From contig NZ_VFML01000001.1 in assembly GCF_006715045.1 (NCBI RefSeq), positions 1,642,501 to 1,706,500 on the forward strand: a stretch of DNA of 64,000 nt. The letters are read 5' to 3'. Both the position numbers and the translations under genes were made by a program. Positions 1-64,000 of the stretch are shown here, one piece after another (within the stretch, counting starts at the first letter, position 1; each line of letters begins with the position of its first letter). This stretch comes from Amycolatopsis cihanbeyliensis (GTDB taxonomy: Bacteria > Actinomycetota > Actinomycetes > Mycobacteriales > Pseudonocardiaceae). The notes beneath the pieces were generated by a model that was given only the letters and a program-made list of their open reading frames with translations, was not told the origin of the DNA and searched no databases.

Positions 1-1033
1 GCGGAAACGGCAACCTCCGGCCGGGCCGTGCCCGCGAACCCAGCGCTCGCTTCGCCTGCTCCACCCGGCCCGGCTCCGCTTCCGGCAGGTACAACCCGTC
101 GACGATCAGCGCAGCCTGCTCCGGTGTGTCGACCTCCCGCCAGAACACCTTGTGCTCGCACCTGTCGACGACGAAGCCGTGCGCTCGCAGCAGCGGTGCC
201 AGCCCGTCACGCGCCTGCGGGTTGGGCCAGGGTTGATCGTGAATGCCCAGCGCCCGGAACACGCGCAGCCAGCGGGCGGCGCCGACCGGGTGCCAGCCCA
301 GTCGGGACGGCACCAGCGCGACGATCCGCCCACCGGGTCGCAGCACCCTGCGTACCTCGCCGAGCACGCCTTCCAGCGGGGTCAGCAGCGGCAGGCACAT
401 CGCCGCGCACACGTCGGTGACCGCGTCCTCGGCCACCGGCAGCGCATCCGCCCTGCCCAGCACCACCGGTCCCCTGCCGGCCGCCGTGGCGAGCCCGAAC
501 TCGCCCCACGAGGTATCGACCCCCAGCCATCGCGCATCCGGCAACAGGTCACGGGTGGGGGCCGAGCCGCAGGCCAGGTCGAGGATCGGGCCGGGACTCG
601 ACCGGAGCGGCTCGACCAGCCAACGGTAGGGCGAGCCGACCCCGCGCGCCGCCGCCACGTTCAGCACGCGTTCGGTGATTCCCGGCCGCTCGTCGTGATA
701 CCTGGCCAGGTAGCGGCACCATCCCGCCGCGTCCGGCCGGATCCGCCGCCCCGACAGGTAACCCACGCTGGCCACGATAAACGGCACCGCGTAGTTCACC
801 GCAACCCGAAACCACGTATCAGCCGCCGCGGTCCCGTCGATGATCACCGCGCCCTGGTTCACCAGCGAGAGCACGGTGCCCACCACGATCGCGACCGGCA
901 GCGCCTTACCCGCCGTCCGCCCGCGCAGCACCAGCGCGAGCGCCTCACCAGGTCGGCTCCAGCTGCACCTGGCGCAGGTGTCGCTGCCGACGTGCCGGCA
1001 AGCCACCTCCGCGCCGGAAGGCGGGCGATTCAC
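1..1033 (-). CDS. NrtS-like membrane domain fused to a class I SAM methyltransferase (3' end outside window)
   Basis: This is a minus-strand frame, open from a GTG at 1033 to the left edge, so the C-terminus is missing. Residues about 25-100 resemble NrtS, a small two-helix nitrate/nitrite transporter family: a hydrophobic stretch AIVVGTVLSLVNQG, then a second helix with NYAVPFIVASVGYL. A linker rich in Arg leads to a methyltransferase domain with the SAM-binding motif PILDLACGSAPTRDLL, an acidic motif LGVDTS and the post-motif LRPGGRIVALVPSR. The gene lies 43 bp after an ArsM-like methyltransferase on the same strand and is probably cotranscribed with it. The fusion is read directly; the NrtS call rests on remembered family features. 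Substrates are unknown. The start is uncertain because the frame stays open upstream; GTG 1033 was chosen because it follows the preceding stop. Confidence 0.7.
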   Translation of the reverse strand, partial: MNRPPSGAEVACRHVGSDTCARCSWSRPGEALALVLRGRTAGKALPVAIVVGTVLSLVNQGAVIIDGTAAADTWFRVAVNYAVPFIVASVGYLSGRRIRPDAAGWCRYLARYHDERPGITERVLNVAAARGVGSPYRWLVEPLRSSPGPILDLACGSAPTRDLLPDARWLGVDTSWGEFGLATAAGRGPVVLGRADALPVAEDAVTDVCAAMCLPLLTPLEGVLGEVRRVLRPGGRIVALVPSRLGWHPVGAARWLRVFRALGIHDQPWPNPQARDGLAPLLRAHGFVVDRCEHKVFWREVDTPEQAALIVDGLYLPEAEPGRVEQAKRALGSRARPGRRLPFP

Positions 1034-1076
1034 GGTCGGGCAACCGGCAACGAAGCCCGCACCGTTCGGCTGTTGC

Positions 1077-1886
1077 TCATCCGGGCTTCCGCGCCACCAG
1101 CAGGCCGTAGCCGATCACGCCGTCGGCCACGGCCTGCCGGGCGGGCTGGGTGTAGCGCAGCACGGCTTCGATGTCGACACCTGCCTCGGCCAGCCGGTCG
1201 GGTGCGGTCATGCGCAGCAGCCGCAGCCGGGCCTCGATCTGGTCGATCATGCCGGCGATCGCGTCGTCGTGCCGCTCGGTGCGGATGGTGGTGAGGCCTG
1301 CGTCGGCGAGGATGTCCGCGTACTGTTCCAGCGGCCGGGCGTCGGCGATGCAGGCGATCCAGGCGGTCAGCGTGCGCAACTGCTCGGGTAGCCCGGCCTC
1401 GGTGATGGTCACGTCGGTGATCCCGACCCGGCCTCCCGGGCGAAGCAGTCGGGCGAACTCGGTGGCCGCGGTCGGCTTGTCCGGGAAGGTGCAGAACGCG
1501 CACTCACAGAACACGGCATTGAAGACACCGTCGGGCAGCGGGATCCGCTCGGCGTCCCCGAGGTGGAACCGGGTCCGCTCGGCGAGGCCCGCCTTCTCCG
1601 CCGCGGTCCGTGCCCGCCGCACCGTGTCTTCGCCGAGATCGACGCCATCCACCGTGGCGTGGTACTCGGTGGCCAGCAGCCGAGCGGTCGCGCCGGAACC
1701 GGCGGCGACGTCGACCACTCGCTGTCCGCCACCCAACTCGAGCGCAGCGGCCAGCCGTCTGGTCAGCGCGAGCCCGCCAGGGTGGTAGGACTCGCCGAGC
1801 AGCAGTGCCACCGCGTCGCTGCCGTAGGCGGCCGTGCAGCACGCTTTGATCTCCGCCGAGGTGCCGGCGTCGCCTGCGCGGCTCAT
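1077..1886 (-). CDS. ArsM-like thiol-bearing SAM methyltransferase
   Basis: This is a 269-aa class I methyltransferase. It has a SAM motif VVDVAAGSGATARLLA, an acidic motif DGVDLGEDTV and LRPGGRVGITDVTIT. An N-terminal Cys-Cys pair (EIKACCTAAYGSDAV) and a cluster CECAFCTFPDK resemble the thiols used by ArsM-type enzymes to bind trivalent arsenic before methylation. Its ATG overlaps the stop of the radical SAM gene by four bases, so the two are translationally coupled. Neighbours are merB and merA upstream and an NrtS-methyltransferase fusion downstream. A metal or metalloid (As, Sb or Hg) as methyl acceptor is inferred from the cysteines and context. A small-molecule acceptor produced by the radical SAM enzyme is an alternative. 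Confidence 0.7.
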   Translation of the reverse strand: MSRAGDAGTSAEIKACCTAAYGSDAVALLLGESYHPGGLALTRRLAAALELGGGQRVVDVAAGSGATARLLATEYHATVDGVDLGEDTVRRARTAAEKAGLAERTRFHLGDAERIPLPDGVFNAVFCECAFCTFPDKPTAATEFARLLRPGGRVGITDVTITEAGLPEQLRTLTAWIACIADARPLEQYADILADAGLTTIRTERHDDAIAGMIDQIEARLRLLRMTAPDRLAEAGVDIEAVLRYTQPARQAVADGVIGYGLLVARKPG

Positions 1887-3514
1887 GGCTCGACCGCCCG
1901 GCGCCCGACGTTGGTGCTGTCCGGGGCGAGGGGTCGGGCACCGTCGCCATTGCCGTTGTCGCTGCCCGCCGCGTCCGGCCCGCTCGCGACCTTGGAGCCG
2001 TACGGCGAGTCCACGACGAGGGGTTGCAGCTCGATCGCGTTCGGCACCACGTCAGCGACCTTGACCCCGGACTGCTGCGCCCGCACCTGTTCCCGGTACC
2101 CGACGGAGTTGTAGGCACAGAACGGGATCAGCCGGCCGTCCGGGGTGATCTCCTCGACGCAGCACTTCATCAGCTGCTTGACGTTGAGCGTGTAGGGGTC
2201 CTGGAAGTCCTGCACCACGATCATGAACGCCCGCTCGGTCAGATCGGCCAGCGCACCCGGGAGGTTCACCCCGCACGCGTCGGCACAGTCCAGCGCCTCT
2301 GCGGTGGCCCGCAACCGCTCCTCGGTGGTTTCGGTGCCAGGGAATGCCGAGGCGCTCCACAGCTTCTCCAGCGCCTCCCGGATCGCGTAGTCGGGCACCA
2401 CCCGGTTGGACACGTAGTCCAGGTAGTCCTCCACTCGCAGCAACCTGGGGATGGGCACCACCCCGAAACCCGGCTCGCCCGGGGTTCCCTCGGTCAGCAG
2501 GTAGGTGATCGAGCGGCAGGTCGGGAAGCAGCACGGTACCGGGAAAAAGTCCTCGGTACGGAACCAGTCCGGCCGCTGCCGCGCGATCAGTTCCAGCACA
2601 TCGGAGTTGGTCAGCCGGGTGAGTGGGTCGAACTCCACATGCCGCCCGGAATGGGTCACCGGCTGGAACGACACCGACCGCACCGCAGGATGCCCCAGCC
2701 CGAACTCGACAATGTCGCCCAGCTCGTGCTCGTTCAACCCGCGCTCCACCGCGGCCACCAGGGTCACCGTCAACCCCGCCTCGGCACAGTTGTCCAGCGC
2801 CTGCCGCTTGCGCTCCCGCAAGTCTTTCCCCCGGATCTCCCGGTGGGTGCGCTCGTCGAACCCGTCGAACTGCAGGTAGATATTGATCGATTTTCCCGCC
2901 CGGCCGTTGCGCTCCCCCAACGCGGCCACGAACCGCCTGTCCGTGGCCAGCCGGATCCCGTTGGTGTTCAGGTTGACGTTGCGGATCGGCTTGCCCTGGG
3001 CCAGATCGATGAAGTCGAGAATATTCTTGTGGATGGTGGGCTCCCCACCGGAGAACATCACCACCTCCGCCTCACCCTCCGAGGCCACGAACACATCCAG
3101 CATCCGATCACACTGCGCAGGCGTGATGGAGTAGCCGTCCGGCTGGTGACCGGAGTCGGCGAAACAGATCGGGCAGTCCAGGTTGCAGTTCGTGTTGACC
3201 TCGATAATGCCCAAACAGGCATGCTGCTTGTGCTCCGGGCACAGGCCGCAGTCCGAGGGGCAGCCGTCCTTCACCTCGGTCTGGAAGGTCAGCGGGATCG
3301 TGCCCGGTTTGTTGAACCGCGCCGAGGACAGGTACGCCTGCGCGTCCCCGTACACCAGCGCCTCGAACGGCCCGTGCTGCTTGCAGCGTTTGCGCAGGTA
3401 CACCTTGTTCTCGCGGATGTTGACCTGCGCGTCCACCACCACTTTGCACACCGGGCAGATGCTCTTGGTGTACTCGACGAACACCTCGTCCCGATCCCGC
3501 TTCTGATCCGCCAC
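1883..3514 (-). CDS. Tes/MJ0619-like radical SAM protein
   Basis: This 543-aa protein starts at a GTG (3514). An N-terminal zinc-ribbon-like part carries CPVCK, then KRCKQHGPFEALVYGD and CPSDCGLCPEHKQHACLG. The radical SAM cluster motif is NTNCNLDCPICFADSG (CxxxCxxC), followed by the SAM-contact motif FSGGEPTIH. Two further Cys groups, VPCCFPTCRS and MKCCVEE, lie in the C-terminal half. This layout matches the MJ0619-like family that includes archaeal tetraether lipid synthase. Family members perform radical chemistry on unactivated carbon, but the substrate here cannot be told. It is coupled to the ArsM-like methyltransferase. A degenerate, internally deleted copy of the same gene sits near 26.7 kb. 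About 50 C-terminal residues are Gly/Asn/Ala-rich and probably disordered. Confidence 0.8.
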   Translation of the reverse strand: MADQKRDRDEVFVEYTKSICPVCKVVVDAQVNIRENKVYLRKRCKQHGPFEALVYGDAQAYLSSARFNKPGTIPLTFQTEVKDGCPSDCGLCPEHKQHACLGIIEVNTNCNLDCPICFADSGHQPDGYSITPAQCDRMLDVFVASEGEAEVVMFSGGEPTIHKNILDFIDLAQGKPIRNVNLNTNGIRLATDRRFVAALGERNGRAGKSINIYLQFDGFDERTHREIRGKDLRERKRQALDNCAEAGLTVTLVAAVERGLNEHELGDIVEFGLGHPAVRSVSFQPVTHSGRHVEFDPLTRLTNSDVLELIARQRPDWFRTEDFFPVPCCFPTCRSITYLLTEGTPGEPGFGVVPIPRLLRVEDYLDYVSNRVVPDYAIREALEKLWSASAFPGTETTEERLRATAEALDCADACGVNLPGALADLTERAFMIVVQDFQDPYTLNVKQLMKCCVEEITPDGRLIPFCAYNSVGYREQVRAQQSGVKVADVVPNAIELQPLVVDSPYGSKVASGPDAAGSDNGNGDGARPLAPDSTNVGRRAVEP

Positions 3515-3658
3515 CGGCCGCTCCTCGACGTTGGTGATCGTGCAGAGCCCAGCTCAGCAACGATCGTGCCGGAACGCATCCCGAATGTCAGCGCGCGGAC
3601 ACTCGACGGGCCGCGCACCGGCGCCTCGCTGCCCGCAGGCGCGGTCAACCAGCGGTTT

Positions 3659-4291
3659 TCAGGACGGCGGGGTCGTAGTCTCTGGCGGGGCGACCCGTTG
3701 GCCGAGGTCGTACGCCTCAGCGATGGGGAGCACAGCCGCTTCGGAGTGCCGGTCAAGCCACGGCCGCGCCGTCACGGAGCTGGCGAAGAAGTGCACGTGA
3801 TTACAGAAGGCGGTGCGCACGGAGGTGAGGTCGTCCGGCGTGACCAGCGAGACGACGGCGGTGACGGGATCAGCGCTGGTCACGCCGGTGTCATCGACCG
3901 TGAGGCGGATGGGTGTTCCGGTGGCATGGCACGGGGAGGTGACCCGGGCCGGCTGGGCGAGAAGCCGCGGGTAGATGAGGGTATCCATGGCGCACCAGGT
4001 GTAGAGCACGTGCCCGTTGATCTCGAACCGGTGCGGGGTGGGGCGCAGGGTGAGACCGGCGCCGACGATCCGGCCGTGCTCGTCGTACTCGATGTCCGGT
4101 ACCTCGGCAAGCGCTTGCCGTACCTCGTGCACCGGCCGACCGTAAGCCTCAGCCAGGTTCTCGACCTCGACGGGTTCGCCGTGGGCCAGTAGCCGCAGCA
4201 GTGGCGCACCGTGCCAGCCGTGGGCGGTGTTCCGTTCGCAGCCGAACACTGCTTCCACTGTGGCCGCAAGCCGGTCGCGTTCGGTGGTCAT
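3659..4291 (-). CDS. merB: organomercurial lyase MerB
   Basis: This 210-aa protein matches the usual MerB length. MerB cleaves carbon-mercury bonds of organomercurials and hands Hg(II) to MerA. The catalytic residues are visible: first Cys and Asp in YTWCAMDTL (about residues 98 and 101) and the second Cys in TAFCNHVHFF (about 161). The N-terminal winged-helix-like region includes RLLAHGEPVEVENLAEAYG. It starts 24 bp after the merA stop on the same strand, so merA-merB is an operon driven from the operator region near 5.8 kb. Confidence 0.95.
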   Translation of the reverse strand: MTTERDRLAATVEAVFGCERNTAHGWHGAPLLRLLAHGEPVEVENLAEAYGRPVHEVRQALAEVPDIEYDEHGRIVGAGLTLRPTPHRFEINGHVLYTWCAMDTLIYPRLLAQPARVTSPCHATGTPIRLTVDDTGVTSADPVTAVVSLVTPDDLTSVRTAFCNHVHFFASSVTARPWLDRHSEAAVLPIAEAYDLGQRVAPPETTTPPS

Positions 4292-4315
4292 GGGAAGCCT
4301 TTCGGGTGTGGTGGG

Positions 4316-5731
4316 TCAGGCGGCGCAGCAGGAAAGCTTGGTGATGTCGCGGGTGAAGGTCTGCGCGGCGAGTTTGAGGGCTTCGGCCATGGTCAGGTAC
4401 GGGCACCACAGTTCGCCCATGTCGTAGACGCTCATCTGGTTGTGCAGGGCGTAGACGGCGGTGGCGATCACCTCGCCCGCGCCGTCGGCGAGCACGTGGG
4501 CTCCGAGCAGCCGCCCGGTGCCGCGTTCGGCTACGAGCTTGACCAGCCCTCGGGCGTCGCGGTTGACCAGCGCGCGGGGCACGTGTCCCAGCGGCAGCAC
4601 CCGGCATTCGCAGTCGTAACCCCGCGCCTGGGCCTCGGCCTCGGTGAGCCCCGCCGCGGCGGCCTGAGGACCGGTGAAGGTCACCCGCGGCAGATGGTGG
4701 TAGTCGAGCCTGCGTTCGGCGTGGTGGAAGGCGTTGTCGACCACGACCGCGCCGTGCGCGCCGGCGACGTAGACGAACTGCGGATGCCCGGTCACATCGC
4801 CGGCCGCCCAGATCCGGGGGTTATCGGTGCGCAACCGCTCATCGACGACGATCTCGTCGCGCTCACCGACACGCACCCCCACGGCATCCAGACCCAGACC
4901 GCCGGTGACCGGTGTGCGACCGGTGGCCAGCAGCAACTCGTCGGCCCGCAGCTGGCGGGTAGCACCCTCCGCGTCGCGCAACTCGGCCACGACCTGCCCG
5001 TCCTCGCGACGCACCTGACTGAGGACCGTGCCCTCGTGCACGCCAATCCCCTCGTCCAGGAAGATCTCGGCGAGTGCGGCAGAGATCTCGGGTTCCTCGG
5101 TCGGCGCCAGCCGCTCCAGCATTTCGACGACATCGACCCGCACCCCGAGACGTGCGAACAGTTGTGCCTGTTCCAGCCCGACATAGTTACCGCCAACCAC
5201 CAGCATCGACTCGGGCAGAGCCGGCAGTTCCATGGCGGTGGTCGAGGTCAGGTAGCCCACCTCCTCCAGCCCGTCCACCGGCGCCGTCCACGGTGCCGAG
5301 CCGGTAGCGACGAGATAATGCTCGGCCTCGATCCGGCGCGTCCCTCCCCCGGCGAGCGCGACATCCAGGGCCGGACCCTCGCCGAACCGGGCCTGGCCGG
5401 CGACGATCTCCCAGCCGTACTCCGCGGCCAACGCGGTGTATTTCTCCTGCCGCATCCCGGCCACCAGGTCGGCTTTCCCCGCGATCAGCTCGGCGAAGGC
5501 GACCTCGTCCGCGCTGGCCCGAATCCCCGGGAACCGGTCGGCCGACAGGACCACCTGCCGGGCCTCGGCGGCGGCCAGCAACGCCTTCGACGGCACACAC
5601 CCGGTGTTCACGCACGTGCCGCCCACGATGCCGCGCTCAACCATCACCACCGAACGGCCCGATCGCCGCGCGGCGATCGCGGCGGCGAACGCCGAGCCTC
5701 CGGAGCCGATGATCGCCAGTTCGAAGGCCAT
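4316..5731 (-). CDS. merA: mercuric reductase MerA
   Basis: This is a 471-aa flavoprotein of the pyridine nucleotide-disulfide oxidoreductase family that reduces Hg(II) to volatile Hg(0) with NADPH. The FAD-binding start IIGSGGSAFAAAIAARR, the redox disulfide GGTCVNTGCVPSKALL, the NAD(P) Rossmann motif VVGGNYVGLEQAQLFAR and the FAD motif IWAAGDVTG are all present. The C-terminus ends KLSCCAA, the vicinal Cys pair that receives Hg(II) from the partner subunit. There is no N-terminal NmerA metal-binding domain, which is common in actinobacteria. The open frame extends further upstream, but the ATG at 5731 puts the FAD motif at the normal position, and the longer form would run through the merR promoter. 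Confidence 0.95.
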   Translation of the reverse strand: MAFELAIIGSGGSAFAAAIAARRSGRSVVMVERGIVGGTCVNTGCVPSKALLAAAEARQVVLSADRFPGIRASADEVAFAELIAGKADLVAGMRQEKYTALAAEYGWEIVAGQARFGEGPALDVALAGGGTRRIEAEHYLVATGSAPWTAPVDGLEEVGYLTSTTAMELPALPESMLVVGGNYVGLEQAQLFARLGVRVDVVEMLERLAPTEEPEISAALAEIFLDEGIGVHEGTVLSQVRREDGQVVAELRDAEGATRQLRADELLLATGRTPVTGGLGLDAVGVRVGERDEIVVDERLRTDNPRIWAAGDVTGHPQFVYVAGAHGAVVVDNAFHHAERRLDYHHLPRVTFTGPQAAAAGLTEAEAQARGYDCECRVLPLGHVPRALVNRDARGLVKLVAERGTGRLLGAHVLADGAGEVIATAVYALHNQMSVYDMGELWCPYLTMAEALKLAAQTFTRDITKLSCCAA

Positions 5732-5787
5732 ACCCGTCGCCTCGTCTCCACACGGAGGTAGCGGCCTACCTCGTCGTATTTGCCTCT

Positions 5788-5816
5788 GCGGATGTATACT
5801 GTCCCATAGTATCCGC
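5788..5816. promoter_or_regulatory. mer divergent operator/promoter palindrome
   Basis: An imperfect 29-bp inverted repeat lies between merA and merR. The outer arms are GCGGAT and ATCCGC, and the inner arms are ATACT and AGTAT around a 7-bp centre. The palindrome is AT-rich against its surroundings and sits about 40 bp before merR and about 57 bp before merA. ArsR/SmtB regulators bind such 12-2-12-like palindromes over the promoter. The palindrome is read directly; the binding protein is inferred to be the adjacent MerR. Confidence 0.75.
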
Positions 5817-5855
5817 CTTGACGAATATGTGAAGGATGGTTGGGAGGAACGCCGC

Positions 5856-6242
5856 ATGAGCGAGACCACGGGCATCGCCGCCGGTACCGGGCTGCTGGGC
5901 GAGGGGGACGAGGTCGGCACGGTGGCGAAGTTCTTCCGCGCCCTGGGTGATCCAAGCAGGCTGCGGCTGCTGGAGTTCCTGCTCGACGGCGAGCACAGTG
6001 TCAGCGACTGCGTGGCCCACATCGGGCTGTCCCAAGGGCGAGTATCGACCCACCTGGCATGTCTGGCCGACTGCGGCTACGTCCAGGCCCGCCGCGCAGG
6101 CCGGTGGTGCTACTACCGAGTGGCCGACCCGCGAGTCGCCGAACTGGTGACGCTGGCCCGCGCGCTGGCCGCGGACAACTGCGCTGCCCTGGCCACTTGC
6201 GAGCGCATCGACGGCCCCGAGACCGCGCCGAGGCGAAACTGA
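5856..6242 (+). CDS. merR: ArsR/SmtB-family mercury-responsive repressor (actinobacterial MerR type)
   Basis: This is a 128-aa winged-helix repressor. The N-terminal part FFRALGDPSRLRLLEFLLDG and the recognition region SDCVAHIGLSQGRVSTHLACL are typical of ArsR proteins, with beta-wing RRAGRWCYYRV. Cysteines at SDC, LACLADCG, WCYY and the C-terminal ALATCE are candidate Hg(II) ligands. In Streptomyces the mer repressor is also ArsR-type rather than the dimeric MerR of Proteobacteria. It is divergent from merA and leads the plus-strand transport genes. A GGGAGG ribosome site precedes the ATG. Confidence 0.9.
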   Translation: MSETTGIAAGTGLLGEGDEVGTVAKFFRALGDPSRLRLLEFLLDGEHSVSDCVAHIGLSQGRVSTHLACLADCGYVQARRAGRWCYYRVADPRVAELVTLARALAADNCAALATCERIDGPETAPRRN

Positions 6243-6256
6243 GCGAGGGAGGACCA

Positions 6257-6529
6257 ATGGCCACCACGAACAAGCGGGGTGTGCTGGCCACGCTCGGACT
6301 CGGGGCGGTGCTGGTGTTGTGCTGTGCCGCGCCCGCCCTGATCGCCGCGGGCGCGCTGGGCGCGCTCGGTGCCTGGCTGGGCAACCCGTGGGTCATCGGC
6401 GCCGCCCTGGCCGCGGCGGTCGTCGTCGTATGGCAGATCCGCAGACGGCACCGCCGCGGACACACCAGCACCCGTGATCCATCCGATCGTTCCTATCCCG
6501 ACGGCGATGACCGGCCTTCCGGCCCGTGA
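6257..6529 (+). CDS. small MerT-like mercuric transport membrane protein
   Basis: This 90-aa protein starts 14 bp after merR with a GGGAGGA site. The first transmembrane helix holds a vicinal Cys pair (VLVLCCAAPALIAAGALGAL), and a second helix, VIGAALAAAVVVVWQI, follows. MerT-type Hg(II) importers carry such a Cys pair in helix 1. The C-terminal 30 residues are charged and Asp/Arg-rich and probably cytoplasmic. It should carry Hg(II) inward for MerA. It has two helices where classical MerT has three, so it may belong to another small mercury-permease family. Confidence 0.75.
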   Translation: MATTNKRGVLATLGLGAVLVLCCAAPALIAAGALGALGAWLGNPWVIGAALAAAVVVVWQIRRRHRRGHTSTRDPSDRSYPDGDDRPSGP

Positions 6530-6637
6530 CAGCCGGTATCGGTCGCCGGGTGTTCCTGTGTTGACCTTCCCCCAGGGGCAAAGTCATACCGTGCCACGAC
6601 GACACGAGAAACGCAGGCCATAGGGCTAGGAGGCGTC

Positions 6638-6859
6638 ATGGGCAGGGTGGAGCTCGACGTGCGGGGCATGGAGTGCGGCGCGTGTGAACAGCGGGTGGCC
6701 GCGGTGCTGAAACGCGTGGACGGGGTGCGTACGGCGACCGCCGATCACACCTCCGGCCGGGTGGAGGTCAGCGTGGGCGCGAAGCTACCCGGCCGGGACG
6801 TGCAGGTGGAACGGATCGAGGCGGCAGGCTTCGAGGTGGTCGAGGAGGCTATGCCATGA
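6638..6859 (+). CDS. MerP-like heavy-metal-associated (HMA) domain protein
   Basis: This 73-aa protein is a single HMA ferredoxin-like fold. The metal-binding loop is RGMECGACEQRV (GMxCxxC), followed by VDGVRTATADHTSGRVEV and a C-terminal IEAAGFEVVEEA. It has no signal peptide, so it probably works as a cytoplasmic Hg(II) or Cu(I) carrier rather than a periplasmic MerP. The preceding GCTAGGAGG gives a strong ribosome site. The stop overlaps the start of the next, truncated gene by four bases (ATGA), so the two were once coupled. Confidence 0.85.
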   Translation: MGRVELDVRGMECGACEQRVAAVLKRVDGVRTATADHTSGRVEVSVGAKLPGRDVQVERIEAAGFEVVEEAMP

Positions 6860-6990
6860 CGACCGCTGCCGAGGACCGTGCCCGGCTGTGGGAGTCCGAG
6901 CCAAGCCCGCGGGAGGGGCATCGGCGGATCCGCGCGAAGCTCGCGGGGCTGCACTGCTCGCTGTGCACCGGCACGATCGAGAAGACCCGA
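6856..6990 (+). pseudogene. 5' part of a heavy-metal-binding mer-operon protein, truncated
   Basis: The first about 45 codons encode WESEPSPREGHRRIRAKLAG and the metal motif GLHCSLCTGTIEK (CxxC). This resembles the N-terminus of a longer HMA-containing protein found in actinobacterial mer operons. After GTIEK the frame continues without interruption into integrase-like sequence, so the gene has lost its 3' end by recombination. The hybrid frame stays open to 7140 (94 aa), so a short chimeric peptide could still be made. The junction lies near 6985-6990. Confidence 0.65.
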
Positions 6991-7529
6991 CTCCGGTTCT
7001 CCCGAATCGACCTGGACGCCGAGGTGATCGACCTCCGCCGTAACTGGGTACGCGGCAAGGAGCAAGACACCAAGACACACCAGAATCGACGCATCGCGCT
7101 CGACTCGGAAACCGTGGTACTACTCAAAGGAGCACCGTAAGCGCGTCCAGAAACGACCGAAGGAGCTGGGTCGGAAGTTCACCGACGACCTGTTCGTCTT
7201 CTCCGGAACCAAGGCACCGGACCACTCCGAGCCCTACTCCCCCCAACGCCGTCACGCAACGATACAAGGACATGGCAACACGCCTCGGCATAGACACCCA
7301 CCTACACACGCTACGCCACTACAGCGCAACCGAACTGCTCTCCGCCGGAATCGACCTACGTACCGTCGCCGGACGCCTCGGCCACGGCGGAGGCGGCGCC
7401 ACAACCCTCCGCGTATACGCTGCCTGGGTCGCTGCCAGTGATCGTAAAGCTGCTAAGATACTCGGTTCGCGACTACACAAACCAACATCGTTCAGGCAAA
7501 GTAATCCTAAAGAGAGCCAGAAATCTTAG
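6991..7529 (+). pseudogene. decayed tyrosine recombinase/integrase C-terminal domain
   Basis: Pieces of a phage-type integrase lie in two or more frames. The first is FSRIDLDAEVIDLRRNWVRG with IALDSETVVLL. A shifted frame then reads KFTDDLFVFSGTKAPDHSEP, and a final frame from about 7265 carries the catalytic Arg-His box LHTLRHYSATEL, the GRLGHGGGGATTLRVYAAW block with His, and the probable Tyr nucleophile. The N-terminal half is absent. Frame breaks near 7117 and 7260 make it non-functional. It marks the site where a mobile element cut off the mer operon. Confidence 0.75.
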
Positions 7530-7530
7530 A

Positions 7531-7902
7531 TCAGCTCATCTTTGCCTGATAATTTTCTCGGGCCGCTACGACAACAACCTGAAGAACCGGATCAGAATCG
7601 AGGGTCCCCACGAAGGCATGCGCCCATGTTTCGTCGGCAAACCGCGCAGCGCACACGCAAGTAGCATCTGCCAAGTCAGGACGCAACGAAATCGGCATCC
7701 TCGACCACATACGAAGGTAGAGCGAACGATCAAGCTCGCCGCCATGTCCGATAAGCCCAAGAGCAGCCGCACGAGCAATCCAGTCAGCTTCTTCGTCTTC
7801 AGCAATATCGCAAACTAGCCCCCAAAGGCCACTGGAAACGGCAGAACCAGCCTCAATAACTTTCTGCAGCACGCAGATTAACCATACCGCCTGCCAGCCC
7901 AC
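7531..7902 (-). CDS. orphan protein of unknown function in AT-richer DNA
   Basis: This is a 123-aa frame, not recognised. It is moderately hydrophobic and acidic, with ARAAALGLIGHGGELDR and CVCAARFADETWAHAFVG resembling short helical-repeat segments. It lies directly after the integrase remnant in a stretch of visibly lower GC than its surroundings (about 7440-7980), which suggests it arrived with the element. No convincing ribosome site was found. It may be the remnant of a longer gene whose upstream part is lost. Confidence 0.35.
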   Translation of the reverse strand: MGWQAVWLICVLQKVIEAGSAVSSGLWGLVCDIAEDEEADWIARAAALGLIGHGGELDRSLYLRMWSRMPISLRPDLADATCVCAARFADETWAHAFVGTLDSDPVLQVVVVAARENYQAKMS

Positions 7903-8022
7903 TGAAAATTCAGCACCCAGCGCAGTCTCAATTTGATCACATACTCTTTCCGACTCCGTTCGCGCAGCAGATTTAAGTATGTGCAGACGAGTTCGGTCTC
8001 ATCCGGAGCGGACGGGGCGACG

Positions 8023-8628
8023 TCACGCAGGGGCGCCGAGCGGCGGGTGCTCGAGCACACGGGGCTTGTACTCGACCAGCTGGATGCCGCCGTCGAAGGT
8101 GCGGTGCTCGATCATCTCGAGGGCGACGTCCGGGTAGCCGTCGTAGATGCGTTCTGCGCCCGTGGCCCCGGTGATCACCGGGAACATCACGACTCGGAAG
8201 CGGTCGACGAGTCCGGCTCGTAGCAGGGACCGGCACAGGCTGAGGCTGCCGATCGTGCTGAGGAGCCCCGAGCCGTTCTCCTTCATGGCGCGGACCGCCT
8301 CGACAGCGTCGTCGCGGATGAGCGTGGAGTTGGCCCACGTCAGTGGCTCCTCGAGTGAGGAGGAGAACACCACCTTGGATGCTTGCGTGAGCTCGTCGAT
8401 GGACGCCTCTTCTTCGGCCCTGAACTCGTCTTGGCCATTCGGGACCTCGCCGGCGGCGAAGCCCGACATCTGGCGGTAGGTGTTCGCTCCCATCAGGTGG
8501 GTGACCTCGGGCTGCTCGCCGAGCCATGCGAGGTACTCCGGGCCCTCGAGACCCCAGAATCCGGGCCAGCCCTCTCCCGATGCGTAGCCGTCGAGGGAGG
8601 TGATGAAGTCGACGAGAAGCTCTGACAT
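8023..8628 (-). CDS. dihydrofolate reductase-like (RibD C-terminal domain) protein
   Basis: This 201-aa protein opens with LLVDFITSLDGYASGEGWPG, the first strand and substrate loop of the RibD C-terminal/DHFR-like family. Other conserved parts are VTHLMGANTYRQM, SKVVFSSSLEEPLTW, a Rossmann-like segment with SLSLCRSLLRAGLVD and VVMFPVITGATGAERI. Members are NADPH-dependent reductases, mostly of unknown substrate in actinomycetes. An aAGGAtAcc ribosome site precedes the ATG. It reads in the same direction as a damaged paralogue immediately upstream. Confidence 0.85.
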   Translation of the reverse strand: MSELLVDFITSLDGYASGEGWPGFWGLEGPEYLAWLGEQPEVTHLMGANTYRQMSGFAAGEVPNGQDEFRAEEEASIDELTQASKVVFSSSLEEPLTWANSTLIRDDAVEAVRAMKENGSGLLSTIGSLSLCRSLLRAGLVDRFRVVMFPVITGATGAERIYDGYPDVALEMIEHRTFDGGIQLVEYKPRVLEHPPLGAPA

Positions 8629-8682
8629 GGCGGTATCCTTTCCTTGGGTGTCACGACCTTGGACCAGCCGGGAGCCACGAAC

Positions 8683-9267
8683 TCATCGGCCGCGCTGTGG
8701 GGTAACGAGGAAACCCATGACGCTGCAGGCGATCGTCTCGTCCGAGGAGTGGGAGGCAGCGTGGCAAGCGCCGCCAGCTGGGCTCGACCGTGCCGCCCGT
8801 GCGGTACGCGAGGCCGAACGCCGGGAGCCCAGACCAACGCGCCTCCATCCAGCACCGTCATTCGACCGTCGTTCCACAGTATCCTCCAGCAGGTGCTGCG
8901 CGTCGACCGACCCGAAGTAGCGCTTGCCGGATCCGAGCACCACGGGTACGACGTCCATACGCACCTCGTCGACCAGGCCCGCGGTAAGCACCTGGCCACC
9001 GGCCTCGGCAGCGGAGACCACGACCATGCGGTCACCGGCAAGCTCCTGCGCCTTGGCCACGGCTGCCTCGACGCCGTCGACGAAGTGGAACGGCGCCTCG
9101 GGGTGCCAGCCCTCGGGCTTCGGCCGGTGCGTCACGACGACCATGTGGTCGATCCCGCCCGGAGGCTCACCGCTGGACAACCAGTCGAACAGCGGTCCGG
9201 GCTGGTCGTGCTCGTCCGCGACGAAGCCGTCCACCGACACCGAGCTGTACATGACCACCGTGCCCAC
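8683..9267 (-). pseudogene. DHFR-like (RibD C-terminal) reductase with internal deletion and altered C-terminus
   Basis: The start MGTVVMYSSVSVDGFVADE and the region GGIDHMVVVTHRPKPEGW through VDEVRMDVVPVVLGSGKRYF are clearly DHFR-like. Between FDWLSSGEP and PGGIDH about 45 residues normally present (the loop and helix with the cofactor-side motif) are missing in frame. After QHLLED the sequence leaves the family and becomes Arg/Ala/Ser-rich low-complexity coding in the wrong frame. A 194-aa product could still be made, but probably not a working enzyme. The deletion is inferred from remembered family length. Confidence 0.65.
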
Positions 9268-9331
9268 GGGGCCCTCCTCTCTTTGGGGTGCCCCAAATTA
9301 GCGTGTCGTGAGCTGTCGCTCTTGTAAGAAA

Positions 9332-10117
9332 TCAATCGGCCGGCAACGGCCAGCTGTCCAGCGCGTGGCCGGGATGTTCGCGCAGGAACCGCCGCCGGAC
9401 GTCGACGTACCGGGTCGGCGTGAGCCCGGTGAACGCCCGGAACTCATGGCCGAAGTGGGCCTGGTCGAAGTAGCCTGCGCCACCGGCGAGGTCGCCCCAG
9501 TCGATCGGTCCGGCGAATTTGATCGCGAACACGGTGACGAAGAAGCGGTAGGTGCGGGCCAGCCGCTTCGGCGTGACGCCGACGAGCTCCTTGAACCGCT
9601 GTGCCAGATGAGTGCTGCTGACACCGGCTGCCACCCTCACGTCGCCGACCGGCACCGCCCCGCTGGTCGCCGCGATGACACTGCTCGTGTGGCGGACCAG
9701 CCCCAGGCCGGCGGTCTCGCACAGCCGTCGCATCAGCTCCTCCTCGAGCAGCATCAGCATCTCGTGCGGTCGCTCCGCCGTGGCCAGCCGGTCCCGCAGC
9801 TCAGCAATGGCGGGCCGACCCCACACCTGCTCTACCGTCACCGGCCGGTCACACAGCTCGGCCGCGGGCATCGGCAGGAACGGCGCCAGCCCCCACGGCT
9901 TGACGTGCACGCCGACGGACCGGGTCCGAAGTGGGTAGCCGAACTCCCACGCCCGGGTGGGCATGGTGACCACGCAGCCGTCGGCGTACTCAGCCGTCTC
10001 GATGTCGGCGCCGGCGCGGATGCGGAACGGCACCCCAAGGTTGACGACGAGCAACGCCGCCGACACCTTCGGCGTCAACGTCGGCTCGACCACCACCATC
10101 CGGCTCGGCGACGGCAC
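9332..10117 (-). pseudogene. AraC-family regulator, 5'-truncated
   Basis: The C-terminal two thirds are a normal AraC regulator: sensor part PTRAWEFGYPLRTRSVGVHV, then a double HTH with AAGVSSTHLAQRFKELVGVTP and FDQAHFGHEFRAFTGLTPTRY. The N-terminus is wrong. MPSPSRMVVVEPTLTPKVSA is antisense to an FtsX-type permease fragment, and about 50 residues of the expected sensor domain are absent before LLVVNLGVPF. A 261-aa product is possible. The DNA-binding part is intact, so residual function cannot be excluded. The gene is immediately upstream of the damaged DHFR-like gene, with which it was probably paired. Confidence 0.7.
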
Positions 10118-10450
10118 CCCTTACACGGCCGAGGTGATCGCCACCTACGGCAACGGACTCGGGCTCGGCGACGTGACCCTGCCCAACCAGGTCGTGGTCG
10201 AGCACACCACCTACGGCAACGGACTCGGGCTCGGCGACGTGACCCTGCCCAACCAGGTCGTGGTCGAGCACACCACCACCGGGCTGAACGACTACGTCCT
10301 CGTCGACGGCGCCGACCCCGCCGCGCTGCACGCGGCACTGGCGCACCACCCCGAGGTGGACGTCACCGACCGGAACTCCTTCGCGGCGACCCAGGGAAGC
10401 GGGCAGACCGGGCAGTCGTCGGTCAACCTCCTGCTCGACGTCGGGCACTG
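10050..10450 (+). pseudogene. fragment of an FtsX/MacB-type ABC permease
   Basis: The segment reads VNVGSTTTIRLGDGTPYTAE, then VLVDGADPAALHAALAHHPE and FAATQGSGQTGQSSVNLLLD, which matches the extracellular domain just before a transmembrane helix in actinobacterial FtsX-like permeases. No start, no transmembrane helices and no ATPase partner are present. It is overlapped on the left by the truncated AraC gene and ends at about 10450, where an unrelated kinase fragment begins. It contains a perfect 66-bp tandem duplication. Confidence 0.7.
10142..10273 (+). repeat. perfect 66-bp tandem duplication (two units)
   Basis: Two identical 66-bp units, 10142-10207 and 10208-10273, encode TYGNGLGLGDVTLPNQVVVE plus two residues twice in frame. 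The absence of any mismatch shows the duplication is recent or maintained by selection or gene conversion, despite lying in a dead gene fragment. The unit length is a multiple of three, so the frame is kept. Confidence 0.95.
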
Positions 10451-10453
10451 GCA

Positions 10454-10717
10454 GCAGTCATCGACTTCGGGACCTGCGGTGTCGGCGACCCCTCCTGCGA
10501 CATGGCCATCGCCTGGACGCTGCTGACCGCCGACGGCCGGCGGGCGTTCCGCGAGCAACTGTCCATCGACGAGGCGACATGGGCGCGCGGACGCGGTTGG
10601 GCGCTGTGGAAGACACTCGTCGCCTGCGCTCGGACCATGGGCCGCGCCGACGAGGCGGCCAGGAACGCGCGTCACGCCCTCAGCGAGATCTTCTCCGAAG
10701 ACTCGACCGACAATTGA
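10454..10717 (+). pseudogene. C-terminal fragment of an aminoglycoside phosphotransferase-like kinase
   Basis: VIDFGTCGVGDPSCDMAIAW is the metal-binding DFG-type segment of APH-family kinases, followed by the usual C-terminal helices with ATWARGRGWALWKTLVACAR. The N-lobe and catalytic loop are missing: the frame enters from the FtsX-like fragment at about 10450. The stop at 10717 looks like the original one. It is the third truncated gene in a row, so this is a recombination junction. Confidence 0.75.
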
Positions 10718-10820
10718 CCGACAAACTCTCAGACGCTACGAGGGCTGACGGTTTCGGCTGCCGCCGTCGCGCCGGGCTGGCACCATACTGTTTCACTCAC
10801 GATCGAGGGGAGCTGGCGGA

Positions 10821-11672
10821 GTGGCACGTCTTCATGTCGGCTGCGCGATGTGGACCCACCAGGCGTGGCCCGGGCGGTTCCTGCCGCGGTCGCTGCCGGC
10901 CGGGGAGCGCTTGCGGGCCTATGCCGGCTGGTGCAACGCGGTCGAGGGCAACACGACCTTCTACGCGACTCCCGCCCGGAGCACCGTGGCGGCGTGGGCG
11001 CAACAGGCCGGCCCCGATTTCCGGTTCGTGGTCAAGCTGCCCAAGGTCGTCACGCACGAGCGCCGGTTCGTCGGGGTCGAGGCCGAGATGCGGGCGTTCC
11101 TGGACGCGATCGAACCCCTCGGCGAACGGGCGGTCCTGTGGACCCAGTTGCCCGGCTCGTTCGGCCCTTCGGACGTCGATGCCCTCGGCCGCTTCCTGCG
11201 CCGGCTCCCCGCCGACCGCCGGCGCGCCGTGGAGGTGCGCCATCCCGGGTTCTTCACCGATGCCGGCTCGACCTCGCTGCTGGAGGGAGCGCTCGCCGAC
11301 GCAGGCGCGGAGTGGGTGCCGTTCGACACCACGGTCTTCTTCCAGAGCCCGCCGACCAGTGCGGCCGAGCGGGATGCCTGGACCAAGAAACCGCGGCTGC
11401 CGCGCCGGACGCGGGCACTGACCGACCAGCCGATCGTGCGCTACCTGGGCCGGGACTCGGTCGAGGAGACGGTCGAGGGGTGGCGGCCGTGGACCGCGGT
11501 GGTCGCCGACTGGCTGCGCGAGGGCCGGTCACCGACCGTTTTCCTGCACACCCCCGACAACGACGACGCACCGGCACTCGCCCGCAGGTTCCACGACGAC
11601 GTGCGAGCGCAGGTGCCCGGCCTCGACGCACTGCCCGAGCCGGAGCCGGTCGAGCCCGCCACCCTATTCTGA
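10821..11672 (+). CDS. DUF72 family protein
   Basis: This 283-aa protein begins at a GTG preceded by a GGGGAG site. It has the DUF72 TIM-barrel features: HVGCAMWTHQAWPGRFLP, then AYAGWCNAVEGNTTFYATP, FRFVVKLPKVVTHERR, a WTQLPGSFGP segment and the C-terminal VFLHTPDNDDAPALARRFH. Family members are widespread with no assigned reaction. The gene appears complete and is the first intact gene after the mosaic of fragments. It has no operon partner here. Confidence 0.9.
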   Translation: MARLHVGCAMWTHQAWPGRFLPRSLPAGERLRAYAGWCNAVEGNTTFYATPARSTVAAWAQQAGPDFRFVVKLPKVVTHERRFVGVEAEMRAFLDAIEPLGERAVLWTQLPGSFGPSDVDALGRFLRRLPADRRRAVEVRHPGFFTDAGSTSLLEGALADAGAEWVPFDTTVFFQSPPTSAAERDAWTKKPRLPRRTRALTDQPIVRYLGRDSVEETVEGWRPWTAVVADWLREGRSPTVFLHTPDNDDAPALARRFHDDVRAQVPGLDALPEPEPVEPATLF

Positions 11673-11900
11673 CCGACACCACCATCGGGCAGGAGCCACT
11701 CACCTTCGGGTACGACGACGGCGCTACCGCAGCATGTGCCGATGAACGACCGACCAGCGGCTACAGCGGACGTTCGATGGTTCCCTGATGGCTGCTGACA
11801 GTGCTGGTGGGGAGCGTCAGAACCGCGGTGGGAAGTTGCCGTGGTTGGTCTGACGCTCCCCGTTGTGGTTGTCTCGGCTGTTGGCTGCTGCGGGTGGTTG
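11673..11900. other. non-coding stretch without recognised features
   Basis: This gap lies between the DUF72 gene and a lipase fragment. Short stretches resemble neither a gene nor a clear promoter. GC is lower around 11820-11900, with TTG-rich sequence. I see no hairpin terminator of good quality. Confidence 0.4.
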
Positions 11901-12128
11901 TCAGCTGTTGGTGACCGTGCCGCAGTCGTTGACGGCGGGTTTGCCTGCGAATCGGTCGTTGAGGAACGCGTATCCGGCGAGGTACCAGGGGGCTACGCCC
12001 AAAACGTGTTCGGCCAGCGGCACCCAGGTCACCTCGACGGAGGCACCCCGGGAGCACCATTCTTCGACCGCCTGTTTGTTCTGCGGGAAGGGGACTACTT
12101 CGTCGAGCATCCCGTGGTAGTTCGCCAC
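11901..12128 (-). pseudogene. C-terminal fragment of a secretory lipase/esterase
   Basis: About 75 codons read ANYHGMLDEVVPFPQNKQAV and VTWVPLAEHVLGVAPWYLAG, then CGTVTNS. This is the end of LIP-type triacylglycerol lipases, with the Asp (LDEVV) and His (AEHVLG) of the catalytic triad. The N-terminal 250-300 residues with signal peptide and Ser nucleophile are absent. Upstream sequence is the start region of an unrelated plus-strand gene. The original stop appears preserved. Confidence 0.65.
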
Positions 12129-12208
12129 AGTCCGGCAAGGGCGGTGTGGCCGTTCAGCCGCACGCGATGGTTGACTGGCGGAGCCGAGTCCATCCGCGAA
12201 AGGTCATC

Positions 12209-13642
12209 ATGGATCCGCTGTCCGCAGCGAACGCCGACGAGATGCTGAACATCTGCGAGGCATCGGCGGCCGGGGTGGCCGGGCGGCTCGAACGGTGGGA
12301 TGCCGCCGAGCCGGTGGTCGCGTCCGCCCTCGACGCCGGGCTCGGCGTGCTCGGCAACGTGACCAACGCGGACCTCGAGGCCGTCACAGCCTGGCGACCG
12401 CCGAGGCGTGGCAACAGCGTCTACCTCGACACGACAACGGTGGTGACGGCCGCCCGGCTGCTGGCAGGCGAGCGGACCTGGCTCACTCCCCTGACGCTGT
12501 GGGATCTGGCCACCGTCGCTGAGCGGGTCGTCCTCACCGACCGCGTCTACTACACCGGCGAACACCTGGTGCAGGCCGCGGAGCTCAACGGCCTCCTCGG
12601 CGACGACGTCTTCGTGAGCGTGCCGCCGCTGGCAGGTGAACACGACGACCCGCTCAGTGCCGTCTATCGCCGGAACCTCGCGGCATACCGGGATCTGATC
12701 GCACCTCTCGTACACAGCAGGCCACGACCGGACGGCACGTACTGGGCGGACGCGGTCAAGCAGGTGACCGACGCGTGGTCCCTGCTGACCGGTCGGCCGG
12801 TCCGAGCCGGGCAGGCGCTCGTACCCCGCGAGGCGCAGCGCTGGTTCACGCCGAAGGTCGAGGTAGTGCCGGACTCCTACCTCGACGACCTGCCGATGGC
12901 GTCGGACCGCAGTGGCAGGCCGGTCCTCGGGGACATCACGTACCGGGCGTACGCGAGCCAGACCTTCGCCAACCTGCTGGGCGTTCCGTACGCCCCGGCG
13001 ACCGCCCGGATGCCGTTTCGCCACCACTTCTGCCGACGCTGCTGGGAGCTCGACGACCGCCTGCGCACCGGGGAGGCCGCGACCGAAGCCTACCGTCAGC
13101 TCGCCAAGGACACCGACCTCGTGCTGCCGGTCTTCCTGGCCGTCGCGCTCGCGGACGCGGGGCGGATCGACCAGATCTGGCCGCGGCTCGCGGAGCTGCG
13201 GGAGAAGGCACGCGGGTTCCGTAAGCACCGAGTCGAACTCGACGAGTCGCTGGCGCTCGGCGAGGTCTCCGACACGTCCCGGCGGCTGCTGACGGCCGTG
13301 CGCAGCGAGGCGTTCAAGCTGACCGAACTGCTCGGCTTCGGCTACCAGCTGATCGCGCACGTCGCCAGCCGGATCGTCCGGGCGACACCGCCGCAGCTGC
13401 CCGACGAGGTCGCGACGCTCGAAGGCATCGCCCGCTCGACGCTACCCGCCGACCTGCGCAAGCGGCTGTGGTGGTCGGTCTTCAAGCCGGACCTTCGGTT
13501 TCTCACCCACATCAGGACGCAGTCGCGCCACATGACCGACGCCATGCCGAAGATCGGCCGGCTCTGGGGACTGCCACCAAGCCACGGCGAGCGGTTCCGC
13601 ACCCGCTTCGAGCAGCTCGCCGGCCTGCGGATCGTCGCGTAA
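12209..13642 (+). CDS. uncharacterised 477-aa protein
   Basis: The family is not recognised. The protein has a globular composition and clear codon bias on this strand. Notable segments are an N-terminal helix NADEMLNICEASAAGVAGRL, a strand-like NSVYLDTTTVVTAARLLAGE, FRHHFCRRCWELDDRLRTGE in the middle and a basic C-terminus with FLTHIRTQSRHMTD and IGRLWGLPPSHGERFRTRF. There are no membrane segments or signal peptide. It converges on a pentapeptide-repeat gene, with the stops two bases apart, which suggests a fixed pair. ATG 12209 is preferred over 12146 because the upstream 21 codons lie in remnants of the lipase fragment. A role in defence or stress is only a guess from the pairing. Confidence 0.7.
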   Translation: MDPLSAANADEMLNICEASAAGVAGRLERWDAAEPVVASALDAGLGVLGNVTNADLEAVTAWRPPRRGNSVYLDTTTVVTAARLLAGERTWLTPLTLWDLATVAERVVLTDRVYYTGEHLVQAAELNGLLGDDVFVSVPPLAGEHDDPLSAVYRRNLAAYRDLIAPLVHSRPRPDGTYWADAVKQVTDAWSLLTGRPVRAGQALVPREAQRWFTPKVEVVPDSYLDDLPMASDRSGRPVLGDITYRAYASQTFANLLGVPYAPATARMPFRHHFCRRCWELDDRLRTGEAATEAYRQLAKDTDLVLPVFLAVALADAGRIDQIWPRLAELREKARGFRKHRVELDESLALGEVSDTSRRLLTAVRSEAFKLTELLGFGYQLIAHVASRIVRATPPQLPDEVATLEGIARSTLPADLRKRLWWSVFKPDLRFLTHIRTQSRHMTDAMPKIGRLWGLPPSHGERFRTRFEQLAGLRIVA

Positions 13643-13644
13643 GC

Positions 13645-14871
13645 TCAGTCGAACCGGTGCTCTGTCTCGTCGATCCGCGCCTTGACCACCGGGTGTTCGG
13701 CCAGCTCGGGGTCCAACCGGACGGACTTGTGGATCCACGCCGTGCTCAGTTGTTCGGCCGTCAGCCCCCAGGCTCCGGTCAGGTCAACCTCCCACATGTC
13801 GGCGGCGTCCAGCCGGGCGCCGGCAAGGTCGGCGTCGCGCAGTCGCGTCCGGAACATGTAGGTGTCGCTCAGGTTGGCGTCGCGGAGGTCGGCGCGCTCG
13901 AGGTCCGCCACCCCCAAGCGGGCGCCGGTGAGCCGGGCACCACGCAGGTTCGCGTACCGGGCCCTGGCACGCACGAGCGTCGCGAGTCGTAGGTCCGCGC
14001 CGGTGAGTCGCGCGTACGACAGGTTCGTGCGATCGAGGTGCGCGTTGCCGAGGTGGGCCCCGGTCAGATCCGCCTCGACGAGTTCCGCGTTCTTCAGCTC
14101 GGCAAAGTGCAAGATCGCGTCATTCAGCCGGGCATTCTTCATGTTCGCGCCGGTCAGCGACGCGTAGGACACCTGCGCACTGCGCAGGTCCGCACGCTCC
14201 AGTGTGGCGCGTTCGAACAGGGCGTAGGACAGGTTGGCGTTCGCCAGTCGGGTTTCCTCGAGTTCGGATCCGTAGACGTCGGCGTACTGAAGCTCGGCGC
14301 CTTCACAGTCGGCACCGGTGAGATCGGCGCCGCGGAGATACGTGTGCGACAGTCGTGCGCCACGCAGGTTCGCCTCGCGCAGGGTGGAGCTGTTCATCGT
14401 CGCGTACGTGAGGTTGGCGTCCGACAGGTTCGCCCGCGCCAGGAAGGCCCGGCCGATGTTGGCACGGAACAGGTCGACGCCGCCGAGGTACGCGTCGTGC
14501 AGGTCGGACTCGGCGAGTCTGGCATGGGCGAACCGCGCCTCGCTCAGGTCGGCCCCGCGCAGGTCGAGCCGACGCAGGTCGAGCCATTGTTCACTCGTGC
14601 GCCGCGCGACCACGGACAACGCGGCCTGCACGTCGGGCGCAGGGCGTACCGCGGCGCGCTTCCACAGCATCATCGGCGCCATACGATTGAGCCACGGGTG
14701 CGCGACGTTCCCGCGCACGAACTCGACGAGCCTGTCCACGATCGCGTCGTGTCCGCCGTTTTGCCCGGACAGCAGCGTTTCCAGCTCCCGTATCGTCGCG
14801 ACACGGTCCGCCACCTGTTCGGACCCTAGTCGCGCGAACATCTCCGCATGCCGATCCGTCACGGACGGCAC
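13645..14871 (-). CDS. pentapeptide-repeat protein with helical N-terminal domain
   Basis: This 408-aa protein has an N-terminal helical part of about 95 residues (RVATIRELETLLSGQNGGHD, VARRTSEQWLDLRRLDLRGA). It is followed by about 45-50 tandem A(D/N)LxxA-type pentapeptides such as ADLSEARFAHARLAESDL, up to about residue 365, and a short tail. Such repeats fold as a right-handed quadrilateral beta-helix. Some members mimic DNA and protect gyrase; many act as scaffolds. The N-terminal helices resemble those of membrane-free actinobacterial homologues that follow a RELETL motif. No transmembrane helix is present. It is convergent with the 477-aa orphan. Confidence 0.9.
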   Translation of the reverse strand: MPSVTDRHAEMFARLGSEQVADRVATIRELETLLSGQNGGHDAIVDRLVEFVRGNVAHPWLNRMAPMMLWKRAAVRPAPDVQAALSVVARRTSEQWLDLRRLDLRGADLSEARFAHARLAESDLHDAYLGGVDLFRANIGRAFLARANLSDANLTYATMNSSTLREANLRGARLSHTYLRGADLTGADCEGAELQYADVYGSELEETRLANANLSYALFERATLERADLRSAQVSYASLTGANMKNARLNDAILHFAELKNAELVEADLTGAHLGNAHLDRTNLSYARLTGADLRLATLVRARARYANLRGARLTGARLGVADLERADLRDANLSDTYMFRTRLRDADLAGARLDAADMWEVDLTGAWGLTAEQLSTAWIHKSVRLDPELAEHPVVKARIDETEHRFD

Positions 14872-14962
14872 ACTAGCGAGCTAGGCCCTGGCCCAACAGT
14901 GGGTCACAACCGTCACGACCCTCTCGGCGGATGACCCCGGATCTCCGTCCGGTCCTGCACGA

Positions 14963-15420
14963 TCAACACGCGGGGGTAATCCAACGACCAGACTGGACGA
15001 CATCGAGCAGGGTGAGCCCCTGGGGACCGGTGTCATCGAGAACGACGAGGTCAGCCGGGCCGCCGACCTGGAACTCGCCGACCCCGGGCCGGACGCCCGG
15101 CGCGAGCCGCGCCGGGTTCCTTGTCGCCAGGACCAGCGCGTCGTGGAGTGCGCGTCGCCCCCCTCGGTATAACTCGACCGCCAGACCCAGGCTTCGCCCC
15201 CTGCCGTCACGACCTGCTCGACCGCGGAAGCCAGGACCGCGTGCAGCGCGAACGAGTTCAGTGCCGTCGAAGCCCCGCCCACGCGCACGCCCGGCCCGGC
15301 CCGGCATCGAGCATGACGTCGGCGGCGGGGACGTGGGTGTCGATGTGCACCTCCGCGAGCGTCGAGAGGTCCACGCCGTCCCGCGCCCTCGCCGGATGAC
15401 CGGGCGGCAACTCGGCGGCG
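14963..15420 (-). pseudogene. decayed amidohydrolase (NagA-like) remnant
   Basis: Two frames together resemble the second half of N-acetylglucosamine-6-phosphate deacetylase-type amidohydrolases. Near 15300-15400 one frame reads VDLSTLAEVHIDTHVPAADV. A shifted frame from about 15200 reads ALHDALVLATRNPARLAPGV, then GGPADLVVLDDTGPQGLTLL. The N-terminal metal site (HxH) is missing and frame breaks occur near 15200-15300. The M28 peptidase stop at 15422 directly precedes it. It is annotated as decayed from the pattern of fragments, not from a clean alignment. Confidence 0.55.
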
Positions 15421-15421
15421 G

Positions 15422-16849
15422 CTAACGCAGCGGCGTGGGGAAGGCGACCGGGCTGCGATGACCGGACCGGTCGACGGCCCGCACCCCGAAGAACACGTTG
15501 TCCTTCGACAGCGGAACGGTCACCTCGGTGACGTCCCCGACGTCGATCACATGTGTCCACTCAGGACTGGTGGTTTCCCGCCACAGCACCTCGTACCCGG
15601 CGAGGTCGACCTCGGTACCGCGTTGCCAGAGCAGGTCCGTGTCATTGGTCAGCCGGTCGGTACGAATCCGGGCGCCGCTCGGTGTCCCCGGCGCGACAGC
15701 GAGCGACCACAGGGTCGCGGCGCTCACCTTGGCGACCCTGGCGATGTAGCCGAAGTCGCAGAACGAAGGGAGGTCACCGTACTGGACCCCGTCCTCGACC
15801 CGGACGTCCTGGTGCTGGTGCGCGTAGTTCTCGGCTGGCTCGGTGAACCGCGCGGCCGGGTAGCGCTGTTCCAGGAAGGGGATGTGATCGCCGCCGCGCA
15901 GGTAGCGGTCGCGGCGGTAGATCACCCGCACCGACATCCCGGTGGCCCGGTTCTCCGCGACGTCGCGCACGAACCGGGCCAGCTGGCGCGGTGGGGAGTC
16001 GTTCTCCCCACCGACCGCGCGGCGGATCTCCGCCTCCTCCGGGGTTTCGGCTGTGGGCACACCCTCGGCGAACAGCCGCACCGTACGGGGATCGCGGGTG
16101 CCGTCCTCGGCTGTGCTGCTGCCCACGATGTCGTTGGTGAACATCGCCTGCACGTCGGTTCCCGTTTCGGTGAACCGCTCGGCCATGTGCCGCGAACCGT
16201 AGAGTCCCTGCTCCTCGCCGGCCACGGCGGCGAACACCAGCGTCGCCTCCGGCTCCCGGGTGGCCAGCACCCTGGCCATTTCCAGCACCACGGCCACCCC
16301 GGAGGCGTCGTCACCGGCGCCGGGAGCGTCGCTGGTGGCATCGAGTGGATCGGAGACTCGCGAGTCGTAGTGACCGCTGACCACGTAGACCCGGTCCGAC
16401 GATCCGGTACCGCGCAGGGTGGCGATCACGTTGGTGATCCGGGTCGGTACCGGGATACGCGGCGCCGGCGGCTGGAGGTAGGACTGGAGTTCGACCGTCA
16501 TCCTTCCGTTCGACGCGGCGGCGTGGCGTCGCATCGTGCGGTGGATCCAGTCTCTGGCCGCGCCGATGCCGCGTCGCGGGTCGTCTTGGGCGGACAGGGT
16601 GTGCCGGGTGCCGAAGGCGGCCAGCCGGTGCACGATCGCGGACATCCGCCGCGCGTCGAACTCGCGCAGGATGGCGCGCAGTTCGGCATCGGGACGCTGC
16701 GGCCGGACCCGCCGGCCGGGCCCGCCAAAGGCCGGCTCGGCCACGGCGGGCGCCTGCCCGAGCAGAGAAGCACCCGCGGCGGCGGTGGCGGAGGTGGCAA
16801 GGAAAGCCCTCCGGCTGGACAACCGGCGTTCGGGCCGTTCGTGTCCCAT
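15422..16849 (-). CDS. secreted M28-family zinc aminopeptidase
   Basis: This 475-aa protein has a Tat signal (LSSRRAFLATSATAAAGASL, cleavage near AVAEPA). The M28 di-zinc site is visible: His-Asp in VSGHYDSR, Asp in GAGDDASGVAV, catalytic Glu-Glu in AVAGEEQGLYGSRH, Asp in TNDIVG and the last His in YAHQHQD. The C-terminal about 90 residues (WSLAVAPGTPSGARIRTDRL onward, ending VRAVDRSGHRSPV) look like a fibronectin III-like domain. It should remove N-terminal residues from extracellular peptides. It is a monocistronic-looking gene, with a ribosome site GAAAGGATG before the ATG. Confidence 0.9.
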   Translation of the reverse strand: MGHERPERRLSSRRAFLATSATAAAGASLLGQAPAVAEPAFGGPGRRVRPQRPDAELRAILREFDARRMSAIVHRLAAFGTRHTLSAQDDPRRGIGAARDWIHRTMRRHAAASNGRMTVELQSYLQPPAPRIPVPTRITNVIATLRGTGSSDRVYVVSGHYDSRVSDPLDATSDAPGAGDDASGVAVVLEMARVLATREPEATLVFAAVAGEEQGLYGSRHMAERFTETGTDVQAMFTNDIVGSSTAEDGTRDPRTVRLFAEGVPTAETPEEAEIRRAVGGENDSPPRQLARFVRDVAENRATGMSVRVIYRRDRYLRGGDHIPFLEQRYPAARFTEPAENYAHQHQDVRVEDGVQYGDLPSFCDFGYIARVAKVSAATLWSLAVAPGTPSGARIRTDRLTNDTDLLWQRGTEVDLAGYEVLWRETTSPEWTHVIDVGDVTEVTVPLSKDNVFFGVRAVDRSGHRSPVAFPTPLR

Positions 16850-16997
16850 CCTTTCGTCCTACGCCCAGCCACCCCGCCTGTCCAGACTCCGGACGGCCGA
16901 GTCCGGTGCTGAATGGGGGCATTCAGGCGCTCAATGGCCGGAATGCCACCCGCAGGGCACGGCGCGCGCTCCGGGACTGCCGGACCGGTGTGCCGGA

Positions 16998-17996
16998 TCA
17001 GCGGCAGGACTCGCGGGGGAACCGGGTGCCGCGCCAGAACCGCAGCACGTCGCGGTTGAACTCCGACGGTCGCTCCCAGTTCGCGGAGTGCCCGACCTTG
17101 CTGTACACCAGCGTGCCGGCATCCGGCAGGTGGGCAGCGATCATCCGCAGGATCGGTGGCGGCAGGTACAGGTCGGCGTCGCCGGCGATGAGCAGCGTCC
17201 GCACGGAGAGGGTCTCCAGCCGAGGCCAGTCGATCGGCTCGGACAGCTCCTGGATCTCCACCGAGTGCCCACCCAGCGAGCGATCGGAGATCTCCTTCCA
17301 CTGCCGGTTGCCCTCCTCATTCGCCGCGCGGTAGTACGGGCTCAACTCGAGGAAGTCGTGCGGCATATCGCCGAAACCCGGCGGCCGCAGCCGTTCGGTG
17401 ACCCGTAGGTACTCCGGGTCGGAGATACCCATGAAGCTGCTCAGGATGACGAGGCTGAGCAGCCGCCCGGGGTGCAACAGCGCGTAGTCCGTCGCGTAGT
17501 AACCGCCCAGCGCCGCCCCGAGCAGGTGGAACCGACGCAGCCCGAGATGCTCGACCAGGGCGTGCAGGTCCGTGGCGCCCACACCCGGGTTGCCCGGCGC
17601 AGGCGGGCTGGAGTTGTAGTGCCCGCGCCGTGAGTACGCGATCACCCGGTAGCCGGCGCGGGCGAACACCGGTTGCTGGTAAGGCCACGACAGGGCGCTA
17701 CCGCTGCCCGGGTGCACGAGTACGACGGCGGGTCCGGTGCCACCGGTGTCCCAGAACCACAGCCGCGCGCCGGGCACGTCCAGGAAGCCTTCCCTGGCGG
17801 GCGCCTGGGCCGGGATCGGCTCGGGCACCAACGGGTCGCACCTGCCCCGTGCTGCCTCCGGAGCGGCGGCTGAACCGGTTGTGGCCATGGCCGTCCCGGG
17901 CGCCACGGCCGCCGCGGCGGCGGCCGTGGCGGCTAGAACCGTGCGTCTGGCTGCCTGTCCCCGGCCGACCCCGCCGGGATTCGCTGACCTTGTCAT
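16998..17996 (-). CDS. Tat-exported alpha/beta-hydrolase fold protein with Ala at the nucleophile position
   Basis: This 332-aa protein starts with a Tat signal (GQAARRTVLAATAAAAAAVA). The alpha/beta-hydrolase core has the oxyanion-side motif VVLVHPGSGSALSW, RVIAYSRRGHYNSS, the acid AGDADLYLPP and the His KVGHSANWE. The nucleophile elbow, normally G-x-S-x-G, reads LLGAALGGYYATD, so the Ser is replaced by Ala, as read directly in the DNA at about 17505. Either the protein is catalytically dead or it uses non-hydrolytic chemistry. The ribosome site GGAGG in the leader is good and codon use is normal, so decay is not obvious. Confidence 0.85.
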   Translation of the reverse strand: MTRSANPGGVGRGQAARRTVLAATAAAAAAVAPGTAMATTGSAAAPEAARGRCDPLVPEPIPAQAPAREGFLDVPGARLWFWDTGGTGPAVVLVHPGSGSALSWPYQQPVFARAGYRVIAYSRRGHYNSSPPAPGNPGVGATDLHALVEHLGLRRFHLLGAALGGYYATDYALLHPGRLLSLVILSSFMGISDPEYLRVTERLRPPGFGDMPHDFLELSPYYRAANEEGNRQWKEISDRSLGGHSVEIQELSEPIDWPRLETLSVRTLLIAGDADLYLPPPILRMIAAHLPDAGTLVYSKVGHSANWERPSEFNRDVLRFWRGTRFPRESCR

Positions 17997-18440
17997 GGAG
18001 GTTCCTCAGGTTGTGGTTTGTCTGGGTCTGTGCTCGGGATACTCGGATACACGGCGCCTGGCCCGGGAGGATGCACCCGTTCTGTTGATTTTGTCAACAC
18101 ATCGCTCTCTGTGAGGCCGCGTCGGGCCGCGGAGATGCCGACCGAGCCCTCGGCCCGGGGGACCACGGCGATCCGGGAGCGTGGTCCGGAGGTATTCGGC
18201 ACGTTCCATGGCCTGTTGACTATCTCAACACGGTGGGTGCCTGGAACGTCCGCGAACCGGCCACGACCTGTCGGGTCAGCCAGCCCAGTTCCGAGACGGT
18301 CTCGGCGACATCGTCATCCGCGGAGCACGGTTGCCGAGCGCCGTCATGGACAAGACCCGTACGCGCGTGTCCTAGGTGTGTCCGTAAGGGACCCCTACGG
18401 TGCTGGCATCCGGACGTACCACTCGACGGCAAGGAGCCAG
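17997..18440. promoter_or_regulatory. 444-bp intergenic region with twin TGTTGA-N5-TCAACA palindromes
   Basis: The region holds no convincing gene. It carries two perfect 6-5-6 palindromes of the same consensus, TGTTGATTTTGTCAACA at 18083-18099 and TGTTGACTATCTCAACA at 18214-18230, 131 bp apart. TetR-type repressors often use such half sites. The left copy lies about 85 bp before the alpha/beta-hydrolase start and the right one about 210 bp before the SDR leader. No regulator gene is adjacent, so the factor acts from elsewhere or has been lost. Confidence 0.7.
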
Positions 18441-18524
18441 ATGAGCACGTCGTTCATCCCGGTCGGTGCCCCGCGCATCGTCCACGGTGGCCTCGACCAC
18501 CCGAGCACCGAGGTGACCCCGTGA
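18441..18524 (+). CDS. 27-codon leader peptide coupled to the SDR gene
   Basis: An ATG with a strong AAGGAG site seven bases upstream opens a 27-aa frame, MSTSFIPVGAPRIVHGGLDH and seven more residues, which stops at TGA overlapping the GTG start of the SDR. The SDR start itself has no good ribosome site, so the leader may provide coupling. It could also be the residue of a longer upstream gene. Confidence 0.45.
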   Translation: MSTSFIPVGAPRIVHGGLDHPSTEVTP

Positions 18525-19300
18525 CCGCTCCCGCGGACCTCGGCGGCGCCGTCGTCCTCGTCTCCGGCGCCGCGAGTGGCATCGGCGCCGCGGTCGCCAG
18601 GCTGGCCGCGAACCGGGGCGCGGCGCCCGTGCTGCTGGATCGTGACATCGAGGGCGCCCAGGAGCAGGCGAGCGCCCTGCGTGGACACGACCCTTCGGGC
18701 GGACGGGAGCTCCCGGCACTGGCGATCGCCACGGACGTCACGGACGAGACGTCCGTGCGCGCCGCGGTCGACTCGACCCTCCACCGCCTCGGTCGCATCG
18801 ACATCGTCGTCACCTGCGCCGGGGTCTCCGGCCCTGTCGGCAGCCCACTGGAGCATGTCTCCCTCACCGACTGGCAACGTGTCCTCGCCGTGAACGTCAC
18901 CGGCGCCTACCTGACGCTGAAACACACCCTCCCGGCCCTGCGCCGCTCGCCACACGCCGCCGCGGTGCTGGTCGCCAGCGACTCCGCGCTCGTCGCCGCC
19001 CCGGGGATGGTCCCGTACTGCGCGTCGAAGGCCGCCGTGGTCCAGCTGGCACGGGCACTCTCCGTGGAGACCACCGGCCAGGTGCGTGTCAACGCCGTCT
19101 GCCCGTCCGTCGTCGACACGCCGATGAGCCGCGGCGACCTCGACCGCCATGACTTCACCGGCGTCGACTACCCCGTACACCGGCCCGAGAACGTCGCCGA
19201 ACACGTGCTGTTCCTCGCCTCCCCGCAGGCCGCCGGCATCCACGGCACGACACTGACCATGGACTTCGGCTACTCCGCACGATCGGCCTTCCCCGCGTGA
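18521..19300 (+). CDS. short-chain dehydrogenase/reductase (SDR)
   Basis: This is a 259-aa classical SDR starting at a GTG. The cofactor motif is VVLVSGAASGIGAAVARL, then the acidic residue LLDRD (NAD preference likely), CAGVSG in place of NNAG, catalytic Ser in LVASDSAL and the Tyr-Lys pair MVPYCASKAA. The C-terminal FLASPQAAGIHGTTLTMDFG is typical. The substrate is unknown. It converges with the downstream universal stress protein gene. Confidence 0.9.
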   Translation: MTAPADLGGAVVLVSGAASGIGAAVARLAANRGAAPVLLDRDIEGAQEQASALRGHDPSGGRELPALAIATDVTDETSVRAAVDSTLHRLGRIDIVVTCAGVSGPVGSPLEHVSLTDWQRVLAVNVTGAYLTLKHTLPALRRSPHAAAVLVASDSALVAAPGMVPYCASKAAVVQLARALSVETTGQVRVNAVCPSVVDTPMSRGDLDRHDFTGVDYPVHRPENVAEHVLFLASPQAAGIHGTTLTMDFGYSARSAFPA

Positions 19301-19303
19301 GTG

Positions 19304-19375
19304 ACGCACGTCCGCGCGAGGTCCCCGTGAACACGCAACGCGCAACCCGCTCAGGCTCGTGGTCGGGACGTGCGT
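19304..19375. terminator. possible bidirectional terminator (long-loop inverted repeat)
   Basis: ACGCACGTCC at 19304-19313 pairs perfectly with GGACGTGCGT at 19366-19375, between the convergent SDR and stress-protein genes. The 52-nt loop is long, and a U-tract is absent, as is usual for actinomycetes. The pairing is read directly; the role is inferred from position. Confidence 0.4.
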
Positions 19376-19378
19376 GGC

Positions 19379-20293
19379 TCAGCTCGCCAGAACGGCGCGG
19401 TCGGGCCGGACGACGGCGACCGGGCACTTGCTGTGATGCAGCAGGGCCTGGCTGGTCGAGCCGACCAGCATGCCGCGGAAGCCGCCGAGGCCGCGGGAGC
19501 CGACCACGATCAGCTGGGCGCCCTCGGCCCGGGCGAGCAGCCCGCGTGCGGGCCGTTCCTTGATCGTGTGCTGCACCAGGCGGACGTCCGGGTACTTGTG
19601 CTGCCACCCGGACAGCCGCTCCGCCAGCATCCTGCGCTCGTCCTCGGCGATCCGGTCGTAGTCCAGACCGAGTGGCGCGACACTCCAGGTGTCGCTCATG
19701 GACAGGTCGTTCCAGGTGTGCACGGCGTGCAGCGGGGCACCCCGCGACGCGGCGGCCTCGAACCCGAACTCCACCGCGGCGTCGCCGTCGGGCGAGCCGT
19801 CCACGCCGACGACGACGGGCCCGGTCTCCGGTGGCGGGTCGTCGGGGGTACGGCCGCGCACCACGACGACCGGGCAGTGCCCGTGCGCGGCCAGCGCCAC
19901 CGCGGTGGAGCCGACCAGCATGCCGCTGAATCCACCGAGGCCGCGGGACCCGAGCACGACCAGGCCGGCCGAGGCGGACTCGCGGATCAGGTGGTCGGCG
20001 GCCTGCCCGGTGCGCAGGTCCTTGCGGACCGCCACCGTGGGGGCGGCGCGGACGGCGACACGCTCGGCGTCGTCCAGCCAGGCCCGGCCCTGCTCCACGA
20101 CCGCGTCGCCGTAGCTGCGCGGCAGCGACACCGGCACGTAGGGCATGGTGGGCGGCACGTAGCAGGCGTGGAACAGCAGCAGCGGCACCTGGCGCCGGGC
20201 GGCCTCCAGCGCGGCCCAGCGCACGGCGTGCTCGGCGGAGAGGGATCCGTCCACGCCGGCCAGGACGAGGCGGCGGGTGGGGATGTCGGTCAT
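19379..20293 (-). CDS. tandem-domain universal stress protein
   Basis: This 304-aa protein has two UspA domains. Domain 1 (about 5-145) has LVLAGVDGSLSAEHAVRW and the ATP-binding VVLGSRGLGGFSGMLVGSTA. Domain 2 (about 155-300) has PVVVGVDGSPDGDAAVEF and VVGSRGLGGFRGMLVGSTSQ, both with the G-2x-G-9x-G(S/T) nucleotide motif. Tandem Usps of this type are hallmark DosR-regulon members in mycobacteria. Its ATG overlaps the stop of the upstream nitroreductase gene by four bases, so it is in an operon with the two Acg-like genes. Confidence 0.93.
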   Translation of the reverse strand: MTDIPTRRLVLAGVDGSLSAEHAVRWAALEAARRQVPLLLFHACYVPPTMPYVPVSLPRSYGDAVVEQGRAWLDDAERVAVRAAPTVAVRKDLRTGQAADHLIRESASAGLVVLGSRGLGGFSGMLVGSTAVALAAHGHCPVVVVRGRTPDDPPPETGPVVVGVDGSPDGDAAVEFGFEAAASRGAPLHAVHTWNDLSMSDTWSVAPLGLDYDRIAEDERRMLAERLSGWQHKYPDVRLVQHTIKERPARGLLARAEGAQLIVVGSRGLGGFRGMLVGSTSQALLHHSKCPVAVVRPDRAVLAS

Positions 20294-21235
20294 CGTGGGC
20301 TCCTTCGGTTGTCTCGCCGCGCGCCCGCGGCGAGGGGAATGTGATGTTCGTCGGCGCGCGGCGGGTGGCCCAGGCGCAGGACGAGCTGCGGAACCCCGTC
20401 CAGGGCGAGGCGCTCGGCCAGGCCCGTACGCACCTCGGTCAGGTGCAGTGGCTGCGTGAGCACCGACGCCACCAAGCCTGCGCTGACCGCCGTGAGCCAC
20501 ACGCGTTGCATGGCCGCACCGGCGAGCAGGTGCTCCCGGCGGGAGTCACCCGGGGTGTGCACGATCAGCAGCCGCTCCCCGGACAGCCGGTCGGCCAGGG
20601 TGAGCTCGTCAGGCAGCCGGGTGTCCCGGCGCACCAGTCCGGCCCACGGCAGGGTGGACTCCACAGCGGGCGGTTGCGGGAAGCTGCCGCTCCACGCGGT
20701 CAGCTCCCGTTGGTAGGCCGGCTCGTCGCGGTACACGGCGGCCGCGTAGCCGAACAGTTCGGCCACCGTGGACGATTCGGTGGCCCGGTCCACGATCCGG
20801 ACCCGTGCCTGCGGGATCGCGGCGGACGCGGCCAGCGCGCGCAGCAGGTCACCGCGAACCGGGCGCAACGCGAACGGGCTCCGGTGGCCGCGCCGCCGGA
20901 AGATCGCCGTGTACTGGCCGATCTCCGCGGCGGTAGCCGTGCTCCGGCTCGCCGCGTGCACCCTGGCCAGCAGAGCGGGCCGACCCGGGTCGGGCAGGAC
21001 GCTGGTCACGGCGTCCCGGCCCGGCGCCCGAGCCGCCAGCTCGAGGTTGCTCAGCGCGGCCCCGCAGGAGACCAGCCGGTCCCGGCGTCGGGATCGTGCC
21101 GGGGCAGGGATACCGGCTGCTCGTGGAGGTCCGCGTAGTCGGTGCGCACATCCACCGTCCAGGGCTGGGTGTGGTGCACCGAGGGCGCCCGGCCCACGGC
21201 CCGTGCGAGCGCCGCGACCTCAATACCCGACCAGG

Positions 21236-21239
<4 letters not shown>
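20290..21239 (-). pseudogene. Acg-family nitroreductase-like protein with a -1 frameshift
   Basis: The N-terminus reads ALARAVGRAPSVHHTQPWTV, the FMN-binding start of Acg-type nitroreductase-like proteins. Near 21080 the frame breaks after HDPDAGTGWS. A neighbouring frame resumes with DRLVSCGAALSNLELAAR and continues through SLTP-like regions to GLVASVLTQPLHL and VPQLVLRLGHPP at the normal end. Restoring one G in a GGG run gives a full-length protein of about 316 aa. This may be a true pseudogene or an assembly error. Family members are DosR-regulated and may sequester FMN. Confidence 0.75.
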
Positions 21240-24102
<2,863 letters not shown>

Positions 24103-24162
24103 CCGGGCAGGGCCGTGTTCTCCTCCTGAGCCCGGGATCGGCTCCGCGAGACTGCCGAGTTG

Positions 24163-24197
24163 ATGACCTTGGTCCCTACGGCTGGGGACTTTCTCCG
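24163..24197. promoter_or_regulatory. two DevR-box-like elements upstream of devR
   Basis: ATGACCTTGGTCCCT (24163-24177, reverse GGGACCAAGGTCAT) and GGGGACTTTCTCC (24184-24196) both match the GGGAC(C/T)WW core of the DosR box. They are spaced about 20 bp apart, like the tandem boxes of DosR promoters, and lie 60-100 bp before the devR start. Autoregulation is inferred. Confidence 0.55.
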
Positions 24198-24260
24198 GGC
24201 CGAAATGCCCTGGCGGGGACCTACAGTGGTGGAGTGTCCGATGGCGAAGGCGGTGTCCCG

Positions 24261-24905
24261 ATGATCACGGTGTTCCTGGTCGACGACCACGAGGTGGTGC
24301 GGCGCGGCGTGGCCGACCTGCTGGAGGCCGAACCCGACCTGACCGTGGTCGGCGAGGCCGGTTCGGCAGCACAGGCCCTGGCCAGGATCCCGGCCCTGCG
24401 ACCGGACGTGGCCGTCCTCGACGTCCGCCTCGGCGACGGCAACGGCGTCGAGCTCTGCCGCGAGCTGCGCTCCCGGTTACCCGAGCTGAACTGCCTCATG
24501 CTCACCTCCTACACCGACGAGCAGGCCATGCTCGACGCCATCCTCGCCGGTGCCGGTGGCTACGTCCTCAAGGACATCCAGGGCCTGCGGCTCGTGGACG
24601 CCGTGCGCGACGTCGGCTCCGGCAAGTCCCTCCTGGACAACCGGGCCGCCGCGACCCTGATGGCCCGGCTCCGCGACAGCACCGAGCGGGCCGGGCCCGC
24701 GGCCGGCCTCACCGAACGCGAACGCACCCTGCTCGAGCTCATCGGCGAAGGACTCACCAACCGGCAGATCGCCGAACGCATGTACCTGGCCGAGAAGACG
24801 GTCAAGAACTACGTCTCCCGCCTGCTCACCAAGCTCGGCCTGGAACGCCGCACCCAGGCCGCCGTGCTGGCCACCAAACTGCGGGACAAGCACCAGCACG
24901 ACTGA
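24261..24905 (+). CDS. devR: DevR/DosR-like NarL-family response regulator
   Basis: This 214-aa protein (DosR of M. tuberculosis is 217 aa) has a receiver domain [20 protein letters not shown], with acidic pair Asp8/Asp9, phosphoacceptor Asp in [13 protein letters not shown], and the Lys switch [13 protein letters not shown] LuxR-type HTH follows, [20 protein letters not shown] with [19 protein letters not shown] 24261 is preferred to GTG 24234 because it aligns the receiver start with the family. It is the partner of the preceding DevS-like kinase, and should activate the stress and nitroreductase genes around it. Confidence 0.92.
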
Positions 24906-24916
24906 CCGCCCGCCCC

Positions 24917-24935
24917 GGGTGGGTGCGCCCCACCC
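24917..24935. terminator. hairpin between convergent devR and usp genes
   Basis: GGGTGGG-TGCGC-CCCACCC forms a perfect 7-bp stem with a 5-nt loop, placed 11 bp after the devR stop and 11 bp before the end of the stress-protein gene. There is no U-tract, which is normal for high-GC actinomycetes. A bidirectional role is inferred. Confidence 0.7.
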
Positions 24936-24946
24936 AGGGCGTATCG

Positions 24947-25849
24947 TCAGCCGGCCGGGTCGGACCGCACGACCAGAACCGGGCAGTCGGCGTGCTGCAG
25001 CATGGCCTGGCTGGTCGAACCGAGCAGCAGCCCGCGGAACCCGCCCCGGCCCCGGCATCCGACCACGAGCAGCCTGGCCCGTGCCGACCACTCCAGCAGC
25101 TGATGCCGTGGCCGGTCCCTGGCCACCACCCGCTCGACCCGCACGTCCGGGTACTTCTCCTGCCACCCCGCCAGCCGCTCGGCCAGCGCACGCCGCTCCA
25201 CCTCGTCCACCGACTCCCAGGTCGAATAGGACCGGGCGGGGCTGAACACGGTGTCGTAGTCGCCGTCGAGCCAGGCATGCACCGCCACCAGGGGCGCGCC
25301 CCGCAGCGAGGCCTCCTCGAAGGCGACCGCGACGGCCCGCTCACTGGTCGGGCTGCCGTCGACACCGACCACCACCGGCCCCTCGGTCGGCACGTCCTCG
25401 CCGTCCCGGTTGCGCACGACGACCACCGGGCAGTGCGCGTGGCTGCTCACCGCAACGGCCGTGGAACCCAGCCGCATCCCAGGGAAACCGCCCTGCCCGA
25501 CACCACCCAACACGATCATCCGCGCCTCACCGGACAGCTCCAGCAACGACGGGATCACCGGTTCCCGCACCAGAACGGTGTCGATGTCCACCCCGGGGCC
25601 CGCCGTACTGGCGACCTCCATCGCCTCGTCGAGAACCCGCTCGCTGTCCCGCTCGATCGCCTCGAAGAATTCCCGTGGCACCGCGAGGCCACCCCCGTAG
25701 TAGCCACCGGACAACGTCAAGGCGTGCGCCAGCCGCAACGGCAGGCCACGTTCCGCCGCGGTCTCCGCCGCCCAGCGCACGGCCCGCGTGGCCGCCTCCG
25801 ACCCATCGACACCGACGACGATCGCGCCGGCCGTTCCCGTCTCACTCAT
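24947..25849 (-). CDS. tandem-domain universal stress protein
   Basis: This 300-aa protein is the second two-domain UspA protein of the locus. The first half has IVVGVDGSEAATRAVRWAAE and MIVLGGVGQGGFPGMRLGST. The second half has PVVVGVDGSPTSERAVAVAF and LVVGCRGRGGFRGLLLGSTS, with the ATP-binding glycines in place. The N-terminal loop YYGGGLAVPREFFEA differs from the first Usp. The upstream region shared with the DoxX-like gene contains DevR-box-like sites, fitting hypoxic or nitrosative induction. Confidence 0.93.
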   Translation of the reverse strand: MSETGTAGAIVVGVDGSEAATRAVRWAAETAAERGLPLRLAHALTLSGGYYGGGLAVPREFFEAIERDSERVLDEAMEVASTAGPGVDIDTVLVREPVIPSLLELSGEARMIVLGGVGQGGFPGMRLGSTAVAVSSHAHCPVVVVRNRDGEDVPTEGPVVVGVDGSPTSERAVAVAFEEASLRGAPLVAVHAWLDGDYDTVFSPARSYSTWESVDEVERRALAERLAGWQEKYPDVRVERVVARDRPRHQLLEWSARARLLVVGCRGRGGFRGLLLGSTSQAMLQHADCPVLVVRSDPAG

Positions 25850-26160
25850 CTCGTATTCTCCGTTTCTCGTAGAGACGTCTCAGCTACCGCGCTACCTGCA
25901 CCGTCGGCACCCGGCACAACCGCGCCGCCCGGTGTACCGGACATCGACCTCACCTCTTTTCGCCCGTTTTCCTGGACGCTATGGAGTTCCGCGCCGGTCC
26001 GCGCCGGTCCTCCGTCACCTCGTCGAAGGGACCTTCGCCACCGGCCTCCGGGCCGCTTCGCCGGTGACGACAAAGGGCCCCGCCTTTCGGGACTTCCGCC
26101 GGCGGACGCGCTCGCCCCCGGCCTGCCAGCCTCGGATCAGCCATCGACCAAGGGGGAACC
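25850..26160. promoter_or_regulatory. divergent promoter region with DevR-box-like sites
   Basis: A 311-bp non-coding region lies between the usp gene and the DoxX-like gene. GGGACCTTCGCC at 26028-26039 and TTCGGGACTTCC at 26085-26096 match the DosR-box core GGGAC(C/T)TTNG. A GGGGGAAcc ribosome site precedes the rightward ATG. No small gene is evident. Confidence 0.5.
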
Positions 26161-26586
26161 ATGTCCCTTCGAGACGGATCGAGCCACGTCGAGCAGACCC
26201 GGCACCCCGTGATCGAAAGCAGCACCACCGCCAGGAAGATCGCGGCCGTGACCAGGATCAGCATGGGCCTGCTGTTCCTGTGGGCCTTCGCGGACAAGAC
26301 CTCCGGCTGGGGCTACGCCACCAGTTCCACCAACGCCGTGGTCAACGGCGGATCACCCACCACTGGCTTCCTCAGCGGTGTCCACGTCGGACCGTTCGCG
26401 GGAACCCTCCGCGGCTGGGCGGGAGCCTGGTGGGCCGACTGGCTGTTCATGGCCGGCCTGCTCGGCATCGGCCTGGCGCTGCTGCTCGGCGTGGGCCTGC
26501 GCCTGGCCGCCATCGGAGCCGGACACACCTGGGGCCTCGGCAACCGCTGGGCCCGCGTCACCCGGCACCAACCCTGGCTGCGCTGA
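26161..26586 (+). CDS. DoxX-like membrane protein with internal deletion
   Basis: This 141-aa protein has an N-terminal helix IAAVTRISMGLLFLWAFADK, then LFMAGLLGIGLALLLGVGLR, and the C-terminal AGHTWGLGNRWARV. It looks like the DoxX family related to thiosulfate:quinone oxidoreductase subunits, which are near 180-190 aa. The segment normally linking LRLAAIG and AGHTWG, a transmembrane helix plus a loop of about 45 residues, is missing in frame. Two or three helices remain. Its position in the DevR-like locus suggests a redox role in the parent protein. Function of this short version is doubtful. Confidence 0.6.
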   Translation: MSLRDGSSHVEQTRHPVIESSTTARKIAAVTRISMGLLFLWAFADKTSGWGYATSSTNAVVNGGSPTTGFLSGVHVGPFAGTLRGWAGAWWADWLFMAGLLGIGLALLLGVGLRLAAIGAGHTWGLGNRWARVTRHQPWLR

Positions 26587-26639
26587 CCGTTCGAGCCCGA
26601 GGCCACTCGGGCTCGAACCCGTCTCATCCCGCGCGGCAC

Positions 26640-26850
26640 CGGGACGACGTCATCGGTGCGGGACCAGCCCGGGCGCTGCCGCGCGATCAGCGCCGGCACA
26701 TCGGACTTGGTCAGCCGGGTCAGCGCCACGAACCGGCGGTCGGTGGCCAGCCGGATGCCGTTGGTGCTGAAACCGACACTCCGGATCGGCTTGGCCTGAG
26801 CCAGGTCGATGAAGTCCAGGATGTGTTCGTGGATGGTGGGCTCCCGCCGG
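26640..26850 (-). pseudogene. degenerate, internally deleted copy of the radical SAM gene at 1.9-3.5 kb
   Basis: The minus frame reads REPTIHEHILDFIDLAQAKP, NGIRLATDRRFVALTRLTKS and IARQRPGWSRTDDVVPVPR. Each piece matches the intact radical SAM protein of this window (GGEPTIHKNILDFIDLAQGK, then ATDRRFVA, then LTRLTNSDVLELIARQRPDW). About 100 residues between RRFVA and LTRL are deleted. The cluster-binding Cys region and the C-terminus are absent. The flanking sequence is unrelated. It is a paralogous or horizontally introduced relic. Confidence 0.85.
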
Positions 26851-27002
26851 AGGACACCACCAACGTCGGCGACCCGCAGTCCACAGACCATGATCGGCCG
26901 ACAGCCCACGGCCACGACGACACCCGCGGCACCCCTTGCTCGGAGTGGTCGCCGTGATCCCGCACCGGCGCGGGTGCTCGACAACGGTTTCCGTCCGCGA
27001 GG

Positions 27003-27695
27003 TCACCGGCTGGAGTCCCGAGCTTGCCCGTGCAGGACTCGCTCGAGGCCGTCGATGATCAGGTCGAGCCCGAACGCGAACTCGTCCGTGTAGGTGTAGC
27101 CAGGGCGGAGCGCGTGGTCCGTAATCATCTCGGTGAGGTGCGGGTAGGTGTCCGGAGGCATCCGCGAGGTGATCGTTCCGGCGATCTCCTCGATCTCTTC
27201 GGGCGTGTCGAACGGCAGGCTCGACTCCTGCAGAACGAACCCGTAGATGTAGCTGTCGATGGCCGACACCGCATGTGCCGCCATCGCGATCGAGAACCCG
27301 GCGTCCCGAAGGCACCCGATCACCCGGTCGTGGTGTCGCAGCGTCGCCGGCCCGGGATCGCGCCGGGACTCCAGCAACCCCAGAGCCCAGGTGTGGCGCG
27401 AGAGCACCGTGCGGGCGGAGATCGCCCGCCGGCGCACGGCCACCTTCCAGCCGGCCTGATGGCCAGGCAACTCGATCTGGCCGAAGATGAGGTCGACGAT
27501 CCCATCCAGGATCTCGTCCTTGTTGGCCACGTGGTGGTACAGCGACATCGCCTCGACTCCGAGCTGCTCGGCCACCTTCCGCATGGTCACCGACCCGACA
27601 CCCCACTCGTCCGCCACGCGCACGGCAGCCTCGAAGACCCGTTCCTTGCTCAGCGGAGCATGGGACCTCCGACTTCTTTTCGGGCTCGGCGCCAC
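27003..27695 (-). CDS. TetR-family transcriptional regulator (TetR_C class)
   Basis: This 230-aa protein has an N-terminal [23 protein letters not shown] with [20 protein letters not shown], and a C-terminal domain of the tetracycline-repressor type ([40 protein letters not shown]). It is divergent from an NAD(P)-binding protein gene, with two identical-consensus palindromes in between, so it most likely represses both. The ligand is unknown. Confidence 0.88.
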
Positions 27696-27744
27696 CTGTG
27701 GTCTCCCTGAACTCTTCGATGTTCGCGACGCCGCGAGTTGACGC

Positions 27745-27793
27745 CCTTACATCCGTAAGGATAACCTCCCATTAGAGCCTTACAGGTGTAAGG
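27745..27793. promoter_or_regulatory. twin TetR operators CCTTAC-N4-GTAAGG
   Basis: Two perfect 6-4-6 palindromes, CCTTACATCCGTAAGG at 27745-27760 and CCTTACAGGTGTAAGG at 27778-27793, are 33 bp apart centre to centre (three helical turns). They lie 50 bp before the TetR start and 64 bp before the NAD(P)-binding gene. Same-face spacing suggests cooperative binding of two dimers. Confidence 0.85.
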
Positions 27794-27856
27794 AAAGATC
27801 GCGGGTTTCGGCGACTCCTCCGGAGGTCCTTCGTATCCGCAGGAAAGGGCAGCAGC

Positions 27857-28594
27857 GTGGACATGCACGAAGGGCAGAACGAAGCCTCTGACCAGCGCAC
27901 TCCGAAGGTCTGCATCATCGGGGCCTCGGGGAAGCTCGGGCGCTACATGGTCCGGCACGCGTTGGACCGGGGCTACGAGGTCGTGGCCGTGTGCCGCGAG
28001 AAGAGCGTCGGGAAGCTGGAAGAACTCGCGAGCCGTATCACCATCCTTCCAGGGCGGACGGACGATCGGGCGGTGGTCCGGCGCGCCGTCGCGGGCTGCG
28101 ACGGGGTGCTGACAGTGCTGGTCCCCTGGGGGGTCCGCGGGTACTCGACCGGGACGGCCCAGGCGGTGCTCGACCACGCACCCGCGGACGCGCGTCTGGT
28201 GTTCTCCTGCGGCTGGCACATCGCTCGCGACAGCCAGGACGTGTACTCGCTCAGGTTTCGAGCGTTCGCCAGGGTCTTCGGCGCGGTGGCCCGCCTTGCC
28301 CGCGTGGTGGATGTCCACGACCAGGAGGAGGCATGCCGCCGGGTGTTCGCCAGCCACACGCGCTGGACCGTCGTGCGCGGCAGCGACCTCGAAGAGGGCG
28401 AAAGCCAGGGACTGCCGGTATGGAGCAGGCACGTCGGTGACCCGATCCTCGCGAGCAACATCACCCGGCGGATCGATTTCGCGCTGTTCATGGTGGAGGC
28501 GCTCGTCGACGACGCGCTGGTCCACGAGGCTCCCGCCATCGTCGGCTGCCGGACACCCTCCGCGCTGAACGCGAGCACCGTCCGAGAAACGTGA
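27857..28594 (+). CDS. NAD(P)-binding (NmrA/atypical SDR-like) protein
   Basis: This 245-aa protein has a Rossmann start VCIIGASGKLGRYMVRHALD and VVAVCREKSV, then LPGRTDDRAVVRRAVAGCDG and RWTVVRGSDLEEGESQG, as in NmrA-like and atypical SDR proteins. No classical Tyr-Lys catalytic pair is evident, so it may be a redox sensor or reductase. It starts at GTG 27857, or at ATG 27863, behind an AGGAAAGGG site. It is controlled with the divergent TetR gene through the twin operators. Confidence 0.75.
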   Translation: MDMHEGQNEASDQRTPKVCIIGASGKLGRYMVRHALDRGYEVVAVCREKSVGKLEELASRITILPGRTDDRAVVRRAVAGCDGVLTVLVPWGVRGYSTGTAQAVLDHAPADARLVFSCGWHIARDSQDVYSLRFRAFARVFGAVARLARVVDVHDQEEACRRVFASHTRWTVVRGSDLEEGESQGLPVWSRHVGDPILASNITRRIDFALFMVEALVDDALVHEAPAIVGCRTPSALNASTVRET

Positions 28595-28655
28595 ACCTCG
28601 GGCCGCCCCGGGGAACCTCGCTCGCGGCACCTCGACCGCATCCGCCGCGTCCATG

Positions 28656-29858
28656 TCATCCCGCCTTCGCCAAGCCACGCCCCGGCACGACGGTAATGAT
28701 CACCTTGTGTACCAACCATTCCAGCGGACCGCGACGCAGCCAACGCCGCCACAGCACGGACGTCACGAGCATCACGGCGACCACCGCGAGGAAGTACACG
28801 AACGAGTACGACTCCGGGTTACCGATGGCGCTCTGATAGAGGAAATGCCCCGCGTACCAGGTCATCGCCATCCCGCCGGCCGCCGCGAGCGGCCACAGCG
28901 CGCGCTGCCAGGCCGGCCGATCCATCACCATCAGGAAGGCACCGAGCAGGAACAGCGCCGCGCCGATCATGAACGTGACACCCACCGCGCTGGTCGCGTA
29001 CAGCGAACGCGGCCCCGGCAGCGCCAGCAGCGCCTGCCACGGTATCGCCGGCAGCCGCGTCGCGTCGATGGCGTCCGCGGCCCCGAACGGGTGGAGCGCG
29101 AGCCACGACACCGTGCTCGCCGCGATCGCGGTCCCCAGACCGATGATCATCATACGCAGCCGCACGGTGTGGCTGTGCAGATCGAGCCTGCCGATCGCCA
29201 GACCGGCCAGCACCAGTGGAATTCCGTAGATGGTCTGGAAACCACCGCCGGTGAACACCAGGCTGAACAGGTAGTCGCCCCACTGTGCCGGATGCGTCAG
29301 CACCGCGAGCCCGGTCGGGATCTCCGCCATCATCCAGTCGGTGCGGGTGTTCATCACCCAGACGGGATACAGCGTTGCCAGCGGCACGGCGAGCGCGGAG
29401 AGGGCGAACAGCGTGCGCGGCCGCAGCCGGGTGAAGGGCAGGAGGAACAGGAGCAGCACCGCGTAGAACGCGAGCACCGAGTCGCCGAACTCGTCGATGC
29501 ACAGGCTGATCAGGAACAGCGCCACCGCGCGCACCACGACCCGCAGGCACGCCGTGGTCATCCGCCGCCCGGAGTAGGGCCGCGACCCGCCGGTCATCAG
29601 CGCGACCGACACCCCGGCGAGCAGCACGAAGAGGCTCATCGCACGGGATGATGTCTCGGTGTCCAGCCAGTGCAGGAATCCCGGTGCCTGCGCACGCGGA
29701 CCGGCGTGCAGCCAGCCGGTCATCCCGAAGTGCATCACGAACACGCCAATGATCGCCAGCGCACGAACCACGTCGACGCCGAGCAGGCGTCCCTTCGGTA
29801 CCCGGTGCGAGTCCGGACCGGCTTCCACAGCGGCCGGAACAGTGTCAGATGAGGCCAT
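28656..29858 (-). CDS. polytopic membrane protein, DUF418/heparan-alpha-glucosaminide acetyltransferase-like
   Basis: This 400-aa protein has about ten transmembrane helices. The start RLLGVDVVRALAIIGVFVMH, with the R-x-D-x-x-R-A-L-A pattern and following His, matches YeiB/HGSNAT-like membrane acyltransferases. SRAMSLFVLLAGVSVALMTG and MTWYAGHFLYQSAIG are further conserved-looking segments. Members may transfer acyl groups across the membrane; the substrate is unknown. It stands alone, converging with the NAD(P)-binding gene. Confidence 0.75.
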   Translation of the reverse strand: MASSDTVPAAVEAGPDSHRVPKGRLLGVDVVRALAIIGVFVMHFGMTGWLHAGPRAQAPGFLHWLDTETSSRAMSLFVLLAGVSVALMTGGSRPYSGRRMTTACLRVVVRAVALFLISLCIDEFGDSVLAFYAVLLLFLLPFTRLRPRTLFALSALAVPLATLYPVWVMNTRTDWMMAEIPTGLAVLTHPAQWGDYLFSLVFTGGGFQTIYGIPLVLAGLAIGRLDLHSHTVRLRMMIIGLGTAIAASTVSWLALHPFGAADAIDATRLPAIPWQALLALPGPRSLYATSAVGVTFMIGAALFLLGAFLMVMDRPAWQRALWPLAAAGGMAMTWYAGHFLYQSAIGNPESYSFVYFLAVVAVMLVTSVLWRRWLRRGPLEWLVHKVIITVVPGRGLAKAG

Positions 29859-29927
29859 GGCCGCGAGATTGCCGACCCGATGTCCGACACGCGTGGACGT
29901 CGTGTCGCAGTTGGGTCGCGGCCGCGC

Positions 29928-30407
29928 TCAGGGTGCCGGGCAAGTCCGCGGTTCGGTCCTGCGGCCGACGGTGAAATTGACCACCACATGAGTCACGCGG
30001 CTGTCGCCGCTCTGCCGCCGCACCCCGAGCGCGGTGCAGGACACCTGGTCGACGCCGCGTGGGCCCAGTTCACTCCTGGCCAGTGGCAGGTCGACCGTGA
30101 TGGTGGTGTTCGCGATCGTCACCTGCGGCCCCAGCGAGTCGACGGTGGGCAGGTCCGAGTGCAGGCCTTCGCGGTTCTGGTCGCCCACCCGCAGCAGCAG
30201 GTCCACCGCGTTGGTGACCTCGCCCAGCCGCTCGCTGGGCGTGACGCTCGGCACCAGATTTCCCCGCGCGTCAACGAAGTACAGCGTCGGGCCGGGCGCG
30301 ACGCCGGTCGGTGCGTCCCCGCCGTCGAGCGGCCCGGTCGGTTCGATCCCGCACCCGGTGAGCATCAACCCTGCCGCGAGCATCGCGGGCACTCGCCGCC
30401 GGATCAC
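29928..30407 (-). CDS. GerMN-domain lipoprotein
   Basis: This 159-aa protein has a lipoprotein signal AMLAAGLMLTGCGIEP (Cys about 19) and a GerMN-like beta-rich domain (PTLYFVDARGNLVPSVTPSE, ITVDLPLARSELGPRGVDQV). It is the last gene of a response regulator-kinase-lipoprotein operon with four-base overlaps. By analogy with LpqB- and CseA-type lipoproteins it probably modulates the kinase at the outer face of the membrane. Confidence 0.8.
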   Translation of the reverse strand: MIRRRVPAMLAAGLMLTGCGIEPTGPLDGGDAPTGVAPGPTLYFVDARGNLVPSVTPSERLGEVTNAVDLLLRVGDQNREGLHSDLPTVDSLGPQVTIANTTITVDLPLARSELGPRGVDQVSCTALGVRRQSGDSRVTHVVVNFTVGRRTEPRTCPAP

Positions 30408-31819
30408 GGGTCCTCCTCAGGAAACCTCGGCAGGCGGACGACGAACCTCGCGCCGGCGCCCGGCTCGTTGCCCGCGTCGATGTCGCCGCCGTGCAGGCGA
30501 GCGTTCTCGACCGCGATCGCAAGACCCAACCCACTGCCCTCGGACCGCGTCCGCGCGATGTCGGCCTTGTAGAACCGCGCGAACACGCGTTCCGCCCCGC
30601 CCTCCGGCAGGCCCGGTCCGTGATCGACCACGACCACCTCGACCTCCCGCTCGTCGGCACGCAACCGCACCCGCACCGGCGGCCGACCGTGCCGCAGCGC
30701 GTTCCCGACCAGGTTCGCGACCAGCACGTCCAGCCGTCGCCGGTCGAGGACCGCACCGATCTCCTCCGGAGCGTCCAGCTCGACCCGCTCACCCCAGCCC
30801 CGCGCACGGAGGCAGTCCTCGACGGCCCCGCCCACATCGACGTCCTCCAGCCGCAGTGTCGCCGCGCCCGCGTCGAACCGGGACACCTCGATCAGGTCCT
30901 CGACCAGCCGGGTGAGCTTGCGGGTCTCCTCCACCGCGAGCAGCGTCGAGTCCCGAGCGTCCCGGCGCATCTGCCCCGCCTCGGCCTCCAGCACCTCGGC
31001 CACCGCGGTCAACGTGGTCAGCGGCGTGCGCAGCTCGTGTGAGACGTCGGCGACGAACCGCCTGGCGTCGGTCTCCATCCGGCGAAGCTCGGCCACCGAC
31101 GCCTGGAGCTCGGCCGCCATGTGGTTGAACGTGCCCGACAGCTCGGCGAGCTCGTCGGAACCCCGCACCCGCAACCGTACGTCCAGGTCGCCGCGGGCAA
31201 AGCGCCGTGCGGTGCCGCGCAGCTCCCGCACCGGGCGGAGCACCCGGCGGGCGGCGAGCAGCGCCAGCACGATCGCCAGCGGTAAGGCGAGCGCGCTCGT
31301 CCGTACCGCCGCCTGCGCCGACGCGTCGATCTGCTGCTGGGTCGGCATGAGGTCACGGACCGCGTAGACCTCGATACCCGACGGCCTTCTCTCCCCGTCC
31401 ACAGTGGTTTTCACTACCGGGGTACCGACCAGCAGCTTCGGCCCGCTCGCCGGGGTGACCCGCTGGAGGACCAGCGCGTTTCGCTCGCGGACAGCCGCGC
31501 GCAGGGTGCCGGTCAGGAGTCCCAGGTCCGCTCCTTCCGCTGACGTCAACCGACCGTAGGTCACCAGGGCGGGCCCGCCGACCGCGGACCGCAGCCGGTC
31601 CAGTGCCTCCTGGTCAGGTGGGTACGTCAGGTCGATGGCGACGGAACCCACCCGGCGCTGGACGTCCTCGGTGGTCCGTTGCTGCGCCTCGGAGACCAGC
31701 GAACCGCGGGCGGAGCCGTAGCTCGCCCACGCCGCCGCGACCGCACCGACCACGGTGACCAGCACGAACGCCAGCAGCAGCCGGACCCGCAGGCCGGTGA
31801 GCCACCGCGGCATGCTCAC
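30404..31819 (-). CDS. membrane sensor histidine kinase
   Basis: This 471-aa kinase has helix 1 at about residues 10-32 (LLLAFVLVTVVGAVAAAWAS), an extracellular domain of about 140 residues, helix 2 (TSALALPLAIVLALLAARRV), HAMP, then HisKA with FVADVSHELRTPLTTLTAVA (His phosphorylated) and HATPase with NLVGNALRHG, DHGPGLPEGG and GSGLGLAIAVENA. The start overlaps the response-regulator stop by four bases. It resembles CseC-type envelope-stress kinases; the stimulus is unknown. Confidence 0.9.
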   Translation of the reverse strand: MSMPRWLTGLRVRLLLAFVLVTVVGAVAAAWASYGSARGSLVSEAQQRTTEDVQRRVGSVAIDLTYPPDQEALDRLRSAVGGPALVTYGRLTSAEGADLGLLTGTLRAAVRERNALVLQRVTPASGPKLLVGTPVVKTTVDGERRPSGIEVYAVRDLMPTQQQIDASAQAAVRTSALALPLAIVLALLAARRVLRPVRELRGTARRFARGDLDVRLRVRGSDELAELSGTFNHMAAELQASVAELRRMETDARRFVADVSHELRTPLTTLTAVAEVLEAEAGQMRRDARDSTLLAVEETRKLTRLVEDLIEVSRFDAGAATLRLEDVDVGGAVEDCLRARGWGERVELDAPEEIGAVLDRRRLDVLVANLVGNALRHGRPPVRVRLRADEREVEVVVVDHGPGLPEGGAERVFARFYKADIARTRSEGSGLGLAIAVENARLHGGDIDAGNEPGAGARFVVRLPRFPEEDP

Positions 31820-32490
31820 ACCGGTCCGAACCGGTAGCCGAAGCCACGCACGGTCTGCACGAACACCGGCGACGTGGGGTCACTCTCGATCTTCGCCCGC
31901 AGGCGCTGCACACAGTTGTCCACCAGTCGCGAGTCGCCGAGATAGTCGTGCTCCCACACCGACTGCAGCAGTTGCCGGCGGCTGAGCACCTGGCCGGGTG
32001 AGCGGGACAGTTCCAGCAGCACGCGCAGTTCCGTCGGGGTCAGCGACACCGGATCGCCGTCCTTGGTCACGGTCATGCCGCTGCGATCGATCGTGAGCCC
32101 GGCGTGGGTCTCGGTGCGCCGCGGTTCCGGAGCGCCGCGACGCAGCACCGCCCTGATCCGCGCGTCGAGCACGCGGGGCAGCACGGGCTTGACCACGTAG
32201 TCGTCCGCGCCCGCTTCCAGGCCGCCGACCACGTCGAAGTCGTCTCCCTTGGCGGTCAGCATGATGATCGGCACATGCGAGTCGGCCCGGAGCCGTCGGC
32301 ACACCTCGAACCCGTCGATACCGGGCAGCATGAGATCGAGTACGACGACCTCCGGCCGCGCGTCACGCGACTGTCTCAGGCCCTCCTCGCCCGTCTCCGC
32401 GCTGCGTACCTGGTGCCCGTGCCTGCCAAGCGCCATGCCGAGGCCACGGCGAATGGACGGGTCGTCCTCGATCAGCAGAACCTGTGCCAC
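31816..32490 (-). CDS. OmpR/PhoB-family response regulator
   Basis: This 224-aa protein has receiver VLLIEDDPSIRRGLGMALGR, phosphoacceptor Asp in VVVLDLMLPGIDGFEVC and Lys in DDYVVKPV. The winged helix follows, SLTPTELRVLLELSRSPGQV, ending in DNCVQRLRAKIESDP and VRGFGYRFGPV. It is first gene of the three-gene operon and divergent from the polysaccharide deacetylase gene, which it may regulate. Confidence 0.92.
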   Translation of the reverse strand: MAQVLLIEDDPSIRRGLGMALGRHGHQVRSAETGEEGLRQSRDARPEVVVLDLMLPGIDGFEVCRRLRADSHVPIIMLTAKGDDFDVVGGLEAGADDYVVKPVLPRVLDARIRAVLRRGAPEPRRTETHAGLTIDRSGMTVTKDGDPVSLTPTELRVLLELSRSPGQVLSRRQLLQSVWEHDYLGDSRLVDNCVQRLRAKIESDPTSPVFVQTVRGFGYRFGPV

Positions 32491-32604
32491 GCAATCGATT
32501 ATCGGGGCAGGTCAGCGCGGGCGCTCGGGGACGGGGGCGTTCTGCGACAGGATCAGGACATCGCGAGGACCGCCCACCGACATCACGCGCGCAGGGTCGA
32601 GGGC

Positions 32605-33264
32605 ATGGCTACCCCCGCGCATCGCTTGCCCGCCCTCCTGGGCGCGCTGATCATCGGCCTGCTCGCGGTGACCGGTTGTACCGCGGTCGCGTCCTCGAGC
32701 CACCAGGGCAAGGAGCTGTACCTGACCTTCGACGACGGCCCCGGCACCGATACCGGGCACATCCTCGATGTGCTCGAGGAGAACGACGCCAGGGCGGTGT
32801 TCTTCGCCGTCGGCAGGAACCTCGACTCCCACCGCGACCTGGCCCGCCGTGCGATCTCCGAGGGCCACATCCTCGCCAACCACACATGGGATCACCAGAC
32901 ACTGACCACGCTGGACCCGGCGGGGTTGGACGCCGAACTCGACAAGGCCACCGCCGAGTTGCACCAGGTCGGATCCACCAGCCCCTGTGTCCGCCCGCCC
33001 TCCGGCGCCACGAACGAGGTGGTCGACACGCGTTTCCAGGAGAAGGGCATGCGCCGCGTGCTGTGGAACGTGGACACGGAAGACTGGCGCGAACCGGGCG
33101 CCTCCGTGATCGCGCGACGGCTCGTCGACCGCGCCACGCCCGGCGCTGTGATCCTGATGCACGATGGCGGTGGCGACCGTTCGGAGACCGTGCAGGCGTT
33201 GCGCGAGGCACTACCGGAACTCGCCGCGCGCGGCTACACCTTCAGCACCGTGCCGGGCTGCTGA
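32605..33264 (+). CDS. lipoprotein polysaccharide deacetylase (NodB domain)
   Basis: This 219-aa protein has a lipobox LLAVTGCTAVAS (Cys about 24). The CE4/NodB motifs are complete: motif 1 LYLTFDDGPGTDT with the Asp pair, motif 2 HILANHTWDHQTLTTL (His-x4-His), motif 3 VRPPSGATNE, motif 4 VLWNVDTEDWREPG and motif 5 VILMHDGGG. It should deacetylate GlcNAc in peptidoglycan or a surface glycan and so confer lysozyme resistance. It is next to a divergent envelope-type two-component system. ATG 32605 was chosen because it gives a proper signal peptide. Confidence 0.9.
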   Translation: MATPAHRLPALLGALIIGLLAVTGCTAVASSSHQGKELYLTFDDGPGTDTGHILDVLEENDARAVFFAVGRNLDSHRDLARRAISEGHILANHTWDHQTLTTLDPAGLDAELDKATAELHQVGSTSPCVRPPSGATNEVVDTRFQEKGMRRVLWNVDTEDWREPGASVIARRLVDRATPGAVILMHDGGGDRSETVQALREALPELAARGYTFSTVPGC

Positions 33265-33382
33265 CACCCGGTGCCCCCGCCGCGGTGCGCCGATACCGGA
33301 CACTGACGATCAAGACAGCGGGCTGGCCGAGGGGTACCCTCCCCCACCAGCAGTCCGGCACGCCGAGAAAGGAGCGTCTCCC

Positions 33383-34396
33383 GTGCGCGACCACCATGTC
33401 TACGACCTCGGCGACTTCACCCTGCAGGGTGGCCTCACCCTGCGCGACGCCAAGCTTGCCTACCAGACCTACGGCACCCTCAACGCCGGGCGGGACAACG
33501 CGATCGTGTATCCCACCTGGTACTCCGGCCGGCACTGGGAGAACGAGTGGCTGATCGGGCCCGGCATGGCGCTCGACCCCGACAAGTACTTCATCATCGT
33601 GCCGAACATGTTCGGCAACGGGCTGTCCAGCTCACCCAGCAACACCCCACCACCGTGGGACCGTGCCCGGTTCCCCAACGTCACCATGTACGACAACGTC
33701 CGGGCTCAGCACCGGCTGGTCACCGAGCACTTCGGTATCGAGCGGCTGCCGCTGGTCACCGGCTGGTCGATGGGCGCGGGCCAGACCTACCAGTGGGCCG
33801 TGGCCTACCCCGACATGGTCGAACGGATCGCACCGTTCTGCGGCTCCACGGTCACCAGCGAGCACAACAAGGTCTTCCTCGACAGCGTGCGGGCCGCGCT
33901 CACCGCCGACGACGCCTGGCAGGGCGGCTGGTACGAAACCCAACCGACCAAGGGACTGCGCGCGGCGGCCCGAGTCTACGCGGGCTGGGGTTTCTCCCAG
34001 GCGTTCTACTGGCACCAGACCTACCGCCAACTGGGCTTCAGCTCGCTCGAGGACTTCGCGGTCGGCTTCTGGGAAGGGTTCTTCCTCGACGACCGGGACG
34101 CAAACAACCTGCTCACGATGCTCTGGACCTGGCACAACGCCGACGTCGGCAAGACACCCGGTTTCGAAGGCGACACCGAGCGGGCGCTGCGCTCGATCAC
34201 CGCGAACGCGATGGTGTTGCCCGCCGAGAAGGACCTCTACTTCCCGCCGGAGGACGAGGAGTGGGCGTGCGCGTTCATCCCGCATGCGGAGTTGAGGGTG
34301 ATCCCGGGAGTCTGGGGACACTTCGCGGGCGGCGGTGCCAACCCCACCGACACCGCGTTCATCGACAACGCGCTGAAGGATCTGCTCACCCGCTGA
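33383..34396 (+). CDS. MetX-like alpha/beta-hydrolase fold protein
   Basis: This 337-aa protein starts at a GTG after GAAAGGAG. The layout follows homoserine O-acetyltransferase-like proteins: DAKLAYQTYGTLNAGRDNAI, the oxyanion region YSGRHWENEWLIGPG, nucleophile elbow VTGWSMGAGQTYQWA, acid VLPAEKDLYFPP and His GVWGHFAGG. True MetX enzymes carry GGSxGGMQ and a longer lid, so this is probably a paralogous hydrolase or acyltransferase. A strong ribosome site and full length argue that it is functional. No methionine genes are adjacent. Confidence 0.8.
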   Translation: MRDHHVYDLGDFTLQGGLTLRDAKLAYQTYGTLNAGRDNAIVYPTWYSGRHWENEWLIGPGMALDPDKYFIIVPNMFGNGLSSSPSNTPPPWDRARFPNVTMYDNVRAQHRLVTEHFGIERLPLVTGWSMGAGQTYQWAVAYPDMVERIAPFCGSTVTSEHNKVFLDSVRAALTADDAWQGGWYETQPTKGLRAAARVYAGWGFSQAFYWHQTYRQLGFSSLEDFAVGFWEGFFLDDRDANNLLTMLWTWHNADVGKTPGFEGDTERALRSITANAMVLPAEKDLYFPPEDEEWACAFIPHAELRVIPGVWGHFAGGGANPTDTAFIDNALKDLLTR

Positions 34397-34684
34397 CCAC
34401 ACCGTCCCGCCACACCTTCCGCCGCGTCGGCTCGAAGGGTCGGGAGCGAGCACGAGCAACGCCAGTGGCGGCCGCGGCAGTCCGGGTGCGCCAGGCGGTT
34501 CTCGCGGCGAAGCAGGGCCCGAGGTGACGGTCGCCCGGCCGGCCATCGACGGCGTCGCCACGATCGAGGAACCGCGCGGGAGGCCGCGGCCGACCTGTCG
34601 ATCAGTGCGGTTCTCGAGCGCGGCACCGCTACCTTCCGGGGTGAACTGCCGTCGTGATCCGGCCCGCGGGGCTTCGCCGTCGCC
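34397..34684. other. non-coding stretch without recognised features
   Basis: A 288-bp gap lies between the MetX-like gene and the DUF3995-like gene. The frames here have the composition of shadows. I see no palindrome or promoter strong enough to annotate. Confidence 0.4.
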
Positions 34685-35170
34685 TTGTCACCGCGCCGTA
34701 CCGTAGCATCCGAGCTGGAAAATACAGTGGTGTATGGAACTGGGCGGGGGATCTTCGTGGTCGTTGTCGGTGCGATGACCGCACTGGTTCTGCTGCTGGT
34801 CGGCGGCCTGCACGAGGTATGGATCTTCGCCGTATGGCCGTTCGCCAGCAGGGCCGACTTCACCCGGGTGGTCGGCGGCGTCGACGAGGACGAGGCGCCG
34901 CCGGCGTGGTCCACCGCCGCCGTCGCCGTGCTGCTGCTGGCCGCGGCGTATCTGGTGGCCGGGCGGGCAGGCATCGTCGGCGAGATCGGGCCACCCTGGC
35001 TCCACACCGTCGGCGCTTGGGGCGTGACCGCCGTGCTGCTGGTGCGCGGAGTCGTCGGGCTCACCGTGTTCTCCCGCAGGCGCGACATCTTCGGCCGGAT
35101 GGACCGGAAGGTGTACTCGCCGCTGTGCGTGGCGCTCGCCACCGGGAGTGCCGTCGTCGCACTCAGCTAG
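34685..35170 (+). CDS. small four-helix membrane protein (DUF3995-like)
   Basis: This is a protein of about 160 aa with four predicted helices: VVVVGAMTALVLLLVGGLHE, then AVAVLLLAAAYLVAGRAG, TVGAWGVTAVLLVRGVVGL and VALATGSAVVAL. The GGLHEVWIFA region after helix 1 and RRDIFGRMDRKVYSPLCVAL before helix 4 are typical of DUF3995. The TTG at 34685 gives the longest form; a GTG around 34757 just before helix 1 is an equally good start. Function is unknown. Confidence 0.7.
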   Translation: MSPRRTVASELENTVVYGTGRGIFVVVVGAMTALVLLLVGGLHEVWIFAVWPFASRADFTRVVGGVDEDEAPPAWSTAAVAVLLLAAAYLVAGRAGIVGEIGPPWLHTVGAWGVTAVLLVRGVVGLTVFSRRRDIFGRMDRKVYSPLCVALATGSAVVALS

Positions 35171-35653
35171 CTGGTGCGGGGCACGACGTCATGCGCCGCG
35201 CCCGCCGAGGCCCCCAGCCGGCCGGTCATCAGGTCCGAAGATCGCGCCTATTTGCACCGGAACGAAAACCATCCCGGATCACCGACAACAAAGGTGACCA
35301 GCCTCACCGTTTTCGGGTTGGCGACAATCGGGTATATCATCGCCCGACCAGGCGCTCTACCAGACCGTCACCAACCGAGGAACCCGCCGAACGTGTTACC
35401 TCGTATTGTTGGCTCGATTGTGGGAAATTGTTGGCCCCTACCCCCGTTCGGGGGTCCGTTCCGGGGCCATTGGGAGTATTTTCCGGTGGGAAGGTAACCA
35501 GTCGCCGTGGATTTCCGTCATCCTTTCCGTACGGCTGCGGCTCGGCGAGCCGGAGTGGGAACGCCGGCGGTACCGAGTTCAGCGAGTCGACGGTGACGTC
35601 CTGTACTCGACGAACCGCGTGGCGAGTCACGGGACTGTGATCTGGGGGATGGC
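35171..35653. promoter_or_regulatory. 483-bp upstream region of the SARP gene
   Basis: No gene is visible. Around 35240-35430 the region is AT-richer than its surroundings and contains GTTGGCGACAATCGGGTATA, in which TATATC could be a -10 element, and TTGTTGGCTCGATTGTGGG. Transcription of the SARP regulator probably starts in this region. The promoter call is weak. Confidence 0.35.
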
Positions 35654-37444
35654 GTGGACGAGATGTTGGAGTTTCGCCTGCTCGGCCCATTGGAGGTGCT
35701 CGCACGGGCGGAACCGGTTCCGATCGGCGGGCTGCGGCAGCGCGTGGTGCTGACGACGCTGCTGCTGAATGCCGGCCGGGTGGTGTCGGTGGACACGCTG
35801 GCCGAGACGGTATGGGGCGCGCGACCCCCTTCTACCAGCCGGACCCAGGTGGCCATCTGCGTGTCGGCGCTCCGGAAGGCGTTCCGGGCGCACGGGGTCC
35901 GGCGGGAGGTGATCGAGACCTCCGCGCCGGGGTACGTGCTGCACCCGGCGGGGCACCGGGTGGACACCCTGATGTTCGAGGAACTGGTGGCCGAGGCGCG
36001 GGCGGAGGCGAGGGAGAACAGGGCCGCGGAGGCGGTGCGCTGCTTCGACTCGGCCCTGGCCCTGCGGCGCGGCCCGGTGCTGTCCAACGTCACCGGGCTG
36101 GCCCTGGAGGAAGCGGCCGAGTTGCTGGAGGAGAGCCTGCTGACCGCGTACGAGGAGCAGGTCGAGCTGCGGTTGGACCTTGGCGAGCACCGCTCGCTGG
36201 TCGGCGGGTTGGCCGCGGCGGTCGAGAAGTACCCGCTGCGGGACCGGCTGCACGGGTCGCTGATGACGGCGCAGTACCGATCCGGCCGGCGGGTCGCGGC
36301 TCTGGAGACGTTCGCGCGCTGCCGCCGCCGTTGGGTCGAGGACCTGGGTCTCGAGCCGAGCGCGCAGCTACGGCGGCTGCACGAGCGCATCCTGCGCGAC
36401 GAGGAGGGCCCGCCCGCGGACCGGCCCCCTGCCCAGCTTCCCGCCGCGACGCAGGCGTTCACCGGGCGAGCCGAGGCGCTGACCGCATTGGACCGGCTGG
36501 CCGACCGGGGCGGGACGGGCGGTACACCACCGCTCGGGCTGATTGTCGGCGGCGTCGGAGTGGGCAAGACCGCGTTGGCGGTGTGGTGGGGGCAGCGCGG
36601 GACCGACCGGTTCCCGGACGGCCAGCTGTTCGTGGATCTGCACGGGCACGATCCGCACCGCGCACCGGCGGATCCGAGTGCCGTACTGGCCCGCCTGCTG
36701 CGCTCGCTCGGGGTGCCCGCCGAGCAGGTGCCACGCCCCGCCGAGCGCCCCGAGCTGTTCCGCACGCTGCTGGCCCGCAAGCGGATGCTGCTGGTGCTGG
36801 ACGACGCCAGGGACGCCACGCAGGTGTGGCCGCTGCTGCCGAACACCGCGAGCTGCCAGGTGCTGGTGACCTCGCGGGACCCGCTGCGCGAGCTGGTGGC
36901 CCGCTGCGGCACCGTGCCGCTGCGGCTGGACAGCCTGCGGCAGGACGAGGCGGTGGCGCTGGTGCGCGGGATCGTCGGCGAGGCCAGGGTGACACGGGAC
37001 CCGGAGGCGGTGGCGCGGCTGGTCGAGCTGTGCGGGCGACTACCGGGGGCGCTGCTGGCGGCGGCCGCGCATCTGGCCAGCAAGCCACACTGGGACGTTG
37101 CCAGGATGGTGCGCGAGCTGTGCCGCCCGCGGCATCGGCTGGCCGGGCTGGGCGGCGCGGGACAGCGGCTGCGGGACGGGCTGGCCGCCAGCGCACGCCG
37201 GCTGGACCCGGCCGCGGCCCACCTGTACCGGGCGCTTGGCGAGTTGCCCACCCCGGAGCTGACCTGCTGGACGGCGGAGACCCTGCTGAGCTGCCCGGCT
37301 CCGGATGCCGACGACGTACTCGAGCGGCTGGTCGACGCGCATCTGCTGGAGCCCGCCGGCTCCGACGCCGACGGCGGGACCCGGTACCGGCTGCCCAGCC
37401 TGCCCCATGCCTTCGCGGCGGAACTGGCCACCGCCGGTCCATGA
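35654..37444 (+). CDS. SARP-family pathway activator with NB-ARC domain (NocR-like)
   Basis: This 596-aa protein has an OmpR-like winged helix at about residues 1-95 (LEFRLLGPLEVLARAEPVPI, LRQRVVLTTLLLNAGRVVSV), a bacterial transcriptional activation domain at about 100-245 (VDTLMFEELVAEAR, RDRLHGSLMTAQYRSGRRVA) and an NB-ARC/STAND ATPase with P-loop VGGVGVGKTALAVWWG and MLLVLDDARDA. No TPR domain follows, so it is shorter than AfsR. NocR of nocardicin biosynthesis is a SARP. This gene is followed after 31 bp by the P450 and probably activates the NRPS promoter through the direct repeats near 49.57 kb. A GTG start at 35654 and ATG at 35663 are both possible. Confidence 0.88.
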   Translation: MDEMLEFRLLGPLEVLARAEPVPIGGLRQRVVLTTLLLNAGRVVSVDTLAETVWGARPPSTSRTQVAICVSALRKAFRAHGVRREVIETSAPGYVLHPAGHRVDTLMFEELVAEARAEARENRAAEAVRCFDSALALRRGPVLSNVTGLALEEAAELLEESLLTAYEEQVELRLDLGEHRSLVGGLAAAVEKYPLRDRLHGSLMTAQYRSGRRVAALETFARCRRRWVEDLGLEPSAQLRRLHERILRDEEGPPADRPPAQLPAATQAFTGRAEALTALDRLADRGGTGGTPPLGLIVGGVGVGKTALAVWWGQRGTDRFPDGQLFVDLHGHDPHRAPADPSAVLARLLRSLGVPAEQVPRPAERPELFRTLLARKRMLLVLDDARDATQVWPLLPNTASCQVLVTSRDPLRELVARCGTVPLRLDSLRQDEAVALVRGIVGEARVTRDPEAVARLVELCGRLPGALLAAAAHLASKPHWDVARMVRELCRPRHRLAGLGGAGQRLRDGLAASARRLDPAAAHLYRALGELPTPELTCWTAETLLSCPAPDADDVLERLVDAHLLEPAGSDADGGTRYRLPSLPHAFAAELATAGP

Positions 37445-37475
37445 CCCACACCGGCTCGACGGGAGAGGAAACCCA

Positions 37476-38672
37476 GTGACCACAGTCGAAGCGTGCCCCT
37501 ACCCCTTCAGCGACCCGGTCCGCCTTGACCTGCACCCCCGGTACGCCGAGCTGCGCGCCGAGCGACCGGCGATGCGGGTGCGGCTGCCCTACGGCGCGGA
37601 ATGCTGGCTGGTGACCCGCTACGAGGACGTCAAGACCGTGCTCGCCGACCACCGGTTCAGCCGGGCACGTACGGCCGGCAGGGAGGACACCCCACGGGTG
37701 ACGCCCGAGGCGGCGCCGGCGGGCTCGATCCTGAGCATGGACCCGCCCGAGCACAGCCGTCTCCGCAGGCTGATCGCGCGGGCGTTCACCTCGCGAAGGG
37801 TCCGCGAGTTCCGGCCCCGCACCCAGGAGATCGTGGACGGCCTGCTGGACGAGATCGAGCACACCGGTCCCCCCGCCGACCTGGTGGAGAGCCTCGCGTT
37901 GCCGTTGCCGGTATCGGTGATCTCGCAGATGCTCGGCGTGCCGCCGGGCGAGCACCACCGGTTCCGGGACTTCTCAGCGATGGTGCTGTCCACCACGACG
38001 CACACCCGCGAGGAGGTGGTGGCCGCGCGGGCGGCGCTGGAGGAGTACCTGAGCGAGTTGGCCGAGCAACGTCGCCGGCAGCCCGGCGAGGACCTGATCA
38101 GCGCGCTGGTCGCCGCGCACGACGACGACAAGCTGACCGACAAGGAGCTGACGCAGACCGGGATCACGCTGCTGGTCGGCGGGCACGAGTCGACCGCGAG
38201 CCAGTTCGCCAGCTCGGTCTACCTGCTGCTGTCCCGGCCCGAGCAGTGGGCGCTGCTGCGGGAACGCCCCGAGCTGGTGCCCTCGGCGGTGGAGGAACTG
38301 CTGCGCTACATCCCGCTCGGCTCCGGCGGCGCGTTCGCCCGGATCGCCACCGAGGACATCGAGCTGGGCGGCGTGCTGGTGCGGGCGGGCGAAGCCGTGG
38401 TGGCCAGCACCAACTCGGCCAACCGGGACGAGGAGGTGTTCGCCGATCCGGCGGAACTGGACCTCACCCGCGAGGACAACCCGCACCTGGCCTTCGGCAG
38501 CGGGGTACACGTCTGCCTCGGCGCGCAGCTCGCGCGGGGTGAGTTGCAGGTCGCGCTGGGCTCGCTGCTCGCCCGCTTCCCCGAGTTGCGCCTGACCCGG
38601 CCCGCCGAGGAGGTGCCGTGGAAGGAGGGCACCCTGCTGCGCTCGCCCCGGAGCCTTCCGGTCACCTGGTGA
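37476..38672 (+). CDS. cytochrome P450 (NocL-like candidate)
   Basis: This 398-aa soluble P450 starts at a GTG behind GGGAGAGGA. I-helix motif LLVGGHESTASQ, K-helix EELLR and the haem-binding loop AFGSGVHVCLGAQLAR with the axial Cys are intact, as is the C-helix MDPPEHSRLRRLIARAF. It follows the SARP gene closely and is probably cotranscribed. In nocardicin A biosynthesis NocL is the P450 that makes the oxime from the amine of nocardicin C. That role is inferred from context. Its stop abuts the stop of the convergent esterase gene. Confidence 0.85.
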   Translation: MTTVEACPYPFSDPVRLDLHPRYAELRAERPAMRVRLPYGAECWLVTRYEDVKTVLADHRFSRARTAGREDTPRVTPEAAPAGSILSMDPPEHSRLRRLIARAFTSRRVREFRPRTQEIVDGLLDEIEHTGPPADLVESLALPLPVSVISQMLGVPPGEHHRFRDFSAMVLSTTTHTREEVVAARAALEEYLSELAEQRRRQPGEDLISALVAAHDDDKLTDKELTQTGITLLVGGHESTASQFASSVYLLLSRPEQWALLRERPELVPSAVEELLRYIPLGSGGAFARIATEDIELGGVLVRAGEAVVASTNSANRDEEVFADPAELDLTREDNPHLAFGSGVHVCLGAQLARGELQVALGSLLARFPELRLTRPAEEVPWKEGTLLRSPRSLPVTW

Positions 38673-39698
38673 TCAGCGTCGGCTGTTCACCAGGAAATCG
38701 AGCACCGTATCGGCGGCGGAAAGCTGCCGGCTGGTCACCCCGACCGTGCGGGTCGAGGTGCGGAACTCGCCGCCCGGCCAGGTATGGCCGCCGCCGTGCA
38801 CGATGACGGACACCACCCGCAGTCCGGTGCCCGGATTGGTCCAGGTGTCCCTGCCGACCGAGGTGCCGTCGGCGGGGGTGTCGGCAGGCAGATCCTCGTG
38901 GCGGTGCCGGGTGGCACCGCCGGCCCGGCGGAACGCCGCCACGGTCTCGGCGGTGGACCTCGTCGGCGTGGGTGGTTCCTTGCCGATCTCCGAGGGCCTG
39001 GCCGGCGCGCCGGCCAGGCCCTCGATGGGGCGGAGCGGGTCGGCGTCCCCGTAGATGGACAGCACCGGGATGGGCCCGGCCGGCCGCACCGGCGCCGGCG
39101 GGCCCGCCAGCTGGCCCGCCACGGACGCGGCGGCGGCGAACCAGTCGGGGCGCTCGGCGGCCAGCCGCAACGCCATCGCCCCGCCCTCGGAGAAACCGGC
39201 CACGTACACGTGCTCCGGATCGATGTCCGCGGTGTGGCTCAGCTCCTCGATCACCGCGTGGGCGAAGTCCACGTCGGCGGCGGGGTTCGGGCGCAGCGCG
39301 GTGGGCCGCGGCGAGGCCGACCAGCCCGCGGACAGCCCTTCCAGGTAGGCCACGGCCACGCCCACGGCATCGGCGGCCTCGTTCAGCCCGCTGTACCGCT
39401 CCATCCGCTCGGCGGAACCGCCCTTGCCGTGCAGGACCAGCAGCAGCGGCCGGCCCGCGCCCTCAGCGGGGCGGGCCGAGCTGTGCAGCCGGTAGGAGCG
39501 GGATCGGCCCGCGGCGGTGATCTCCCGGACCTCGGTGTCGGCGTCGGTGACCGGGCGGCGCTTGGCCGGGGTGCCGCCGCCGTCGGCGAGGGAGGAGGAC
39601 ACGGCGGGCCGGGGTGGGGGCTGCTCCGGCGACGAGCACCCGCACAGCAACACCGGTACCAAGGAGACGAGCGCGCACCACCGCGAGATCCTGTGCAT
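38673..39698 (-). CDS. lipoprotein polyhydroxybutyrate-depolymerase/LpqC-like esterase
   Basis: This 341-aa protein has lipobox VPVLLCGCSSPEQ (Cys 19-21). The esterase core has RPLLLVLHGKGGSAERMERY, the nucleophile elbow VYVAGFSEGGAMALRL with Ser, the acid LSIYGDADPLRP and His in VIVHGGGHTWPGG. This is the PHB depolymerase/LpqC family (feruloyl-esterase-like). Its end is three bases from the PLP-enzyme gene, so esterase, PLP enzyme and MbtH gene read as one leftward run. Within a beta-lactam cluster it could act on the antibiotic outside the membrane, but this is not demonstrated. Confidence 0.8.
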   Translation of the reverse strand: MHRISRWCALVSLVPVLLCGCSSPEQPPPRPAVSSSLADGGGTPAKRRPVTDADTEVREITAAGRSRSYRLHSSARPAEGAGRPLLLVLHGKGGSAERMERYSGLNEAADAVGVAVAYLEGLSAGWSASPRPTALRPNPAADVDFAHAVIEELSHTADIDPEHVYVAGFSEGGAMALRLAAERPDWFAAAASVAGQLAGPPAPVRPAGPIPVLSIYGDADPLRPIEGLAGAPARPSEIGKEPPTPTRSTAETVAAFRRAGGATRHRHEDLPADTPADGTSVGRDTWTNPGTGLRVVSVIVHGGGHTWPGGEFRTSTRTVGVTSRQLSAADTVLDFLVNSRR

Positions 39699-39700
39699 GG

Positions 39701-40720
39701 TCAGTGAAGATAACGGGCGAGCTCCGGGCGGACCCGTCCCGACTCGCCCGATTCCACCTCCCGGGTGTTACCGGTGTGCCAGAACAGGTAGGTGCCGCCG
39801 CGCTCGTTCTCCTTGCCGTCGGCGTCGGCGAGGAAGCGGGCGAATGCCTTGGCCCCGTAGCACTCGTCCACCTCCACGTCCGCCGACTCGCGCAGCAGGC
39901 GAGCCGCCCGTGTCCCCTGCGGGCCGGGCACGCCGTAGGGCGCGCCTGCGCACCCGTCGACGTGCCGGACCTCCCCCGCTCGCACCGCCTGATCGCCACC
40001 ACCGAGCGAGGCCGCCACCGCGCGGGCGCGCTCGAGTAGGCCGGGTCCGGTGACCGAGGGGTCCCCCACCACGTCGACGGCGATCACCTGGAACGGCAGG
40101 CCGGCGAGTGCCAGCCCGGCGGCGATGCCGGCGGCGGTGAGGGTGGACGCGGCAGGCAGGTACACCCGTAGCGGGGTGGGCAGGGCCAGCGCGCGGGCCT
40201 GCTCGGCGAGTTCCCTGCCGGCCAGCGCGTGCGCGTGCCCGGCCACCGGGTCCGCGCCGCCGAACGGGATGACGTGTGGCCGTTCGCCCCGCCCGCGCAG
40301 CTCCGCCAGCGCGGTGCGGTGACGTTCCCGGGACGGGTGCACCGAGACCCCGGTGGGCACCGGCTCCAGGTACGCGCCCGCGGCCAGTGCCAGCCGCAGG
40401 TTGCGCGCGACCAGCCGCCCCGGCTCCTGGGGCAACACCAACGCGGTGACCCGCAACCCCAGCCGGGCCGCGTGTACGGCGGTGGCCGCGACGTGGTTGG
40501 AACCGACGGTGCCCGCGGTGAGGATCGCGGTGGCCTCCGCGGCCGTGGCCGCCCCCAGGGTGAACTCCAGCGCCCTGGTCTTGCAGCCGCCGAAGGCCGG
40601 CGAGTTCTCGTCATCACGCTTGAGGTACACCGGCCGGTGCGACAGGCCGGCGAGCGGCTGGAGCCAGGTGGGCGTGGTGGCCAGCGGGACGCGCGGCCGG
40701 TGACCGGCGGGTTCGGTCAT
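39701..40720 (-). CDS. ACC deaminase/D-cysteine desulfhydrase-like PLP enzyme (NocJ-like epimerase candidate)
   Basis: This is a 339-aa fold-type II PLP enzyme. The cofactor Lys is in SPAFGGCKTRALEF, where ACC deaminases have GGNKxR, and a phosphate-binding loop TAGTVGSNHVAATA follows. NocJ of nocardicin biosynthesis is an ACC-deaminase homologue that epimerises the homoseryl side chain of isonocardicin, and this is the best guess here. The start ATG overlaps the MbtH stop by four bases. A pathway-independent deaminase is the alternative. Nothing in the sequence alone decides between them. Confidence 0.8.
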   Translation of the reverse strand: MTEPAGHRPRVPLATTPTWLQPLAGLSHRPVYLKRDDENSPAFGGCKTRALEFTLGAATAAEATAILTAGTVGSNHVAATAVHAARLGLRVTALVLPQEPGRLVARNLRLALAAGAYLEPVPTGVSVHPSRERHRTALAELRGRGERPHVIPFGGADPVAGHAHALAGRELAEQARALALPTPLRVYLPAASTLTAAGIAAGLALAGLPFQVIAVDVVGDPSVTGPGLLERARAVAASLGGGDQAVRAGEVRHVDGCAGAPYGVPGPQGTRAARLLRESADVEVDECYGAKAFARFLADADGKENERGGTYLFWHTGNTREVESGESGRVRPELARYLH

Positions 40721-40903
40721 GCCCGCTCCTCCGCGGCCCCGCGCGCGTCCGCGATCGTGTCGACGGGGCACCCGGCACGACCCGGCGCATGGCCACCAGG
40801 ACACGCGCCCCGCCGCCCCGACAGCGGGGCCTCCGGCCGAGGGCGCGCTCCGTGGTCACCGTGACGGCCGCGGGTTGACCCAAGGGGTGTCATGCCCGCT
40901 CCT
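40716..40903. repeat. 15-bp direct repeats flanking an insert at the mbtH/PLP-enzyme junction
   Basis: GTCATGCCCGCTCCT occurs at 40716-40730 and exactly again at 40889-40903 (period 173 bp). On the coding strand both copies read AGGAGCGGGCATGAC, a ribosome site plus ATG. The 158 bp between them encode the atypical C-terminal tail of the MbtH protein. This looks like a duplication or insertion that copied the translation start of the PLP enzyme. Confidence 0.8.
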
Positions 40904-41109
40904 GTGCCGCCGCATGCAGCGTCTCTCGCGGGCGGAGCGGGCATGTCCGTCCAGTTCTCCTCGATCCAGCTCAGGCAGCGCTGCTTGGGCCCGCGCCGCC
41001 CCACCGTCCGCCGGCCTTCCGGGACCGATGAGGCGGCAGGCCAGATCGAATACTGCTCCTCGTCGTTGACAACGACCTCGTATTCGGTGTCCTCGTTTTC
41101 ACCCGTCAC
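40717..41109 (-). CDS. MbtH-like protein with C-terminal extension (NocI-like)
   Basis: The first about 65 residues are an MbtH domain: VVVNDEEQYSIWPAASSVPE, then GPKQRCLSWIEENWTDMPAP. MbtH proteins bind A-domains and are needed for their solubility or activity. NocI is required by nocardicin A-domains. The frame continues for about 65 low-complexity Arg/Gly/Ala-rich residues to a stop overlapping the next gene, whereas MbtH proteins usually end just after NWTDM. The usual second Trp (PxGWR) is Arg here (PEGRRTV). GTG 41109 is preferred to GTG 41127 because it starts close to the domain. The extension coincides with a 15-bp direct repeat. Confidence 0.85.
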   Translation of the reverse strand: MTGENEDTEYEVVVNDEEQYSIWPAASSVPEGRRTVGRRGPKQRCLSWIEENWTDMPAPPARDAACGGTGAGMTPLGSTRGRHGDHGARPRPEAPLSGRRGACPGGHAPGRAGCPVDTIADARGAAEERA

Positions 41110-41212
41110 GAACAAATACCCCCACACACATTTTTGTCCACATTGTATCTACCCCTCTTTTTGTTTCGTTATTGATTGCGAATAATGTTCTTCCGACGAT
41201 ACTGTCGTGCCC
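41110..41212. promoter_or_regulatory. divergent promoter of mbtH and the MFS gene
   Basis: A markedly AT-rich 103-bp region contains TTATTGATTGCGAATAA (inverted TTATT/AATAA, about 41169-41185) and, leftward, GTAGATACAAT, which can serve as a -10 element. Activation by the cluster SARP is plausible, but I do not find the CGATAAG heptamer here. Confidence 0.5.
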
Positions 41213-42460
41213 ATGGTGATCACCCGGGGCGCGGAGCGACTCGGGTTCCCCCGGATGCGCGGGCTGCACCGGCTGGCGATCGGGGCCGCGGTGGACAGCC
41301 TCGGCAGCGGGATCTTCGTTCCGTTCACCATTCCGTACTTCCTGATCGTCACCGACCTCGAACTGGTCAGCATCGGCACCGCACTCTCGGTGGCCGCGCT
41401 GGCCGGTGTACCCGCGGGGATGATGGCCGGCCCGCTGGTGGACCGGTTCGGGGCCACCACCATCGTGGTCGGGTCGAACCTGTTGCACAGCGTGGGCTTC
41501 CTCGGATACCTGTGGGTGGAGACCCCCTGGCAGCTCGCGCTGGTGGCCGCGCTGATCTACTGGGCCGACGGAGCCTGGCTACCGGCGCAGGGCTCCCTCG
41601 TGGTCGAGTTGGTGGGACTGGACCAGCAGCCACGCTGGTTCGCCCTGATCCGCTCCACCCGCAACGCCGCACTCGGGCTCGGCGGGATCATCGCCGCCTC
41701 GGTCGTCGGGTTCGGGGACGCCGGCTACCAGGCGCTGGCGATGGGCAACGCGCTCAGTTACCTGCTGGTGGCCGTACTCATCGGCACCTGGCCGAAAGCA
41801 CGTACCCGCGCCGGCAGGCGCGCCGCGGTGGCGCGACCGCGTGCGGTGGGCGGCTACCGCCAGGTGTTGCGGGACCGGCCGTTCACCCTGGTGGTGCTGG
41901 CCAACGGATGCTTCGTGCTCGCCATCTTCGCGATCATCCTGCTGATACCCGCGTACGTCGGCCTGACCCTGCCCGAACTCGCCTGGCTGCCAGGAGCCCT
42001 GTACACCGTCAACACAGTGCTCGTGGTGCTGGCGCAGCCGCCCGTGGTGCGCTGGACGGAGCGGCGGGCCGAAACCATGGTGCTCCGGCTGGCCGCGCTG
42101 GTGTGGATAGCCTCCTTCGGTGTGCTGGCCGTATCGGCGTTGCTCGCCCCACCGCTGGCCGTGTTCGTGGTGTTCTTCGGGGTGGTGGTGTTCACAGCCG
42201 CGGAACTGCTGTTCGCTCCCACCAGTGCGGCTTTCGTCGCCCGGCTGGCCCCGCCGACCCTGCGCGGGCGCTATCTCGGCACGCACCAGCTTTCCTGGGG
42301 AACGGCGACGGTCGTGGCCCCGCTGCTGTTCACCAGCCTGCTGTCACTCGGCCCGGTGTGGCCATGGCTCGCGCTGATCGCCATCTGCATGACCGGATGG
42401 CTACTGGTCGGCATGGCCCGCCGCCGGATGGAGGCCCGGCCCCGGCACGAGCGAACCTGA
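41213..42460 (+). CDS. MFS transporter (NocH-like exporter candidate)
   Basis: This protein of about 415 aa has twelve hydrophobic segments. The MFS loop 2-3 signature appears as GPLVDRFGATTIVVGSNLL. Early segments are DSLGSGIFVPFTIPYFLIV and VAALAGVPAGMMA; the C-terminal half includes VVFFGVVVFTAAELLFAPTS. It is divergent from the MbtH gene within the cluster. NocH in nocardicin clusters is an MFS protein proposed to export the antibiotic. Its last 190 bp are overlapped antisense by the menC reading frame. Confidence 0.85.
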   Translation: MVITRGAERLGFPRMRGLHRLAIGAAVDSLGSGIFVPFTIPYFLIVTDLELVSIGTALSVAALAGVPAGMMAGPLVDRFGATTIVVGSNLLHSVGFLGYLWVETPWQLALVAALIYWADGAWLPAQGSLVVELVGLDQQPRWFALIRSTRNAALGLGGIIAASVVGFGDAGYQALAMGNALSYLLVAVLIGTWPKARTRAGRRAAVARPRAVGGYRQVLRDRPFTLVVLANGCFVLAIFAIILLIPAYVGLTLPELAWLPGALYTVNTVLVVLAQPPVVRWTERRAETMVLRLAALVWIASFGVLAVSALLAPPLAVFVVFFGVVVFTAAELLFAPTSAAFVARLAPPTLRGRYLGTHQLSWGTATVVAPLLFTSLLSLGPVWPWLALIAICMTGWLLVGMARRRMEARPRHERT

Positions 42461-43497
42461 CCTTCAGCGAAGTGGCCTGCGAAGCGCTCGTGCCGGCTGG
42501 GCAGGCCCGTGTGATGAGTGTCGTGGATGGCGCGGACGCGGGTGAGTCGGTCGCGCCACCATGCGGACTGTTCGGGGTCGGCCAGTTCGTAAGTATCGAG
42601 CAGGCTCAGGTCGGGAGCGGGTGGCGTGCGCGGCACGGGCAGGTAGCCATCCACCGCGCTCAAGGAGTCGGGACCGGACACGATGTCGCTGTCCAGCAGC
42701 GAGAGCGTGCCAAGCCCGCACGCGAAGGCCAGGTCAGGCAGTGCAGCCGCGAGTGCGACCTGCGCGGCGAGGCCGACGCTGGTTTCCAGCGCGGAGGAGA
42801 CCACGCAAGGCAGTCCGGCGGCTTCAGCGACCTGCAACGAGCGCCGCACACCGCCGAGGGGGGTGCACTTGATCACGGCGATGTCGGCCGCTCCGGCGAC
42901 CGCCACCCGCAGCGGATCCTCCGCGCGGCGGATGGACTCATCAGCGGCGATCCGCACCTCGACCTGCCGCCGGACGGCGGCGAGTTCCTCGATGGTGTGG
43001 CAGGGTTGCTCGACGTACTCCAGACCGCTGGCGGCCTTGTCGAGCTGGCGGATGTGGGATACGGCGGTGTCGGTGTCCCAAACCCCGTTGGCGTCTACCC
43101 GGATCGCCCCGTCGGGGCCGAGTGCAGCCCGCACCGCCTCGACGCGGGCGAGGTCTTCGGCCAAAGACTCCGGATGATCGGCGACCTTGACCTTGGCGGT
43201 GCGACATCCGGAATGGGCGGTGACCTCGTAGGCCCGTTCCGGGCCGACTGCGGGGACTGTGCAGTTGATCGGGATGCGGGCGCGCACGGGTTCGGGCCAG
43301 CCGAGCGTGCATTGTTCGATCGTGGTCGCCAGCCACGAAGCAGACACGGTGTCGTCGTAGTCGGCGAAGGGACAGAACTCGCCCCATCCGAAGGGGCCCT
43401 CGATCAGCATCCCCTCGCGCACGGTGATACCCCGGAATCGGGCGCGCATGGGGATGGCGAAAATGCGGGCGCCATCGAAGTCGATCTCGTTGCTCAT
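42271..43497 (-). CDS. menC: o-succinylbenzoate synthase MenC, 3' end running into the MFS gene
   Basis: This enolase-superfamily protein catalyses the dehydration to o-succinylbenzoate in menaquinone synthesis. Active-site features are Lys pair TAKVKVADHP, metal ligands VDANGVWD, YVEQP and RIAADESIRR, and the second Lys AVIKCTPLGG. The functional part ends near WWRDRLTRVRAI (about residue 320, the normal family length). The frame then lacks a stop and reads about 75 residues, including antisense sequence of the MFS gene. The original end was therefore lost at a junction near 42460-42540. An N-acylamino acid racemase role is possible but less likely. Confidence 0.8.
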   Translation of the reverse strand: MSNEIDFDGARIFAIPMRARFRGITVREGMLIEGPFGWGEFCPFADYDDTVSASWLATTIEQCTLGWPEPVRARIPINCTVPAVGPERAYEVTAHSGCRTAKVKVADHPESLAEDLARVEAVRAALGPDGAIRVDANGVWDTDTAVSHIRQLDKAASGLEYVEQPCHTIEELAAVRRQVEVRIAADESIRRAEDPLRVAVAGAADIAVIKCTPLGGVRRSLQVAEAAGLPCVVSSALETSVGLAAQVALAAALPDLAFACGLGTLSLLDSDIVSGPDSLSAVDGYLPVPRTPPAPDLSLLDTYELADPEQSAWWRDRLTRVRAIHDTHHTGLPSRHERFAGHFAEGQVRSCRGRASIRRRAMPTSSHPVMQMAISASHGHTGPSDSRLVNSSGATTVAVPQESWCVPR

Positions 43498-43858
43498 CAG
43501 GTGGCAGTCTCCTCGTCGGCGCGGGTGCTCGTGCGGGTGAGATCTGTGATGCGGTCGTCTAGCTCACGCACGCCCAGTGAGCCGTTGCGCAGCGGCCGGA
43601 CTTGGCGTTGCAGCGTGCGAAGCCGGTCGAGTGCGCGAGTAGAGCTGACCTGACCGGCCGTGCGCACGGCTTTCCGCCCCACCGAGGCGGCTTGTTCCAG
43701 ATCGCCGCTAGCCAGGTGTGCGGTGGCAAGGTCGGTCTGCACGAAGCACCGCCTGCGCACTCGCCACGGCTCGTAACCGTCCAACGCCTGCTTGATCAGG
43801 CGAGTACCCTGCTCGAGCTCGCCCGCGTCGCGCAGGCACCGACCAAGATCGGCGGCGA
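43497..43858 (-). pseudogene. C-terminal fragment of an XRE/TPR-type regulator
   Basis: The frame encodes helical TPR-like sequence: ELEQGTRLIKQALDGYEPWR, CFVQTDLATAHLASGDLEQA, VRTAGQVSSTRALDRLRTLQ and a charged tail. This is the end of actinobacterial HTH-TPR regulators. The HTH and first repeats are gone, because upstream of about 43860 the DNA encodes a radical SAM fragment on the other strand. The stop overlaps the menC start region. Confidence 0.6.
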
Positions 43859-43860
43859 GT

Positions 43861-44489
43861 TCTTCGGCACCACCCCCGGTGAACTCGCTGAGATCCAGCA
43901 CGGCCGTTACGGCACCCCGACACTCGCCGAACGTAAGATCGCCGCGCTCAAGCGCTCGATCGCCGCCTGCGAAGACCACGGGGTCAAGGCCAGCGCCAAT
44001 ATCGTCGTGCCCGACCACAGTCATGCCCCACGTGTGCACCGGCTGCTGGACGAGTACTCCCCGCACCTGTCGGTGCGGCTGCTCAACTCGCTAGAACATG
44101 GAACCACCTCGATCGAAGCCATCGAACGCATCCTCGCCAAGCGCGGCGCGGTCGCCACGACGCACTACATCACCGCAGGCGTCTCCGGCGCCCGTGTCGC
44201 CTACCACCTGCCCGACGGGCGACGCGTGTCCTTCAAGCAGATCCGACGGGTACGGCTGCCCGAGACCTGCACCGGGTGCCGGTTCAACAACGAAACCGAC
44301 TGCCATGAAGGCTTTTACGGAGTCCGGCTTTACTACGACCGCACCGGGCGGTATCACGTCGGTGTCTGCATCCAGCGCATGGACCTGAGCCTGTCTCTCG
44401 ATGAGTTCCTGACCAGCTCACTCCGCAGCGAGATCCTGGATCTGCGGGATTCTGAGTACCACCGGCTCAACGCTCGGCGAGCCGGGTAA
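43861..44489 (+). pseudogene. MoaA-like radical SAM protein, N-terminally truncated
   Basis: From FFGTTPGELAEIQHGRYGTP the sequence follows radical SAM proteins that pair with CYTH genes: ANIVVPDHSHAPRVHRLLDE, SVRLLNSLEHGTTSIEAIER, then an auxiliary Cys set ETCTGCRFNNETDCHEGFYG with YHVGVCIQRMDL. The N-terminal CxxxCxxC cluster motif and SAM site are missing. An open frame continues upstream to 43602 but encodes antisense of the TPR fragment. It cannot perform radical SAM chemistry. It ends 37 bp before a broken CYTH gene. Confidence 0.75.
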
Positions 44490-44526
44490 CCTGCGGTATC
44501 GATCGCTATTCGGAGGGAGTGCCACC

Positions 44527-45056
44527 GTGCCTGTCGAGCACGAAGCCAAGGTCCTCGACATCGACCCCGAGGTCACCGAGCGCCTGATCCTCGGCAAAGG
44601 GGGCAGAAGCTCCGCGAGAAGTTCATGCGCCGCTACGTCTACGACATCGCCCCCGGGGACGATTCGAAATGGATCAGGCTCCGCGACACCGACGGCGAGA
44701 GCACACTAACCGTCAAGGAGATCGTCAGCGACGCCATCGACGGCACTCAGGAGATCGAGGTCGGCGTCGATGACTTCGCCGCCGCAGGCGCCCTGCTCGG
44801 GATGCTGGGCTTCGACCCGAAATCCTACCAAGAGACCAAACGCACCAGCTTCATCCTCGACGGTGCCCAGGTGGAGATCGACATCTGGCCACGGATCCCG
44901 CCGTACCTGGAGATCGAGGCTGGTTCCACGGACGAGGTGGTACGCGTGGCCGCCCTGCTCGGCTACACCGAAGCCGACCTCACCGGTGAGAACACTGTCA
45001 AGATCTACGCCCGCTACGGCATCGACCTCGACACGATCACCGAACTGACGTTCTGA
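44527..45056 (+). pseudogene. CYTH-domain (class IV adenylate cyclase/thiamine triphosphatase-like) protein, frameshifted
   Basis: The first 26 codons contain the CYTH start VEHEAKVLDIDPEVTERLIL. Near 44600, in a GGGGG run, the frame shifts by one. The correct continuation KLREKFMRRYVYDIAPGDD and DGESTLTVKEIVSDAIDGTQ, then EIEVGVDDF and VEIDIWPRIPPYLEIEAG, lies in the next frame to 45056. One extra G would restore a protein of about 176 aa. It is either a sequencing error or a real inactivation, in keeping with the truncated partner upstream. CYTH enzymes act on triphosphorylated substrates. Confidence 0.8.
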
Positions 45057-45156
45057 CCGGCACTCTCCCTCTCGCCGCGGGACATCCGTGCCGTGCCGCG
45101 TATCCGGCGCCTTCCTGGCCCGACTGCCCGGCTCCGCCGATGGTGCGACGCGCCGG

Positions 45157-45753
45157 TCAGGCCGTAGCCGCGGTGTAGTCCCTGACCAGTGACGTGATCG
45201 TTCGCCGGATGCCCGCACGGACGTCGGCCTCGGTAGCGGCGGTGAGCAGGAGGTGGTGGAGCACGCCGACAAGCGCCAGCGCCAACCCCGACGGCTCGGC
45301 GGACCCGGTGAGGCGACCGAGTCGTTGCTCCTCGGCGAGGTACGTGGCGGCGGCGCTCTCGATCGCGTCCAGACCGGTCGTCTCGTCCCCGAGTACGGCA
45401 CGGACGCGTCCCGCCAGCTCCGGCCGGGAGACGAGCAGCCTCGTCAACGCCAGGACGGTCACCAGCGGTGTCGCGAGCACGGCTGCGCACAGGTTTCCGA
45501 CGACGCTACCGGTGCCGGACCGCTCCGGTAGCGCCGCCGCCTCGGCGGAGATCACGAAGGAGCGGTCGACGGCGTAGGCGGCAAGGAAGTCGTCGAGATC
45601 CACGAAGTGTGCGTACAGCAGCCCGGTCGCGACTCCGGCCTCGCCGGTGACAGCCCGACCGCTGAGCCTGCTCGGCCCGTCGCGGACGACCACCTGCTCG
45701 GCGGCGGCGAACAACTGCTGCCGGAGCTCCGGGATGGCGACACCTCTTGGCAC
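45157..45753 (-). CDS. TetR-family transcriptional regulator
   Basis: This 198-aa protein has N-terminal HTH ELRQQLFAAAEQVVVRDGPS, RLSGRAVTGEAGVATGLLYA and HFVDLDDFLAAYAVDRSFV, with a helical C-terminal ligand domain. It is divergent from an FAD monooxygenase gene with operator-like repeats between them, the usual arrangement of a substrate-responsive repressor and its target. Confidence 0.88.
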   Translation of the reverse strand: MPRGVAIPELRQQLFAAAEQVVVRDGPSRLSGRAVTGEAGVATGLLYAHFVDLDDFLAAYAVDRSFVISAEAAALPERSGTGSVVGNLCAAVLATPLVTVLALTRLLVSRPELAGRVRAVLGDETTGLDAIESAAATYLAEEQRLGRLTGSAEPSGLALALVGVLHHLLLTAATEADVRAGIRRTITSLVRDYTAATA

Positions 45754-45777
45754 ATCCCCAGCTTAACTTGCGCCCAC

Positions 45778-45818
45778 TATGAGCATGTGTTCATACTTGG
45801 TTTGAGCAGACGCTCATA
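45778..45818. promoter_or_regulatory. paired operator-like inverted repeats of the TetR/monooxygenase intergenic region
   Basis: TATGA-N8-TCATA at 45778-45795 and TGAGC-AGAC-GCTCA at 45803-45816 share the half site TATGAGC/GCTCATA, as does the flanking CATACTTG repeated after each. They lie between the divergent starts, so they probably bind the TetR protein. Confidence 0.7.
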
Positions 45819-45840
45819 CTTGTCGGGGATGGGAGCGGCA

Positions 45841-47037
45841 ATGACGGGTGGCACCGCGAGCAGGGGTACGCGAACACGACGAGCGGTCGTCGCGGGGGCT
45901 GGCATCGCCGGTCTGGCAGCCGCACTGCGGCTGCGTCAGGCGGGATGGGAGGTGCTCGTGGTCGAGCGTGCCCCGGCTCGCCGCAGTAGCGGGTACCTGG
46001 TGAACCTGCTCGGGCACGGGTACGACGCCGCGGAGCGGCTGGGGGTGCTGCCCGCGCTGGCTCCGCTGGATATCGGGTCGTTCACCTCGACCCTCGTCAG
46101 GTCCGACGGCCGACCGAAGGTCACGGTCCCGGACGAGCTCGCGCGAGCCGCACTCGGCGACCGGGCGGTCACGGTGTTCCGCGGTGACCTCGAGTCCGCG
46201 CTGTACGAGGCGGTGTGTGACTCCGTCACGATCCGCTTCGGCACCACCGTACGGGCCGTCACCCAGGACCACGAGGTCGTTCAGGTCGCACTGAGCGACG
46301 GAAGGTCCGAGGACGCCGACCTCCTCGTCGGCGCCGACGGGCTGCACTCCGGAGTCCGTCGGATCGTGTTCGGCTCCGAGAGCGACTTCCGGGTGGACCT
46401 GCGGCACCTGGTCGGGGCGTTCCCGCTCGACCGGGCACCGCGGGACGTGCCGGAGGGGACCGGCGCCACGTTCATCGGCCCAGGACGCACGGCCGCGGTC
46501 ATCAACCCGGGGCCAGGGCGGTCCGCGGCGTTCTTCACCTACCGCGACGCCGATCCGGCGGCCGAACTGGCGCGCGGACCGGTGCGCGCCCTCACCACGG
46601 CCTTCGGGGATCTGGGCGGGGGCGTGCCCGGCGCGCTCGACCAACTCGAGGCCGACCCGACCGGTGCCTACTTCGATTCCGCCAGTCAGGTCATGCTGGA
46701 CACGTGGAGCCACGGCCGAGTCGTGCTGCTCGGCGACGCGGCGTGGTGCGTCACGCTGTTCGCGGGCTATGGCGCGGCCCTCGCGCTCACCGGCGCCGAC
46801 CGGCTCGGCACCGCGTTGGCGGAACACGGCAGCGACGTCCCCGCGGCGCTGGCCCGCTGGGAAGTGCTCCTGCGTCCCGAAGTGCGCAAACGGCAGGCGC
46901 TCGCCCGCAAGGGGACGAGCCGGTTCGCACCACCCAGCAGGGCGCACGTCTGGGCGCACGACCTGATGATCCGGGCCATCCGGCTACCGGGAATCCGCGG
47001 CCTGTTCCGGCGCTCCGTCCAGCGCGCGAAAACCTGA
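45841..47037 (+). CDS. FAD-dependent (PHBH/TetX-type) monooxygenase
   Basis: This 398-aa protein has GxGxxG VVAGAGIAGLAAALRLRQAG, the DG-type motif LVGADGLHSGVRRI, and the second FAD motif VVLLGDAAWCVTLFAGYGAA. This is a class A flavoprotein hydroxylase. ATG 45841 with a GGGAG site seven bases before it is preferred to 45829. The divergent TetR suggests it is induced by an aromatic or antibiotic-like substrate, as for TetX-type resistance enzymes. It is not a hydroxymandelate oxidase, which is an FMN protein. Membership of the beta-lactam cluster is unclear. Confidence 0.85.
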   Translation: MTGGTASRGTRTRRAVVAGAGIAGLAAALRLRQAGWEVLVVERAPARRSSGYLVNLLGHGYDAAERLGVLPALAPLDIGSFTSTLVRSDGRPKVTVPDELARAALGDRAVTVFRGDLESALYEAVCDSVTIRFGTTVRAVTQDHEVVQVALSDGRSEDADLLVGADGLHSGVRRIVFGSESDFRVDLRHLVGAFPLDRAPRDVPEGTGATFIGPGRTAAVINPGPGRSAAFFTYRDADPAAELARGPVRALTTAFGDLGGGVPGALDQLEADPTGAYFDSASQVMLDTWSHGRVVLLGDAAWCVTLFAGYGAALALTGADRLGTALAEHGSDVPAALARWEVLLRPEVRKRQALARKGTSRFAPPSRAHVWAHDLMIRAIRLPGIRGLFRRSVQRAKT

Positions 47038-47083
47038 GCCGCGCGCCGCGGCGCGAACCGGCCCGCGCGGTCCGCGGTGGTAC

Positions 47084-48388
47084 TCAGCCGGGACCGGAGT
47101 GGACTCGCTGGGAGACGAACGCGGCCAACCGGTCCAGGCCCCGCTCGATCCGCTCGGGGGTGAGCAGGCTGACCGACAGTCGCAGGTGCGGCAGCGGCAC
47201 ACCTTCGCCGTAGAAGTGGTGCATCGGGGTCCACAGCACGCCGTGCTCGCGAGCGGAAAATTCCAGCAGCGGATCGTCCACAGGGAACGGGACGGTGACG
47301 ACGATGAAGAACCCGCCGGAGGGTGAGTTCCAGCGCACCCCGAGCTCCGCCGCGTCCGGCAGCCGGGCGGCGAGGCCGTCGAGCACCTGCCGGCGGTTGC
47401 GGCGGTAGACCTCGATCTCGCGGAGGTTCGCCTTCGCCAGGTCGTATCCGTGTTCCAGCAGGAGGCCGCCGAGCATGGCCTGGCTGACCGGCGAGGTGTT
47501 CACGGTGACCATGCTCTTCAGCCTGGAGAGCTGGTCGGCCAGTGGCCCGGTCCGGGAGTCGCCGAGGTCGACCGGTTGGTCGGCGAGCACGTAGCCGATC
47601 CGCGCGCCGGGGAACCCGGTTTTCGCGTAGGAACCCAGGTACACCACCCGCGCGTCATCGTCGAGTGCCTTCAGCGTGGGCAGCCGGTCGTCCGTGGACC
47701 CGAACAGGCGATAGGGATTGTCCTCCAGTAGCAGCAGATCCTCCTCGGCGGCCACCCGGAGCAGTGCGCGCCGCAGCGGAACATCCAGCGTGGCCCCGGA
47801 CGGGTTGGCGAAATCGGGCGCCACGTAGAGGCCGCGCGGGCGCAACCCCTCGGCCCGCGCCTGCCGCACCCGCGCCACCAGGTCGTCCAGGTCGATACCG
47901 GCAGGCCCGTCACGCACCGGTAGCACCGGCATCTCCACCAGCCGCGCCGCGCCGGTCAGGCCCACGTAGACCGGGGAGACGGCCAGCAGCACGTCCCTCG
48001 GCTCGGCCCGCAGGGCGCGCAGCACGAGCAGCATCGCCTCCTGGCAGCCTACGGTGACCACAATGGACTCCGGGTCGGCCTGGATTCCCTCGTCCGCGGC
48101 GAGGTTGCGGGCGACCAACTCGTGGATGATGCCCTTGGTGCGGCCGTACTGGAACAGTGTCCTGCGCGCCTGCCTCGGGTCCATCCCCGCCTCGCCGACC
48201 AGGTACTGGTGGAAGGCCCGCAGGTAACGGTGGAGGTCCTGGACGTCGAAGAACTCCTCGTAGGGCCGGCCAGGGGCGAACGACACCGCCTCCGGGTAGC
48301 GGTTGGCGATCTCGTTCAGGAACTCCATGGCGGCCAGCACCGGGTCGGTCAGCGATCCGTGCAGCTCGCCGAGGCGCAGCGGGCCCAT
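47084..48388 (-). CDS. hpgT: 4-hydroxyphenylglycine aminotransferase (HpgT/NocG-like)
   Basis: This 434-aa fold-type I PLP aminotransferase opens GPLRLGELHGSLTDPVLAAM and AVSFAPGRPYEEFFDVQDLH, followed by LFQYGRTKGIIHELVARNLA, which match HpgT of glycopeptide clusters in order and length. The cofactor Lys is in VVYLGSYAKTGFPGARIGYV, and the conserved Asn and Asp of the PLP site are in YVAPDFANPSGATL. It converts 4-hydroxyphenylglyoxylate to L-4-hydroxyphenylglycine. It follows hmaS by 25 bp with a GGGGAGGAGAGG site, so they form an operon. Confidence 0.92.
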   Translation of the reverse strand: MGPLRLGELHGSLTDPVLAAMEFLNEIANRYPEAVSFAPGRPYEEFFDVQDLHRYLRAFHQYLVGEAGMDPRQARRTLFQYGRTKGIIHELVARNLAADEGIQADPESIVVTVGCQEAMLLVLRALRAEPRDVLLAVSPVYVGLTGAARLVEMPVLPVRDGPAGIDLDDLVARVRQARAEGLRPRGLYVAPDFANPSGATLDVPLRRALLRVAAEEDLLLLEDNPYRLFGSTDDRLPTLKALDDDARVVYLGSYAKTGFPGARIGYVLADQPVDLGDSRTGPLADQLSRLKSMVTVNTSPVSQAMLGGLLLEHGYDLAKANLREIEVYRRNRRQVLDGLAARLPDAAELGVRWNSPSGGFFIVVTVPFPVDDPLLEFSAREHGVLWTPMHHFYGEGVPLPHLRLSVSLLTPERIERGLDRLAAFVSQRVHSGPG

Positions 48389-48413
48389 CGACCTCTCCTC
48401 CCCGCGATCGGGC

Positions 48414-49472
48414 TCAGCGGCCGGCCCTGGCCCGCTCGACCTCGACCGCCTCGATGTTGCCGCTGCCGAAGGTACGCGCGCCCGCGCGTTCGATGATCTC
48501 GAGGAAGAAGGTACCGCTGGGGTGGGTGGACCTGGCGAAGATCTGGTAGAGCTGGCCATCGGCGTCCTCATCGACCAGGACGTGCTGCTCACGCAGGTCG
48601 GCCACGGGGTGCCTGGTCAGCTCGGTACGCCCACCGAGCAGGTCGTAGTAGGCATCCGGGGTGGTGAGGAACTCCACCCCGCGCTGCCGCAGCCCGCGGA
48701 TCGAGGAGACGATGTCGGCGGTGGTGAAGGCGATGTGCTGCACCCCGGCGCCGCCGTGGTTCTTCAGGAACTCGTCGATCTGCCCTGGCTCGCGGGTCGT
48801 GTCCGGTTCGATCAGGGTGAGCGTCACCGCGCCGGACGCGCTCTGCACGACCTTGGAGTCCATGGACTGCGCCCCGACGACGATCCTCTCTTCGAAGATC
48901 ATCCGGAAGTCCAGCACGTTCCGGTAGAACGTCACGGTCGGCTCGAGCTGGCCGGCCTCGAGGCAGACGGCGAAGTGGTCCAGCGTGCGAACACCGGTGT
49001 CCGCCGGTACCGGTTCGCTCGCGGGAAGGAAGCCGGGCAGGCCGGAACCGCCGGGCGGGCGCTGGACGAAGCTGTGCACCACATCGCCGAATCCGGTGAT
49101 GGCGGCGGAAACCACCCCTTCGGCCTCGGTGGGCTCGGCCACCGGCCGCGCTCCCCTGCGCACCGCCTCGGCGAAGGCCGCCCGCGCGTCGGTGACCTCC
49201 AACGCGATATCGGCCACCCCGTCACCGTGCGCCCGGACATAGCGGGCGGCCGGGTGATCGACGCCCGGCGCCTCGGTGAACACCAGGTAGATGTCGCCGC
49301 GACCCACCGCCACCGAGCGGGTCGGGGAGCCATCGGACGAACGCGCGAGCACCGCCAGCCCGTACTTCTCGACGAGTTCCGCCGCGGCGTCCTCGGCATC
49401 GGCGACATAGAACACGACGTGGTCCACGCTCATGTCCTTCTCGAACACGCTGCTGCCTGCTGCTGCCGTCAT
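48414..49472 (-). CDS. hmaS: 4-hydroxymandelate synthase (HmaS/NocF-like)
   Basis: This is a 352-aa vicinal-oxygen-chelate dioxygenase that turns 4-hydroxyphenylpyruvate into 4-hydroxymandelate. Iron ligands are seen as His in TLDHFAVCLEAG, His in GVQHIAFTTADI and Glu in FFLEIIERAGAR. The N-terminal domain starts SVDHVVFYVADAEDAAAELV. The close homologue HPPD has the same ligands; the hpgT neighbour and NRPS context favour HmaS. ATG 49472 has a GGGAGGT site. It is divergent from the first NRPS. Confidence 0.9.
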   Translation of the reverse strand: MTAAAGSSVFEKDMSVDHVVFYVADAEDAAAELVEKYGLAVLARSSDGSPTRSVAVGRGDIYLVFTEAPGVDHPAARYVRAHGDGVADIALEVTDARAAFAEAVRRGARPVAEPTEAEGVVSAAITGFGDVVHSFVQRPPGGSGLPGFLPASEPVPADTGVRTLDHFAVCLEAGQLEPTVTFYRNVLDFRMIFEERIVVGAQSMDSKVVQSASGAVTLTLIEPDTTREPGQIDEFLKNHGGAGVQHIAFTTADIVSSIRGLRQRGVEFLTTPDAYYDLLGGRTELTRHPVADLREQHVLVDEDADGQLYQIFARSTHPSGTFFLEIIERAGARTFGSGNIEAVEVERARAGR

Positions 49473-49602
49473 CGCGGACCTCCCGGCTGCGGAACCCCCA
49501 CTCTCGGGCACAGTTATAGCTGGCCCGGTTATCGATCGGTTTGCCGGAACCGACGCCGGACGATAAGGCGCCGATAAGCCGTTTTCCTAGCCTGGAACGG
49601 CT
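49473..49602. promoter_or_regulatory. divergent hmaS/NRPS promoter with SARP-type direct repeat
   Basis: CGATAAG occurs at 49561-49567 and 49572-49578: two identical heptamers with an 11-bp period, the classical SARP box. A TAGCCT -10-like hexamer begins nine bases after the second heptamer, at 49588, and the ATG of the NRPS lies at 49603. The NRPS has no ribosome site, so its mRNA may be leaderless. Facing hmaS, the complement contains CGATAAC and CTATAAC (49528-49534 and 49513-49519). Binding by the NocR-like protein is inferred. Confidence 0.75.
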
Positions 49603-52600
49603 ATGGCGGACAGCAGGCAGGACGGGGAGCGGGGACTCCGGATCGAGCACCGGCCGGGCGAGGTGTGGCGGCTGATCGCCGCGGTCCTGGCTGAAGGAAA
49701 CGAACGGGTGGCCGCCATGCGCGGTGACCGGTCCCTTTCCTGCTCCACCGTGGCCGGCCGGTCCGCGGCGCTTGCCGAGCGGCTGCGCGCGGCCGGGGTC
49801 GGGCCGGAGCGCCCGGTGGCGGTACTGGTCGAGGACGGTCTCGACCTGCTGGTGGCCTGCCTCGCGGTCTTCCGCGCGGGTGGGGTGTACCTACCGATGG
49901 ACCCGGAGTGGCCCGCGGGCCGGCTGGCCGCGGTGCTGGCCGACGCGCGCCCGGTGGTGGCCATCGTGTCCGGCGGCACGCCACCGATCGAGGTGCCGAC
50001 CCTGCCGGTCGAGGCCGGGAACTCCGGGGGTTACGGGCACGGAGGGTGGCCGGAACCGGAACCGGAGCAGGCCGCCTACCTGACGTACACCTCGGGCTCC
50101 ACCGGGCGGCCCAAGGGCGTGCTGGTCAGTCACGGCGCGCTGGCCAACCGGATGCTGTGGTGGCAGCGGACCTACCCGCTGCGAGCGGGGGACGTGCTGC
50201 TGGCGACCGCGTCCCCCAGCTTCGACATCTCGGTGTGGGAACTGCTGGCCGGGCTGCTGGCCGGGGCCAGGCTGGTGCTTGCCGAACACCGGGTTCACGG
50301 CATCGTGCCGTACCTGCAGGAGCTGATGAGTGCCCGCCGGGTGACGGTCGCGCACCTGGTGCCCTCGGTGCTGGACGAGTTGCTGGCCGGCATGGCGGAC
50401 GGCGAGCGGCTGGACCTGCGGCTGGCGGTGTGCGGCGGGGAGTCGGTACCGCCCTCGCTGCGGGATCGGCTACTGGACCGCTCGGACGCGCGGCTGGTAC
50501 ACGCCTACGGTCCCACGGAGACCACGATCACCGTGGTACACGACGAGTGCCGGCGCGGTGATCCCGCGGACGCGGTGCCGCTCGGCCGGCCGATGCACAA
50601 CACCGCTATGGCCATTGTGGACACCGAAGGCAGGCGGGTCCCGCTGGGCGAGTCCGGGGAGCTGGTGATCGGCGGCGCCGCGCTGGCCCGCGGCTACCTG
50701 GGCCTGCCCGCGGAAACGGCGGCCCGGTTCGTGCCCGACTCGCTCGGGCTGGACCCCGCGGGCGGCGGCCGGCTGTACCGCACCGGGGACCGAGTCCGCA
50801 GGCTGCCCGATGGCAGGATCCTGTTCCTCGGCAGGCTGGACGATCAGTTCAAGGTGCGCGGGCATCGGGTTGACCCGGCCGAGATCGAGTCCCTGCTGCA
50901 GCAGCACCCCGCGGTGAACCGGGCGGCGGTGCGGCCGGCCGGCGCCGGGAACGGCACCGAGGGGCACCGGGTGGTGGCCTACATCCAGGGGGATGCCGAG
51001 CCGGAGCGGCTGCGCGAGCACCTCGCGGACCGCGTGGCCCAGGCGGTGGTCCCGACCCGCTGGGTGTTCCTGGAGCGCTTCCCGTTGATGCCCAACGGCA
51101 AGGTCGACCGCGCCGCGCTGCCGGAGGCACCGGACCGGGTCGAGGGGCCGGTGAGCGAGGCCGGTACCGAGCTGGAGCGCGAGTTGTGCGCGCTGTGGGC
51201 CGACCTGCTGGGCGTCGGCTCGGTGGGCGCCGCGGACGACTTCTTCGCCCTGGGCGGGCATTCCCTGATCGCCACGCGGACCGTGGCCGCGGTATGGCAC
51301 CGGCACCGGGTGCGGCTGTCGCTGGCGGATGTACTGCGCGCCCGCACGGTGGCGGAGCTCGCCACGCGGGTGGAGAAACTGGCGGCGGGCGAGCGCGAAC
51401 CGGAACCCGTGCCGGTCAGCACCGTGGCGGACGAGCTGCCGTTGTCACGCGCGCAGGCGCGGATCCTGTTCGAGGAGGAGTTCCTCGGCGGCCCCGGGCT
51501 GTTCAGCGTGCCGGTGCTGACCCGGTGGCGCGGCCCGGTCGACGAGACGGCACTGCGCGCGGCGCTGGACGGGCTGGTGCGCAGGCACCCGACGCTGCGC
51601 AGCGCGCTGGCCGAGGACACCGAGCCGGCGCGGCTGCTGGTCGGAGCGGCGACCGAGGTGCCGTTCTCCCGGGAGGACCTGCGCGCGCTCGACCCGGCGG
51701 CGCGCGCGACGCGGGTGGCCGAGGCGGAGGAGGAGATGCTCGCCGAGCCGTTCGACCTCGGCAGGCCGCCGCTGCTGCGGGCCCGGCTGGCGCGGCTGGA
51801 CGAGGAGGAGCACGTCTTCCTGCTGGTGCTGCACCACCTGGTGTGTGACCGGTGGTCGATGCGGGTGCTGGTGGAGGATCTGCACGAGCTGTACGCGGCC
51901 GCCCGTGCGGGCCGCGCGCCCCGGCTGGACCCCCCGGCGCACCCGCTGGCCACCGTGGCACGCCCCGGCGGGGAAGCGGAGACGGCGCGGATCCTGGACT
52001 ACTGGACCAGCAGGCTGGACGGCGTGCCGCTGGACCTCGACCTCACGGTGGGACGGCGGCTCCGGGCGGACCACGGCCACCGTGCCGGGCGGGTGTTGCG
52101 GTTGCTGCCCCCCGAGCGGGCGGCCGCGCTGGCCGAGTTGTGCTCCGCGCGTGGCGTCACCCCGTTCATGGTGCTGCTGGCCGCGTTCCAGGTGCTGCTG
52201 CACCGGTTCTCCGACGCGAACGACGTCGTGGTCGGCGCCCCGGTTGCCGACCGGGACCTGCCGGGGGCGGAGGCCGTGGTGAGCATGCTGGTACACACCG
52301 TGCCGCTGCGGGCAGACCTGCGCGGCAACCCGCGCTTCGCCGAGGTACTGGACCAGTGCCGGGAAGCGGTGCTGGCGGCGCACCAACACCAGGCCGTGCC
52401 GATCGAGCGACTGGCAGGCGCGCTGGGTCGCCGCCGCGGCAGCGGGCATCACCCGCTGATGCGCCACCTGATGGTGTGGGAGGACTCTCCCGGACCGCCG
52501 GTGGAGCTGCCGGGGGTGACCGCGGAGCCGATGCGCCCCTCCGCGCGCACCACCGCCTTCGACCTGACCCTGATCGCGCGGGCGTGGGCGGACGAGATCG

Positions 52601-55600
52601 ACCTGGAACTGGAGTTCAACCAGGACGCGCTGGACGCCTCGGCCGCGGAGACCCTCGCCGACGCGTTCACCACCTCCTTCGCCGATTTCCTGGCCGAGCC
52701 GAACCTGCGGATCGGCGCGGCCCGGCTGACCGAGCGGACGCCCGCGCCGGGCCTGGTGGGGCCGGTCGAGCCGCCCGCTCCGGGCCTGGTGGGGCTGGTC
52801 CGGGCGGCCGCGGCGCGACGGCCCGAGGCGGCGGCCGTGCTGGACGGATCCACGGTGACCGGTTACGCCGGGCTGCTGCGGCACGCGGATGCCGTGGCAG
52901 CCCGGATCCGAGCCGCGGGTGGCGGCACGGGCGACGTGGTCGGCGTGTGCCTGCCACGCTCGGCCACCCTGGTGGCGGCGCTGCTCGGGATCCTCGAGGC
53001 CGGTTGCGCGTTCCTGCCGCTGTCCCCGGACGACCCGGACGAGCGGGTGGGCCGGCAGCTCGCGGTCAGCGGTGCCCGCTGGGTGGTCACCACCGACACC
53101 GACCGGTTCGCCCACCTCGGGGTACCGGTGCTTCCGGCCGAGCCCGACGACCCGACCGCGGGCACAGCCGCCACGCCGCCGGAGCCGGCCACGGACGACC
53201 CCGCGTACGTGATCTTCACCTCGGGCTCCACCGGGGAACCGAAGGGCGTGGTGGTGGAGCACGGCGCCCTGGCCGACCACGTGCGCTGGGCGGTATCGGA
53301 ATACCGGCTCTCCCCGGCCGACCGGGCCCTGCAGTTCTGCTCCGTCACCTTCGACGTGCTGCTGGAGGAGGTGTTCCCCACCCTCGCCGCCGGCGCGGCC
53401 GTGGTGCTGCGCTCGGAGGAGGCGGCCACCTCGGCGCGGGCACTGCTCGCGCAGTGCGCGGCGAGCGGCGTGACCGTGCTGAACCTGCCCACCGGCTACT
53501 GGGAACGCCTCACCGAGGCACTGATCGAGGACGAGCTGGCGTGGCCGCGTTCGGCGCGGCTGGTGGTGGTCGGCGGGCAGCAGGCCGACCGGGCGACGGT
53601 GGACCGCTGGCATCGGCGGGTCACCGGGGTTCGCCTGCTGAACGCCTACGGCCCCACCGAGGTCACCATCGGGGCCACCGTGGCCGCACTCCTGCCGGGC
53701 GAGGAGCCCCCGCCGATCGGCGTGCCCATCCCGAACACGCGCGCCTACCTGCTGGACCGGTATCTCACGCCGGTGCCGGAAGGAACGGTGGCCGAGTTGT
53801 ACCTCGCCGGCTCGGGCCTGGCCCGCGGCTACGCGAGCCGTCCCGGGCTGACCGCCGAGCGGTTCCTGCCCGACCCGTTCGCGACGGGTCGGACGATGTA
53901 CCGAACCGGCGACCTGGCCTACTGCCGCCGGGGCGTGCTGTACTTCGTGGGTCGCGCCGACCGACAGGTCAAGGTGCGCGGCTACCGGGTCGAGCTGGAC
54001 GAGGTGGAACGCGCCCTCGCCGCGCACCCCCTGGTGGACGAGGCCGCGGTACTCACCCGCGACGATCACCTGGAAGCACATGTCGCCACCCGGCCCGGGG
54101 TGGACACCCGGGAGCTGCGTGCGCACCTCGCCGATCGGCTGCCCGCGTTCATGGTGCCCTCGGTGGTCGAGGTGACCTCGGCGCTGCCGAAGACGGCGAC
54201 CGGGAAGGTGGATCGCGCCGGGCTCGCGCCGGTCCCGGCGCGGCTGGCGGCGGATTTCCAGCCGCCGCGGGACGACCGCGAGCGGGCGGCCTGCGCGCTG
54301 TGGGCCGAGGTGCTGGATGTGTCCACAGTGGGCATTCGGGACAGTTTCTTCGCGCTGGGCGGGCATTCACTGCTGGCGATGGACCTGGTGCGCCGGATGC
54401 GCAAGCGGGGCTACCCCGGGCTGCGGATGCCGGATCTTTTCGAGCATCCCACCATCGAGGCACTGGCACCCTGGGCCGCCGATGCGCCGGCGGCGGAACC
54501 CGCCCCCGTGCCGGGCGCGACCCCGCCGCCGTGGGCGCCACTGTCCTGGACGCAACTGGGGATCTGGGCGCAGGCGGCCACCGCCGCCGCCGGCACCTTC
54601 CACCTGCCGGTGGTGCTGCGGCTGTCCGGCCCGCTGGCCGAGCCGGCGCTGCGGGCTGCGCTCGAGGCACTGGCCACCCGGCACGACCTGCTGCGTTGTG
54701 TACTCGAGGAAGGGGCCGACGGCCCGAACTGGCGGGTGGCCTGCGGCACGCCGGTTCCGCTACGGGTGCTGGACCTGCCTGCCGCCGGGTTGGACGCGCG
54801 GGTGCGGGAACTCATCGCCGAGCCGTTCGACCTCGCGGCCGCGCCCCCGGTCCGGTGGACCCTGCTGCGGCTGAGCCAGGACGGCGACGAGAACGACGCG
54901 AGCGACCACGCGCTGGTGATCGTGCTGCACCACATCGCGGCGGACGGCTGGTCGGCCAGCGGGCTGGTGCGCGAGCTGGCCGAGCTGTACGCGGCCGAGG
55001 TCGAGCGCCGGCCCGCGCGGCTGGACCCGGCCCCGAGCTTTCTGGCGCTGGCCGCGGCCGACCGCGCCGCGCCGCCGGACGAGGCGGGACTGGCGTTCTG
55101 GGCCGAGACACTGCGCGGGGCGCCGGAGCGGATGGACCTGCCGGCCGAGCGGCTACCCGGCGCGCCTCGCGACCCCGGGCGGCACAGCGCCCGCCTCCCG
55201 TTGCCGCGCCATGCCGCGACCGCGCTGGGCGAGCTGGCCCTGCGGGAACGCTCGACCGTGTTCATCACCCTGCTGGCCGGCGTGCAGGCGTGGCTGGCCC
55301 GCTGCTGCCGGCAACCGGATGTGGTGGTGGGCACCCCCGTGGCCGATCGCGACGGTGCCGCCACGGCCGGGGTGGTCGGGCCGCTGGTGAACGTGCTGCC
55401 CATCCGCACGGAGGTGGACCCGGCCGGTTCCTTCGCCGAGCACCTCGCCCGCACCCGCGCCGCCGTGCTCGCCGCGTTCGAGCACCGCTCGGTGCCCACC
55501 CAGCGGATCGTGCGGCACCTGGGGCTGAGCGGGCGCGGCCTCAGCCGGGTGGTGTTCGACCTCGACGACGCCGCCACCCCCGAGACCGTCCCTTTCGGAC

Positions 55601-58600
55601 AGGCAACCGCGCGGACCCGGCCGCTCACCCCCACCCTGGGTGCGTTCGACCTCGAGGTGACCGCGCGGTCCACCCCGGACGGATGGGACGTCGAGGTGCG
55701 CGGCGCCACCGAGACGTTCGAGCCCGCCGGCGTCGAACACCTCGCCTCGGCGCTGGCGCGGCTGCTCACCGGCGTGGCCGAACGGCCGGGTGCCCCGCTG
55801 GGCACGATCGACCTGCTGGACGCGCGGGAACGGCACCGGCTGCTGGTCGAACCGAACCGGCGGACGCTGCCCGAGCGGCCCACCGAGGTGCTGGGCCTGG
55901 TGGCCGAGTGGGTGGCCCGCACCCCGGAGGCGACCGCGGTCAGCGCCTCCGACGGGGGACTCAGCTACCGGGAGCTGGACGCCCTTTCCGACGGCGTCGC
56001 CGCCTGGCTGCGCGGCCAGGACCTCCCCGTGGAGGGACCGGTGGCCACCCGGATGGGGCGGTGCCGGGAACTGCCGGCCGTGGTGCTGGGCATCTGGAAG
56101 GCCGGCGGGGTGTACGTGCCGCTGGACCCCGCGCATCCGGACGAGCGGCACCGCCGGATCCTCGCCGACTGCGGGCCACACGCGGTGCTCACCGACCGGC
56201 CCGACCTGGACACCGGCCCGATCCCCACCCTGGCGATCGCCGATCTCCGCCCGGCGGCACCCGGACCGGCCCACCGGCCGGAGCCCGGCCAGCTCGCGTA
56301 CGTGGGCTACACCTCCGGGTCGACCGGAGCGCCGAAGGGCGTGCAGTGCACCCAACGGGGGCTGGCCAACCAGCTGCTGTGGTCGCGGCAGGCGTACCCG
56401 CTCCAGCCGGGAGAAGCGTCGGCGCAGGTGGCCGCCGTCGGCTTCGACATCTCGCTGTGGGAGATGTTCCACCCGCTGGCCAGCGGGGGCCGGTTGGTGG
56501 TGCTGGACCAGGACCGGCACGGGGACGTGGCCGCGATCGCGGACCTGGTGGCCGCGGAGCGGGTGGCCGTGCTGCACCTGGTGCCCACCCTGCTGGAGCA
56601 CTACCTGGAACTGCGGCCCGCCGACTCCCTGCGGGACGTGGTGTGCGGCGGGGAAAGCCCCTCCCCCGGCCTGCCTGCCCGGTTCGCCGCGCGGATGTCC
56701 GCCACCCTGCACCACACCTACGGACCCACCGAGGCGTCGATCATCGCCACGCACTGGCGCTCCCCCGCCGATCCCGGGCCCGGCGGGGTGCCGCTGGGCC
56801 GGCCGCTGCCGAACGCGCGGGTGTACCTGCTGGACCCGCGAGGCATGCCGGTGCCGGTCGGCGTGCTCGGCGAGCTGGTCCTCGGCGGCGAGGTGCTGGC
56901 AAGGGGCTACCTCGGGCGGCCGGCGGCGACCGCGGAACGGTTCCTGCCGGACCCGTTCGCCGGCGTCCCGGGCGCGCGGATGTACCGCACCGGCGACCTC
57001 GCCCGGTACCGCGCGGACGGCAGCCTGGAGTTCGTGGGCCGGGCCGACCGGCAGGTGAAGATCGCCGGGGTGCGGATCGAGCCCCGCGAGGTGGAGGCCG
57101 CCCTCGGTGCCGACCCGCGGGTGGCCGCCTGCGCGGTCCTGCCCAGGGAGGACCCGGCGGGGGTGGTGAGCCTGGTGGGCTACCTGGTGCCTGCCGACCC
57201 GGCCACCGACCTCGACCGGCTCAGCACCGAACTGCACGCGGCACTGCGGGAACGGCTTCCTCGCGCGATGGTGCCGGCACGGCTGGTGCCGCTGGCCGAA
57301 CTGCCGATCGGGGTGAACGGCAAGCTGGATGTGGCCGCGCTGCCGGATCCCGTGCCGCCCACGGTGCCGGAGGAGGATGTCCGGCCCGGCACCGAACCGG
57401 AGCGCACCCTGGCCGCCATCTGGTCCCAGGTGGTGCCGGCCACCGGCGGGCGCCGGATCGGCCCGCGGGACAACTTCTTCGACCTCGGCGGTGACTCGGT
57501 GAGCGCGATCCGGGTGGTGGCAAGGGCGCGGGCGGCCGGCCTGCGCGTCGAGCTCGGGCAGGTGCTGCGCTCCCCGACGCTGGCCGACCTCGCGGCCTCG
57601 GCGCTGCCGGCCGAGGAGCCCGCGGCGACACCGCTCCCCGCCGCGGACGGCCGGGTGTGGCTCACCCCGGCGCAGCGCCGGTTCCTGGCCACGGCGGGAC
57701 GCCGGCCAGGCCACCTCAACCAGGCCGTGCTGACCGAGCCCATCGAGCGGGTCGAGCCGGAGCCGCTGCGGGCGGCGCTGCGCGCGGTGGCCGCGCACCA
57801 CGACGCCTTCCGGCTACGGGCGGTGTGGGACGGCCGGGGTTGGCGGGAGCACGCCGTCCTCACCCCGCCGGCGGACTCCCTGGCCACCGTGGTGGTGGCG
57901 GACGTCCCGCTGACGGAGGATTCGCTCGCGGCACTGGCCCGGCCCGTGCACGAGGCCATGGACATCGAGCACGGGCCCGTACTGGCCGCCCTGCTCGGCG
58001 AGCGGCCGGACGGCGGGCAGGCGGTGCTGCTGGTCGCCCACCACCTCGCGGTGGACACCGCGTCCTGGGAGGTCGTTCTGTCCGATCTGGACACCGCGTA
58101 CCGGCGGGTGTCGCGGGGCGAACCGGTGAACCTGCCGAAGCCGGCCACCCCACTCGCGGAGTTCGCCCGCGCCCTGCCCACGCTCGCCGCACGCCTGGAC
58201 ACCCCCGGGCAACGCGAGCACTGGCGACGGCAACTCGCGGACCTGCCCCGGCTTCCGGCCACCGCAGGGGGCGACGACGGCGGCCCCGAACCGGTGACGC
58301 TCGAACTGGGCGAACCGGCCACCGGGGCGCTGCTCGCGGCGACCTCCCGGCACCGGCTGCGGGTGGACGAGCTCCTGCTGGCCGCGCTGGCCCGCGCCAT
58401 CGCCCGGTGGACAGGGGACCGGCACGCGGCGGTGCTGCGCGAGACACACGGCCGTTCGGGCCTGCCCGGCCCGGTCGACCTGACCGGCACGGTCGGCTGG
58501 CTCACCGGTATCCACCCGCTGCGTGTCGACTTGTCCACGGTGGAGGATCCGCTGGGTGCCCTGCGGGCCACCCGGAGGGCGCTGGCCGCGGTACCGGACG

Positions 58601-60237
58601 GCGGAGTGGGCTACGGCCTGCTACGGGCCGACGACGGGCCCGAACCGGAGGTGGTGGTGAACTACCTCGGTTCCACCGCGGGCGGCCCCGGGCCGGGCCT
58701 GTTCGCGCGCGCCGAGCGGCAGGTGGTCGGCGCGGACACCGCCGCGGAGCACGCCACCCCGCGGGGGATCGAAGTGCTCGCCGGCATCGACGGCCGCGGG
58801 CTGTGGGTGGAGTGGTTGCGCGATCCCGACCGCTTCGCCCGCGGCACGATGCTGCGGCTGGCCGGCGAACTGCGCACCGAACTGGCCGAGCTGGTGTCCT
58901 CGTTGGACGGACCGTTCGGTGTCGCCTGCGTGGCCGCCGACTTCCCCGCCGTGGACCTGCCCGAGCCACAACTGCGCGCGCTGCTGACCGCCCGCCCCGA
59001 TACCCGCGCGGTGCTGCCGCTGTCCCCGGCGCAGCAGGGCATGCTGGCCTGGCACCTCGCCCACCCCGGGTCGGCCTCTTACCACACGCAGATCCTGTTC
59101 GCGCTGGAAGGCGACGTGGACGAGGCGGCGCTGCGCTGGGCATGGCGGCAGGTGGTGGCGCACACCGACGTGTTCCGGTCCGCCTTCCCCAGTGCCGGGT
59201 TGGACGAGCCGGCGCAGGTGATCGGCGCCGGACCGGAACCGGACTGGCGGCGGCACACCGGCTCCGCGGCGGACCTGGACGCGGTGCTGGCCGCCGACCG
59301 CGCCGAGCCGTTCGACCTGACAAGGCCGGGAGCGCAACGCTGGCACTGGGTGGACGGCGGCCCGGAGGGCCGGTGGCTGCTGTGGAGCCACCACCACATC
59401 CTGCTCGACGGCTGGAGCCTGCCGCTGGTGCTCGCCGATGTCGCGGACGCCCACACCGCGCGGGTCGCCGGGCGTCCCTGGACGCCGCCGCGCAGGCCCG
59501 GCTACGACGCCTACCTGTCCTGGCTGTCCACTCAGGACGAGCAGAGCGGGGAGCGGTTCTGGCGCGCGGCGCTGGCCGGCGCCACGCCGACCCGGCTCGG
59601 CCGCCCGACCCACGGCGGTTCGGCCGCGCTGGTCACCGCCGAGCTCTCGGCACCGGCGACGGCCGCGCTGGCCAGGCTGGCCGAGCGCAGCAGGGCCACG
59701 CTGCACTCGGTGGTACTGGCAGGCTGGTCACTGCTGCTCAGCCAGCGCTGCGCGAACCGGGACCTGGTGTTCGGCGTGGTGATGTCCCTGCGGCCGGACG
59801 AGATCCCCGGTGCCGAGCACCTGATCGGGCTGTGCCTGAACACGGTGCCGCTGCGGGTAAGGGTGGACGAGGACGGCGAGTTGCCCGCGCTGTTCGGTCA
59901 GGTGCAGCAGGGCCTGGTGGAGGCGTACCAGCACGCGGCCCACCCGCCGTCCCGCATCCGCGAGTGGGCCGGGGCGGCGGACGCGCTGTTCGACAACATC
60001 GTGGTGTTCGAGAACTATCCTGGCGACCGCACCGGCCAGGACCTCGGCGAGCACGGCCGGTTGCGGGTGGTTCGCACGGTGGAGAACACCGAGTTCGCCG
60101 TCTCCCTGACCGTACTGCCCGGCGACCGGCTGACCTTCGAGCTGACCTACTCCGACCACGCACTGACCTCAGCCGAGGCGACCGGGCTGGTCCGCCGCCT
60201 CGCCCGGCTGCTGGAACGCATCGCCGAGAGCCCGTGA
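49603..60237 (+). CDS. NocA-like trimodular NRPS (A-T-C-A-T-C-A-T-E-C)
   Basis: This 3544-aa synthetase starts directly with an A-domain. A1 has YTSGSTGRPKG (~162), specificity residues D208 onward read DIWHVGAITK, and T1 has FFALGGHSL (Ser 554). C2 has HHLVCDRW (744-751, Arg in place of Gly). A2 code is DVENVGAIGK, with Glu at the Trp239 position fitting a basic substrate such as Arg, and T2 has Ser 1589. C3 has HHIAADG (1776-1782). A3 code is DIWHVGTIIK, and T3 has FFDLGGDS (Ser 2632). The epimerase has HHLAVDT (2813) and VVNYLG (~3017). The final C4 has HHHILLDGW (3263). A1 and A3 share the D-I-x-H-x-G of Hpg codes. This order is that expected of NocA, giving L-Hpg-L-Arg-D-Hpg and the condensation domain for module 4. 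Codes were aligned by eye to GrsA. Confidence 0.93.
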   Translation: MADSRQDGERGLRIEHRPGEVWRLIAAVLAEGNERVAAMRGDRSLSCSTVAGRSAALAERLRAAGVGPERPVAVLVEDGLDLLVACLAVFRAGGVYLPMDPEWPAGRLAAVLADARPVVAIVSGGTPPIEVPTLPVEAGNSGGYGHGGWPEPEPEQAAYLTYTSGSTGRPKGVLVSHGALANRMLWWQRTYPLRAGDVLLATASPSFDISVWELLAGLLAGARLVLAEHRVHGIVPYLQELMSARRVTVAHLVPSVLDELLAGMADGERLDLRLAVCGGESVPPSLRDRLLDRSDARLVHAYGPTETTITVVHDECRRGDPADAVPLGRPMHNTAMAIVDTEGRRVPLGESGELVIGGAALARGYLGLPAETAARFVPDSLGLDPAGGGRLYRTGDRVRRLPDGRILFLGRLDDQFKVRGHRVDPAEIESLLQQHPAVNRAAVRPAGAGNGTEGHRVVAYIQGDAEPERLREHLADRVAQAVVPTRWVFLERFPLMPNGKVDRAALPEAPDRVEGPVSEAGTELERELCALWADLLGVGSVGAADDFFALGGHSLIATRTVAAVWHRHRVRLSLADVLRARTVAELATRVEKLAAGEREPEPVPVSTVADELPLSRAQARILFEEEFLGGPGLFSVPVLTRWRGPVDETALRAALDGLVRRHPTLRSALAEDTEPARLLVGAATEVPFSREDLRALDPAARATRVAEAEEEMLAEPFDLGRPPLLRARLARLDEEEHVFLLVLHHLVCDRWSMRVLVEDLHELYAAARAGRAPRLDPPAHPLATVARPGGEAETARILDYWTSRLDGVPLDLDLTVGRRLRADHGHRAGRVLRLLPPERAAALAELCSARGVTPFMVLLAAFQVLLHRFSDANDVVVGAPVADRDLPGAEAVVSMLVHTVPLRADLRGNPRFAEVLDQCREAVLAAHQHQAVPIERLAGALGRRRGSGHHPLMRHLMVWEDSPGPPVELPGVTAEPMRPSARTTAFDLTLIARAWADEIDLELEFNQDALDASAAETLADAFTTSFADFLAEPNLRIGAARLTERTPAPGLVGPVEPPAPGLVGLVRAAAARRPEAAAVLDGSTVTGYAGLLRHADAVAARIRAAGGGTGDVVGVCLPRSATLVAALLGILEAGCAFLPLSPDDPDERVGRQLAVSGARWVVTTDTDRFAHLGVPVLPAEPDDPTAGTAATPPEPATDDPAYVIFTSGSTGEPKGVVVEHGALADHVRWAVSEYRLSPADRALQFCSVTFDVLLEEVFPTLAAGAAVVLRSEEAATSARALLAQCAASGVTVLNLPTGYWERLTEALIEDELAWPRSARLVVVGGQQADRATVDRWHRRVTGVRLLNAYGPTEVTIGATVAALLPGEEPPPIGVPIPNTRAYLLDRYLTPVPEGTVAELYLAGSGLARGYASRPGLTAERFLPDPFATGRTMYRTGDLAYCRRGVLYFVGRADRQVKVRGYRVELDEVERALAAHPLVDEAAVLTRDDHLEAHVATRPGVDTRELRAHLADRLPAFMVPSVVEVTSALPKTATGKVDRAGLAPVPARLAADFQPPRDDRERAACALWAEVLDVSTVGIRDSFFALGGHSLLAMDLVRRMRKRGYPGLRMPDLFEHPTIEALAPWAADAPAAEPAPVPGATPPPWAPLSWTQLGIWAQAATAAAGTFHLPVVLRLSGPLAEPALRAALEALATRHDLLRCVLEEGADGPNWRVACGTPVPLRVLDLPAAGLDARVRELIAEPFDLAAAPPVRWTLLRLSQDGDENDASDHALVIVLHHIAADGWSASGLVRELAELYAAEVERRPARLDPAPSFLALAAADRAAPPDEAGLAFWAETLRGAPERMDLPAERLPGAPRDPGRHSARLPLPRHAATALGELALRERSTVFITLLAGVQAWLARCCRQPDVVVGTPVADRDGAATAGVVGPLVNVLPIRTEVDPAGSFAEHLARTRAAVLAAFEHRSVPTQRIVRHLGLSGRGLSRVVFDLDDAATPETVPFGQATARTRPLTPTLGAFDLEVTARSTPDGWDVEVRGATETFEPAGVEHLASALARLLTGVAERPGAPLGTIDLLDARERHRLLVEPNRRTLPERPTEVLGLVAEWVARTPEATAVSASDGGLSYRELDALSDGVAAWLRGQDLPVEGPVATRMGRCRELPAVVLGIWKAGGVYVPLDPAHPDERHRRILADCGPHAVLTDRPDLDTGPIPTLAIADLRPAAPGPAHRPEPGQLAYVGYTSGSTGAPKGVQCTQRGLANQLLWSRQAYPLQPGEASAQVAAVGFDISLWEMFHPLASGGRLVVLDQDRHGDVAAIADLVAAERVAVLHLVPTLLEHYLELRPADSLRDVVCGGESPSPGLPARFAARMSATLHHTYGPTEASIIATHWRSPADPGPGGVPLGRPLPNARVYLLDPRGMPVPVGVLGELVLGGEVLARGYLGRPAATAERFLPDPFAGVPGARMYRTGDLARYRADGSLEFVGRADRQVKIAGVRIEPREVEAALGADPRVAACAVLPREDPAGVVSLVGYLVPADPATDLDRLSTELHAALRERLPRAMVPARLVPLAELPIGVNGKLDVAALPDPVPPTVPEEDVRPGTEPERTLAAIWSQVVPATGGRRIGPRDNFFDLGGDSVSAIRVVARARAAGLRVELGQVLRSPTLADLAASALPAEEPAATPLPAADGRVWLTPAQRRFLATAGRRPGHLNQAVLTEPIERVEPEPLRAALRAVAAHHDAFRLRAVWDGRGWREHAVLTPPADSLATVVVADVPLTEDSLAALARPVHEAMDIEHGPVLAALLGERPDGGQAVLLVAHHLAVDTASWEVVLSDLDTAYRRVSRGEPVNLPKPATPLAEFARALPTLAARLDTPGQREHWRRQLADLPRLPATAGGDDGGPEPVTLELGEPATGALLAATSRHRLRVDELLLAALARAIARWTGDRHAAVLRETHGRSGLPGPVDLTGTVGWLTGIHPLRVDLSTVEDPLGALRATRRALAAVPDGGVGYGLLRADDGPEPEVVVNYLGSTAGGPGPGLFARAERQVVGADTAAEHATPRGIEVLAGIDGRGLWVEWLRDPDRFARGTMLRLAGELRTELAELVSSLDGPFGVACVAADFPAVDLPEPQLRALLTARPDTRAVLPLSPAQQGMLAWHLAHPGSASYHTQILFALEGDVDEAALRWAWRQVVAHTDVFRSAFPSAGLDEPAQVIGAGPEPDWRRHTGSAADLDAVLAADRAEPFDLTRPGAQRWHWVDGGPEGRWLLWSHHHILLDGWSLPLVLADVADAHTARVAGRPWTPPRRPGYDAYLSWLSTQDEQSGERFWRAALAGATPTRLGRPTHGGSAALVTAELSAPATAALARLAERSRATLHSVVLAGWSLLLSQRCANRDLVFGVVMSLRPDEIPGAEHLIGLCLNTVPLRVRVDEDGELPALFGQVQQGLVEAYQHAAHPPSRIREWAGAADALFDNIVVFENYPGDRTGQDLGEHGRLRVVRTVENTEFAVSLTVLPGDRLTFELTYSDHALTSAEATGLVRRLARLLERIAESP

Positions 60238-60269
60238 CCCAGAGGCAAGCCAGAGGAAGAAGGAACACC

Positions 60270-63200
60270 GTGACCCTCCGCGTGCGCGACCTGTTCGCCG
60301 ATGAAGCCGACGAAGCCACCGCGCAACTGGCCGCGTGGAACGACACCGCCCGCGACTTCCCCACCGACGTGGGCATCCACCAGCTCATCCAGCGGCAGGC
60401 CGCCGAGCATGGCGCGCGGCCGGCCGTCACCTGCGCCGGGTCCACCCTGAGCTACGCGGAGCTGGACGCGGCGGCGGCCGACCTGGCGGCGCGGCTGGCC
60501 GCGCTGGGCGTGCGGCCGGGCGACGTGGTGGCCATCGCGCTGGCTCCTTCCGCCGAGCGGATCACCGCCGTACTCGGCGTGCTGTACGCGGGCGCCGCCT
60601 ACCTGCCGCTGGACCTGGAGCAACCGGCCCAGCGGTTGGAGTTCCTGCTCACCGACGCCAGCACGGCCGCGCTGGTCACCGACACGGCCGCGCGGGCGGA
60701 GAAACCGCTCGCACATACCGGGTCCACCCTGCTGCTCGACCGGTTGCCGCACGCGGAACGCCCGCCGGCCGCGTTCCCCGGCGCCGACCTGCCCGCCTAC
60801 GTCATCTACACCTCCGGCTCCACCGGCCGCCCCAAGGGCGTGCAGGTCGGCCACCGCAGCCTCGTCAACCGTCTACTGTGGATGCGCGATCGCTACCGGG
60901 TCGGTCCGGATGACGTGATCCTGCACAAGACCTCCTTCGGCTTCGATGTCTCCGTCTGGGAGCAGTTGCTGCCGCTGCTCACCGGGGCCCGCCTGGTGAT
61001 CACCCCGCAGCGGGCGCGCAGGGACGCCGCCGCGATGGTGCGGCTGATCCGCGCGGAATCGGTCACCATGCTGCACTTCGTGCCCTCCCTGCTGCCCGCG
61101 TTCCTGGACGTGGCCGAGGTCGAGCGGGCCGGTTCGCTGCGGGTGGCCGTCTCCAGCGGTGAGGCGCTGCCCAAGCCGGTGGCACTGGAGTTCCTCCGCA
61201 GGCTGCCGCACTGCGCCCTGCACAACCTCTACGGGCCGACCGAGGCCACGATCGACGTCACCCACTGGCCGGTGGACGCCGCGGACGAGCGGCCCTTCGT
61301 GCCGATCGGCACCCCGATCGACAACACCCGGATGTACGTGCTCGACGACGAGCTGCGACCGCTGCCGGTGGGCGCGGAGGGTGAGCTGTGCGTCGGCGGG
61401 CAGGCCGTGGCCGTGGGGTACCTGGGGCGGCCGGGGCTGACCGCGGAGAAGTTCGTGCCCGACCCGTTCGGCGCGCCCGGCGAGCGGCTCTACCGCACCG
61501 GCGACCGGGCCCGGTTCGGCCCGGACGGCGTCCTCGAGTACCTGGGTCGCAGGGACGGCCAGGTCAAGCTGCGCGGCTACCGGATCGAGCTGGGTGAGAT
61601 CGAGACGGCCCTGCTGGAGTCAGAGCTGGTCCGGCAGGCCGCGGTGGTGCTACGCGGCCCCGCCGGGGCGCAGCGGCTGGTGGGTTTCGTCTCCGGCCGC
61701 CCCGGGGCCGCGGCCGAGCGGGAGCGGGCGAGCACCGAGGTGCTGGCCCGGCTGTCCACGACGCTGCCCGCGTACCAGGTGCCCAGCGAGCTGGTGTGGC
61801 TGGACGCACTGCCGTTGAGCGCCTCCGGCAAGGTGGACCGGGCCGCGCTACCCGAGGTGACCGTCGCCGCGGAGTCCTCGGCGGCGCCGGGCACGCCGAC
61901 CGAGCGGGCCCTCGCTGAGCTGTGGGCGGAGCTGCTCGGCGGCCAGGAGCCCGGGGTGGACGCCGACTTCTTCCGCTCCGGTGGCGACTCGGTGTCCAGC
62001 ATGCGGCTCGCCGCCAGGGCGCAGGGGCAGGACATCCGGCTCGAGGTGGCGCACATCTTCAACCACCGCACCATCCGTGGCATGGCCGCCGCCGCGGACG
62101 AGGCCACCGGCCGGCCCGCCACCGAGGAGCCCGCGGAGGAGACGCTGCTGGCCGGCATCGACCCCGAACGGCTGGACGCGGTACGCGCCCTGCCCGGGGT
62201 CGTCGACGTGTACCCGCTGGCCCCGATGCAGGCCGGGATGTTGTTCCGCGGGCTGTACTGGCCCGATTCCGACGCCTACTTCAACCAGAACGTGCTGGAA
62301 CTGGTGGGCGGGGCGGACGAGGACGCGCTACACGAGGCGTGGCGGCGGGTCGCCGACCGGTACGAGATCCTGCGCACCGGCTTCGTCTGGGAGGACCTGG
62401 CCGAGCCCCTGCAGTATGTGCGCTCCGACATCCGGCCACCGTGGACGGTGCTGGACTGGTCCGACCGCGATCCGGACAGCCATCCCGCCTTACTGGACCG
62501 GCTGCTCGCCGACGATCGGGAGGCGGGCCTGGGGCTGGACGCCTGCCCGCTGTACCGGCTCACGCTGGTCCGGCTCGGCGGCGACCGGCACTACCTGCTG
62601 TGGAGTCACCACCACATCCTGCTCGACGGCTGGTGCCTCTCGCTGATCTGGGGCGACATGTTCCGGATGTACGAAGACCTGGTGCGGGGCCACGAAACCC
62701 AGCTCACGCCGTGCCGGCCGTACCGGGACTACGTGCGTTGGATCCGCGCCAAGTCCGCCGAGGGCGACGCCTCCGAGCGGTTCTGGCGGGAGTACCTGCG
62801 GGACCTGTCCCCGGTCCCGTTCTCGGACGTTCCCGCCGACAGGGAAGGCCTGTTCCACACGATCGTCCACGAGTTCTCCGAGCCGCTGACCAGGCTGGTC
62901 AACGAGGCCGCCCGCGGTCACGGCGTCACAGCCAACGCGATCACCCAGGCCGCGTGGAGCATGCTGCTGGCCCTGCGCTCCGATGCCGAGGAGGTGGTGC
63001 ACGGCCTGACCATCGCCGGCCGCCCGCCCGAGTTGGCCGGCTCGGAGACCATGGTCGGCCTGTTCATCAACACGGTGCCGCTGCGCATCCGGCTCGACCC
63101 GGACCGCACGGTGACCGAGCTGCTGGAGGCCATCCACCACGACCTCGCCGCCACCGCCGCGCACGGCTACGTCCCCCTCGCCCAGATCAAGTCGTGGGGC

Positions 63201-64000
63201 AGCGGCGGGAAACTGTCCGGAGAACGGATCTTCGACAGCCTGGTCGCGTTCGAGAACTACCCCGAGGACAACCTGCCCGGCGAGGACGAGCTGAGTATCC
63301 AGGTCATCGACCTGCACGCGCAGGAAAAGACCGAGTACCCCATCGGGCTGATCGTGTTGCCGCTGGAGCGGCTGGCCTTCCATTTCAACTACGACACCAC
63401 GCATTTCACCCAGGACGAGGTCGCCCGGCTCATCGAGACTTTCCAGCTGCTCATGGAGCAGCTCTGCCACCGCCCCGACGCGCGACTGCGCGAGCTGGAC
63501 GTGCTGCCGGCGCGGGACCGGGCGCTGTTCGAACAGTGGAACGACACCACCGACGGCGAGGATCCGGAAGCACACAGCCTGCTCGAGCTGTTCACGCGGC
63601 GACTCGCCGGCACACCGCATGCCCCCGCCGTCGTGGAAGGAGGGGCCGCGACCAGCTACGCCGAACTGGACGCGCGGGCACGCGACCTGGCCGGGCACCT
63701 GGCCGACGCCGGGGTCCGCCCCGGTGACCTGGTGGGCGTCTGCCTGCCCCGCTCCCTGGCCTACGTCAGCGCGCTGCTGGCCGCCTACCTCCGCGGCGCG
63801 GTGCCCGTGCTGCTCGACCCCGACCACCCGCCCGCGCGGCGGCGGGTGATCGCGGAGGACGCCGGGGCGCGCGCGGTGGTGACCACAATGGACTCCGCCG
63901 AGTTCGCGGCCTGGCCGGTGGTGCACCCCGCCGGCACGGTGACCGGACCGGTGAACCCACCCCCCGGCGTCGCGGGATCGGTGGACCCGGCCCGGGACGC
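60270..64000 (+). CDS. NocB-like NRPS (A-T-C-A..., 3' end outside window)
   Basis: This frame is open from GTG 60270 (site AGAAGGA) to the right edge, 1243 codons. A4 has TSGSTGRPKG (~183) and FDVSVWE (D226); its code reads DVWHVSLIDK, almost identical to the serine code of EntF (DVWHLSLIDK). T4 has FFRSGGDSV (Ser 574). C5 begins YPLAPMQAGMLF (~648) and holds HHHILLDGW with three His at 780-782. NocB C5, which forms the beta-lactam from a seryl thioester, needs an extra His before the normal HHxxxDG motif, near residue 790. A5 starts near 1110 and is cut by the edge. T5 and the thioesterase should follow. The gene starts 32 bp after the first NRPS, so both are in one operon. Confidence 0.93.
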   Translation, partial: MTLRVRDLFADEADEATAQLAAWNDTARDFPTDVGIHQLIQRQAAEHGARPAVTCAGSTLSYAELDAAAADLAARLAALGVRPGDVVAIALAPSAERITAVLGVLYAGAAYLPLDLEQPAQRLEFLLTDASTAALVTDTAARAEKPLAHTGSTLLLDRLPHAERPPAAFPGADLPAYVIYTSGSTGRPKGVQVGHRSLVNRLLWMRDRYRVGPDDVILHKTSFGFDVSVWEQLLPLLTGARLVITPQRARRDAAAMVRLIRAESVTMLHFVPSLLPAFLDVAEVERAGSLRVAVSSGEALPKPVALEFLRRLPHCALHNLYGPTEATIDVTHWPVDAADERPFVPIGTPIDNTRMYVLDDELRPLPVGAEGELCVGGQAVAVGYLGRPGLTAEKFVPDPFGAPGERLYRTGDRARFGPDGVLEYLGRRDGQVKLRGYRIELGEIETALLESELVRQAAVVLRGPAGAQRLVGFVSGRPGAAAERERASTEVLARLSTTLPAYQVPSELVWLDALPLSASGKVDRAALPEVTVAAESSAAPGTPTERALAELWAELLGGQEPGVDADFFRSGGDSVSSMRLAARAQGQDIRLEVAHIFNHRTIRGMAAAADEATGRPATEEPAEETLLAGIDPERLDAVRALPGVVDVYPLAPMQAGMLFRGLYWPDSDAYFNQNVLELVGGADEDALHEAWRRVADRYEILRTGFVWEDLAEPLQYVRSDIRPPWTVLDWSDRDPDSHPALLDRLLADDREAGLGLDACPLYRLTLVRLGGDRHYLLWSHHHILLDGWCLSLIWGDMFRMYEDLVRGHETQLTPCRPYRDYVRWIRAKSAEGDASERFWREYLRDLSPVPFSDVPADREGLFHTIVHEFSEPLTRLVNEAARGHGVTANAITQAAWSMLLALRSDAEEVVHGLTIAGRPPELAGSETMVGLFINTVPLRIRLDPDRTVTELLEAIHHDLAATAAHGYVPLAQIKSWGSGGKLSGERIFDSLVAFENYPEDNLPGEDELSIQVIDLHAQEKTEYPIGLIVLPLERLAFHFNYDTTHFTQDEVARLIETFQLLMEQLCHRPDARLRELDVLPARDRALFEQWNDTTDGEDPEAHSLLELFTRRLAGTPHAPAVVEGGAATSYAELDARARDLAGHLADAGVRPGDLVGVCLPRSLAYVSALLAAYLRGAVPVLLDPDHPPARRRVIAEDAGARAVVTTMDSAEFAAWPVVHPAGTVTGPVNPPPGVAGSVDPARD

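What the first reader, a model, noticed from the sequence alone, without database searches (positions are those of the whole stretch)
35654..64000. Nocardicin-type monocyclic beta-lactam gene cluster
Seen: SARP, P450, ACC-deaminase-like PLP enzyme, MbtH, MFS, HpgT, HmaS and two NRPSs arranged A-T-C-A-T-C-A-T-E-C and A-T-C-A. Established: nocardicin A uses NocR (SARP), NocL (P450), NocJ (ACC-deaminase-like epimerase), NocI (MbtH), NocH (MFS), NocG/NocF for Hpg, and NocA/NocB. The A4 code is Ser, the third module epimerises, A1 and A3 share an Hpg-like code, and A2 has an acidic pocket. Inference: the cluster makes L-Hpg-L-Arg-D-Hpg-L-Ser-X with an embedded beta-lactam. Hydroxymandelate oxidase, Nat and the TE are not seen and should lie to the right, if present.
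Basis: partly seen in the sequence, partly recalled or inferred. Interest (0 to 1): 0.95.

Follow-up and report, generated by a model that had tools for sequence, protein, structure and literature searches.

The report
Nocardicin antibiotic gene cluster, one gap
This stretch of an Amycolatopsis-type genome carries a near-complete set of genes for a nocardicin-type beta-lactam antibiotic, a known kind of cluster; its oddities are that one gene for making the building block hydroxyphenylglycine is missing and that a vitamin K2 gene sits inside it.

Summary
Window 35654-64000 is the left and central part of a nocardicin-type cluster; the flanking genome shows the rest (NocB to 66014, Nat-like 66011-66922, numbering continued). 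The line is A-T-C-A-T-C-A-T-E-C + A-T-C-A-T-TE. Each of the five A-domain codes differs from those of six relatives, including the known producer Actinosynnema mirum, at 0-2 of 9 positions. The TE matches crystallised NocB (6ojc) with triad kept. Predicted: L-Hpg-L-Arg-D-Hpg-(beta-lactam from Ser)-D-Hpg, then nocardicin A-type tailoring. (2) menC plus about 3.5 kb of other DNA splits the cluster between the MFS gene and HpgT. Production is untested. New member of a known kind; modest interest.

The parts
35654..37444 (+). SARP-family regulator (NocR-like)
   Evidence: BTAD, Trans_reg_C, NB-ARC; 72-92% identical to genes at the same place in 6 relatives
37452..38672 (+). cytochrome P450 (NocL-like; oxime formation is recalled, not tested)
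   Evidence: PF00067; 82-96% identity to 6 relatives; start codon approximate
38673..39698 (-). alpha/beta hydrolase, esterase/PHB-depolymerase-like, lipoprotein-like N-terminus judged by eye (nocK position)
   Evidence: tblastn match in 5 of 6 relatives, none at that place in G063
39701..40720 (-). ACC-deaminase/D-cysteine-desulfhydrase-like PLP enzyme (NocJ)
   Evidence: PF00291; 21 homologues at 1e-20 or better; in the 6 relatives fetched it lies in a noc cluster
40717..41109 (-). MbtH-like protein (NocI); tail longer than in the A. aidingensis copy
   Evidence: PF03621
41207..42460 (+). MFS transporter (NocH-like)
   Evidence: PF07690; 72-90% to 6 relatives
42271..43497 (-). menC (o-succinylbenzoate synthase) inside the cluster; about 83 extra codons at its end, the last 190 bases overlapping the MFS gene antisense; not thought to be part of the pathway
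   Evidence: NF002782 436 bits against cut-off 288 over residues 8-325 of 408; second menC at C1:730137
43497..47037 (.). other inserted genes: TPR fragment, CYTH, TetR, FAD monooxygenase
   Evidence: no matching gene between MFS and HpgT in the 6 relatives
47084..48391 (-). HpgT-like aminotransferase (NocG)
   Evidence: PF00155; 76-89% to 6 relatives; start approximate
48414..49475 (-). HmaS, 4-hydroxymandelate synthase-like (NocF)
   Evidence: Glyoxalase domains and TIGR01263 4HPPD; 66-92% to 6 relatives; start approximate
49603..60237 (+). NocA-like NRPS, A1-T1-C2-A2-T2-C3-A3-T3-E3-C4 (3544 aa)
   Evidence: A codes DIWHVGAIT, DVENVGAIG, DIWHVGTII; C2 HHLVCDR, C3 HHIAADG, E HHLAVD, C4 HHHILLDG
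60270..64000 (+). NocB-like NRPS, A4-T4-C5-A5-T5-TE (1914 aa), continues to 66014 outside the window
   Evidence: A4 DVWHVSLID, A5 DIWHLGAVS, C5 HHHILLDG; TE close to 6ojc. A Nat-like SAM enzyme follows at 66011-66922 in continued numbering

Best explanation
A vertically inherited nocardicin A-type gene cluster. Shown by sequence: HmaS and HpgT for hydroxyphenylglycine, the five-module NocA/NocB line with MbtH partner, a Ser-type module 4, a C5 domain with HHHxxxDG, a NocTE-type TE, NocJ, P450, Nat-like enzyme, MFS exporter and SARP regulator. Inferred from the published nocardicin enzymes: NocA/NocB make L-Hpg-L-Arg-D-Hpg-L-Ser, C5 dehydrates Ser and closes the beta-lactam with L-Hpg, the TE epimerises and releases pro-nocardicin G, the Hpg-Arg head is cut off, and P450 and Nat (roles recalled) finish nocardicin A. 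Since Hmo is missing, the step from 4-hydroxymandelate to 4-hydroxyphenylglyoxylate is probably done by an enzyme encoded elsewhere, for example one of the two lactate/mandelate-oxidase-like flavoproteins.
For: TE match to 6ojc with Ser1779, Val1783, Asp1806, His1808, Leu1810, Pro1819, Arg1826, Leu1846, Gly1850 and His1901 kept (alignment, numbers counted by hand; residues named in PMC6711958). A codes differ from each relative at 0-2 of 9 positions per domain. Same gene order as G125, Hmo and the insert apart; its contig of 8,248,144 bp equals the A. mirum genome length in PMC3035213, which names that species a nocardicin producer. dS against A. aidingensis 0.26-0.39 for ten noc genes (MbtH left out), 0.29-0.33 for four flanking genes; omega 0.09-0.35 for the noc genes. 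Both spare flavoproteins keep Tyr128, Arg163, His252 and Arg255 of Hmo; one has lactate oxidase and then (S)-mandelate dehydrogenase as best PDB matches.
Against: No product has been measured. No Hmo in the cluster; genome-wide the two full-length homologues are about 41% identical, a third match is partial, so Hpg supply may be broken. Those two differ from Hmo at pocket residues Phe24 (Tyr), Ala79 (Gly) and Met160 (Gly or Leu), score as lactate dehydrogenase/oxidase or lactate monooxygenase relatives, and proteins at 39-43% identity to Hmo are in 10 of 10 genus members searched, so nothing ties them to nocardicin. HHHILLDG also occurs in C4 of all seven clusters, so it is not proof of beta-lactam formation. 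TE residues I count as Val1823, Ala1854 and Arg1903 are Ile, Asp and Gln here. Nocardia uniformis proteins other than the TE were not available.
Confidence: 0.93

Rival explanations
1. A decayed or silent nocardicin cluster: loss of Hmo stopped Hpg supply and the rest is on the way out.
For: No Hmo in the cluster region by tblastn or blastn beyond chance-level matches and only about 41% homologues genome-wide here and in A. aidingensis; menC and other DNA inserted.
Against: Both Amycolatopsis clusters lack Hmo, so the loss probably predates their split (inference), yet HmaS (omega 0.107), HpgT (0.236), NocB (0.237) and P450 (0.092) have low omega and intact frames. Simple estimates, two species only.
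Confidence: 0.2
2. A nocardicin-like line making a different peptide or an unfinished product.
For: Val for Ile in the A4 and A5 codes against all six relatives; longer MbtH tail; changed TE residues at 1823, 1854, 1903 (counted by hand).
Against: All other code positions equal those of A. mirum; P450 and Nat-like genes present.
Confidence: 0.05
3. A glycopeptide, feglymycin or other Hpg-rich assembly line.
For: HmaS, HpgT and Hpg-type codes are shared by such clusters (recalled).
Against: Five modules, Ser-type code, NocTE-type TE, NocJ, Nat-like gene; nearest proteins are those of noc clusters.
Confidence: 0.01

Closest known systems
   Same: Right flank collinear and left flank gene shared; 80-96% protein identity over ten noc genes, same dS as neighbours; Hmo also missing; menC also between MFS and HpgT
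   Different: 24 kb more DNA left of SARP; the two embedded menC copies differ at dS 0.63 and the other inserted DNA differs; MbtH tails differ
   Same: Collinear gene order and matching A codes, Val/Ile in A4 and A5 apart
   Different: Has Hmo next to SARP and no menC insert
Nocardicin A cluster of Nocardia uniformis (Gunsior 2004, seen only as a citation in PMC5676828; gene roles recalled)
   Same: TE domain aligned to 6ojc; module and domain features as described in PMC6711958 and PMC10880069
   Different: Other genes could not be compared; sequence not held

Membership tests
Nocardicin biosynthetic cluster | Five modules over two NRPSs, single E domain in module 3, terminal TE | tested here: met
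Nocardicin biosynthetic cluster | Specificity Hpg-Arg-Hpg-Ser-Hpg | tested here: met
   By code only: 0-2 of 9 positions differ from each of six relatives incl. A. mirum; pentapeptide from a PMC6097109 passage. Substrate use not assayed
Nocardicin biosynthetic cluster | C5 domain with HHHxxxDG | tested here: met
   HHHILLDG in NocB C5; same motif also in C4, so weakly diagnostic
Nocardicin biosynthetic cluster | NocTE-type thioesterase with its triad and pocket | tested here: met
   alignment to 6ojc; three residues named in the paper differ (1823, 1854, 1903); activity not assayed
Nocardicin biosynthetic cluster | NocJ, MbtH, P450, Nat in the cluster | tested here: met
Nocardicin biosynthetic cluster | Complete Hpg set (HmaS, Hmo, HpgT) in the cluster | tested here: not met
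   Hmo absent. A supply gene, in my view not part of what defines the assembly line
Nocardicin biosynthetic cluster | Makes a nocardicin | not testable with these tools
   needs culture and LC-MS
Glycopeptide assembly line | Seven-module line with several Oxy P450s (recalled) | tested here: not met
   five modules, one P450 among the cluster proteins scanned

The most novel reading that the evidence does not exclude
In the Amycolatopsis branch the nocardicin pathway works without its dedicated hydroxymandelate oxidase: a general flavin oxidase (or another enzyme) encoded far away makes 4-hydroxyphenylglyoxylate, a route to Hpg with no clustered Hmo.
Probability: 0.45. Interest if true: 0.4.

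Novelty: new member of a known kind. Interest (0 to 1): 0.27.

Why it matters
Nocardicins are natural monocyclic beta-lactams with an unusual ring-closing C domain and an epimerising TE. The cluster adds a well-resolved member and a natural experiment: two related species that kept the assembly line but lost the Hpg oxidase. If they still make nocardicin, an unassigned enzyme of Hpg supply can be found, which is of use for making Hpg-containing antibiotics. PMC6711958 calls the protease that removes the Hpg-Arg head unknown; a NocK-like hydrolase was matched in 6 of the 7 clusters compared here, so it is a candidate but seems not universal.

Tried and rejected
Hmo remnant near SARP: none; tblastn at E 100 gives only matches with E 16 or more in this region, blastn at E 1 only short matches, none between 34396 and 35654. 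One search printed rows for A. aidingensis only, best E 1.3. Hmo from another Hpg cluster in this genome: nothing above about 41% full length. Of ten genus members that I picked from the 35 listed, three have a homologue at 58-60% and four more at 45-48%. menC as a pathway enzyme: it scores as ordinary o-succinylbenzoate synthase, so I treat it as an insertion; its origin is unresolved (see full report). NocK as the pro-nocardicin protease: possible, untested; in G063 the gap at that place has open frames of up to 274 codons that I did not identify. Papers with nocardicin and hydroxymandelate oxidase: 0; nocardicin and Amycolatopsis: 18, seen as a listing. PMC11762266 was searched for Noc gene names without result. 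Three Planctomycetota loci at 31-33% identity to NocJ were not used. Rfam at gathering cut-off gave nothing. No structure prediction was run.

A slip: the NocB query was translated out of frame (start 60268), so its NocB rows are void and dropped; NocB figures come.

Full report
The window lies at G000:C1:1642501-1706500 of a 7.4 Mb genome in two contigs. G013 is labelled same genus; its contig of 7,657,695 bases has the length listed for the Amycolatopsis aidingensis NocB, so the host is inferred to be an Amycolatopsis. It may be A. cihanbeyliensis, the closest species named in PMC8685341 (passages), but this was not tested.

Gene content. Pfam and NCBIfam scans confirm SARP, P450, alpha/beta hydrolase, PLP enzyme, MbtH, MFS, aminotransferase, HPPD-like HmaS and the NRPSs. 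The next 40 kb complete NocB at 66014 (window numbering continued), followed by a methyltransferase-fold enzyme at 66011-66922 with 74-87% identical counterparts directly after NocB in all six relatives; I call it Nat by position and recalled role. After it come LacI, glucanase, amylase and sugar-uptake genes, so the cluster ends there.

Assembly line. NocA is A-T-C-A-T-C-A-T-E-C, NocB A-T-C-A-T-TE (Pfam counts E as a Condensation match; the E motif HHLAVD is read). The nine-position A codes, taken by alignment, are DIWHVGAIT, DVENVGAIG, DIWHVGTII, DVWHVSLID and DIWHLGAVS; each differs from those of the six relatives at 0-2 positions (for example Ile to Thr at the last place of A3 in G122 and G123). 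PMC6097109 (passages) gives the pentapeptide as L-pHPG-L-Arg-D-pHPG-L-Ser-L-pHPG. PMC10880069 (passages) describes C5 with HHHxxxDG as the dehydrating, ring-forming domain; C5 here has HHHILLDG, but so does C4 in all seven clusters. C2 has HHLVCDR or HHxVIDR in all seven. The TE aligns with PDB 6ojc; the triad and most pocket residues named in PMC6711958 (parts 1-3 of 7 read) are kept; those I count as 1823, 1854 and 1903 differ.

The missing oxidase. In G060, G063, G122, G123 and G125 a relative of the G060 FMN-dependent oxidase lies just upstream of SARP (Pfam PF01070 tested for the G060 and G125 copies); the G060 copy's best PDB match is 4-hydroxymandelate oxidase. Neither this cluster nor that of A. 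aidingensis has it (0 of 2 against 5 of 5), with no remnant beyond chance-level matches. In this genome the best two homologues are about 41% identical; a third match is partial. Proteins at 39-43% are in 10 of 10 genus members searched, A. aidingensis included; orthology was not tested. The two here resemble lactate/mandelate oxidases; they keep the four residues that anchor the substrate in Hmo but differ at Phe24, Ala79 and Met160 (PMC6677016 passages; the A. mirum copy also has Gly at 79). Nei-Gojobori estimates against A. aidingensis give dS 0.26-0.39 for ten noc genes and 0.29-0.33 for four downstream genes, which fits vertical inheritance since the split; HmaS omega is 0.107, HpgT 0.236, NocA 0.318, NocK 0.351. 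This argues that Hpg is still made. It is inference: the method ignores the codon bias of a GC-rich genome, and two species are few.

The insert. In the five other-genus clusters MFS and HpgT are neighbours. Here menC, with about 83 extra codons whose last 190 bases overlap the MFS gene, a TPR fragment, CYTH, TetR and an FAD monooxygenase stand between. Among the loci compared, menC and the adjacent fragment are closest in protein sequence to the A. caeruleus menC locus (85% and 78%). A. aidingensis also has menC between MFS and HpgT, with other DNA, and no second copy was found. The two embedded copies differ at dS 0.63, about twice the noc genes, against simple vertical descent; on the other hand they are the closest pair by dS of the six menC genes compared, A. 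caeruleus being at 0.76. So the origin is unresolved. At the place of this genome's second menC, A. aidingensis lacks the gene. I see no link to the antibiotic.

Verdict. A well-supported nocardicin cluster with one notable gap. A predicted cluster of this kind in the sister species is in print (PMC8685341). I found no paper on the missing Hmo (open-licence library only).

Noticed in passing
42271-43497 and G000:C1:730137-731102: Two menC genes in this genome, one inside the noc cluster; in A. aidingensis only the one inside its noc cluster was found and the other place lacks the gene. Origin unresolved.
   Followed up: partly
upstream of 35654: Hmo present next to SARP in 5 of 5 other-genus noc clusters, absent in both Amycolatopsis ones.
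   Followed up: yes
38673-39698: NocK-position hydrolase has a lipoprotein-like start by eye and no tblastn match at that place in Actinoalloteichus caeruleus (G063).
   Followed up: partly
L011, window numbering continued about 90198-101859: Three very long + strand open frames (916, 1264 and 1781 aa) about 23 kb right of the Nat-like gene, perhaps another large cluster; not identified.
   Followed up: no
[not shown]
   Followed up: no
40717-41109: MbtH-like protein has a longer, glycine/alanine/arginine-rich tail than the A. aidingensis copy.
   Followed up: no
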